A stretch of DNA of 39,002 nucleotides, from the NCBI GenBank assembly GCA_016937695.1, contig JAFGWC010000114.1, positions 1 to 39,002 of the forward strand, written 5' to 3'. Below the pieces are notes generated by a model. That model saw only the letters and a list, made by a program, of their open reading frames with translations. It made no database searches and had not been told where the DNA came from. Origin of the DNA: Bacteroidales bacterium. GTDB taxonomy: Bacteria; Bacteroidota; Bacteroidia; Bacteroidales; NBLH01. A program made the position numbers and the translations under genes. Positions 1 to 39,002 of the stretch are shown here, piece by piece; position 1 is the stretch's first letter; each line of letters starts with the position of its first letter.

Positions 1-2678
1 AAATTGCCTTGTTTATCGGTTAAAGCTGAATAAGAATGACCTTGAGTATCTTCTGCAATTACTCTAATATTAGATATGTCCATTTCACCTAAACTTGATA
101 ATGGATTTCTATTCAAAACAACTTTTCCAATAATTTTATTATTTTCCATATATGGGATATAAATTATTTTGTCTTCATCCATTAATACTTCTGCTTCCAA
201 TTGTTCAAGACTGTAATTACCAGTGATTTTAGCTAATAGTTGATAATTTATATTATAGAACCCATTTGGAATATTTTCATATTCAACTGTTCCAGAATAA
301 TCAGTAAGTAATTGTGCATCAACAAATTCATTATAACTATCTAAATCATCCTTCTTAAAATCTTTTTTAATTTCCACCATAATATTGCTTATGCCAGGCT
401 CATTACTTTCTTTTTTTCTAGAGCCATTTAAATCTCTAAAGAAAACAACTTTTAAATTATAATATTGAATTCTTGGTTGATTGCAGTTAAATTCTTTTCT
501 AATTCCTACTTCAAAATAGGTATTAGAATAATTGTATTTTGTATTTGTACCAACATCGTAACGATTTCGCGAAGAGATAGAATTAAAAAGCCTAATACTA
601 AAATCTCTAGGCAAAAACCACTGAAGCTGAGTATTTAAAGAAAAAATATTTTCATTAGTTACAATATTATTAATATAATTTGCTCTTACATCTAAATGAA
701 CTGTTTTATTTAAAAAAGTTGTTTTATAATAAGGCATTAAATAAAACCATTTTGTAAAAAAATTATTTTGGAAATAATACATTTGTTCAAACAAATTAAA
801 AGGTCCGTTTTGAAAAAAAGTATAAAGTCCATAATTTTTTGCAGTAACATTAACTGATATTTTAAATGTACTATAAGGTTTATTTTTTGAAGGGTCTACA
901 GAACTTGGTTCTAATACTCTTACTTGTCCTAATTCTAATCGAGGATTAAAACTTATTTTTCTATTTGCAATTATATTTAAGCTTGTAAACATATGACTAC
1001 TATATGATTTATAAAATAAATCAGCATCTGTTGGATCTAACTGATCCGTTGCATATAAATATGTATAGTTTCCTATTTGAAAATTTACATTATTAAATAA
1101 TTTACTAAAATATAATTGATATTTTTCTATGTTTCTATGAAAAACAAAAATTTCAGAGTTAGAATAATTATATACAAGCCTATTATATTGGGCATAAATT
1201 TTTGAAATTTTTGAAATTTTATATTCTGCATCTGCCTTTATATTATATTGACCTCTATAAACACCTACATAATAAGGAGATCCTAGAACAGTTTGTATTG
1301 CGAAATAAAACTTTTTTAAATTTAATTTATAATTAAATGAAAAACCATAGCCTTCAGTTAATCCAACAATACTATCATTAACTCTATTTGCTCCAACTGT
1401 AAAAGAGATATTGCTTTTTTTGAAAAGATTAAAATTTGAACCGAAATACACTACATCATTATTAATAGAATGTGTTATATCTTCAGAATGAACAGCACCC
1501 ATATTTAAACCAATGTTTTGAATACTAAAAGCTAAGTCGCCGGCATAAGATTCTGTATTTCCATATATATCTTGCGAGTAAATAAGATTTAACTTGTTTT
1601 GTTTTAATTTAAATGTAGCATCAACACCAACACCATATAAGTTTTGTTGTAATCTTTTTTCAATTGATCCAAATTTAAAATCATAATAACTAGATTTATA
1701 TCCAATATAATATTTTGATTTATCCAAATGTTCTACAAATGGATTTGAATTACTAAAATTAAGACTTCTAAAATAGTAATACAACTCTCTATTTTTCTTA
1801 AATAATACTGAGCCTTTAAAAAAAAGAGAATAACTAGGTTCTTCTGTACCAAATAAATTATGAATATTGAATTCTAAAATACCACATTTACTTTTCTCAG
1901 GAATATCTAAAGCATAATAATTTGTTAAAATTTTAAACCATAAAGTTTGATTAAAACTAGTGTCTACAGTTGAAGTTGTAATTTTAATTTGAGAAAATAA
2001 TTCATCAATATCATCTTCATTATAAAACACTTGAAAACTAAGAGTACTATCTTTTTTAGGCTGTAAACTATATTCTTTTGTAACAGGTTCTATAAATTCA
2101 TTATTTATTGATAAATTATTTGATGTTAACATTTCTATATGAACAAGTTCATCGACATTTCCATCATTTAAAATATTAAATGCGAAATCAGTCTTTTTTT
2201 CAATATTTGAAATGTAATAAAAAAGCTTTTCCTGTTTAACTTTAAAGTTAGTATAACGTTTTATTGTTACATAAGAATATGCAGACTTAACATTTCTGCC
2301 ACTCATATCAACAATCGTAGCGACAACAGAATATCCAACTTCACTTACAACATTTCCAGGAATTGATACTCTTACAGGAATGTTTAATGAGTCGTTAGGT
2401 TCTATATTTATTTCTGTAGTAGATTCTCCAAATAAACTCCAACCTCTTGGTAATGAAATATTTAGTTTTCCTTCATATTTAAAATCTGAATAGTTTTTTA
2501 TTGTAAGGATGTTAAAAACACTGGTTTGTGCTTCAGCTTCAATTTTATCTTTTAAAAAAGTTATATATATTTGATTTGTTTGAGAAGAGTTAAATGATGT
2601 TATCTGGCTATGTATAACAGTTCTATAAAGTAACATAGTCATAATTAGCCCTATAATTTTAAACTTATATAACTTCAT
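1..2678 (-). CDS. Outer-membrane beta-barrel protein with Ig-like N-terminus, usher-like (3'-truncated by window edge)
   Basis: The frame is open from the ATG at 2678 to the window edge, giving 892 codons with no stop, so the C-terminus is missing. A signal peptide covers about residues 1-25 (ends IHSQ). Residues 27-235 read as two Ig-like beta domains; the first resembles NEW3/DUF916-type domains, with a core around PRGWSLFGE and a GYSVVATIVD strand. Residues about 235-740 are alternating aromatic/polar strands with many Tyr and Asn, as in an outer-membrane barrel. Near residue 746 there is an SdrD-like motif (FRDLNGSRKKESNEPG), then at about 861 the start of a second carboxypeptidase-regulatory-like domain ending in TDKQGN. 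The order (chaperone-like Ig domains, barrel, C-terminal beta domains) and two small secreted beta-sandwich proteins upstream on the same strand suggest an usher-like assembly or export porin. No named family was recognised with certainty; a plain TonB-independent porin with adhesin domains remains possible. Confidence 0.7.
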   Translation of the reverse strand, partial: MKLYKFKIIGLIMTMLLYRTVIHSQITSFNSSQTNQIYITFLKDKIEAEAQTSVFNILTIKNYSDFKYEGKLNISLPRGWSLFGESTTEINIEPNDSLNIPVRVSIPGNVVSEVGYSVVATIVDMSGRNVKSAYSYVTIKRYTNFKVKQEKLFYYISNIEKKTDFAFNILNDGNVDELVHIEMLTSNNLSINNEFIEPVTKEYSLQPKKDSTLSFQVFYNEDDIDELFSQIKITTSTVDTSFNQTLWFKILTNYYALDIPEKSKCGILEFNIHNLFGTEEPSYSLFFKGSVLFKKNRELYYYFRSLNFSNSNPFVEHLDKSKYYIGYKSSYYDFKFGSIEKRLQQNLYGVGVDATFKLKQNKLNLIYSQDIYGNTESYAGDLAFSIQNIGLNMGAVHSEDITHSINNDVVYFGSNFNLFKKSNISFTVGANRVNDSIVGLTEGYGFSFNYKLNLKKFYFAIQTVLGSPYYVGVYRGQYNIKADAEYKISKISKIYAQYNRLVYNYSNSEIFVFHRNIEKYQLYFSKLFNNVNFQIGNYTYLYATDQLDPTDADLFYKSYSSHMFTSLNIIANRKISFNPRLELGQVRVLEPSSVDPSKNKPYSTFKISVNVTAKNYGLYTFFQNGPFNLFEQMYYFQNNFFTKWFYLMPYYKTTFLNKTVHLDVRANYINNIVTNENIFSLNTQLQWFLPRDFSIRLFNSISSRNRYDVGTNTKYNYSNTYFEVGIRKEFNCNQPRIQYYNLKVVFFRDLNGSRKKESNEPGISNIMVEIKKDFKKDDLDSYNEFVDAQLLTDYSGTVEYENIPNGFYNINYQLLAKITGNYSLEQLEAEVLMDEDKIIYIPYMENNKIIGKVVLNRNPLSSLGEMDISNIRVIAEDTQGHSYSALTDKQGN

Positions 2679-2758
2679 TTAATTTATTTATAAAAGTATA
2701 TTATTGTTTATATAAATACTCATAAACATCAATGGATAAATTGTTATAAAAAAGCATG

Positions 2759-2766
2759 CAAAAATA
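2759..2766 (-). promoter_or_regulatory. Possible Bacteroidota -7 promoter element before the barrel gene
   Basis: The minus strand reads TATTTTTG, matching the Bacteroidota -7 consensus TAnnTTTG, 81 nt upstream of the barrel gene's ATG. No good -33 TTTG was found at the right distance, so this is a weak call in an AT-rich spacer. Confidence 0.3.
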
Positions 2767-2924
2767 TTGCAAAATTTATTCGTTAAGTTTAAAATTATCC
2801 TAAAGTTGGGAAGTTTTTTCTTTTAAGTTTATTTTTCCATTAACTTTCATTAAAAGTTTGATTTCAAAAAAAAATAACTATCTAATAATAGCTTTAAAGG
2901 AATAAACTTAATTTATTATATATT

Positions 2925-3446
2925 TTATTGCACTTTTATGTAAAACCACAAATCAATTGAATAAATGTCACTTTCACTCCCAACTAAAGTATTAGAAACA
3001 CCAACTCTATAAGAAATATCTATCGGCATTGCAATTGCAGCACCTCTTTCTATTCCATTACTGATTAAAGCAGTTTCAGTTGTTGACAAAACAATCCAGT
3101 TCTGAGTTGCGCCATTTGCAACATCTGTATTTGCCCAAATCTCAACCCTATCAAGATCAATTGTATTTGCAGGGTTTGAGCCGACTATTTGAATTGCTCC
3201 TGCAACAAATGTTAGTTCCCAATTAGAATTTCCAATTGTTCCATCATCGTCATCATAAAAAGCTATAAATCTGGCAAAGTTCAATGAAGTAACACCATGT
3301 TGAATTTCATCAATTGAATTTATATGAAATGATATTGTATTCCCTTTTTCAATATAAAATCCTCTGGTTGGTTGTGCGCTTAATGTTTGTACATAATGAA
3401 TTAATAAAAAAAATATTATTAACTTCCAATTAAAACGCTCTATCAT
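2925..3446 (-). CDS. Small secreted beta-sandwich protein, pilin-like
   Basis: This 173-residue protein starts with a hydrophobic signal peptide ending near LSAQ (about residue 25). The rest is beta-rich, with no cysteine and no lipobox. It shares three landmarks with the 210-residue neighbour at 3634-4266: a strand followed by an S-N-W-x-L-x-F motif (residues 74-80), a middle section of Gly/Asn-rich loops, and a last strand beginning Y-S (YSIDLWFYIKVQ). These suggest paralogous Ig-like subunits. Lying between that neighbour and the large barrel gene on the same strand, it could be a surface or pilus subunit handled by the barrel. No specific family was recognised; WxL-like or DUF4402-like folds are alternatives. 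Spacers of 187 and 246 bp mean a single operon is not certain. Confidence 0.65.
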   Translation of the reverse strand: MIERFNWKLIIFFLLIHYVQTLSAQPTRGFYIEKGNTISFHINSIDEIQHGVTSLNFARFIAFYDDDDGTIGNSNWELTFVAGAIQIVGSNPANTIDLDRVEIWANTDVANGATQNWIVLSTTETALISNGIERGAAIAMPIDISYRVGVSNTLVGSESDIYSIDLWFYIKVQ

Positions 3447-3633
3447 CTTATCTTTTTATTAATTATATAATAAGATATTTCATTATTATTCAATTAAACC
3501 TTTATAGTGTGCTTATAGTCTATTTAAGGTTATACTTAAACTATTATGAAACAATATGTTGTATATATCATGCTCAAATTAATTAATTTTTATAATTCAC
3601 TTAAACATAATATATACAAAAAACTAGAACTTT

Positions 3634-4266
3634 TTATATTCCAACAAGACTCAATAGTACGTTTGTTGAATAACGACCTGAGCTAGCACCCGAATTTCTG
3701 ATTGCTTCTAAGCCAACACCACCTCCTGAAACGTTAGTAGTTCCGCATTCCCATCTAATAGTAAAATCGTTATCAGCTGTACCTCCTGCATTACCTGTTC
3801 CTAAAGTAGTTAAAATAGCTGCAGCAGGAGTCTGATCTAAATCATTAAAAACACCAAAAGCTTGAGAAGCTCCAGCATTGTCATTGTATTGAACATCAGT
3901 TCCAATAACATTAGCTCCATTTCCTGCTGTCTCAAAATTATAAGCAACATATGTCAGTGGAATGGTTGAAGCACCATCTAATTCATAAAAAGCATCTAAA
4001 GTAGTTGAGAAAAATAAAGACCAATTTGATGAAGATGCAATTGTTATTCTAGTTTGATATTGAGAACCGGCAAGACCTAAACCACTAGCATAATCAGTTA
4101 TTGTATTAAAAGCAAACTCAATATTACCACCACTAACTATATTTAATCTTAAGATAGAGTTGAGAGTAATAGACATTGGGATTACCGCATTATCCTGAAT
4201 AGGCTGTGCAACAGCCATTTGTCCAATAAACAATAAGGACAAAAAACCAATTATTATTTTTTTCAT
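3634..4266 (-). CDS. Small secreted beta-sandwich protein, pilin-like (paralogue of the 2925-3446 gene)
   Basis: This 210-residue protein has a clear signal peptide (MKKIIIGFLSLLFIGQMAVA, cleaved before QPIQ). Residues 25-60 form beta strands (VIPMSITLNSILRLNIVSGG), followed by S-N-W-S-L-F-F at 80-86, long Gly/Asn/Ala-rich loops, one cysteine near TIRWECG, and a final strand starting YSTNVLLSL. The SNWxLxF motif and the closing YS-strand are shared with the 173-residue neighbour, so both probably belong to one family of secreted Ig-like subunits. It is upstream of the other small protein and the barrel gene. A fimbrial, spore-coat-U-like or WxL-like role is inferred from size, fold pattern and context only. 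Confidence 0.65.
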   Translation of the reverse strand: MKKIIIGFLSLLFIGQMAVAQPIQDNAVIPMSITLNSILRLNIVSGGNIEFAFNTITDYASGLGLAGSQYQTRITIASSSNWSLFFSTTLDAFYELDGASTIPLTYVAYNFETAGNGANVIGTDVQYNDNAGASQAFGVFNDLDQTPAAAILTTLGTGNAGGTADNDFTIRWECGTTNVSGGGVGLEAIRNSGASSGRYSTNVLLSLVGI

Positions 4267-4538
4267 AATTTAAAAATTAAGTTATTACTAGATATTTACT
4301 ACAAATTTTTTGCCGAGAAATTTTCATGGCGCATTATATATATTAAGACTTTTATCTCTTTATAAAGGTTGTATTAAAAAATTTATTTTTTCTGTAATTT
4401 AATGTCTTTTTTATAAATAAACTAATTTTTATGATAAATGAACATATTTATTATGTTAATTTAATATTAAACTTATTTAATTAGCAATCAATACATTAAT
4501 ATGTACAAATATATAATAAAAAATGAGAATTTAAGCTT

Positions 4539-6491
4539 CTAAGTATCTTTACTTATATCTATTTTAAAACCTATTACTAATATATCATCAGTTTGTTCAT
4601 AATCTTTTCCAATCCACTCATTAATAACAAGTTCCAAAATTCTTTTTTGCTCTTCCATCGGCATCAGATGAATTTCAAATAATAAATCTCTAAAATTTTT
4701 AGCCATAAATTTTCGGCCTTGCGGACCACCAAACTGGTCGGAAAAGCCATCTGAAAAAATATAACACCAGGTTGGTCTATCAATTTTTACAATATGCTTA
4801 TCATAAACATGATCGTCTACTTGAAAACCACCAACAGGGAATTTATTTCCTCTTATACGAAACACTTTATTATCCTGAATATAAATAAGAGGATTTTGAG
4901 CACCAGAATATTCCAAAGTTTGATTAACAGGATCAATAACACAAAGTGCCATATCCATTCCATCACGGTTTAAAGTAGCTTCTTGATTTAGTGATGCTCT
5001 AATACCTTTATGAAGAAAAGTTAATATTTTATCAGATTCTAAAACACCTTTATTTACAATATCGTTAAGTAAATTAAACCCCAACATACTCATAAAAGCT
5101 CCCGGTACTCCATGCCCGGTACAATCAACAGCAGATATGAAAATTTTCTTATTTATAAGTTCACTAGCTTCTTCTGCCAATTCGATATCGCCATTTCGGT
5201 TTCGTTCATGAAACCAGTAAAAATCTCCACTTACAATATCTCTTGGCTTAAAAAAGATAAAAGAATCAGGTATTAAATTTTGCATTCCAATTTCCTTTGG
5301 AAGCATAGCTTCCTGAATTCTTTGTGCATAGTTAATACTTTGCACAATATTTTTATTCTGAAATTTAATTTTTCCTAATGCTGAACTTAATTCTTCACTT
5401 TTAGATTCTATCTCGTCTTTCTGTTTTGCTATTTCAATATTTTGTTTTTCTAATTTAAAATTAGCTCTTCGCTTTTGAACATTAGAAAAAATAGCACCTA
5501 TAACTATCAACAGTAGTAATACTAAACCAATTGCAGCACCATATATCAAAAGCTTTTGTTTTGTCTCAATTTCTTTTTGATTTTCTATAGCTAATTCATT
5601 AAGTTTCTGCTCTTTACTTAAAAGGTCGTTTTTTAATTCCACCTCACTTTTTTCTCTTTCTACTTTTGTTAATGAATCTTCAGCTGCTAATAATGCGTAA
5701 TTTAAAGAATCTTCAGAAGCCTTCTTCTTTATTTCCAACAAATTATATTGCAATATTTTAGCTAACTTTTCCGATTCTAGAATTTTAGATTTTTCTTGCT
5801 CTGCAGATATTTTTTTTACAGCTTCTCCTTCTCTTTGTATCGTTCCTTCTTCTTTAACATGTTTATCGTAAACTAAAAAATAATTATAATATTCGTCAGA
5901 TTTTTTTTGATTTCCATATGCCTTATAACATTGAGACATAAGATTATAACAAGTTCTAAGCAATCTTGCATCATTTAACGAATTAGCAATTTTCAATGAT
6001 TCATCAAGTTTCTCTAATGCTTTATCGTATTCTTTATTGATTATTAAAATTGTTGCAACATCCATTAAACTTGCTGAAATATCTGCTCTGTTATTTAATC
6101 TTCGACTTATTTCAAGGCTTTTTTCAAAATATTTCAATGTATTTTTCAATTGATTCATATCTGAATAAATCATTGCTATATTGATATAAATCTTCCTTTT
6201 TTCACTATAATTTCCTACATTTTCATTAAGCTCAGCAGATTGCTGAAAACTATTTATTGCTTCTTGGTACATATTTGCTTTCCAATAAACAAATGCTGAT
6301 TTATTATGATAATGAGCAGCTAATCTGTACTGTTTTTGCTTATTGTAATCATTTATTAAATTATTATACTGTTTGATTTGAGATTGCTGCTCCGAATTCA
6401 ATTGGGCACAAAGTTTATTGTTCTCAAACTGAAAAGCTGAAAAAAATACAATAAAGTATAATATTTTTAATAAATATTTGAAATTTGTCAT
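4539..6491 (-). CDS. TPR / transmembrane / SpoIIE-type PP2C serine phosphatase (P1)
   Basis: This 650-residue membrane phosphatase probably dephosphorylates a serine or threonine on a partner-switch protein. A signal peptide covers residues 1-30 (ends LCAQ). About four TPR units follow at 55-210, giving a periplasmic protein-binding part. A Lys/Glu-rich coiled coil runs to about 312, one membrane helix sits at 314-335, and a second coiled coil leads into the linker SINYAQRIQEAMLP. The SpoIIE/PP2C domain (about 400-650) keeps its metal-binding acids: D423 in SGDFYWF, D456 in VDCTGHGVPGAF, D510 and D513 in RDGMD, D581 in FSDGFSDQFGG, and a closing DDILVIGF. It differs from P2 in having fewer TPRs. 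The genes downstream on the same strand are the pilin-like genes, so control of that locus is conceivable but not shown. The substrate is not known; SiaC-type proteins elsewhere in the window are candidates. Confidence 0.9.
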   Translation of the reverse strand: MTNFKYLLKILYFIVFFSAFQFENNKLCAQLNSEQQSQIKQYNNLINDYNKQKQYRLAAHYHNKSAFVYWKANMYQEAINSFQQSAELNENVGNYSEKRKIYINIAMIYSDMNQLKNTLKYFEKSLEISRRLNNRADISASLMDVATILIINKEYDKALEKLDESLKIANSLNDARLLRTCYNLMSQCYKAYGNQKKSDEYYNYFLVYDKHVKEEGTIQREGEAVKKISAEQEKSKILESEKLAKILQYNLLEIKKKASEDSLNYALLAAEDSLTKVEREKSEVELKNDLLSKEQKLNELAIENQKEIETKQKLLIYGAAIGLVLLLLIVIGAIFSNVQKRRANFKLEKQNIEIAKQKDEIESKSEELSSALGKIKFQNKNIVQSINYAQRIQEAMLPKEIGMQNLIPDSFIFFKPRDIVSGDFYWFHERNRNGDIELAEEASELINKKIFISAVDCTGHGVPGAFMSMLGFNLLNDIVNKGVLESDKILTFLHKGIRASLNQEATLNRDGMDMALCVIDPVNQTLEYSGAQNPLIYIQDNKVFRIRGNKFPVGGFQVDDHVYDKHIVKIDRPTWCYIFSDGFSDQFGGPQGRKFMAKNFRDLLFEIHLMPMEEQKRILELVINEWIGKDYEQTDDILVIGFKIDISKDT

Positions 6492-6794
6492 AAGTATTTG
6501 ACAAAATTTAAAGTGCTTAACAATACAAATTAATGAATTTTATTTTAATATAAGAAATTTTTGCCATAAATTTATATAATACACTTACAAACATATCTTT
6601 CTATTTATAAACTTACTAACTTATAATCTATATATTACTTAACTATTCAAAAACTGCACCAGTTTAATTTAAATAATTAATTATTCTACAATTATTTTGA
6701 ATGCAAAGATTATCTCAAATAAAATTAGTAACCTAACTTAAGATTCAATTATATGATTTTAAAAATGATTTTATTTACGCAAAAGTAATGTAAA
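6492..6794. other. Intergenic region, 303 bp
   Basis: AT-rich spacer between two minus-strand genes. No gene or RNA was recognised. The minus strand carries TACTTTTG at 6780-6787, a match to the TAnnTTTG -7 consensus that would give the phosphatase gene a 5' leader of about 280 nt. A near match (AATCTTTG) lies at about 6703-6710. Neither has a convincing -33 element, so the promoter cannot be fixed. Confidence 0.4.
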
Positions 6795-8051
6795 TTAACT
6801 TTTTTGAAGTTCAATAACTGTTATTTCAGGATTAGTTCCAACTCTTCCGGGAAATGCGATGAAACCCAAGCCAATATTTACATATAAATATTGATTATTT
6901 TCTTTATAAAGCCCTCGCCAGCGATTATATTTCCATTTTACAGGACTCCAGTTTATTCCTGCAAAATTAATAGCTAGTTGCATTCCATGTGTATGTCCGG
7001 ATAAAGTTAAAGCTATATTTTTTTTCCCTAATACTTCTTCTTCCCAATGAGTTGGATCGTGCGACATTAATATTTTAAAAGGAATATCTTTTACATTTTC
7101 ACATGCTTGATTAAGCTTTCCATATTGAGGAAAAGGTGGTTTCCCCCAATTTTCAACACCAATTATAGCAATTTGCTCACCATCTATACCTATAATTTCA
7201 GAATTATTTAGAAGTAATTTAAAACCCATTTCTTTTTGTCTGTTAATCAGATCATCAATATTTGCTTTTTTTTCTTCTAAAGAAGTCCATTTCACATATT
7301 CACCATAATCATGATTTCCAAGAACAGAATATACTCCAAATTTTGCGTTTATTTTATTAAGAATATTTTCCCAACCATCTAATTCATCAGCTTTGTTATT
7401 TACCATATCACCAGTAAATAAAACAACATCAGGATTTTGCAGATTTATCAAATCAATTGCTTTAATAACTTGTTCTTTATTATCCAAAAAACTTCCAATA
7501 TGCAAATCAGAAAATTGGACTATTTTAAAACCATTAAAAGCGCTAGGTAAGTTTTTAAAAGATATTCTTTTTTCAACAATATCATAACTAAATCTGCCTT
7601 TTATAATTCCATATAGTATTGATATAAAAGGAATTGCAGCAATCAATAATCCTATGCGTCCGATAAAAACAGAACGTGAAATATTATTTGCACTTTCATA
7701 AATAACTGAATTATTTGATGAAAGTTTTTTAGTGAAAAAAGCAATAATTTTTGAGAAATCTTCAAACAATTGAAAAGAAACAATTATTAATTTTGGTAAA
7801 TAAAATAGTACAAATATTCCACCTATAATTAAAAAATACTTATTTGAAATATTATTAAAAGAATTAAGATTTATAATAAAAAAAACTACAAATACAATTA
7901 AAACAACTGGAACCATCCAATGAGCAATATAAATAATATTGGCTGTTGATTTGCTCAGATTCTCAAATTGCAATTTTAATGTTCTAAAAACATAAAAATC
8001 AATAAGAAAAAGAAACATTAAAGCAAAAACAAACCTGAAAAGGTAATTCAT
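6795..8051 (-). CDS. Membrane-anchored metallophosphoesterase (YkuE/YaeI-like)
   Basis: This 418-residue protein has about four N-terminal membrane helices (roughly residues 4-24, 40-62, 72-94, 128-150), then a calcineurin-like phosphoesterase domain. The metal-ligand motifs are complete: SDLH (D182, H184), TGDMV (D215), LGNHD (N246, H247), SHDPTHW (H331) and SGHTHG (H353, H355). This is the pattern of bacterial membrane phosphoesterases related to YkuE and to the YaeI/LpxG lipid-linked enzymes. Such proteins hydrolyse phosphoesters at the membrane face, but the substrate cannot be read from the sequence. It is divergent from the oxidoreductase gene at 8225, with a 173-bp shared upstream region. 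Confidence 0.9.
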   Translation of the reverse strand: MNYLFRFVFALMFLFLIDFYVFRTLKLQFENLSKSTANIIYIAHWMVPVVLIVFVVFFIINLNSFNNISNKYFLIIGGIFVLFYLPKLIIVSFQLFEDFSKIIAFFTKKLSSNNSVIYESANNISRSVFIGRIGLLIAAIPFISILYGIIKGRFSYDIVEKRISFKNLPSAFNGFKIVQFSDLHIGSFLDNKEQVIKAIDLINLQNPDVVLFTGDMVNNKADELDGWENILNKINAKFGVYSVLGNHDYGEYVKWTSLEEKKANIDDLINRQKEMGFKLLLNNSEIIGIDGEQIAIIGVENWGKPPFPQYGKLNQACENVKDIPFKILMSHDPTHWEEEVLGKKNIALTLSGHTHGMQLAINFAGINWSPVKWKYNRWRGLYKENNQYLYVNIGLGFIAFPGRVGTNPEITVIELQKS

Positions 8052-8224
8052 AAATTATTATTTTTTAGATTTTATATACAACAATATTAATAAAAATTTA
8101 TATTTGTTAAAAAAAACTATTTATAGTGTAAATAAAACTATTTAAAACTGATTTTTAATTACAGTTAATTTTTTTTAACTAAAAATATCGCCTTAAGTTT
8201 ATTTTAAAACCAAAACTAAAACAA

Positions 8225-9253
8225 ATGAAACAAGATATTCCGGAAAAAATGCGTGCAATAATATTACATAATTATAATACAAATATTGTTAATGCGATAA
8301 AAAGCCTTGATTTGGTTGAATTACCTGTTCCAAAACCTAATAAAGGTCAGGTTTTAATTAAAGTTGAAGCAACAACTTGCAACCCATCAGATTTATCTTT
8401 TATACAAGGAAGTTATGGTATAAAAAAAGAACTTCCTATTGTTCCTGGTTTTGAAGGCACAGGAATAGTTGTAGATGCAGACAAAGATGCTCATGCCCAA
8501 TTACTTCTTGGAAAAAGAGTAAGCTTTAACTCTCATCCACAATTAAATGGCTCATGGGCAGAATATTGTGTTACTAACACAAATGCTTGTATTCCAGTTC
8601 ATTCCGCTATTACGATTGAACAAGCAGCTTGCATGTTGGTAAATCCTTATACAGCTTTTGCACTTTTTGACATTATTAAAGAAAGAAAAAGTAAAGCTTT
8701 TATAATGAATGCTTCATCAGGTCAACTAGCCGGAATGTTACAAAATCTAGCAAAAAAAGAAAATATCAAAATTATTAATATTGTTCGAAAAAATAATCAA
8801 ATTGAATTATTAAAATCAAAAGGCGAAGAATATGTATTATCTTCTAGCGAGGCTGACTTCTTAATTATTTTAAAAGAACTTATTCAAAAACTTGGCGCTA
8901 CAACATTTATTGATGCAGTATCTGGTGAAGTATCTGGAAAAATTCTTGAATTGATGCCACCAAGCTCACAATTAATACTTTATGGTGCTTTAACCGGCGA
9001 AAACTTAAATTACATTTCAGCTAAAGATTTAATTTTCTCAGGAAAAAGTATAGTTGGATTTAATTTAATTAAATGGTTTGAAAATAAAACAATGAGTGAA
9101 ATTTCTGAAGTAACATCTAAGCTTCAAGAAAAAATGGTAAAAGGTGAAATTAAAACAGAAATATACAAAAAAGTTCATTTTGAAGAAGTAAATACAAGTT
9201 TGGTTCGATACATTATTAATATGTCTGCAGGAAAAATTATAATCGAGCCTTAG
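8225..9253 (+). CDS. Zinc-independent MDR-family oxidoreductase (quinone reductase/enoyl reductase-like)
   Basis: This 342-residue protein has the medium-chain dehydrogenase/reductase layout. The GroES-like N-terminal domain includes VLIKVEATTCNPSDLSF (43-59), VPGFEGTG (73-80) and GKRVSF (96-101). The NADP-binding Rossmann part begins at FIMNASSGQLAGM (159-171), a variant of the family's A-x-x-G-x-x-G turn. The structural zinc cysteine cluster of alcohol dehydrogenases is absent, so it is probably an NADPH-dependent reductase of a quinone, enone or enoyl substrate. The start is ATG 8225; ATG at residue 9 (MRAIILHN) is the usual family start and could be the true one. A hairpin terminator follows at 9271-9299. 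Confidence 0.85.
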   Translation: MKQDIPEKMRAIILHNYNTNIVNAIKSLDLVELPVPKPNKGQVLIKVEATTCNPSDLSFIQGSYGIKKELPIVPGFEGTGIVVDADKDAHAQLLLGKRVSFNSHPQLNGSWAEYCVTNTNACIPVHSAITIEQAACMLVNPYTAFALFDIIKERKSKAFIMNASSGQLAGMLQNLAKKENIKIINIVRKNNQIELLKSKGEEYVLSSSEADFLIILKELIQKLGATTFIDAVSGEVSGKILELMPPSSQLILYGALTGENLNYISAKDLIFSGKSIVGFNLIKWFENKTMSEISEVTSKLQEKMVKGEIKTEIYKKVHFEEVNTSLVRYIINMSAGKIIIEP

Positions 9254-9270
9254 TATTTTTTTATGTATAA

Positions 9271-9299
9271 ATGTTGATTAATATAAATATAATCAACAT
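9271..9299. terminator. Hairpin between convergent genes, probable bidirectional terminator
   Basis: A perfect 10-bp stem, ATGTTGATTA (9271-9280) pairing with TAATCAACAT (9290-9299), with a 9-nt loop. It lies between the oxidoreductase stop and the end of typA, which converge here. The stem is AT-rich, so efficiency is uncertain. Confidence 0.55.
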
Positions 9300-9314
9300 T
9301 CATACTCCTTATAA

Positions 9315-11114
9315 TTATATTTTTGATTTTCTTTTTCTTTCAATTTCATTCAAAATTATTTTTCTGATTCTGAAAGTTTTTGGAGTTATTTCCACATATT
9401 CATCAAACTGTATATATTCTAAAGCTTCTTCCAAACTAAAAACTATTGGCGGTGTAATTCTCGTTTTATCATCCGATCCGGAAGCTCTCATATTAGTTTG
9501 TTTTTTGGCTTTGCAGATATTAATAACTATATCACCACTTTTATTGCTTTCGCCAATTACTTGTCCAACATAAACTTTTTGAGTAGGAACAATAAAGAAC
9601 TTACCTCTATCTTGCAATTTATCTAGAGCATAAGCAAATGCATTGCCCATTTCCATAGAAATAAGAGAACCATTTTGTCTTTTTTCCATTTCACCTTTAA
9701 AAGGTTCAAAAGCTACAAAACGATGAGACATAACAGCTTCACCATTAGTAGCAGTAAGCATTCTGGTTCTTAAGCCGATAATTCCACGAGAAGGTATTCT
9801 AAACTCAAGATGAACTCTATCATTTTTAGACTCCATGCTTAATAATTCACCTTTTCTGTTAGTTATTAAATCAATAACTTTTCCTGAAAAGTTTTCTAAA
9901 ACATCAACAGTCATTTCTTCAATAGGTTCATTTTTCACACCATCAATTTCCTTAATCAAAACCTGTGGTTGCCCAACTTGAAGCTCGTAACCTTCTCTTC
10001 TCATTGTTTCAATTAAAACTGATAAATGTAAAACACCTCTACCGAATACATTAAATTTATCAGCTGAATCTGTATCTTCAACTCTAAGAGCAAGATTTTT
10101 TTCAAGTTCTTTATATAATCTATCTTTTAAGTGTCTGGAAGTAACAAATTTACCATCTTGACCAAAAAATGGAGAATCGTTAATAGTAAAAAGCATACTC
10201 ATTGTTGGCTCATCAATAGCAATAGGATCTAATGCTTCAGGGTTTTCTATATCAGCAACAGTATCGCCAATATCAAATCCTTCAACACCTACAAGTCCAC
10301 AAATTTCACCAGATCGAACTGAAGGTACACTTTTTCTTTCAAGTCCTTCGAAAATAAATAGTTCTTTAATTTTAGTGCGAATAATGCTGCCATCTCTTTT
10401 CATAAGAGAAACTTGCATTCCAACTTTTAACTCGCCCCTGTGTAAACGTCCAATAGCAATTCGACCAACATAACTTGAATAACTTAAAGCAGTTATTAAT
10501 AATTGTACTGTACCTTCGTTATATTCTGGTGCAGGAATATATTCAAGTATTTTATCTAATAAAGGGAAAATGTTATCTCCAACAATTTTCCAATCATCAG
10601 CCATCCAACCATTTTTAGCAGAACCATATATTGTAGGAAAATTTAATTGAGCTTCACTTGCGTCAAGATTAAACATTAAATCAAAAACCTGTTCTTGAAC
10701 CAATTCAGGATTACAATTAGGTTTATCAACTTTGTTAACTACAACAATTGGTTTAAGCCCTAATGAAATAGCTTTTTGTAAAACAAATCTAGTTTGCGGC
10801 ATTGGGCCTTCAAATGCATCAACAAGCAATAAAACACCATCGGCCATATTAAGAACCCTTTCCACTTCTCCACCAAAATCGGAGTGTCCGGGAGTATCAA
10901 TTATGTTAATTTTAACACCTTTATATATTACTGATGCATTTTTAGATAAAATAGTAATTCCTCTTTCACGTTCAAGATCATAATTATCCATTATCAGATT
11001 ACCCGGTTTTTCATGGTCATCGAATTGACCAGTTGATATCAACATTTTATCTACCAAAGTTGTTTTTCCATGATCAACATGGGCAATTATTGCAATGTTC
11101 CTTATATCCCGCAT
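9315..11114 (-). CDS. typA: Ribosome-associated GTPase TypA/BipA
   Basis: This 599-residue protein is a full-length TypA/BipA, a translational GTPase that acts on the 50S ribosomal subunit and aids its assembly, especially in cold or stress. The G domain has AHVDHGKTT (G1, residues 11-19), the switch region RERGITIL (49-56), DTPGH (G3, 73-77) and NKVD (G4, 127-130). Domains after it match EF-G domains III and V plus the BipA-specific C-terminal part (GSDDKTRITPP region). EF-G domain IV is absent, as expected. It is not a ribosome-protection resistance protein, which would be longer and carry domain IV. A promoter lies just upstream at 11138-11170. Confidence 0.97.
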   Translation of the reverse strand: MRDIRNIAIIAHVDHGKTTLVDKMLISTGQFDDHEKPGNLIMDNYDLERERGITILSKNASVIYKGVKINIIDTPGHSDFGGEVERVLNMADGVLLLVDAFEGPMPQTRFVLQKAISLGLKPIVVVNKVDKPNCNPELVQEQVFDLMFNLDASEAQLNFPTIYGSAKNGWMADDWKIVGDNIFPLLDKILEYIPAPEYNEGTVQLLITALSYSSYVGRIAIGRLHRGELKVGMQVSLMKRDGSIIRTKIKELFIFEGLERKSVPSVRSGEICGLVGVEGFDIGDTVADIENPEALDPIAIDEPTMSMLFTINDSPFFGQDGKFVTSRHLKDRLYKELEKNLALRVEDTDSADKFNVFGRGVLHLSVLIETMRREGYELQVGQPQVLIKEIDGVKNEPIEEMTVDVLENFSGKVIDLITNRKGELLSMESKNDRVHLEFRIPSRGIIGLRTRMLTATNGEAVMSHRFVAFEPFKGEMEKRQNGSLISMEMGNAFAYALDKLQDRGKFFIVPTQKVYVGQVIGESNKSGDIVINICKAKKQTNMRASGSDDKTRITPPIVFSLEEALEYIQFDEYVEITPKTFRIRKIILNEIERKRKSKI

Positions 11115-11137
11115 ATTAATTATTTTTTTTGAGTCGA

Positions 11138-11170
11138 CAAAAGTACATTAATCTTTGATATTTAAAGCAA
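11138..11170 (-). promoter_or_regulatory. Probable typA promoter (Bacteroidota type)
   Basis: The minus strand carries TACTTTTG (11138-11145), an exact TAnnTTTG -7 element, with a TTG (11168-11170) 22 nt upstream as a partial -33 element. It is 24 nt ahead of the typA ATG, giving a short leader. Confidence 0.5.
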
Positions 11171-11541
11171 TTCGCAATAAAATAATTGAATAAAATGATT
11201 TTTATCTAAAATATAAGAGAAAAGTGTTGATATAATATTTTGTAATTTTTGGATTCATTTATATAATTATAACTTGTAGTTAGAAGTTGGTTTCTAGTTA
11301 TACAAATTAATTTATTACATTTTGTATTGTATAATTATACCAATAAACTATTGCTATTAAAATTCAAAATTTTCATATTTTGAAAACATTATCATTATTC
11401 TATTACATAAAGACAATCAATATCTAAACTATTTTTATAAAGTTATGAAAAATAACTGAACTTATTGGAATATATTTTCTTTAAAAGTTGATATTTATTA
11501 TAAATAAGTTGTCAGCAATTTTTATGTTTTTTTTATTTTGT

Positions 11542-11549
11542 TATTTTTG
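11542..11549 (+). promoter_or_regulatory. Possible -7 element for the siaB-siaC tandem operon
   Basis: TATTTTTG matches TAnnTTTG and is followed by CATAGG. A -33 TTTG at the usual distance is not evident. It is the best candidate upstream of the 11713 start in a long spacer. Confidence 0.35.
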
Positions 11550-11712
11550 CATAGGAATAAAAAATAAAATTCTCTATTTTTATTGAAAAATTAAAATAAA
11601 TTATATATTATTGTACTTTAAGCATTTATAATTAACATTTGTATTATATTTATTAACATCTGTACTATGGCATGAAAATGGTAGTATAGTAAAAAAATTG
11701 AATTATAAGGGA

Positions 11713-12255
11713 ATGGACAAAGCCGAAAATGCTTACCAAATGTATAGTGATTATATAGATAGTACAATAATATCTTATAACGGGCCATTTGATGCACAAG
11801 TTTTATCTGTAATTGCTGAAAATATAGAATATTCGTTATCTAATAACCCAAGAGTTAGTAAAAAAATATTTAAAATATTTATAGAACTAGCACAAAATAT
11901 TTCTTATTACTCAGCAGAAAAACAGAAAAACGAAGAAGGCAACTTTTTTGGTTCGGGAATATTAATGTTAAGGGAAATGGTAGATCATTATAGTTTTTCC
12001 ACAGGCAATATTGTTGAAAAACATCAGGTTTTACCTGTTATACAGAAATGTGAAACAATAAATATGCTTGATAGAGAAAAACTAAGACAATATAAAAGAA
12101 AATTAAGGAATATGCCTTCCGGCACACCTGGTGGCGGTAATATTGGATTAGTACAAGTTGCACTTACAGCAGATTATCCATTAGAATATGAAGTTGTAAC
12201 TGTTGATGAATCTACATCATTTTATATTTTAAATGTTAGGGTAAATAAATCATAA
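11713..12255 (+). CDS. SiaB-like protein kinase, copy 1
   Basis: This 180-residue protein matches the SiaB family (DUF6272-type), small kinases related to GHKL ATPases that phosphorylate SiaC on a threonine. Visible motifs are an N-box-like IELAQN (E58, N62) in the helix FKIFIELAQNISYYSAEK, a FSTGN strand, and a glycine-rich GGGNIGLVQVAL near the C-terminus. I chose ATG 11713; a TTG five codons upstream (11698) is open but adds only MNYKG. It is 14 bp from the siaC-like gene at 12270, the gene pair typical of this system. The same pair follows directly at 12679-13634, with almost the same N-box sequence, so this is a tandem duplication. Kinase activity is inferred from family knowledge. Confidence 0.85.
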   Translation: MDKAENAYQMYSDYIDSTIISYNGPFDAQVLSVIAENIEYSLSNNPRVSKKIFKIFIELAQNISYYSAEKQKNEEGNFFGSGILMLREMVDHYSFSTGNIVEKHQVLPVIQKCETINMLDREKLRQYKRKLRNMPSGTPGGGNIGLVQVALTADYPLEYEVVTVDESTSFYILNVRVNKS

Positions 12256-12269
12256 TAACACAATAAATA

Positions 12270-12662
12270 ATGGAAAATATCTTAATTAAAGGCGACCATG
12301 GAACAAATTTTATTCCAACTGTTGATTTTAATGCAGAGACAGGAATTTGTGAATTAGGCGGTGAATCGTATTTAGAAGATACTATTGAATTTTACACTCC
12401 CTTATTTAAATGGCTGCAAGAATATATAGTAAATGTAAAAAAGCCAATAACATTTAATTTTAAATTAAGATATTTTAATACAAGCTCGTCAAAATGTATT
12501 ATTGACATTTTACATATTCTTCGAAAATATCAAGAAGAAGGTGGCGAAATTAAAGTAAATTGGTATTATGATTCTGAAGAAGAAGACATTGATGATGAAT
12601 TAGAAGAAATTGAAGATTTTATGGTTGAAACCAATCTCAAAATTAATCTACTTCCTAATTAG
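12270..12662 (+). CDS. SiaC-like regulatory phosphoprotein (DUF1987), copy 1
   Basis: This 130-residue protein matches SiaC/DUF1987, the switch protein of the Sia system. In Pseudomonas the unphosphorylated form binds and activates the diguanylate cyclase SiaD, and SiaB phosphorylates it on Thr68. Here the conserved strand is LRYFNTSSSK, placing the expected phospho-threonine at T71. Other landmarks are FNAETGICELGGESYLED (residues 20-37) and a FYTPLFKWL helix. The C-terminus is very acidic (SEEEDIDDELEEIED). It is 14 bp after its SiaB-like partner and 16 bp before copy 2 of the kinase, so all four genes are probably one transcript. What it binds is unknown, because no GGDEF protein is encoded nearby. 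Confidence 0.9.
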   Translation: MENILIKGDHGTNFIPTVDFNAETGICELGGESYLEDTIEFYTPLFKWLQEYIVNVKKPITFNFKLRYFNTSSSKCIIDILHILRKYQEEGGEIKVNWYYDSEEEDIDDELEEIEDFMVETNLKINLLPN

Positions 12663-12678
12663 TATTTAAAAATAAAGA

Positions 12679-13224
12679 ATGAATTATTCAAAACAAGTAA
12701 ATATTTTAGATTATCATAGCTCTTTTGATCAGGATACAAGAATATCTTATAAAGGCCCGATTGATGAAAAAATTCTTCAAGCAATTGGGACATATATTGA
12801 AGGTGTATTAAATAAAAATCAGAAAGCTAGTAAAAAAGTTTTTAAAATATTTATAGAATTAGCACAAAATATTTCTTATTATTCTGCTGAAAAAAATACA
12901 ATGAAAAATAATAAAGAAATAGGTGTTGGAATGGTTATTATAAGTGAAGCAGAAGATACATATAATTTTATGACCGGAAATTTGGTAAAAAATGATGATA
13001 TTGTGTCGATTATTGAAAAAAGTGAAATAATAAATTCATTAGATAGAGAAGAATTAAGAGAATATAAAAGAGAACAAAGAAAATTACCTCACAGTCAAAA
13101 AGGAGGTGCTAATATTGGATTAATTCAAGTAGCTTTAACATCAAGTCATCCACTTGATATTGAAGTAATACCTGTAGATGACGATCTTTCTTTTTTCTCT
13201 ATAGCTGTAAAAATTGATAAATAA
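12679..13224 (+). CDS. SiaB-like protein kinase, copy 2
   Basis: A 181-residue paralogue of the 11713 kinase. The N-box helix FKIFIELAQNISYYSAEK is identical to that of copy 1 (E60, N64), and the glycine box is GGANIGLIQVAL. The N-terminus and the loop after the N-box are more diverged (NTMKNNKEIGVGM against NEEGNFFGSG). An LDREELREYKR helix matches LDREKLRQYKR of copy 1. The start is ATG 12679, 16 bp after copy 1 of siaC. Close similarity with local divergence indicates duplication of a B-C pair followed by specialisation. Its likely substrate is the SiaC-like protein 26 bp downstream, although cross-talk between the copies is possible. Confidence 0.85.
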   Translation: MNYSKQVNILDYHSSFDQDTRISYKGPIDEKILQAIGTYIEGVLNKNQKASKKVFKIFIELAQNISYYSAEKNTMKNNKEIGVGMVIISEAEDTYNFMTGNLVKNDDIVSIIEKSEIINSLDREELREYKREQRKLPHSQKGGANIGLIQVALTSSHPLDIEVIPVDDDLSFFSIAVKIDK

Positions 13225-13250
13225 AAATAAATTTCAAATAACAAATAAGA

Positions 13251-13634
13251 ATGGAAAATCTTGAAATTGAAGGCTCTCACAAAAATTTCTTTATACCAAG
13301 TGTAAGTTTTAATGCTAAAACTGGTATTTGTGAACTATCCGGTGAATCTTTTCTTGAAGACACAGTGGAGTTTTATAAACCTTTAATAAATTGGGTTGAA
13401 GATTATATAGAATTGGTACATGGACCTCTTGCCTTAATTATTAGGTTAACTTACTTTAATACAAGTACTTCCAGAAGTATTTTAGATATTTTAAATATAC
13501 TTAAAGATTATGAAGAATCTGGAGGCGAAGTAGTAATTAACTGGCATTTTGATGAAAATGACATAGATATGGAAGAAGATATTGATGATTATATAATTGA
13601 TACGGGACTAGATATAAATAAAATTCCATTTTAA
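13251..13634 (+). CDS. SiaC-like regulatory phosphoprotein (DUF1987), copy 2
   Basis: A 127-residue SiaC/DUF1987 protein, paralogous to the 12270 gene. The expected phospho-threonine is T71 in LTYFNTSTSR. It shares the FNAKTGICELSGESFLED segment and FYKPLINWVEDY helix with copy 1, and ends in an acidic stretch (ENDIDMEEDIDD). It closes the tandem B-C-B-C cluster. A 205-bp AT-rich gap separates it from the P2 phosphatase gene on the same strand, which is the most natural candidate for its phosphatase. Confidence 0.9.
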   Translation: MENLEIEGSHKNFFIPSVSFNAKTGICELSGESFLEDTVEFYKPLINWVEDYIELVHGPLALIIRLTYFNTSTSRSILDILNILKDYEESGGEVVINWHFDENDIDMEEDIDDYIIDTGLDINKIPF

Positions 13635-13839
13635 TTTTTAAAATTCAAAAAGTTATTCCATTACTATTTATGTTTATTATTTTTATTTATCATTAACAAA
13701 TTATTTATTTAAAATTATCATTTGAGAATATTCACTTAAAAAAAATGTAAAATTTTATCTGCAAAAAATTTACGAATCAATTATTATTATTTATTTTCGT
13801 AGTTGTTATAATTATAAATCCCCTTGTTTGATAAAATTT

Positions 13840-16164
13840 ATGTTAAACCATATTATAAGATATCTATTTATACTGATTCCTGCTATTTTTATTAGTACTC
13901 TTTCATTCTCTCAAACGAAAGTAGACAGTTTACTTCAAATTGTTGAAAAAACCAAAATTGATTCTACAAAAGCAAATGCATTAACTGATTTATGTTGGGA
14001 ATTAAAATCCTCAGATCCTGAATTGGCATTAATATACGGAGAAAAAGCGTTAGCGATTTCAAAAAAAACAAACAACAATAAATTAGAAGCCAGAGCAATG
14101 AAGAATGTTGGTGTTATTCATTTGTTTTTAGGCAATTACGATAAATCAGAAGAGTTTTTTAATAAATCGCTAGAAAAATTTATAAAGCTGGAAAATAAAG
14201 CAGGAATGTCTGGTTGTTATAACAATTTAGGAATGGTGCTGGAATTAAAAGGGAATTTTAATTTGGCTAATGAGTTTTACCATAAATCTTTAAAAATAGA
14301 CGAAGAAACTAAAAATGAAAATGGGGTTGCAAACAGTTTAAATAATCTAGGTAATATATATCAAAAACAGGGAAATTATAAAATAGCCATAGAATATTAC
14401 ATCAAAGTTTTGGCTATACGAGAAAAGTTAGATGATAAAATTGGTGTTGCAGATTCTTATAATAACATTGGTTCTTTGTATGAAACTCAAAATGAATTAG
14501 AACAAGCAATATTGAATTATCAAAAAGCCTTAATTTTATATATTGAAAATCAGAATAAAAGAAAAACAGCAATAGTTCTAAATAATTTAGGACATATTTT
14601 AAGTTGTAAAAAACAATACTCAGAAGCCTTAGATTATTTTCTACAAGCACTTGAAATTAGAAAAGAATATGGCCAAAAGGAAGGTATTGCATCTACTTAC
14701 CAAAATATAGGTGAACTATATCAAGAATTAAACAGATATAAAGAAGCTTATGAATATTTTTCAAATAGTTTAGCAATTTTTAAAGAATTAAAAAACGAAT
14801 TTGGAATAAGTAAATTATATGTATCGATGGGTACTTATTATTTAAAAATAAAAAAATATGAAATAGCTATTGAGTATTTAGAAAAAGCAGTAGATTTATC
14901 GTTAAAGCTTAATTTTCTTGACAATTTAAAAGAAGCATATCATGAATTAAGTGTATGTTACTCAAAAACTAACAATTACACAAATGCATATAAGAACAGA
15001 TTATTATATGAAGAGATAAGAGATAGTTTAGAAAATAGTGAAAACAGTAAAAAAATTCTTCAAATTCAACTAAAATACGAATTTGAAAAAAACCAAAAAG
15101 AACTTGAATTTAAAAGAGAAAAACAAAAACTTGAAACAATAAAAGAAATAAACAAACAAAAATTAATTAACTATTTTTGGATAGTTGGTTTTCTATTTCT
15201 ATTATTGATTTTAGTCATTATTTACTTCAGCTATAAAAATAAAATATCAGCCAATCAAATTTTGCAATTACAAAAAGATGAAATTCAAGATAAAAACGAT
15301 CAATTAGAATTATATCACGAAGAATTGTTAAGTCAAAATGAAAATATTGAAATACAAAAAAATATTGTAACAAAACATCGAGACGAATTAGAAATACAAA
15401 CTCAGAAAATAACAGATAGTATTCAATACGCAAAAAGAATTCAAAATGCTTTATTACCATCTGAAAATCAAATAAATAACACATTTAAAAATAGTTTTAT
15501 AATTTATAAACCTAAAGATATTGTAAGCGGTGATTTTTATTGGTTTAGAAGTGACGATGATAATATTTATTTAGCTGTAGCAGATTGTACAGGTCATGGA
15601 GTTCCAGGAGCTTTTATGAGTTTACTCAGCATTTCTTATCTAAATGAAATAGTTGTTAAAAATTCAAAAATTGATGCTGCAGAAATACTAAATAAATTAC
15701 GCGATAAAGTAATAAATACACTAAATCATAACTCTGAAGATATTGAAACCAGAGACGGTTTAGATATTTCGTTGTGCATCATAAATAAAAATTCAAAAAC
15801 AATTCAATATGCCGGAGCATATAATTCTATATTTATAAAAGAAAAAAACAATCCTGCTTTAATTGAAATTAAAGGAGATAAAATGCCAATTGGAATGCAT
15901 TTTAAAGAAAATGAACCTTTTACAAACAAAATAATTCAATACACAAGCGATAGTCAGCTTTATTTGTTTACAGATGGTTACATAGATCAATTTGGTGGTG
16001 CATTTGGTAGAAAATTATTGATTAGCAACTTTAAAGAAATATTAAAAAAGTACAGCAACTTGGATTTAAAATCTCAAAAGAAAAAAATTGAAGAAGAATT
16101 TGAAAATTGGAAAGATACAAGACCTCAAATAGATGATATTTTAATAATGAGTTTTAAAATATAA
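13840..16164 (+). CDS. TPR-rich / transmembrane / SpoIIE-type PP2C serine phosphatase (P2)
   Basis: 774 residues from the ATG at 13840; a TTG four codons upstream is open but the ATG gives a proper signal peptide (MLNHIIRYLFILIPAIF, ends SFSQ). About eight TPR units occupy residues 45-395, several with the motif NNLGxxYxxxGNYxxAIEYY. A coiled coil leads to one membrane helix (about 446-464), then a second coiled coil and the linker DSIQYAKRIQNALLP. The PP2C domain has D565 in SGDFYWF, D582 in ADCTGHGVPGAF, RDGLD, TDGYIDQFGG and a closing DDILIMSF, so it looks catalytically intact. Directly downstream of the siaB/siaC tandem, it fits the role of SiaA, but with periplasmic TPRs in place of SiaA's sensor. 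The TPRs imply that it senses a protein. Confidence 0.93.
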   Translation: MLNHIIRYLFILIPAIFISTLSFSQTKVDSLLQIVEKTKIDSTKANALTDLCWELKSSDPELALIYGEKALAISKKTNNNKLEARAMKNVGVIHLFLGNYDKSEEFFNKSLEKFIKLENKAGMSGCYNNLGMVLELKGNFNLANEFYHKSLKIDEETKNENGVANSLNNLGNIYQKQGNYKIAIEYYIKVLAIREKLDDKIGVADSYNNIGSLYETQNELEQAILNYQKALILYIENQNKRKTAIVLNNLGHILSCKKQYSEALDYFLQALEIRKEYGQKEGIASTYQNIGELYQELNRYKEAYEYFSNSLAIFKELKNEFGISKLYVSMGTYYLKIKKYEIAIEYLEKAVDLSLKLNFLDNLKEAYHELSVCYSKTNNYTNAYKNRLLYEEIRDSLENSENSKKILQIQLKYEFEKNQKELEFKREKQKLETIKEINKQKLINYFWIVGFLFLLLILVIIYFSYKNKISANQILQLQKDEIQDKNDQLELYHEELLSQNENIEIQKNIVTKHRDELEIQTQKITDSIQYAKRIQNALLPSENQINNTFKNSFIIYKPKDIVSGDFYWFRSDDDNIYLAVADCTGHGVPGAFMSLLSISYLNEIVVKNSKIDAAEILNKLRDKVINTLNHNSEDIETRDGLDISLCIINKNSKTIQYAGAYNSIFIKEKNNPALIEIKGDKMPIGMHFKENEPFTNKIIQYTSDSQLYLFTDGYIDQFGGAFGRKLLISNFKEILKKYSNLDLKSQKKKIEEEFENWKDTRPQIDDILIMSFKI

Positions 16165-16208
16165 TCTTTGAAATGTATTTATAAGATAAATAAAAAAATA
16201 ATCAAATG

Positions 16209-16235
16209 GTATAAATATTGTGCTATAATTTATAC
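16209..16235 (+). terminator. Weak hairpin after the P2 phosphatase gene
   Basis: An 8-bp stem, GTATAAAT (16209-16216) with ATTTATAC (16228-16235) and an 11-nt loop, lies 45 nt past the P2 stop. It is all AT except for one pair and has no strong T-tract, so it may not terminate well. Confidence 0.25.
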
Positions 16236-16361
16236 TTAATTTTCAATAAAATCGATAAAAAGAAAAAGTTTTTATAAAAAAACAATAAAATTATAAATTA
16301 AAGTAATTTATTTAACACATTCAAAAAGCTACAACCAAAATTAATAAACAAACAATATTTA

Positions 16362-19300
16362 ATGAAAAAAATTATTTTTTTAATATTAATATTTTTTGCA
16401 TTACCTTGGATACTTATTGGGCGCGATATAAAAGAAATAAAAAAAAGCGGTAAAATATATGCCGCTTTTACAGAAAGCTCTTTAAAAAGTGTTAATTACA
16501 AACTTGCACTGGAATTTGCAAAATTTTTAAATGTAGAACTTGTAGTAGTTCCAACCACTTGGGAAGAAAATTTCTCATTAAATGGTAAAATTCCAAATAA
16601 TTATCAAACCAACCCAAATATATCATATACACCTGATGCACTAAAAAAAGCTGATTTTATTTGCGGCACAATTTATATACAAGAATGGAGAAAAAAATTC
16701 TTCAACTATGCCGGAATTTTAGATCTAAGTGATTTATTAATTATACCTAAAAATGCACAAAATTTAAAAACATACGATGATTTAAAAGGTTTAACAATTG
16801 CCTTTCTAGAAAATTCGAGTTACGAAAGTAACATAGAATCAATAAACAATAGAATTGGAGGAGGAATTAACTTTATAAGAACCCAATCAGAAGAAGAATC
16901 TGTAGAGTTATTAAAAAAAGGCAAAGTAGATGGTTTTATAACTGTTGCCTATAATGCTTTAGAAATAGTAAAAAACAGTACAAAATTTAAATTCGCATTT
17001 CCTGTAGCTCCAATTAAAAAAATTGGTTGGGCTGTTGAAAAAAGCAATAATGAACTTGAAGATGAGATAAATAATTTTTTTGAGACCATTAAAGGTAATG
17101 GAAAATTAGATGAATTATTTATATCGCATTATGGTATGGACTATAATTCTTATTTTGAGATACTTAACTCATATTCACAATCGCAAGACATCAGTACAAA
17201 TCAAAGAGATTTAGATGAAATTTTATCTTCTGGAAAAATCACTGTAGCATTAAGAGACAGGTTAATGGTTTACAGCAAAGATAAAAAACAATTCAATACA
17301 TATTTAGCAGAAGAATTTGCCAAATATATAGGTGTAAAACTAGAATTAAAATACACTCCATATTTTTCAAAATATTTTGACAATGAAAATGGCGAATTTC
17401 TGAAAGATAGCTCCTACACACCAGAATGGTTCAATTATTTTGATGTCGCTGCAGAAATTATGGTTCCGCTTGATTGGCGTTTGAAGAAAGTAAATATAAT
17501 TCCATTTATACCATATGCTCAAGTAGTAATTAGTAGAATTAACACCAATATCAGCTCAATTAATGATTTAAAAAAACTAAAAGGCGTAACATCTAAAGGC
17601 TCTGCTCAAGAAGATATATTGATTAATAACAATTTAAATAATTACTATTACGCCGAAGGAAACAATTTTTTAAAAGATATAAGTAGCGGAAAAGCAGACT
17701 ATGCAATTGGTAGCGATGCGGTATTCAGTATAAATAATTATGAAAATTTAGAAGCTAAATTTGTTATTGGTCAAGTAGGAAAAGATGGATGGGCAATTAA
17801 AAAGAATCAACCAAAACTAAGACGAAAAATTTTAGAATTTCTAGATTATGCAAAAAAAGAAGGCATTCTTGATAAGTATTTTAAAATTCAAACAGGAATG
17901 TCGTTAAGAGCGACAGAAAATTACCTGACAGTATTACAAGAAACATATCAACCAGGAATTTTTCCTTTCGTTTCTTATGGAACAAAAGAAGGTTTACCAC
18001 AAGAAGATATACTTTCAATTTATCAAGACAGAGATAATTACATGTGGTTTGGAACACATGCAGGAGCAGTAAAATACAATGGTCGCCAAATGAGAGTTTT
18101 TGACAAATCTAAAGGGCTTGCCAGTAATTCTGTTTTTGATATTGTTCAGGACAATGAAGGAACAATGTTTTTTGCTACATTAAAAGGCGCTTCGATATAC
18201 GAAGACGGTGAAATTACAAACATTTTTCCTGATTTATCGTTTAGAAAAATATATGTGGATTTTAAAAATAACAAATGGTTTTTTGGAGATAACGGAATAG
18301 CACTTTATAAATTCGACAGAGAAGAAAAATTTCTCAATAAAGAAAATCTTAATCTTCCACGAAAAGTTTATTCTATTTCCAGAGCAAACGATGGCGTTAC
18401 ATATTTAGCATCTAAAGAAGGACTTTTTTTATTTGATAATGAATTAAAAGTAACCCAAATTTCTGATGATGCTTGCTATTTTGTATTTATTGATGAAGAA
18501 AATCAACTTTGGATTTCAACTATTAATGGATTGTATGTGTTTAATTTAAACAATCTGAAAGTAGAAATAAAATTAGAAGAAAAAATTAACGAGCAATTAA
18601 ATTTACCTAAGAATACTATTATAAAATCAATAAAACAAACTTCTGATGGAACAATTTGGTTTATATCAGATTCAAAAATATTTCAACTAATAACACTTAT
18701 GCAAAAACCAATAGTATATGATGAAAATATTGGTTTAAAAAAACAAAGAATATTATCTTTTTTAGAAGATAAAGAAGAAAATCTTTGGATTGGCTATTCA
18801 GGTGGTATTCAAAAACTTACAAATAAAAGTTTGCGTTTATTATTTCCTAAAACAATAAATAATTATATAAACTCAATTACTGAAGACAAATTAGGAAGAA
18901 TGTGGATAAGTCAAAATAGTGATGTATTTATATTAAAAGATAAACTTGAAAATTTCACTCAATCATTTAGTGCAGATAACAAATCATATGTTGTTTCTAA
19001 ATTATCAAGCGGCAATATAATTATAGCAAGTACTGCAGGAATATATGAAATAGATATAAAACAACTTAAAATAATTAAAAAAAATATTTTTTCAAATCCA
19101 TTACATTTTTTAAATAATATATATATATCATCAAATGATGAAATATTTTTATTAACAGGCGAAAATGGAATTATTTATTATTTGAAAAACCTTAAATCGG
19201 AACCATTTGCATTATCAAATTTATCAACCACATTATTAATGCAATTAACTGAGTTTGATGATATGATTATTGGCGGAAATAACACCGGCTTAGTCTATTT

Positions 19301-21035
19301 TAATGGTAGCGATTTTGATCCACTAGTAAACGTTGGCGATATTGTTTGGTCTGTTTGCCCTGATAATGACATTCTTTGGGTTGGAACAGAAGGCGGATTA
19401 GGATATTTTAAAGATGATGAATATGTTGAAGTAAAAGTTAATTTACCAAATAATGTAATTAATGCTATAAAAAGAATTGATGACACATATTTATGGTTAG
19501 GAACAAACGGAGGATTTTTCTATTTTAACAAAAAAACCAATAAAATAGAGCTTTCAATCAACTCGAAAGATGGTTTGCAAGGAAATGAAATTGCAATAAA
19601 CGGATTATACTTAGATGAAAAAGGAATACTTTGGATAGGAACATATCATGGAATTTCAACTTTCGACATTAAAAAAAATAAACCTGTTAAATATACACCT
19701 GAAGGAAAAATCGAAAAGATTATTTTAAATGGCGAAGAAATTACTTTAGATCGCCTTCTTGAAGGATTAAAGTTTAATGAAAATAATTTAATTTTTGAAA
19801 TCACAGGATTATCATTTAAAGACGAGAAATCAATTGAATATGAGTTTTTTATGAAAGGTCTTGAAAATGATTATTCTGCTTCAAGAGGATACATATACAA
19901 GGCACAATATAACAATTTACCTCCAGGCAAATATCAATTTAATTATAGAACAAAAGGTAACGATGGAATTTGGAGCTATTATAAACAAATTGAATTTGTA
20001 ATTGCCAAACCAATTTGGGCAGAATGGTGGTTTAGAATAATTGCAGCAATTCTTATAACTATATTAATTTACGGATTTGTAAAGTGGCGCAACAGAGCTT
20101 TAGAAAAGCAAAACGAAGAACTTGAAAAATTAGTTAAATCAAGAACTGCTCAAATTTTTGAAAAAAATGAAGAACTTCAGCAACAAAAAGAAGAAATTCT
20201 AGCTCAAAGAGATGAAATTGAAAAACAAAGAGATACAGCAGAAAAACAAAGAGATGAAATAACATTTCAGAAAAAAGAAATTACCGATAGTATTTTATAT
20301 GCCAGCAGAATACAAAATGCATTGTTACCACCAAAAGAATATATAAGTAACTCATTTTCACAGCATTTCATTCTTTACCTCCCTCGCGATATAGTTAGCG
20401 GAGATTATTATTGGATGTATAGAAAAGATAATAAGGCTATTATTGTTGCAGCAGATTGCACTGGACATGGAGTTCCGGGCGCTTTTATGAGTATGTTAGG
20501 TTCAGCCTTTTTAAGTGAAATAACAACAAAACCGGGAATAATTCCTCCTGCACACGAAATCCTCAATGAGCTTAGAGCGCTAGTAATAAGCACATTACAC
20601 CAAACTGGTGGCGAAAATGAAACTAAAGATGGAATGGATATTGCTTTATGCGTTGTTGATTTTGATAATAATACACTTAACTATTCAGGCGCTTTTAATT
20701 CTTTATATCTAATAAGAAATAATGAATTTTTTGAATATAAAGCAGACAGAATGCCAATTGGTGTTTCCTTCAATCAAGATAAATCATTTACAAATCATAA
20801 AATAGATTTACAAAAAAATGATACTATGTATATTTTTTCTGATGGATTTATTGATCAATTTGGTGGAACTCTAGGTAAAAAATTTAAATCACGTCAATTT
20901 AAAAATCTAATTTTGAGCTTTCAGGATAAGTCTATGGAAGAACAAAAACAAATTTTACATAAAGAATTGCATGAATGGCGCGGAAAAATTGAACAAATAG
21001 ATGATATCCTTGTTGTTGGATTTAAGTATGACTAA
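16362..21035 (+). CDS. Giant sensor phosphatase: two solute-binding domains, beta-propeller, Y_Y_Y, SpoIIE-type PP2C (P3)
   Basis: This 1557-residue inner-membrane protein joins two sensing systems to a phosphatase. After a signal peptide (1-20) come two SBP_bac_3-type Venus-flytrap domains, at about 22-258 and 283-515. Each keeps an arginine at the usual ligand-carboxylate position: R110 in QEWRKK and R373 in DWRLKK. Residues about 535-1140 are Reg_prop propeller blades (MWFGTHAG, LWVGTEGG, LWLGTNGG, LWIGTYHG), then a Y_Y_Y domain (about 1146-1215), a membrane helix (about 1222-1242), a coiled coil and the linker DSILYASRIQNALLP. The PP2C domain keeps D1348 (SGDYYW), D1365 (ADCTGHG), KDGMD and SDGFIDQFGG. 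The front end resembles Bacteroidota hybrid two-component sensors and BvgS-type receptors, but the output is a phosphatase rather than a histidine kinase. Amino acids or related small molecules are plausible ligands. xseB follows after 11 bp. Confidence 0.92.
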   Translation: MKKIIFLILIFFALPWILIGRDIKEIKKSGKIYAAFTESSLKSVNYKLALEFAKFLNVELVVVPTTWEENFSLNGKIPNNYQTNPNISYTPDALKKADFICGTIYIQEWRKKFFNYAGILDLSDLLIIPKNAQNLKTYDDLKGLTIAFLENSSYESNIESINNRIGGGINFIRTQSEEESVELLKKGKVDGFITVAYNALEIVKNSTKFKFAFPVAPIKKIGWAVEKSNNELEDEINNFFETIKGNGKLDELFISHYGMDYNSYFEILNSYSQSQDISTNQRDLDEILSSGKITVALRDRLMVYSKDKKQFNTYLAEEFAKYIGVKLELKYTPYFSKYFDNENGEFLKDSSYTPEWFNYFDVAAEIMVPLDWRLKKVNIIPFIPYAQVVISRINTNISSINDLKKLKGVTSKGSAQEDILINNNLNNYYYAEGNNFLKDISSGKADYAIGSDAVFSINNYENLEAKFVIGQVGKDGWAIKKNQPKLRRKILEFLDYAKKEGILDKYFKIQTGMSLRATENYLTVLQETYQPGIFPFVSYGTKEGLPQEDILSIYQDRDNYMWFGTHAGAVKYNGRQMRVFDKSKGLASNSVFDIVQDNEGTMFFATLKGASIYEDGEITNIFPDLSFRKIYVDFKNNKWFFGDNGIALYKFDREEKFLNKENLNLPRKVYSISRANDGVTYLASKEGLFLFDNELKVTQISDDACYFVFIDEENQLWISTINGLYVFNLNNLKVEIKLEEKINEQLNLPKNTIIKSIKQTSDGTIWFISDSKIFQLITLMQKPIVYDENIGLKKQRILSFLEDKEENLWIGYSGGIQKLTNKSLRLLFPKTINNYINSITEDKLGRMWISQNSDVFILKDKLENFTQSFSADNKSYVVSKLSSGNIIIASTAGIYEIDIKQLKIIKKNIFSNPLHFLNNIYISSNDEIFLLTGENGIIYYLKNLKSEPFALSNLSTTLLMQLTEFDDMIIGGNNTGLVYFNGSDFDPLVNVGDIVWSVCPDNDILWVGTEGGLGYFKDDEYVEVKVNLPNNVINAIKRIDDTYLWLGTNGGFFYFNKKTNKIELSINSKDGLQGNEIAINGLYLDEKGILWIGTYHGISTFDIKKNKPVKYTPEGKIEKIILNGEEITLDRLLEGLKFNENNLIFEITGLSFKDEKSIEYEFFMKGLENDYSASRGYIYKAQYNNLPPGKYQFNYRTKGNDGIWSYYKQIEFVIAKPIWAEWWFRIIAAILITILIYGFVKWRNRALEKQNEELEKLVKSRTAQIFEKNEELQQQKEEILAQRDEIEKQRDTAEKQRDEITFQKKEITDSILYASRIQNALLPPKEYISNSFSQHFILYLPRDIVSGDYYWMYRKDNKAIIVAADCTGHGVPGAFMSMLGSAFLSEITTKPGIIPPAHEILNELRALVISTLHQTGGENETKDGMDIALCVVDFDNNTLNYSGAFNSLYLIRNNEFFEYKADRMPIGVSFNQDKSFTNHKIDLQKNDTMYIFSDGFIDQFGGTLGKKFKSRQFKNLILSFQDKSMEEQKQILHKELHEWRGKIEQIDDILVVGFKYD

Positions 21036-21046
21036 AAAATAATAAT

Positions 21047-21247
21047 ATGACAAAAAAGAATTTTTCTTATAAAAATGCAATTTCAGAAATTGAAGAAATA
21101 ATGGATAAATTAGAGAATAAAGAACTTGATTTAGATGAACTTTCTGAAAATGTAAAGAAAGCAAGTGAATTAATAAATAAATGTAAAGATAAATTACATA
21201 ATACAGAAAATGAAATTGACGAAATTTTAAACAAAATGCAAAGTTAA
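21047..21247 (+). CDS. xseB: Exodeoxyribonuclease VII small subunit
   Basis: This 66-residue, highly charged helical protein has the XseB pattern: FSYKNAISEIEEIMDKLEN near the N-terminus, then ELDLDELSENVKKASELI and a C-terminal helix with CKDKL. XseB binds the large subunit XseA to form exonuclease VII, which degrades single-stranded DNA. Length and motifs are normal. Its usual partner xseA is not in this window; the gene sits only 11 bp after the P3 phosphatase, so it may be co-transcribed with it, and it converges on the channel gene. Confidence 0.9.
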   Translation: MTKKNFSYKNAISEIEEIMDKLENKELDLDELSENVKKASELINKCKDKLHNTENEIDEILNKMQS

Positions 21248-21277
21248 AATTAAGTTAAATGGCATTTAATCAAATAG

Positions 21278-23293
21278 TTACCTTAATATTTTCCTGACAA
21301 AAGCCACAGTAAAATACGACATTAAAAACAAACCTATAAAACCTTCAACTCCAGAAAGCCATCTCATTGCACCAGCAGGATAATAATCGCCGTAACCAAT
21401 TGTAAGAAAAGTAATTGCACTATGGTAAAAAGCTTTTTCTACCAAATTTAAATCTCTTATATCGCCAGCCTCAAATAAAGACGAAATAATAGCTGAATCA
21501 TGAAATAATAATGGTATAACAATATATATAAGTGAAAATATCAAATAAATAACTGTCATACTAAATAAAACTCGAATAGGATTAGTAGCATAAAGCCCTA
21601 CTTTATCAAAAACAATATATCTAAAAACATAATTTACATTTTCCCAAATCCTTTTAAATATATTTTCTTGTTTAGATTTTTCCAATAAAAATTTCGATTC
21701 ACATCTTTTAAATTCAATATATGCTTCATCTTCATATTCGTATTGACCGTTTAGATTATAATTTTCTTTTAAAACTCTAAATTGTTCTGCTCTATTAAGA
21801 TGTCCAGTATTTTGAGCATAAATAAGTTTTTTAACATCATTTAATTTCCAATCGATAAAAATTCTTCCAAGTAATCTAATTCCAGAAATATCTAAACCTT
21901 TTATATTAGTTTTCAATTCAACAGAATCGATATCAATTATATCTTTTACAATTGTGTTGGATAAATCTAAATGCCCACATTCTTCTACTCTCAAATCAAA
22001 ATAATTATTCATTTGAGATGATTTTAAAGATAAAAGTGCAAATCTTGATTGTTTAAAAGAAACTTTTCCTTGTCCGAAATTAACATCATCAATAATTAAT
22101 TCAGCATTTTGAAATCGAGCCATTTCAAAATTAAAAATTCCGGAACCAAAAATCGTTCTCCTAAAAGAAATTCTTCCGTTTGCAAGTTCGCTAGCTTCGA
22201 AAGTTACTTCGCCATTGCCAAAAACAGCTTTGTTAAAGGTTATTCTGCCTTCGCCAAAATCAACAGCTCTAAAATCAATATTTCCATCTTTAAAAATAGT
22301 TCTTTCAAAAATTATATCTCCAATTCCAAATTTTGAAAAATGGAAATCAAGTTTTCCAATCCCAAAAAGTGCAAGTTTAAAAGAAACTTTACCATTGCCA
22401 AAATCAGTTCCTGCAAAAGACAAATCTCCATCCCCAAAATCAACATCATTAAATGAAACATCTCCATCATCAAACTCACATCTGGTAAAATCTACTTTCC
22501 CATTTCCGAAAACTGCTGCTCTAAAATTTACATCGCCTTGTCCAAAATCTACTTTTTCAAAAATAACATCGCCTTTTCCAAAATTTACTCTTACAAAATC
22601 AACGCGTCCTTTACCTATTCTAGAAACTTTAAATGATATTTTTCCACTATTAAACACCGAATTAGCGAATATTAAATCGCCATCGCCAAATTCTACGTTT
22701 AAGAAACTAACATCTGAATTATTAAAATTTATATTTTCAAACTTTTTAAATCCTGTAGTAAATATTGTATTTTTAAATGATACTATATTTTTATTAAAAG
22801 AAGCATTATTAAATGAAATATCTAAATCTTTAAATAAAGCATAATCAAAATATATATCGCAGTTAAAAATTGAATTATCAAATAAAACAGTTTTTCCTGA
22901 ATTAAAATATGTGTTGTGAAAGCCAACAGAATCAGAATTAAATTCTGCATTGGAAAAGTCTATATTCTTTTCTTTATCAGTACAATAAAAAAAAGAATTA
23001 TTAGCTGAAAAATCAATAAATTTAACTAAAAAGTCATTACTTAATTTTCGGCTTTGTCTATATTCTTCTAATGAAAAATTTTCTATAAAACAATTATCTA
23101 AACAAATTTTCTCATTAGAATCGATACTTTTAAATATTTTATCTAAAGAAATATATCCAAATTTAGTTTCTTCAACTTCTTTATTTTCTTTATTATAAAA
23201 ACTTATCAAAACGGTAGAATCTGTTTTGATATTATCTTTATCAAAAGGTTCTTCAATTTTTTTTATAATAAATTTATCAAAATATCGAATCAT
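21278..23293 (-). CDS. Two-helix ion channel with N-terminal 12-residue-repeat solenoid
   Basis: A 671-residue protein in three parts. Residues 116-415 are a beta-solenoid-like repeat with consensus xxFGxGxVxFxx. The repeat keeps an exact 12-residue step from F154 to F418, with a few irregular units before that. Residues about 420-560 are a charged linker (HLDLSNTIVKDIIDIDS, then LNRAEQFRVLKENYNL). The C-terminus is an Ion_trans_2-type pore: helix 572-597, selectivity filter TIGYGD at 631-636, second helix 650-667. The filter indicates potassium. There is no signal peptide, so the solenoid is cytoplasmic and probably gates or tethers the channel. Pentapeptide-repeat channels are known, but a 12-residue step does not fit a five-residue repeat. 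It lies 24 bp after the B-B-C fusion gene and is probably in its operon, suggesting control of the channel by that protein. Confidence 0.88.
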   Translation of the reverse strand: MIRYFDKFIIKKIEEPFDKDNIKTDSTVLISFYNKENKEVEETKFGYISLDKIFKSIDSNEKICLDNCFIENFSLEEYRQSRKLSNDFLVKFIDFSANNSFFYCTDKEKNIDFSNAEFNSDSVGFHNTYFNSGKTVLFDNSIFNCDIYFDYALFKDLDISFNNASFNKNIVSFKNTIFTTGFKKFENINFNNSDVSFLNVEFGDGDLIFANSVFNSGKISFKVSRIGKGRVDFVRVNFGKGDVIFEKVDFGQGDVNFRAAVFGNGKVDFTRCEFDDGDVSFNDVDFGDGDLSFAGTDFGNGKVSFKLALFGIGKLDFHFSKFGIGDIIFERTIFKDGNIDFRAVDFGEGRITFNKAVFGNGEVTFEASELANGRISFRRTIFGSGIFNFEMARFQNAELIIDDVNFGQGKVSFKQSRFALLSLKSSQMNNYFDLRVEECGHLDLSNTIVKDIIDIDSVELKTNIKGLDISGIRLLGRIFIDWKLNDVKKLIYAQNTGHLNRAEQFRVLKENYNLNGQYEYEDEAYIEFKRCESKFLLEKSKQENIFKRIWENVNYVFRYIVFDKVGLYATNPIRVLFSMTVIYLIFSLIYIVIPLLFHDSAIISSLFEAGDIRDLNLVEKAFYHSAITFLTIGYGDYYPAGAMRWLSGVEGFIGLFLMSYFTVAFVRKILR
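22049..22840 (-). repeat. 36-bp coding periodicity: 22 units of a 12-residue solenoid repeat
   Basis: Inside the channel gene, residues 152-415 form 22 consecutive 12-residue units without an insertion or deletion. Their anchor Phe (sometimes Ile or Leu) is at 154, 166, 178 and so on up to 406. Typical units are VDFGDGDLSFAG, AVFGNGKVDFTR and VDFGEGRITFNK. Three or so irregular units of 11-13 residues precede them. The DNA copies have diverged, so the repeat is old and kept by selection on the protein. It is not a CRISPR array. Confidence 0.9.
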
Positions 23294-23317
23294 TTAAATC
23301 AATTTTAAAAAACACTT

Positions 23318-24844
23318 TTAATCTTTTGTTTCAATTAATTTTATTTCAATTTTCAATAGTTCTTTAAATCTTAGCGCAATCGAAACAATATCCTGATTAT
23401 CAACTTCATAATACCATTTTATTTTAACTTTAGAAAATTCAGATAATTGTTTTAATAATTCTAAAATATGATAAATTTGTTGCATAGATTGAGTATTGAT
23501 ATACTCTAATTTAAACTCAAAAATTGTAATTGAATTTGATTTTTTGATATACTCTTTAATCCATTCCTGTATTGGATGATAAAATTTATTTGCTTCGGCA
23601 GGAAAAGACCTTCCTTTTATGCAAAATTTATTTTCGGCAGGACTGAAATTTACATAAGGACTATCGCTTTTAGCTTCAATTATTAGAGGTGTTTGTTTAT
23701 AATAAATTTTTTTAATGTGTATTCTTAAAGTATAAAATGAAAATTTTTCGTCGGTTTTATAAAAATAGAATTCATTTTTCTGAGTACTTTTCAATCTAAT
23801 ATCAATTAAACCTAAACCGGTATTTGATTTATCTTTATTTCTCCCACTTTGAGCTAAAATTTTATTATACTCAGTATTCAATTCACTAACATTTAGCGAA
23901 TTGACATAATTCAAATGAGATTCCAGCTTTTTTACTTTCTCGTTTTTAATATAGTTTCCGGATGTTAGAATAAATTCATCATCATTTTCGGTAATGAAAA
24001 ATATTCCATAATTTCCACCAACATCATTAACTACATAATAATCAGAATGTTTTACAAGATTTTGTAACACTTCAACCATTATATTAAATGTTTTAATTTT
24101 TAATATAACAGTTCCTTTCATTTGTTTTTCAATTATTCCGAGAAGGTCTACTAAATTTTCCTGATTAAAAATTCCACTGTAATTTAATAGAATGTTTTCT
24201 TTATTTAAAGTATCGTGTAATTTTTCAATATTTTCTAATGAATTTTCACTATCTAAATTCTTTTCTTTAAATTCAATATCTTCAAATGGAATTTCAGTTA
24301 AAAGATAGAAATAATAATAATTATCAGTAATTTTTCTAAAATCATAGGATAATGTTCCTTTAGACTTTCTGGCAATTTCAATTAAACCAAGACCTGCGCC
24401 GCCTTTAATTGAAACACTCCCTTCTTTTAAATGTTTTTTATAAAAAAAGTCTAAATCATCTTTAGAAAGTTTATTTACATTTTCTAGTTGTTCCTTTAAA
24501 TCTTTAATATGGTCTTTGGCTATTAAATTGCCTGTTGTGATAAAATAGCTGTGAGATTTTCTTTGAAGAGCGAAAAAACCAGGTTTTACAGGAATATTTT
24601 CAGCAGTTATATCTTGATGCCTTGTAATATTTTGCAGGCCTTCCACCATAACAAAATATACTCTTTTTTTAATTTTCAGTTTCCTTTCAGTAAATTTAAG
24701 ACTTTGTTCGGCAAGTGATAATATATTATCTGTTATATCGGTATTAAATTTACCTCTATAAACATATTCCAAATTATCTTTTTGAGTATCTTTAAACAAG
24801 CTATATGCTAATTCAGACACATCCTTCCCTTTTTTATCTACCAC
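23318..24844 (-). CDS. SiaB-SiaB-SiaC fusion protein
   Basis: This 508-residue cytoplasmic protein joins three partner-switch domains. Domain 1 (about 20-190) is SiaB-like, with the N-box VEGLQN (E68, N72) and glycine box GGAGLGLIEIA (148-158). Domain 2 (about 205-380) is a second SiaB-like unit, with VEVLQN (E258, N262) and NTGLGLIDI (341-349). Domain 3 (about 385-508) is SiaC/DUF1987-like, with LEYINTQSM placing the expected phospho-threonine at T451. The middle of the SiaC-like core is kept (FCIKGRSFPAEANKFYHPIQEW), but the FNxxTG segment is altered and the acidic tail is missing. The start is GTG 24844: an in-frame stop lies three codons upstream and no ATG occurs near the N-terminus. The fusion shows that the B and C families act together, and could give self-phosphorylation. 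The channel gene follows 24 bp downstream on the same strand. Confidence 0.87.
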   Translation of the reverse strand: MVDKKGKDVSELAYSLFKDTQKDNLEYVYRGKFNTDITDNILSLAEQSLKFTERKLKIKKRVYFVMVEGLQNITRHQDITAENIPVKPGFFALQRKSHSYFITTGNLIAKDHIKDLKEQLENVNKLSKDDLDFFYKKHLKEGSVSIKGGAGLGLIEIARKSKGTLSYDFRKITDNYYYFYLLTEIPFEDIEFKEKNLDSENSLENIEKLHDTLNKENILLNYSGIFNQENLVDLLGIIEKQMKGTVILKIKTFNIMVEVLQNLVKHSDYYVVNDVGGNYGIFFITENDDEFILTSGNYIKNEKVKKLESHLNYVNSLNVSELNTEYNKILAQSGRNKDKSNTGLGLIDIRLKSTQKNEFYFYKTDEKFSFYTLRIHIKKIYYKQTPLIIEAKSDSPYVNFSPAENKFCIKGRSFPAEANKFYHPIQEWIKEYIKKSNSITIFEFKLEYINTQSMQQIYHILELLKQLSEFSKVKIKWYYEVDNQDIVSIALRFKELLKIEIKLIETKD

Positions 24845-25087
24845 TTCAGCTTAGTTTTTCTTAAATATACTTAATGTCAAGGAAATTTAAAAATAACATT
24901 TTATTTTTTATTAAAAAAAAATATAAATACTAAATTAACAAATAAATTTTGCAATAAAATTTTATAATATTAATTTTATATTGAAATTAGCACAAAATAA
25001 AGCTTTTATAATAAAACAAATAGTATTTCATTACAATAAAATTCCATTATTTTTTCAATTATTAATATTTAAAAATTGTTAAGTTTA

Positions 25088-27190
25088 ATGAATAATAATT
25101 TCACCTATTACGACAGAGAACAAAGCTGGTTATCATTTAATTATAGAGTTTTGCAGGAAGCAATGGACGATTCTTTAGACTTGTATGAAAGAATCAAATT
25201 TGTTGCTATATATCACTCTAATTTAGATGAATTTTATAGAGTAAGAGTTGCATCATATAGAAGTTTACTTAGCTTACCGTCTGAAAATTTTAAAAAATTA
25301 AATTTTGAACCCGAATTAATTCTTGAAAATATTAATAATGAAGTTATTAAGCAATATTATGAATTTGAAAATTTATTTACAAATAAATTATTACCGGAGT
25401 TAGAATCAAATAATATCATCTTAAAACAAGATCATAATCTTTTTGAAAAACATACAGAATACGCAAGTCAATATTTTTTAAGTGAGATTCTTTCATATCT
25501 ACAACCTGTATTATTAACCAAAGGAGATGTTTTATCTTTTTTGCAGGATAATGTAATTTATTTAGCTGTAAAACTTGAAAAAAAAAGAAAAAAGAAAAAT
25601 AGTGTTAACAAAATACCACCTCAATATGCAATAATAAAAGTTCCATCTCATAAATTACCAAGATTTATAGAACTTCCTAAAGTTGATAATAAATTTTATA
25701 TAATTTTTATTGAAGATATTATAAGAAATAATTTAAACATACTTTTCCCAGGTTATATTGTAGATTCAAGTTATTGCATAAAAATATCTCGAAACGCAGA
25801 TATTCCAATTGATGACGAATTTCAAGGCAATATCCTTGAAAAAATTAGAAAAAGTATATCCAAAAGAAAAACAGGAATGCCTGCACGATTTTTATACGAT
25901 AAAAATATGCCACCTGATTTTATATCTTTGTTAAAAATTGCATTTAACCTATCAAAAAAAGATTTTGTTCCAAGTTTCAAATATCTTAATTTACACGATT
26001 TATTTGAGCTTCCAAATCCTTTAAGTCCAAAATTAGAAAGAGTTTCTTTACCAAAATTGCATCATTACGAACTTGACATAGCTCCTTCTATATTAAAAGC
26101 TGTCAGAGAAAAAGAATATATTCTTCATTTTCCTTATCATTCTTACGATTATGTTTTAAGATTTTTTAATGAAGCTGCAATAGACCCAAAAGTTGATGAA
26201 ATAAAAACTACTCAATACAGAGTTGCTACAAACTCTGCAATTGTTAGTGCACTAATAAGTGCTGCTAGAAATGGTAAAAAAGTAACTGTATTTATAGAAT
26301 TTAAAGCAAGATTCGACGAAGCTGCAAATATAAAATTTGCAGAAAGTATGGCTGCTTCAGGAATTCATGTAATTCCAAGTTTGCCAGGTTTAAAAGTTCA
26401 TGCAAAATCGGCATTAGTACTTCGTCGTCCATCAAGAAAAGATGGAACTCGAAAAGGAATTGCATTTATCAGTACAGGAAATTTTAACGAAAAAACAGCT
26501 TTAACGTACGCAGACCATGGCTTTTTCACTTCAGATGAAGAACTAGTTAATGAAGTAGATAAATTATTTTATCATCTTGAAAATCCTAGTTCTGAAATGG
26601 ATTTTTATCATTTTCTTGTTCCTAAATATAATTTAAGAAGCGAATTGTATAAAAAGATAGACAAAGAAATCACATATGCAAAAAAAGGATTAAAAGCATA
26701 TATCTTAATTAAAGTAAATAGTATAGAAGATATTGAAATGATTAATAAACTATATGAAGCTAGCATAAATGGTGTGAAAATAGATTTAATTATAAGAGGA
26801 ATTTGCAGAATTGTTCCTGGCGAAGAATTTAGTAAAAATATTAAAGTTATCAGAATTGTAGATAAATATTTGGAGCACGCAAGAATTTTTGTTTTCCACA
26901 ATAATGGAAAAAATGATTTATACATTTCTTCTGCCGATTTAATGGAACGAAATTTAAATAGGCGAATTGAACTTGTTACACCAATTTACAATCAGGCAAT
27001 TAAAAATGAGCTTTTAGACTTGTTAGAATTACAATTAAAAGATAATGTAAAAGCGAAAATACTTGGCAGTAACTTATATGATTGGAAAAATCCGGAAAAT
27101 AATAACAAACAACAACACCGATCTCAAATTGAAATTTATAATTACTTAAAAAATAAAAATGATTTAAGAAAAAAATTCAATAAATATTAA
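25088..27190 (+). CDS. ppk1: Polyphosphate kinase 1
   Basis: A 700-residue Ppk1 from the ATG at 25088; a TTG four codons upstream is open but not needed. The enzyme makes inorganic polyphosphate from ATP through a phospho-histidine. The N-terminal domain begins YYDREQSWLSFNYRVLQEA, the usual Ppk1 opening, followed by FVAIYHSNLDEFYRVRVAS. The PLD-like catalytic domains have TTQYR, the autophosphorylated His H438 in LKVHAKSAL, STGNFNEKTA, and the second active-site His H604 in RIFVFHNNG, then MERNLNRRIEL. Length is normal. Polyphosphate links to stringent and stress responses; the stress protein gene lies downstream with one gene between. Confidence 0.96.
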   Translation: MNNNFTYYDREQSWLSFNYRVLQEAMDDSLDLYERIKFVAIYHSNLDEFYRVRVASYRSLLSLPSENFKKLNFEPELILENINNEVIKQYYEFENLFTNKLLPELESNNIILKQDHNLFEKHTEYASQYFLSEILSYLQPVLLTKGDVLSFLQDNVIYLAVKLEKKRKKKNSVNKIPPQYAIIKVPSHKLPRFIELPKVDNKFYIIFIEDIIRNNLNILFPGYIVDSSYCIKISRNADIPIDDEFQGNILEKIRKSISKRKTGMPARFLYDKNMPPDFISLLKIAFNLSKKDFVPSFKYLNLHDLFELPNPLSPKLERVSLPKLHHYELDIAPSILKAVREKEYILHFPYHSYDYVLRFFNEAAIDPKVDEIKTTQYRVATNSAIVSALISAARNGKKVTVFIEFKARFDEAANIKFAESMAASGIHVIPSLPGLKVHAKSALVLRRPSRKDGTRKGIAFISTGNFNEKTALTYADHGFFTSDEELVNEVDKLFYHLENPSSEMDFYHFLVPKYNLRSELYKKIDKEITYAKKGLKAYILIKVNSIEDIEMINKLYEASINGVKIDLIIRGICRIVPGEEFSKNIKVIRIVDKYLEHARIFVFHNNGKNDLYISSADLMERNLNRRIELVTPIYNQAIKNELLDLLELQLKDNVKAKILGSNLYDWKNPENNNKQQHRSQIEIYNYLKNKNDLRKKFNKY

Positions 27191-27329
27191 AGATAAAAAA
27201 AAATTAAAACAACATTTAATTAAAACAATTTTAAAAGTGTATAATTTTAAAATATAAAAAATCGTTTAAAGTTATGATGGAATAATTTTTGCGGATAATT
27301 TATTAATTTACAAACTCAAATTAAAACAT

Positions 27330-27935
27330 ATGCTAAATAAAAAAACAACATTAATATTAATTTTCGCTTTAATATTAAGTAGTCAAACTATATTTTCACA
27401 AATTACAAAAATAAAAAGAGATCCAAACCAACATGTATATTGGTTTTATGTAAAAGCGGAAATTAAACAAAGTAAAGAACATCACAAACCCGTTTATATA
27501 GTAAGAAGACTTAGTAAAACTCTAAATTCTGGTCCAGTAAGTAAATATGAATTTGATTTATGGCGATATTTAAGTAGCGGTCATCAGTTGGCAGTTGGCC
27601 CATTTATTGATTACAACGATGCTCTAAGATCATTAGAAATGTTTGATTTAGCAAGAAAGACAAACGAAGAAATGGAAAAAGAAATAGCCTCATATTCTGA
27701 TTCTATTGCCGGAAATGATGATTTTTACTGGTATTATTTAAAATTTACAGTTTCAAAACGCACACACTCTTATCTATTGCAAAGAGGTGCAGCAAGAGTT
27801 GCAACAGGCGATCTTAAATATTTTAAACAAACTCTTTGGGAAGGACTTGTTTTTGAACAATTAGCAATTGGCCCATTTCCATCACAAGAACAAGCCGAAG
27901 AATCAAAAAGACTTTATAGAATTGAAGAAGACTAA
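27330..27935 (+). CDS. Secreted protein with an internally duplicated SPOR-like unit
   Basis: A 201-residue protein with a signal peptide (1-24, ends IFSQ). The mature part consists of two similar halves, residues 36-108 and 132-201. Each starts with an aromatic strand (VYWFYVKAEI; FYWYYLKFTV) and ends with a matching segment (HQLAVGPFIDYNDALRSL; EQLAIGPFPSQEQAEESK). The VGPF-plus-helix ending resembles the last half of SPOR peptidoglycan-binding domains, which suggests but does not prove cell-wall binding. Halves differ in the middle. It sits between ppk1 and the universal stress protein, on the same strand with gaps of 139 and 101 bp. No named family was recognised. Confidence 0.75.
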   Translation: MLNKKTTLILIFALILSSQTIFSQITKIKRDPNQHVYWFYVKAEIKQSKEHHKPVYIVRRLSKTLNSGPVSKYEFDLWRYLSSGHQLAVGPFIDYNDALRSLEMFDLARKTNEEMEKEIASYSDSIAGNDDFYWYYLKFTVSKRTHSYLLQRGAARVATGDLKYFKQTLWEGLVFEQLAIGPFPSQEQAEESKRLYRIEED

Positions 27936-27992
27936 GATTAAAATTTAGTTAAAATAACATCCTTAATTATAGATAATTACAAATAGATTTTG

Positions 27993-28000
27993 TAACTTTG
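27993..28000 (+). promoter_or_regulatory. Probable -7 element for the universal stress protein gene
   Basis: TAACTTTG is an exact match to TAnnTTTG, 36 nt before the ATG at 28037, with a following TTAGG. The -33 side is not clear. Confidence 0.45.
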
Positions 28001-28036
28001 TTAGGCAACCTTTTTTAGACACTAAAACGTATAACT

Positions 28037-28912
28037 ATGGAAATTATTAAAAAGAAAAAAGTTAAAACGCTTAATTTTAATAATATAATTTTAGTACCAA
28101 CAGATTTTTCTGAAGTATGCGAAAATGCGGTACAGCACACTTTACAAATTGCTAAAAATATTGATTTTAAAGTTTGTATTCTACATATTGTAAACAAAGA
28201 TACTCAAACTTATCTTGAAGACAACAACCTAAAAATCGACACAATAGAAACAAGGCTAAAAGAAAGCGTTGAAGAATATAGAAAAAAATTCAGAATTGAA
28301 ATTGATTATGTAATAAAGCAAGGAAAATTATTTAAACAAGTACAAAAAACCGTTGCTGAAATAGGTGCTAACATGGTTGTTCTTGGAACACATGGGAAAG
28401 TTGGATTTCAAAAATTAACAGGTAGTTATGCGCTAAAAATAATTGCAACAACTAATGTTCCAACAATAGTTGTTCAAAAGAAAAGTCTTGATAAGCCATA
28501 CAAAACTATTGTTTTACCTGTAACAGTTTCATCTCAAGACAGGCAAAAAGTAAATTGGGCAATATTTATTGCTAAAACATTCAGAGCAACAGTTCATATA
28601 TTTCCTAAAAGAGAAAGTGAAACTTATCATAGAAAAAAAATAATGTCTGTTGTAAAACAAATTAAAATAATTTTTGATAAACATAATGTAAACTATGTAG
28701 ATAAAGTATCTGATGAAGGTGCCGGAAATTTTGCTAAACAAGTTGTTGATTATGCTGTAATCAATAATGCAGATTTAATAATGACTATGGTAAACAACGA
28801 TAACTTTTTACCATTCTTTGAAACTCAGGATGAACAAATTATTTTCAACTCATCACAAATTCCTGTTATTTGTATTAATCCTGTGGAAACAAAAAATTTA
28901 TCTTGGCATTAA
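28037..28912 (+). CDS. Tandem universal stress protein (UspA family)
   Basis: A 291-residue protein with two Usp domains. The first (about 15-155) starts IILVPTDFSEVCENAVQH and has the nucleotide-binding loop GTHGKVGFQKLTGS, with eight residues between the second and third glycines rather than the nine in the classic G-2x-G-9x-G motif. The second (about 155-291) starts KTIVLPVTVSSQDRQKVNWAI and lacks a clear ATP loop, so it probably does not bind nucleotide. Tandem Usp proteins of this size are common in Bacteroidota and respond to starvation or stress. A strong hairpin terminator follows immediately. Confidence 0.93.
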   Translation: MEIIKKKKVKTLNFNNIILVPTDFSEVCENAVQHTLQIAKNIDFKVCILHIVNKDTQTYLEDNNLKIDTIETRLKESVEEYRKKFRIEIDYVIKQGKLFKQVQKTVAEIGANMVVLGTHGKVGFQKLTGSYALKIIATTNVPTIVVQKKSLDKPYKTIVLPVTVSSQDRQKVNWAIFIAKTFRATVHIFPKRESETYHRKKIMSVVKQIKIIFDKHNVNYVDKVSDEGAGNFAKQVVDYAVINNADLIMTMVNNDNFLPFFETQDEQIIFNSSQIPVICINPVETKNLSWH

Positions 28913-28919
28913 AATCAGT

Positions 28920-28972
28920 TATTAATCATAAAAAAACCAAAATTTTAAATTTTGGTTTTTTTATGATTAATA
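28920..28972. terminator. Strong bidirectional terminator hairpin
   Basis: A perfect 25-bp stem (28920-28944 with 28948-28972) with a 3-nt loop. The outer part has ATTAATCAT pairing with ATGATTAAT, the inner part an A7 run opposite T7, so a U-tract is available on either strand. It sits exactly between the convergent stress-protein and P4 phosphatase genes. Confidence 0.9.
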
Positions 28973-28983
28973 CTTTATAATTA

Positions 28984-31803
28984 TCAAACTTCTATTGCCA
29001 TAAAAGTAATATCATCTCTTTGTTTTTCATCACCCTGATATTCTTGTAACGAATTTAATATTGCATTTTCTTGTTCATAAAGACTTTGATGTCCAACTTT
29101 TTTAAGCAACTCAATCAATCTCAAACTTCCAAATCTAATTCTTTCTGCAGATGATTGATCAATAATTCCATCAGTAGATAAATAGACTTTATCGCCATGA
29201 TTTAAACATACTTTATTATCTTCAAATACTTCTTTATTTCTTTTAGTTTGTGTACCACCAATTGTTTTTCTAGTTCCTTTAATATATTTCAGTTTTCTTT
29301 CTTCCTGACTGTAAAAATAAAGCGGTCTTTTTGCTCCTGCATATACTAGTTCAATTTTATTATTTTCTTGTTTTTCCAATTTAATTAAACAAACATCCAT
29401 TCCATCATTATTATCTGTCTGGTCCTGTCTTAAAATACTTTTGATTCCATTATTCATTAGATCTAGAATATTACTTGGCTCAACAACCTTTTTCTCATTA
29501 ACTATTTCGTTTAACAATCTGCTACCAATCATACTCATAAAAGCTCCTGGTACGCCATGTCCTGTACAATCAACAACAGCATAATAAAACTTTTCAGATA
29601 AACCTTCTTTAGCAGGTAATCTTGCAAACCAATAAAAATCACCTGATACTATATCTTTAGGTTTATAAATAACAAAGCCTTTAAATGCATCTTCCAAAAT
29701 ATTTTTAGGAGGAAGGATAGCAGATTGAATTGTTTTTGCATAAGAAATACTGGCAGTAATATTTTGATTTTGTAATTCAATTCTATCATTTTGATAAACA
29801 AGCTCCTCTTTTTGAGCCAATAACTCTTCACTTTGCTGTCTTATAGCTTGCTCTGCACGTTTTAGTTCGCTTATATCTGAAGAAATTGAAATTAAACTTT
29901 TAATATTATTTTCCTTATCAATAACAGGAGTTAGTGTTGTTTGAACCCAAACTTCTTTTCCACTTCTTGTAGTTTTTAATAAATCATATGTAACAGGAAT
30001 TTTTTCTTCAATACTTCTTTTTATAATTTCTTTAATATCATCATTAGTTTCGTTACTAATTAAATTTCTACTATACTCAGTAACTAATTGAGTAAAAGAA
30101 TATTCAAATAAACGAGAATAACCATCATTTATCCACTGATAATTTCCTGCTGCATCCATAATTGAAATAGCGTTATCTGTTTCAGATGCGACTAAAGAAA
30201 GCTTTTCAAGTTCTTTATTGGTAGCTTCTAATAAATGTGATTGTTCTAGAATTTTTTCGTGTTGTTTTCTAATTTCATTTTCGGCTTTCTTAATTCTACT
30301 AATATCAGTTTCAATAGTAATTAATTTCCTAATATTCCCTTCTTCACTAACAATAGGTGTTAAACTTGTTTGAACCCAAATATCATCACCAGTTCTTGTT
30401 TTATTTAAAGATTCATAAACTATAGATTTTTTTTCTCTTTTACATTTTTCAATAATATTTTCTATATCAGGGTTATTACTTGCACCAACAATATTATCAT
30501 CTAATTCATGAGTAAGTAATTGGAGAGTATAACCATACATTCTTGTAAAACCTACATTTACCCATTCAAAATTTCCATTTTCATCCATTATTGTAACAGC
30601 ATTTTCTGTTTTTGAAGCAACAATAGATAATTTTTCTAATTCAATATTTAGAATTTCTGTTTGTTTTTGCTGATTTTCAATTTCTTCTTTTTGCTTATAA
30701 ATTGCAATGTTTTTAGTTCTTAACTCATCGTTAATTTTTTTTCTTAAGCGGGAACTACGCCATGTAAAAAATGCAAGTACTAAAACTAAAACAGTTAAGG
30801 CAATAAAAATAAATAATATTGTACGTTGAAATTCTATCAATACGTTTTGTTCACCAATCGCAACATCTTTATTTTGAATTTCAGCTCTTGCTTTCTCTAA
30901 AATAGCAAGTTGAATTTTAGTTTCTTCATTTAATTTATTAACTTTATCTGTTTGCTCTTTAATTTTCCCTTCTTGATTTTCTAGTGTTTTATTGTTAAAT
31001 GCTAATTTTTCTTGTTGAATAGATAGATTATCTTGAATATCAGATAATTTTATTTCTTGAATAGCTAGTTCTTCTTTTTGGGCATCAATCTCATCTTTTT
31101 GCTTTTTATTAATTTCTTTTTGTTTTTCGTTTTCAAGTCTTTCCTTTTTATTGTCTTCTTTCAATCTCATTAATTCTCTAGTCTGCTGCTCTAGCTCAGC
31201 TCGCTGCATTTCTAGTTTTTCTTTTTCCTTTTTTAAAGCTTTCTCTGTAGCTGAATAAAGACCACGCAATTCAACCTCAGTACCACCATATTTTAAAAGT
31301 TCTTTTAAAAGTGTTATACCAGCCTCATTCGCATTACTTGTATTTAATTCAAATCTTTTTGTTCCTTCGTTTAACGGAAGTAAATTAATCATTATATATG
31401 ATTTATCTGGACATTGATCTGTAACAATAAGAGTATTTTTTGTCGTATTTTCAAAAATATTTTTTATTTCATCGTTATATGAATTTTCGACAAATAAAAT
31501 TTGTGTAGGTTGTATATCCTTGGTTTTTTTGAAATTGATAACAGAAAACGGTTTATTTTTAATCTTTCTTATTTTCGAAAGATTCTCAAATTCTTGAATT
31601 AAAAGTGTGTTAGATCCATAAATTCCAATAATGAATTTATCAATATTTTCTTCATTAGTCCATTCTACATTTGAAGCAAAGTTTTGCACAATCCAAATAG
31701 CTTTCTTTTTTTCTTCAGATTGAGAAAAGCTATTTTCGGTAGAAATAAAATTAATGAATAAAAATGCTACAAAAATTAAAATATTTCTTATAGTTCTGTA
31801 CAT
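28984..31803 (-). CDS. YfiR-like / PAS / PAS / SpoIIE-type PP2C serine phosphatase (P4)
   Basis: This 939-residue protein begins with a signal peptide (1-28, ends SFSQ). Residues about 31-170 match the YfiR/DUF4154 periplasmic domain (NFASNVEWT, FIIGIYG, ILFVENSYNDEI, INLLPLNEGTKRFEL). A long Glu/Lys coiled coil follows, then a membrane helix (328-350). Two PAS domains with PAC tails come next: about 390-505 (ENAVTIMDENGNFEWVN) and 535-650 (DNAISIMDAAGNYQWIN), each with WVQTxLTP. The linker ASISYAKTIQSAILP leads to a PP2C domain with D722 (SGDFYWF), VDCTGHGVPGAFMS, NDGMD, STDGIIDQSS and DDITFMAI, so it looks active. YfiR in Pseudomonas represses a diguanylate cyclase; here the same periplasmic module is joined to a phosphatase. 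The siaB/siaC pair at 32109-33078 lies upstream on the same strand. Confidence 0.9.
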   Translation of the reverse strand: MYRTIRNILIFVAFLFINFISTENSFSQSEEKKKAIWIVQNFASNVEWTNEENIDKFIIGIYGSNTLLIQEFENLSKIRKIKNKPFSVINFKKTKDIQPTQILFVENSYNDEIKNIFENTTKNTLIVTDQCPDKSYIMINLLPLNEGTKRFELNTSNANEAGITLLKELLKYGGTEVELRGLYSATEKALKKEKEKLEMQRAELEQQTRELMRLKEDNKKERLENEKQKEINKKQKDEIDAQKEELAIQEIKLSDIQDNLSIQQEKLAFNNKTLENQEGKIKEQTDKVNKLNEETKIQLAILEKARAEIQNKDVAIGEQNVLIEFQRTILFIFIALTVLVLVLAFFTWRSSRLRKKINDELRTKNIAIYKQKEEIENQQKQTEILNIELEKLSIVASKTENAVTIMDENGNFEWVNVGFTRMYGYTLQLLTHELDDNIVGASNNPDIENIIEKCKREKKSIVYESLNKTRTGDDIWVQTSLTPIVSEEGNIRKLITIETDISRIKKAENEIRKQHEKILEQSHLLEATNKELEKLSLVASETDNAISIMDAAGNYQWINDGYSRLFEYSFTQLVTEYSRNLISNETNDDIKEIIKRSIEEKIPVTYDLLKTTRSGKEVWVQTTLTPVIDKENNIKSLISISSDISELKRAEQAIRQQSEELLAQKEELVYQNDRIELQNQNITASISYAKTIQSAILPPKNILEDAFKGFVIYKPKDIVSGDFYWFARLPAKEGLSEKFYYAVVDCTGHGVPGAFMSMIGSRLLNEIVNEKKVVEPSNILDLMNNGIKSILRQDQTDNNDGMDVCLIKLEKQENNKIELVYAGAKRPLYFYSQEERKLKYIKGTRKTIGGTQTKRNKEVFEDNKVCLNHGDKVYLSTDGIIDQSSAERIRFGSLRLIELLKKVGHQSLYEQENAILNSLQEYQGDEKQRDDITFMAIEV

Positions 31804-32108
31804 TAGTAATAGAATATTTGACTAAAATGATATTTTTTTTTTTAATATCAAAATTAATTTACATTTATTTCTATTCTTATATAATAAAATTGTTGTCATT
31901 TATTAGATGAAATAACCAATATATTATCATTTTGATTATTGTCAAATTTTAGAATCATGACAATTTCATTATAATTTACAAAAGCAGTGCCATATTTAAA
32001 TTAAAAGTTAGGCTTTTTTTGTATGAAACTTTCAAAAAAAAATATTTTTTTGAAAGCATTAATTTTACTAATTAATATTAAAAGGTAGGTTAGTATTTAA
32101 AATATTAT
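31804..32108. other. Intergenic region, 305 bp
   Basis: AT-rich spacer between siaC copy 3 and P4, both minus strand. It contains the hairpin at 32029-32056. Near the P4 start no exact TAnnTTTG element was found. No gene was recognised. Confidence 0.4.
32029..32056 (-). terminator. Hairpin after siaC copy 3, possible terminator
   Basis: A 12-bp stem, CTTTC plus seven A (32029-32040) with seven T plus GAAAG (32045-32056), loop AATA. On the minus strand it follows the siaC-like gene by about 50 nt. The T-run is inside the stem rather than after it, so strength is uncertain. Confidence 0.4.
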
Positions 32109-32489
32109 TTAAATTTTAACTATATTTATTTTAAGTCCAGTAATAATCATGTAATCTTCAACATCTTCTTCAGTATCAGTATCTCCACTTTCAACATACC
32201 AATTTGCTTCAACTTCGCCTTCGTTATCCTGATATTCTTTTAATAAACGTAAAATATACAAAATATGTTTAGAAGAACTCGTGTTTACATAACTTAATTT
32301 AAAATCAAATTTTATAGGTTTCTTTGTTTTTATAAACTCAATAACCCAACCGGCAATTGGTTTATAAAATTGTGTAGCTTCTTCTAAATAAGATTCTCCG
32401 GAAATTTCACATAATCCGGTATTAGCATTCAAACTTACTTCTGGTTTAAATTGTATGCCGTTTTTTTCCTTTATTTCCAGATTTTCCAT
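32109..32489 (-). CDS. SiaC-like regulatory phosphoprotein (DUF1987), copy 3
   Basis: A 126-residue SiaC/DUF1987 protein. The start is ATG 32489; the TTG one codon earlier is less likely. The expected phospho-threonine is T70 in LSYVNTSSSK. The segments LNANTGLCEISGESYLEE and FYKPIAGWVIEF match copies 1 and 2, with an acidic loop SGDTDTEEDVED. It is 25 bp after its SiaB-like partner, in the same order as the other two pairs. P4 is the nearest phosphatase downstream. Confidence 0.9.
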   Translation of the reverse strand: MENLEIKEKNGIQFKPEVSLNANTGLCEISGESYLEEATQFYKPIAGWVIEFIKTKKPIKFDFKLSYVNTSSSKHILYILRLLKEYQDNEGEVEANWYVESGDTDTEEDVEDYMIITGLKINIVKI

Positions 32490-32514
32490 CAATTTTCAAA
32501 TAATAAATAATAAT

Positions 32515-33078
32515 CTACAATTCTTTAGCAACTTCAACCGAAATAATAACAAAAGAAGTTTTAGAGTCTATTGTTTTTGTTGTTATTTCAATTTTTTTTC
32601 CAGATGCAAGAGCTATTTTTACTAATCCAATACTGCTATCCTTCTCTGGTTCAGAAAATTCGTACTGTTTTCTTCTAAAAAGCCTCATCTTTTCTCTATC
32701 CAGTGTATTAATATATTCTATTTTACTATTTAATTTTTCAATATCTGAATTCAAGATAATATTTCCTGAAATAAAATAATAGCTTTCTATAGAATGCTTA
32801 ATTATGAACAAACCTGCTCCTGATTTTTCACCGTCTTGAGTTTTAATTTGTTCTACAGAAAAAAGTGAAATATTTTGAGCTAATTCGAGAAAAATCTTAA
32901 AAAATTTCCTCTTTAAAACAGAACTGTTATCAACAGAAGTCTCAATATTTTTAGCTAAGACAGAAAGAACATTTTTTTCAAACGTACCTCTGTAAGCTAT
33001 TAATACTTCTTTAGATAGCATTTCATAAAAATCTTCAAGAAATTCTATTTTTTGATTATCAACCTGTTCTTTGCTCAT
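32515..33078 (-). CDS. SiaB-like protein kinase, copy 3
   Basis: A 187-residue SiaB-family protein. The N-box is FLELAQN (E65, N69) in the helix FKIFLELAQNISLFSVEQ. The glycine-rich turn is reduced to DSSIGLVKIAL, lacking the double glycine of copies 1 and 2, which might affect nucleotide binding. An LDREKMRLFRRKQ helix matches the other copies. It is more diverged than copies 1 and 2 are from each other, so this pair is an older split. It forms a pair with the siaC-like gene 25 bp downstream, and lies 213 bp after aroE on the same strand. Confidence 0.83.
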   Translation of the reverse strand: MSKEQVDNQKIEFLEDFYEMLSKEVLIAYRGTFEKNVLSVLAKNIETSVDNSSVLKRKFFKIFLELAQNISLFSVEQIKTQDGEKSGAGLFIIKHSIESYYFISGNIILNSDIEKLNSKIEYINTLDREKMRLFRRKQYEFSEPEKDSSIGLVKIALASGKKIEITTKTIDSKTSFVIISVEVAKEL

Positions 33079-33291
33079 ATTATATTAAAATACAATTTTC
33101 ATTTTAATTGTTAAATATACAATATTTTTTTTAATCTACTAATTTTGATTTATAATTTAAATTGTTTGTTAATCGATAAATTTTTAGGTGTAAAATTTAA
33201 ATATTTAATAACTTATTAATAATCAATACATTAAAAAGTATGTTGATATTTCAAAAATTAAGTATTCAATATTTTTATTAAGATGATTTTT

Positions 33292-34047
33292 TTATAAATT
33301 AAATAATTCCCAAGCTTTTTCTGCCTGAAATTCAAGCATTTTTTGTCCATTAATTATTGTGGCATTATGCTTTTTCCCTTCTTCAAGAAACTTGCTTAAA
33401 GGAGGATTGTATACTAAATCATACAAAATATGCTTATTATTTAAATATTTATATGGTATTTGTGGCATATTTTTAATGTCAGGAAACATGCCTTGTGGTG
33501 TAGCATTTACTATTAAAGTATTTTTTTCAATAATTTCTTGGGTCAGATTTTCATATCTTAAGGTGTTCTCTAATTTGCTTTTATTTCTAGAAACTATAGT
33601 TACAGAAAAATTCAACTTTTTTAGAGCAAAAACAATTGCTTTTGAAACGCCACCTGTTCCAAGCACAAGAGCATTTTTATGATGGTTTAATAGTTTGTTT
33701 TTCAAAGATTCATTAAAGCCATAAACATCTGTATTATAGCCTTTTAACTTAACAACAGATTCATTTCTGAAAATCTTAACGGTATTAACGGCGCCAATTT
33801 CTTTAGCCGTAATATCAATTTCATCAAGAAAATTTAAAATTTCGATTTTATATGGAATTGTTACATTAAATCCGTATAGATTTTTGTGATTATAAATTAT
33901 TTCAGGTAGCTTGTTAATATTTTCAATTTCAAAATTTAAATAATCAGCATTGAAAATGTTTTCTTTTTCAAATTTATTTCTAAAATACTTTTGAGAAAAA
34001 GAATGACTTAAAGGAAATCCGATTAAACCGTAAAGCTTTTCTGTCAA
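33292..34047 (-). CDS. aroE: Shikimate dehydrogenase
   Basis: A 251-residue AroE, which reduces 3-dehydroshikimate with NADPH in the shikimate (aromatic amino acid) pathway. Visible motifs are GLIGFPLSHSFSQKYF (shikimate-binding serines), NVTIPYK with catalytic K67, GAVNT, GYNTD with catalytic D107, and the NADP loop GTGGVSKA (130-137). The start appears to be TTG 34047: the family N-terminus begins at once (MTEKLYGLIGF), no in-frame ATG exists upstream before a stop eight codons earlier, and no ATG occurs inside the first motif. It lies 40 bp after popT. A short protein for the family, but complete. Confidence 0.95.
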   Translation of the reverse strand: MTEKLYGLIGFPLSHSFSQKYFRNKFEKENIFNADYLNFEIENINKLPEIIYNHKNLYGFNVTIPYKIEILNFLDEIDITAKEIGAVNTVKIFRNESVVKLKGYNTDVYGFNESLKNKLLNHHKNALVLGTGGVSKAIVFALKKLNFSVTIVSRNKSKLENTLRYENLTQEIIEKNTLIVNATPQGMFPDIKNMPQIPYKYLNNKHILYDLVYNPPLSKFLEEGKKHNATIINGQKMLEFQAEKAWELFNL

Positions 34048-34072
34048 TTTATGATTAAAATTTATATTTTAT

Positions 34073-34096
34073 AGCGAATAATTTTTTTTATTCGCT
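34073..34096 (-). terminator. Hairpin overlapping the popT stop codon
   Basis: A 9-bp stem, AGCGAATAA (34073-34081) with TTATTCGCT (34088-34096), loop of six T. On the minus strand it includes the popT stop codon and lies between popT and aroE, so it may cause partial termination or protect the 3' end of the message. Confidence 0.4.
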
Positions 34097-35041
34097 TTCT
34101 TCTTTTACTCTATTAAAGCTAACCTGTAAGACATAAATAACAAGAAATCCAGTAATTGCCAATAAAATAGCATATAGAGTTTGAGGATCTTTTCCTGTTG
34201 ATTCATAAAACATGTTTGGTAAAACGTTTTCCTGTTTATATGGAATTATTTGTGCAAATTGGTTTGCATGAGCTTGTAGTTCATGTTTCCAAGGCCAAAC
34301 TTTGTTTAAAGAACCAATCATAAAACCTGCTAGAAAAGCTACCGTAATACTATGATATTGTTTAAGAAGCCAAGAAATTACTTTTGAAAAACTTAATAAA
34401 CCAATAATAGCACCAAATGCAAAAGTTATTATATAAGAAATTTTAAAATCATTTAACGCGGACAAAATAAATTTATATTGACCCATTAAAAGCAAAATAA
34501 AACTGCCTGAAATTCCTGGCAATATCATTGCGCAAATAGCTATCATGCCTGAAAGGAATACGTACCAATAAGCAGTATTTTCATTTTCTGGTGCAGGTGT
34601 AATAGTAGTTATAAAATAAGCTATAATAGTACCAATAATTACGGCAATAATAATTTTATAGTTCCAGACTCCTTTAATTTCTTTAGCAACATAAACTGCA
34701 GAAGCGATAATTAATCCAAAAAAGAAAGACCAAATTAAAATTGGATGCTCTTCAAGTAAAAAATGTAATAGTTTAGCGAGTGATAGTACACTTATTGCTA
34801 TACCTGTTATAAGAACGGCTAAAAAATTTCCATTAACAAGGTTCCAGAATTTTTTGAATCCATTTTTAAAAAGTTCTTTTATATTTTTAAAATTGAACGA
34901 ATTAATAGAATCTAACAATTCTTCGTAAATACCTGAAATAAAAGCAATTGTACCTCCAGAAACTCCAGGGACAACATCTGCGGCACCCATTGCTGTACCT
35001 TTTAATAATATTATAATATAATCTCTAATTGTTCTATTCAT
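34088..35041 (-). CDS. popT: DUF368 membrane protein, PopT-type undecaprenyl-phosphate translocase
   Basis: A 317-residue polytopic membrane protein of the DUF368 family. The N-terminal motif GAADVVPGVSGGTIAF (about 19-34) recurs in modified form as AICAMILPGISGSFILL (about 167-183), the twin PGxSG re-entrant loops of this family. Members were shown to recycle undecaprenyl phosphate, the lipid carrier for cell-wall and surface polysaccharide, back across the inner membrane. About eight to nine hydrophobic segments are visible. It is 134 bp after the TPR gene and 40 bp before aroE on the same strand. Family membership is clear; the function is transferred from family knowledge. Confidence 0.9.
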   Translation of the reverse strand: MNRTIRDYIIILLKGTAMGAADVVPGVSGGTIAFISGIYEELLDSINSFNFKNIKELFKNGFKKFWNLVNGNFLAVLITGIAISVLSLAKLLHFLLEEHPILIWSFFFGLIIASAVYVAKEIKGVWNYKIIIAVIIGTIIAYFITTITPAPENENTAYWYVFLSGMIAICAMILPGISGSFILLLMGQYKFILSALNDFKISYIITFAFGAIIGLLSFSKVISWLLKQYHSITVAFLAGFMIGSLNKVWPWKHELQAHANQFAQIIPYKQENVLPNMFYESTGKDPQTLYAILLAITGFLVIYVLQVSFNRVKEESE

Positions 35042-35175
35042 ATCAATTTATAAGCAATTTTATAAAATTAAGTTTAGTTTTAATAAAGATAATTTTATTG
35101 GTAAAATGGATTAAAATAAAGTAATTTTAACTTAAAAGGCAAATATAGTATTTTACACTTAATTATAATTAAAAT

Positions 35176-36573
35176 TTACAAATTAAATTGCTCAATGAGA
35201 TTTTCGAGCATTTCATTTTTTTTATTGTAAACTTCTCTGAAAATACTAATACGAAGAAAATCAATATTTAAAGCAAGTTTTAAATGAAAAGCAGCTGAGC
35301 TGAAATTTTCAATTTTTGCTAAATATCCGGCTAATCTATAATTAATTTCAACATTATCTTTATAATATTCAAAAGCTTCTGATAATATATTTATTGTTTT
35401 ATAAATGTGTTTAGTTCCAAAGTTTAATTTGGAATATTCTATCCAAATTTGAACATCAGAATAGTTTAAATCAATAGCGTTTTTAAAAGATTTGTCTGCT
35501 TCTTCAATAAAATTTAATTCTCGATTAATTAAGCCGGATAAATACCAATATTCATCATCTTCAGAATCAAGTTTAATTGCTTTTTTTATTGAATGCAGAG
35601 CATCTAAGAAATTTTTATTTTCGTATAAAATATATGATTTAGCATAATAAGCATCAGCAAATTTATTATCTAATTCAATGGCTTTATCGAAAAATTCAAG
35701 GGCTTTTTCATTATTTTTTAATTTTGCATATGATTCGCCAATATGAAAAATTGCAACTGCATTATCTGGAGAAATTTCAAGAAATTCGTTAAAAACTTCT
35801 ATGCTTTCTTCAAATTGTTCGTTAAAAGCAAGACTTTCGGCTTTATTAAAATATGCTAATGCATATTCATCGTCAATAGCAATTGCATAATCAAAAGCTT
35901 CTATTGCAAGCGAATAATCTTCAACTTTATTGTACACAGTACCGATATTGAACCAAGCTAATTCGGAAAAAGGATGTTTATTTAAATACTCTTTATAAAA
36001 ATTAATACTTAAATTGTCTTTGTCTAGTTTTTCGTAACAAAAAGCAAGTTCATATATTACTGTAATATCTTCTTTATCAATCTTATATGCTTGTAAAAAA
36101 TAATCTACGGCAAATTCATATCTTCCAACTTCTTGTAATGCGACTGCTATATTGTAGAGTAAATCTTCTTTTAATTCGTATGTTACTGATAATGAATGGT
36201 TAAAATCATTAAGTGCATTTTTTATATCGCCAAGCGAACAAAAAACTACACCTTTTAAAAAGAACAGATTTGAATTTGTAGATTCAATTTTTGTAAGCTT
36301 TTTTAATAATTTTAATGCTTTTATTGGTTGAGATAAACGAATAAAAAGTTGTGCTTGTTTTATCATTATTGAAAAAGCCAAAGGATGCATTTTTAGTGCA
36401 TAATCTACAACTTTTTGTGCTTTTTTATAATCGCTTTTAAAAAGATAATAATCTATAATATTTTCGAATTCATAAACATCAAAAAAGTATTGATTTTTGC
36501 TTTTAAGCATATCGTCAAATCGCTCTACGAAAGCTTTGGCATTATCTTCTATATTTTCATAATTTTCGTTCAT
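35176..36573 (-). CDS. Cytoplasmic tetratricopeptide repeat protein
   Basis: A 465-residue protein made almost wholly of TPR helices. There is no signal peptide or membrane segment. Repeats with the A-x-x-x-F-D-x-A-I/L core recur about every 34 residues (for example LAIEAFDYAIAIDDEYALAY, KALEFFDKAIELDNKFADAY), about ten to twelve in all. TPRs bind proteins; no catalytic domain is present. The gene is the first of a minus-strand run with popT and aroE, but a 134-bp gap precedes popT. A function cannot be given. Confidence 0.88.
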   Translation of the reverse strand: MNENYENIEDNAKAFVERFDDMLKSKNQYFFDVYEFENIIDYYLFKSDYKKAQKVVDYALKMHPLAFSIMIKQAQLFIRLSQPIKALKLLKKLTKIESTNSNLFFLKGVVFCSLGDIKNALNDFNHSLSVTYELKEDLLYNIAVALQEVGRYEFAVDYFLQAYKIDKEDITVIYELAFCYEKLDKDNLSINFYKEYLNKHPFSELAWFNIGTVYNKVEDYSLAIEAFDYAIAIDDEYALAYFNKAESLAFNEQFEESIEVFNEFLEISPDNAVAIFHIGESYAKLKNNEKALEFFDKAIELDNKFADAYYAKSYILYENKNFLDALHSIKKAIKLDSEDDEYWYLSGLINRELNFIEEADKSFKNAIDLNYSDVQIWIEYSKLNFGTKHIYKTINILSEAFEYYKDNVEINYRLAGYLAKIENFSSAAFHLKLALNIDFLRISIFREVYNKKNEMLENLIEQFNL

Positions 36574-36595
36574 AATTATTACCTATTCTTAGGGA

Positions 36596-36603
36596 CAAAC
36601 ATA
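36596..36603 (-). promoter_or_regulatory. Probable -7 element for the TPR gene
   Basis: The minus strand reads TATGTTTG, an exact TAnnTTTG, 22 nt before the TPR gene's ATG. A weak -33 match (CTTTAG) lies at 36621-36626, 17 nt upstream. Confidence 0.4.
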
Positions 36604-36690
36604 CAAAAATTTTTAAAATACTAAAGAATTAAGCAATTATAAAAAATGTTAAATTAATATTATTAAAAAATATTTTGAAAAATTTAGTTT

Positions 36691-37767
36691 TTAATTATTC
36701 GATTTATTTTTGTTATCACATATTTTTTTCAAGTATTTTTTTGTATTTTCTGAACTCAAATTATAATTATGCTTTTTATATTTGTCTAGTCTATCTGAAT
36801 ATTTATCCATATTATTTAATATTTTTTCAATTTCCTTTGTTGATAAATCATTACAAATTTCTTGAATTACAGCTTTTCTGTAATTATAATTTCCAGCAAG
36901 TAAAATTATATCATCTACAAATTCTGCTTTAGACTTTGGGCTTATATTTTTCAAATCAAATCCCCATTGTTTATAAGTAATATTTTTTGTAAGGCTATCT
37001 ATAATTTTAGGTTCAATATCATTAAGTATCTGATAATTTGTGATTTCAGTATTTGAAATTTGTTTTGTTTTAAGATTATATTTTTTCCACGATTTTAATT
37101 TTGTAAAACAAATTTCATCATTATTTAGCCAAAATATTTTTGAATACATCTCAATATTATCAATAATTTTTTCATTATATTTTTTTTCATCATCAAAACT
37201 AAATTTCCATAATTCTATTTTTACAGAATCTCTGATAAAATAAACTAATGATTTTTCGTTTGGCGATAATTCCGGATTAAAACCATTTTTGCATAATCTG
37301 ATATTTTTTTTATCTTTTAAGCTGTACACAAAAATTCCGCTATAATTTTCCCAATATGATTTAAAAGCTTCTCCATTTTGAATTTGTTTATTCCACCATG
37401 CGGAAATCGGGTAAATACTATAAGCTAGATAATTACTATTAAATGTAATTTTTTGTATCCAAGAATCTCTATGTTTAGGTAGATTCTTAAAATTAATTAT
37501 TTCAACTAACTGATTATTAGATATATCGTATTTATAAAGTGCAATTTTTTTAAATAGAGTTAATGGTATTCCTCCATCAGGAAAGGCTCTAATTCCTTTT
37601 GCTGACTTGGCTACATGAATAAATTTAAAAAAAGCTATTTGTGTTTGTTCATTATTAAAAGAAGAATTTTTTCCAAATTTATCAATAATATACATGTCTT
37701 TTTCGTAACAAGAGCCAAAAAGCATTGTGAAAAATATTACTAATATTGAAGCAAATTTAAAATACAT
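36691..37767 (-). CDS. Lipoprotein with TolB-like propeller features
   Basis: A 358-residue protein with a lipoprotein signal: hydrophobic residues 4-16 and the lipobox LFGSC with lipidated Cys at 20. The rest shows WD40/TolB-like strands: FNPELSPNEKSLVYF is a PD40-like blade, followed by KIELWKFSFDDEKKYNEKI and IFWLNNDEICFTKL. The C-terminal 100 residues are helical and charged, and not propeller-like. It lies 13 bp after the small secreted protein gene at 37781, so the two are probably co-transcribed. No family was recognised beyond the propeller resemblance. Confidence 0.78.
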   Translation of the reverse strand: MYFKFASILVIFFTMLFGSCYEKDMYIIDKFGKNSSFNNEQTQIAFFKFIHVAKSAKGIRAFPDGGIPLTLFKKIALYKYDISNNQLVEIINFKNLPKHRDSWIQKITFNSNYLAYSIYPISAWWNKQIQNGEAFKSYWENYSGIFVYSLKDKKNIRLCKNGFNPELSPNEKSLVYFIRDSVKIELWKFSFDDEKKYNEKIIDNIEMYSKIFWLNNDEICFTKLKSWKKYNLKTKQISNTEITNYQILNDIEPKIIDSLTKNITYKQWGFDLKNISPKSKAEFVDDIILLAGNYNYRKAVIQEICNDLSTKEIEKILNNMDKYSDRLDKYKKHNYNLSSENTKKYLKKICDNKNKSNN

Positions 37768-37780
37768 AAAACGAAAATTC

Positions 37781-38323
37781 TCATTCTTTATTTATCGCAT
37801 CAAAAAATTGTTTTTTATCAAGATTTGCATTATCTACTTGAATTTTAGAAAATTCAACAACATTTTTAATTACTTCTTTGTTTTCTTTATTTGCAATTTT
37901 GTCTAATGACAATTTATTATCAAATTTTCTTTCTTTTATTAATGCTTTAATAATTTGAGAATCATAAAAATAGTAGCGTTCTTCTGTTTCATTTTCCTCA
38001 GGATCAATACTATAGACATAATTAAAAAATAATTTATCATTTTTAAAATAATATTGAATTTCGGTGCCGTAACCTTCTTCTCCAACTTTATAAGTCAGAA
38101 AAACGAGTTGATTTTTATCGTTTAAATATCCAGTATAATTAGTATTTCGCCAATAAACTTCATCATTTGAAACAAAAATTTCCTTTTTTGAAAATTTTGC
38201 TAAGTTTGAATTTATATACGCATATTCATTTCTTATTTCTTTAATATGTTTCTCGGTTAAATCCTGAGAATATGCAAAAAATTGAAAAAAAACCAATGTT
38301 AAAACTATTAAAGTTGTTTTCAT
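37781..38323 (-). CDS. Small secreted protein of unknown function
   Basis: A 180-residue protein with a signal peptide (1-19, ends FAYS before Q). The middle has beta strands with aromatic residues (YWRNTNYTGYLNDKNQLVFL, EIQYYFKNDKLFFNYVY), then a helical end rich in Lys and Glu. The pattern resembles proteins annotated only as hypothetical in Bacteroidota; no motif was recognised. It is 13 bp upstream of the lipoprotein gene and follows the UvrA-family gene by 46 bp on the same strand. Confidence 0.75.
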   Translation of the reverse strand: MKTTLIVLTLVFFQFFAYSQDLTEKHIKEIRNEYAYINSNLAKFSKKEIFVSNDEVYWRNTNYTGYLNDKNQLVFLTYKVGEEGYGTEIQYYFKNDKLFFNYVYSIDPEENETEERYYFYDSQIIKALIKERKFDNKLSLDKIANKENKEVIKNVVEFSKIQVDNANLDKKQFFDAINKE

Positions 38324-38369
38324 GTGTTTAAGTATTTGATTTATTTAAGATTTCTTTACTATAAATGTA

Positions 38370-39002
38370 TTAAAAAAATCTTTTTAAACAGTTAGCAGTT
38401 AAAGATTTATTTTCTGAAGCTATCGCTTTTGGGTTTCCTTTTGCAATAATATTTCCTCCATTTTCGCCTCCGCCAATTCCTAAATCTATAATGTAATCGG
38501 CATTTAGCATTATTGTTAAATTATGTTCTGTGATTATAATTGTGTTGTTTTGTTTTTGTAGTTTATCTAAAAGAATTATCAAATTTTTAACATCTTCAAA
38601 GTGTAAACCTGAAGTTGGTTCATCTAACAAAAGAATTTTTTTCCCTTTTTCGTTTTTAATCATTTCAGAAGCTAATTTTAAACGTTGCAATTCGCCTCCT
38701 GATAAAGTATTTAAAGTTTGTCCTAATTTTAAATACGATAATCCTGTTTGATTAAAAACATTTATTTTGTCAGATATTTTTCTTGAGTCTTTAAAAAACA
38801 TAAATGCCTCATTAAAAGTCATTTCCAAAACATCAGCAATTGATTTTTGATTATATTTAATTTCTAAAATTTCAGATTTATATCTTTTTCCATTGCAAAC
38901 TTCACATTTATTAAAAATATCAGAAATAAAATCCATATTGATTTTAATTTTGCCTTGTCCTTTGCAGCTTTCACATCTTCCACCTTTTGTGTTTAAAGAA
39001 AA
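38370..39002 (-). CDS. UvrA-family excinuclease ATPase, C-terminal part (5'-truncated by window edge)
   Basis: The frame runs from the window edge to the stop at 38370, about 211 residues; the first visible residues are FSLNTKGGRCESCKGQG. The zinc-binding cysteines CESC and CEVC, then the ABC signature LSGGELQRLKLA, Walker B ILLLDEPTSGLHFEDV, and the His-loop ITEHNL are present. These are the C-terminal half of UvrA, which finds damaged DNA in nucleotide excision repair. Several sites differ from the usual UvrA (LSGGEAQR, LDEPTTGLH), so it could be a UvrA2-type paralogue instead of the main uvrA. The truncated frame prevents a decision. Confidence 0.85.
   Translation of the reverse strand, partial: FSLNTKGGRCESCKGQGKIKINMDFISDIFNKCEVCNGKRYKSEILEIKYNQKSIADVLEMTFNEAFMFFKDSRKISDKINVFNQTGLSYLKLGQTLNTLSGGELQRLKLASEMIKNEKGKKILLLDEPTSGLHFEDVKNLIILLDKLQKQNNTIIITEHNLTIMLNADYIIDLGIGGGENGGNIIAKGNPKAIASENKSLTANCLKRFF

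Follow-up and report, generated by a model that had tools for sequence, protein, structure and literature searches.

A genome-wide Sia-type partner-switching network in an uncultured Bacteroidales genome without GGDEF domains, and its candidate outputs

Introduction

Partner switching, as it operates in RsbUVW and in SpoIIAB-SpoIIAA-SpoIIE, follows a logic built on a GHKL kinase, a STAS-like phosphoprotein and a PP2C phosphatase. The stretch of DNA that we analyse here (the window, 39,002 nucleotides) differs from these systems in that its kinases are of the SiaB family and its substrate proteins of the SiaC family. Both are found in the SiaABCD system of Pseudomonas aeruginosa, which is described as comprising a PP2C phosphatase, the SiaB kinase and SiaC, the latter with an NTS phospho-site (PMC7647112, PMC8457831). 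The portions of the literature that describe SiaC present it solely as a diguanylate cyclase activator. In another phylum, the Campylobacterota, PP2C/STAS-kinase/STAS modules have been predicted from gene neighbourhoods, with c-di-GMP enzymes or a chemoreceptor as their possible outputs (PMC9239204); in the accessible part of that work, neither an ABC exporter nor a channel is named as an output, but its predictions mean that variable outputs of partner switches were proposed earlier.

Like SiaABCD, a switch known for its part in Pseudomonas biofilm control, the window contains PP2C phosphatases, SiaB and SiaC with the NTS motif, and its free SiaCs group with that of Pseudomonas. Unlike SiaABCD, the genome to which it belongs carries tandem SiaB-SiaB and SiaB-SiaB-SiaC fusions and has no GGDEF output. 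Two genomes of the same phylum but of another class (G165 and G173) share with it the A-B-C gene order and a related SiaC; in these, however, a GGDEF domain follows directly after SiaC.

The SiaB-SiaC pairs and the sensor phosphatases of the window

The window is one complete contig (C157) of an uncultured Bacteroidales genome with a completeness of 99.62%. Its left end has 87 exact bases in common with contig C89, where the start of a SiaB-SiaB protein lies 3.2 kb from the contig's end. Two SiaB-SiaC pairs succeed each other on the plus strand of the window. The first is made of B1, a SiaB-like GHKL kinase (11698..12255, with a TTG start and an ATG at 11713; NF038262, 130.7 bits), and of C1, a SiaC-like phosphoprotein (12270..12662; PF09345, 137.9 bits) whose threonine lies in YFNTSSSK. 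B1 keeps the E and N of the N-box, has GGGNIGL as its G-box and is 85% identical to its counterpart in the congener G006, while C1 matches a solved SiaC (6k4f) with a phmmer E-value of 1.9e-15. The second pair associates B2, another SiaB-like GHKL kinase (12679..13224; NF038262, 149.9 bits) that matches a solved SiaB (6kko_A; phmmer E=2e-16), with the SiaC-like C2 (13251..13634; PF09345, 118.5 bits; threonine in YFNTSTSR). The third pair lies on the minus strand and consists of the SiaC-like C3 (32109..32492; PF09345, 115.7 bits; threonine in YVNTSSSK) and the SiaB-like GHKL kinase B3 (32515..33078; NF038262, 106.5 bits), in which the G-box is eroded (-DSSIGL).

The free SiaBs were called with the NCBIfam model 'SiaB family protein kinase' (NF038262; 106-150 bits for a cut-off of 85) and also with Pfam DUF6272, and the free SiaCs with Pfam SiaC (PF09345; 116-138 bits for a cut-off of 24.5). 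NF038262 is above its cut-off in all four SiaB genes of the window and PF09345 in all four SiaC domains, every one of which has threonine at the T68 column and asparagine at N67; Pfam E-values are at most 6e-27 for all B and C matches of the window. Scores against the NCBIfam equivalog models lie below their cut-offs, at 164-202 bits for SiaA (700), 41-94 for SiaB (225) and 64-89 for SiaC (150). The sequence matches to solved structures, together with the fold matches of the fusion detailed below, support the window proteins being true SiaB and SiaC relatives.

Four SpoIIE/PP2C phosphatases accompany these genes, and the SpoIIE part is above cut-off in each. The one at 4539..6491 (minus strand, 650 aa; SpoIIE, 56.5 bits) has few TPRs (TPR_12 twice), intact catalytic Asp motifs and a score of 164 bits, below the cut-off of 700, against the SiaA-like model NF038263; it has no counterpart beside the cluster in the G006 stretch examined. 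The one at 13828..16164 (plus strand, 778 aa, ATG at 13840) has many TPRs (TPR_12 six times, plus SpoIIE) and is also placed after B-C-B-C in G006. The third (16362..21035, plus strand, 1557 aa) combines a solute-binding-like SBP_bac_3 domain, a Reg_prop propeller, Y_Y_Y and SpoIIE, and is 74% identical to its G006 counterpart. The fourth (28984..31803, minus strand, 939 aa) carries the YfiR/HmsC-like DUF4154, two PAS_9 domains and SpoIIE, and is syntenic in both G006 and G002.

The original prediction, made from this stretch alone, had proposed three SiaB-SiaC pairs, one SiaB-SiaB-SiaC fusion and four PP2C phosphatases with differing sensor parts. Domain matches bear out this inventory, and the residues on which it had been made to depend, the SiaC phospho-threonine and the GHKL kinase residues of SiaB, are present. 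The clustered, multi-sensor layout is also real, and most of the cluster is kept in G006. There, the region from TypA (9315) to a TPR gene (35176) is syntenic, with 49-85% protein identity and the exception of the polyphosphate kinase gene, so the arrangement has persisted. When the 19 B/C loci and 28 phosphatase genes of the genome were scattered at random, a proportion of 0.0001 among 20,000 runs produced a 39-kb stretch with at least three of the former and at least four of the latter. This value is overoptimistic, since genes of one operon are not placed independently of each other.

A genome-wide network without GGDEF domains

The window shows only a part of a Sia network that spans the genome. 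While SiaABCD is a single set, our census of the genome counts 18 SiaC domains, 18 SiaB domains and 28 SpoIIE genes (the SpoIIE listing has 29 rows, two C4 rows being a single gene), and SiaB or SiaC genes occupy 16 further loci besides the window cluster. In half of the SiaC domains (9 of 18), neither SiaB nor the exporter described below is among the two nearest genes on each side. A lone sigma-factor-like ORF is present in locus L084 (2905-3459), where it does not adjoin SiaC. The phospho-site column of the 18 SiaC domains holds 13 threonines and 5 serines; the E and N of the N-box are intact in all 18 SiaB domains, and the G-box is changed in the second B domains. The DxxG(H/K)G and DD motifs are found in all 27 SpoIIE genes aligned out of the 28 (the alignment has 28 rows, with one gene present twice and L046 left out). 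Across genomes, those with SiaC have 4-65 SpoIIE genes, against 0-2 for those without.

These numbers do not fit the self-contained network of four phosphatases and four SiaCs that had been envisaged, and neither do the 4539 phosphatase, which was not found beside the cluster in the G006 stretch examined, and the free and fused SiaCs, which fall on opposite sides of a well-supported split in the SiaC tree. A one-to-one pairing of phosphatases with SiaCs finds no support.

A domain search over the whole genome found no GGDEF domain, while the same search was positive in 8 of 14 control genomes. The known target of SiaC, a diguanylate cyclase, is thus missing, and the output described in Pseudomonas cannot apply. 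Both this absence and the exporter operon that we present now had been overlooked in the original prediction.

The SiaA-B-C-exporter operon of Bacteroidota

In Bacteroidota, SiaA-B-C and an ABCG-type exporter, which we call T, share an operon; all such loci are outside the window, though their A, B and C belong to the same families. The operon also has a putative lipoprotein gene and a small putative secreted protein gene. T is present in the same 20 of 41 relatives as SiaC and in none of the 21 without it, an agreement of 41/41 in raw counts that ignore phylogeny and were scored on the best 19 and best 5 candidates per genome. When loci were found by T alone (best 80 of 521 confirmed stretches), SiaC was directly upstream of T in 72 of 76; four loci (L200, L253, L257 and L269) start within 250 bases of T and are not judgeable. 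This set is biased to operon-type T because the first row of the query is of that type, and it repeats DNA of known genomes (L194 is G002, L195 is G001, L196 is G006 and L262 is G013). SiaC is upstream in L199, in which T is split, and in L211 too; T has no adjacent SiaC in L231, L238, L256 and L258, and L231 keeps A-B-T with no detectable SiaC. The operon is present in a cultured species, Fulvivirga lutimaris KCTC 42720 (L270). Our genome has four T copies: one in an A-B-C-T operon on contig C60 (L075), one facing B-C in a convergent locus outside the window, and those on C124 and C107, which have no adjacent SiaC. T is therefore found beside SiaC in two layouts, the same-strand operon and the convergent pair.

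ABC_tran and ABC2_membrane are above cut-off in all six T proteins scanned, and this order of an ABC ATPase followed by an ABC2 membrane domain, with the ABCG fold, is shared with ABCG2, ABCG5/G8 and ABCG25. The model of T from L194 (residues about 243-1013) aligns to ABCG entries with VIA-align Z of about 25-31 over about 490-560 residues, the aligned rows spanning residues 245-1012 with the N-terminal part outside the comparison; Foldseek gives matches too. Unlike these transporters, T adds a TerB-like N-terminal part (above the Pfam cut-off in L075, L186, L194 and L270, unlisted for L074 and L185), a very weak FHA-like segment and a long helical insert that precedes the last membrane helix. 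We do not claim an FHA domain: Pfam has nothing consistent in 18 members, and the single PDB-profile match, to the MEK1 FHA, has an E-value of 0.055.

We also searched for the stalk of the diguanylate cyclase and histidine kinase outputs. Its strict motif, sought in T and all neighbours examined, matched only the three source proteins; the stalk profile otherwise gave, among the matches listed, weak ones (E of 0.056 and worse), mostly to phosphatase coiled-coils, and none in 672,038 bases of our genome (about 17% of it, with some 18 kb of C107 counted twice). The stalk and the solved SiaD do not align at sequence level. As T has no recognisable stalk motif, binding of SiaC to it would need another site.

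Two lineages of SiaC

An IQ-TREE phylogeny of SiaC splits the Pseudomonas-like SiaCs and the three free SiaCs of the window from the T-linked SiaCs (support 100/99), on a tree of 50 chosen rows with midpoint rooting only, in which the fused SiaC (window_23318) and that of Pseudomonas are on long branches. The window's free SiaCs are thus on the side opposite to the operon-T SiaCs, and also opposite to the window's own fused SiaC. A FastTree phylogeny (141 rows, few columns) recovers the same clade of free SiaCs with those linked to diguanylate cyclases or histidine kinases (96), but differs from IQ-TREE in placing the convergent-T SiaCs nearer to this clade than the operon-T ones.

The residues D29 and Y31 of SiaC are described as contacting SiaD (PMC8457831). 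At these positions, the window's free SiaCs have E and Y or F, while 28 operon-T rows have R or K and L, and 14 convergent-T rows have R and I. In the alignment A4, the SiaC N-termini are misplaced. Judged by their sequences, the free SiaCs of the window belong to the Pseudomonas-like lineage and have kept its interface residues.

The SiaB-SiaB-SiaC fusion and its neighbouring channel

The fusion (23318..24844, minus strand, 508 aa) contains PF19788 (DUF6272) twice and PF09345 once, and as a query against a set of genome contigs it found no relative. Its AlphaFold model (mean pLDDT 78.4) matches the 6kko SiaB and SiaC in Foldseek and, weakly, the SpoIIAB and RsbW folds; the arrangement of the domains is left uninterpreted because the pTM is 0.45. 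Only 24 bp downstream lies the gene of a pentapeptide-repeat protein with a C-terminal ion channel (21278..23293, minus strand; Ion_trans_2, Pentapeptide_3), in which the selectivity filter TIGYGD can be read. The channel also adjoins the fusion in G006 and G002, an adjacency of three genomes within one genus only, and this potassium-channel-like protein is a candidate output of the fusion. Between the channel and the phosphatase, a small conserved ORF (21047..21247, plus strand, 66 aa) recurs in the corresponding position of G006 with 67% identity.

A multiplied switch with other targets

We consider it probable that the cluster belongs to a network of multiplied Sia-type partner switches whose targets, among them T and the channel, are not diguanylate cyclases. 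Our analyses show the domain identities, the catalytic and phospho-site residues, the lack of GGDEF, the synteny, the conserved operon, the co-occurrence and the SiaC tree; from these we infer the phosphorylation and dephosphorylation, each binding step, the signals and the physiological output. The phosphatases would sense different signals through their TPR, solute-binding-plus-propeller or YfiR-plus-PAS parts, and would take the phosphate off the conserved SiaC threonine, which the SiaB kinase would restore. SiaC without its phosphate would then bind and switch its target, presumably something other than a diguanylate cyclase in this lineage. Where SiaC is encoded in the A-B-C-T operon or in the facing B-C/T locus, that target would most likely be the adjacent T. 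As the three free SiaCs are Pseudomonas-like with the interface residues kept, theirs is probably a stalk-bearing protein encoded elsewhere, and that of the fused SiaC is probably the ion channel encoded next door.

The link to T can be read otherwise. T may be an exporter that is transcribed together with the Sia genes and provides the input of the sensor phosphatase, through its substrate or a partner lipoprotein, with SiaC acting on an unlinked protein; T copies away from SiaC, the A-B-T locus without detectable SiaC, the lipoprotein and secreted protein genes of the operon and the lack of a SiaC-binding stalk like that of diguanylate cyclases all agree with this. It is nonetheless somewhat unlikely in view of the two layouts that bring T beside SiaC, of their matching presence and absence in 41 of 41 genomes, and of the T-linked SiaCs differing at known partner-contact positions. 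The persistence of the TypA-to-TPR arrangement in G006 and the absence of the conventional target from the genome likewise make it unlikely that we are dealing with insulated paralogous SiaABC sets with conventional targets, gathered by chance or by a recent tandem expansion without shared function, even if B-C-B-C does resemble a tandem duplication and the genes are scattered over 16 other loci. Finally, SiaCs could play an anti-anti-sigma-like role towards an anti-sigma/sigma pair, in the manner of RsbUVW, considering that SiaC is described as structurally STAS-like (PMC8457831) and that the fusion model weakly resembles SpoIIAB and RsbW. Reading the neighbour translations at the B-C loci of our genome by eye, we recognised no sigma or anti-sigma gene other than the sigma-factor-like ORF of L084, and the window SiaBs match the SiaB family, which leaves this explanation highly improbable.

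Extending the favoured reading of a multiplied network with other targets, we advance, as possible though on balance doubtful, that SiaA-B-C works in general as a threonine-phosphate switch whose outputs can be exchanged: an ABCG-type exporter gated directly in Bacteroidota, a histidine kinase with the stalk of the diguanylate cyclase in another lineage, and a pentapeptide-repeat potassium channel through the self-contained fusion of the window. Sensor phosphatases would in that case control export and ion flux rather than c-di-GMP.

What the network means for SiaC biology

As a genome can have 18 SiaC domains while lacking GGDEF altogether, diguanylate cyclase activation cannot be the general rule for SiaC. 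The A-B-C-exporter operon offers a concrete candidate for an alternative target, at 72 loci (best 80 of 521 stretches) and with at least one cultured species among its carriers, and it makes the role of the many SpoIIE phosphatases of Bacteroidota directly testable. If the output was swapped while the phospho-switch stayed as it was, the evolution of partner specificity could be studied on a clean example.

Components of the switch in the window and its genome

The original prediction described three SiaB-SiaC pairs, one SiaB-SiaB-SiaC fusion and four sensor phosphatases as a clustered partner-switching network, and gene calls and profile matches recover all of these parts at their predicted positions, with free SiaCs at 12270, 13251 and 32109, the fusion at 23318-24844 (-) and phosphatases at 4539, 13828, 16362 and 28984. 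Every SiaB gene of the window passes the SiaB-family NCBIfam cut-off and every SiaC the Pfam cut-off; all of them score below the stricter Pseudomonas equivalog cut-offs. By sequence, the one SiaB compared matches SiaB of 6kko and the one SiaC compared matches SiaC of 6k4f/6kko. The top matches of the structure model of the fusion are SiaB and SiaC of 6kko/6k4f; SpoIIAB and RsbW-type folds come next as weak matches. All 18 SiaB domains of the source genome retain the catalytic Glu and Asn; the glycine box is altered in the second SiaB of the tandem proteins and eroded in the window gene 32515. The phospho-site is Thr in the four window SiaCs and, over the 18 SiaC domains of the genome, Thr in 13 and Ser in 5. 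PP2C metal motifs are intact in all 27 SpoIIE genes aligned, out of 28. The expected kinase residues and phospho-threonine site are both present. Over 141 aligned SiaC domains, Ser replaces Thr in 22, of which 16 were classed as orphans.

The window, which is one entire contig (C157), is one corner of a larger Sia-type network. Its source genome (3.95 Mb, 99.62% complete) contains 18 SiaC domains, 18 SiaB domains and 28 SpoIIE genes, and membership in the Sia network need not hold for all the SpoIIE proteins. Other contigs carry tandem SiaB-SiaB proteins and a second SiaB-SiaB-SiaC fusion. Six genomes of the genus have 9-23 SiaC domains each. Among 41 genomes of the order, SiaC is present in 20 (2-23 copies) and absent from 21, and SpoIIE genes number 4-65 where it is present and 0-2 where it is absent, kinship being ignored in these counts.

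Several neighborhoods deserve mention. The left end of the window (1-87) has 87 exact bases in common with contig C89, into which the truncated surface-protein-like ORF 3-2678 runs on; a SiaB-SiaB protein begins 3.2 kb in. A second YfiR-PAS-PAS-SpoIIE phosphatase of the source genome (L084:6114-8864 (-), contig C41) is separated by some 1.7 kb from a SiaC/SiaB-SiaB pair. On contig C118 (L088:7135-8305 (+)), a lone SiaB is found 118 bp 3' of a same-strand MscL mechanosensitive-channel gene, the second instance of a Sia gene adjoining a channel gene.

Conservation of the cluster

The window cluster is conserved in genus mates. Two G006 contigs, C103 at its end and C7 at its start, have 141 exact bases in common, and together they carry TypA, SiaB-SiaC-SiaB-SiaC, the TPR and then the propeller phosphatase, an ORF corresponding to the 66-aa one of the window, the channel (21278-23293 (-) in the window) and the fusion. 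Beyond the fusion come two more genes, the YfiR-PAS phosphatase, SiaC-SiaB and the next three genes. The cluster proteins are 49-85% identical to their window counterparts. G002 has the window's order of channel, fusion, phosphatase, SiaC and SiaB, and G004 and G005 also have the SiaB-SiaC-SiaB-SiaC arrangement. Most of the cluster is thus kept, the exception being the 4539 phosphatase, which, like a polyphosphate kinase gene, was not found in the G006 stretches compared. In the window, this kinase gene (25076-27190) separates the fusion from the YfiR-PAS phosphatase, and it is missing at the syntenic place in G006. Random placement gave such a cluster in a fraction of 0.0001 of 20,000 runs, a value that is too favorable since it ignores operon linkage.

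A putative exporter beside SiaC

In Pseudomonas, SiaC attaches to the diguanylate cyclase SiaD at its stalk and is kept from doing so once SiaB has phosphorylated T68 (PMC8457831, PMC7647112). No GGDEF domain was found in the source genome by a search that was positive in 8 of 14 control genomes, so the neighbors of the Sia genes were examined for an output. Two GGDEF fragments were found in one of the 41 order genomes, G001.

In the source genome, contig C60 carries genes for a phosphatase, SiaB, SiaC and then a 1041-aa TerB-ABC-ABC2 protein (T). Two further genes follow, one for a putative lipoprotein and one for a small, putatively secreted protein, both named from their N-terminal sequence and matching no family. 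On contig C77, a T paralog faces SiaB-SiaC. Both layouts recur across families. Two further T copies (contigs C124 and C107) have no adjacent SiaC. The T of locus L194 (same DNA as G002), 76% identical to the T of the source genome, has a predicted structure of the ABCG transporter type (mean pLDDT 81.9), its N-terminal 240 residues falling outside most structural matches to such transporters. In the T family (alignment A5), residues ~190-235 show a weak FHA-like similarity (MEK1 FHA, E=0.055); FHA domains bind phosphothreonine.

The presence of T follows that of SiaC. With E up to 1e-60 and the best 19 candidates per genome scored, T occurs in exactly the 20 of 41 order genomes that have SiaC (raw counts, kinship ignored). 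Among 148 genomes sampled from the phylum (best five candidates each), SiaC occurs in eight; full-length T occurs in four, all with SiaC, and a fifth match (G180) is partial. Adjacency was confirmed in G085, G089 and G186, where no GGDEF domain was found. The other four SiaC genomes belong to other classes, lack T and have 8, 8, 9 and 1 GGDEF domains.

A SiaC-blind search, with the N-terminal part of T as sole query against named genomes, led to the same association: among the best 80 of 521 stretches, of which four start too near T to be judged, SiaC is directly upstream of T on the same strand in 72 of 76, the others being L231, L238, L256 and L258. The loci with SiaC come from Bacteroidales, Salinivirgaceae, Flavobacteriales, Cytophagales, Flammeovirgaceae, Cyclobacteriaceae, records labeled Chlorobi or Chlorobiota, and the cultured Fulvivirga lutimaris; L238, the sole Chitinophagales locus among the matches listed, has T without SiaC. 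L231:9384-13063 (+) is a phosphatase-SiaB-T operon with SiaB and T intact and no SiaC detected.

Probable partners of SiaC and a proposed exchange of outputs

In a 50-row tree of chosen SiaCs, the free window SiaCs group with those of Pseudomonas, G119, G149, G165 and G173 (100/99), and the T-linked SiaCs, the SiaB-SiaB-linked SiaCs and the fused window SiaC lie on the opposite side. At the SiaD-contact positions D29/Y31, the free window SiaCs have E and Y/F. The pair is R and F in the fused SiaC and R and I in the 14 convergent-T SiaCs; in the operon-T SiaCs, the first position is R (25) or K (3), and the second is L in all 28. This split and these residues fit a change of partner in T-linked SiaCs, the kind of partner being apparently unchanged for the free window SiaCs. 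A GGDEF gene directly follows SiaC in G165 and G173. In G119 (L174:10091-11155 +), its place is taken by a histidine kinase (HisKA, HATPase_c) with the N-terminal stalk of these cyclases, which suggests a portable adaptor role for the SiaC-binding stalk; in G149, the gene after SiaC is neither.

From anatomy, conservation and co-occurrence, we infer that these loci probably use the known Sia switch with exchanged outputs. Phosphatase sensors would act against SiaB kinases, with SiaC as the read-out, and binding, phosphorylation, signals and transport would follow this scheme. The output would be T at T-linked loci. The free window SiaCs would act on a stalk-bearing protein encoded elsewhere, and the fusion perhaps on the neighboring potassium-channel-like protein. 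Against this count the orphan SiaCs (9 of the 18 SiaC domains of the genome have neither SiaB nor T nearby) and the limited scoring of candidates. That SiaC acts instead on a sigma-factor partner switch seems to us very improbable.

In Campylobacterota, related modules are predicted to have c-di-GMP or chemoreceptor outputs (PMC9239204). No report of a SiaC-exporter link was found in the literature searched, which covered few subscription journals. DUF1987 proteins have been suggested to commonly modulate adjacent proteins (PMC8457831); the SiaC-exporter link agrees with this idea and adds to it a different candidate output, one that is widely conserved.
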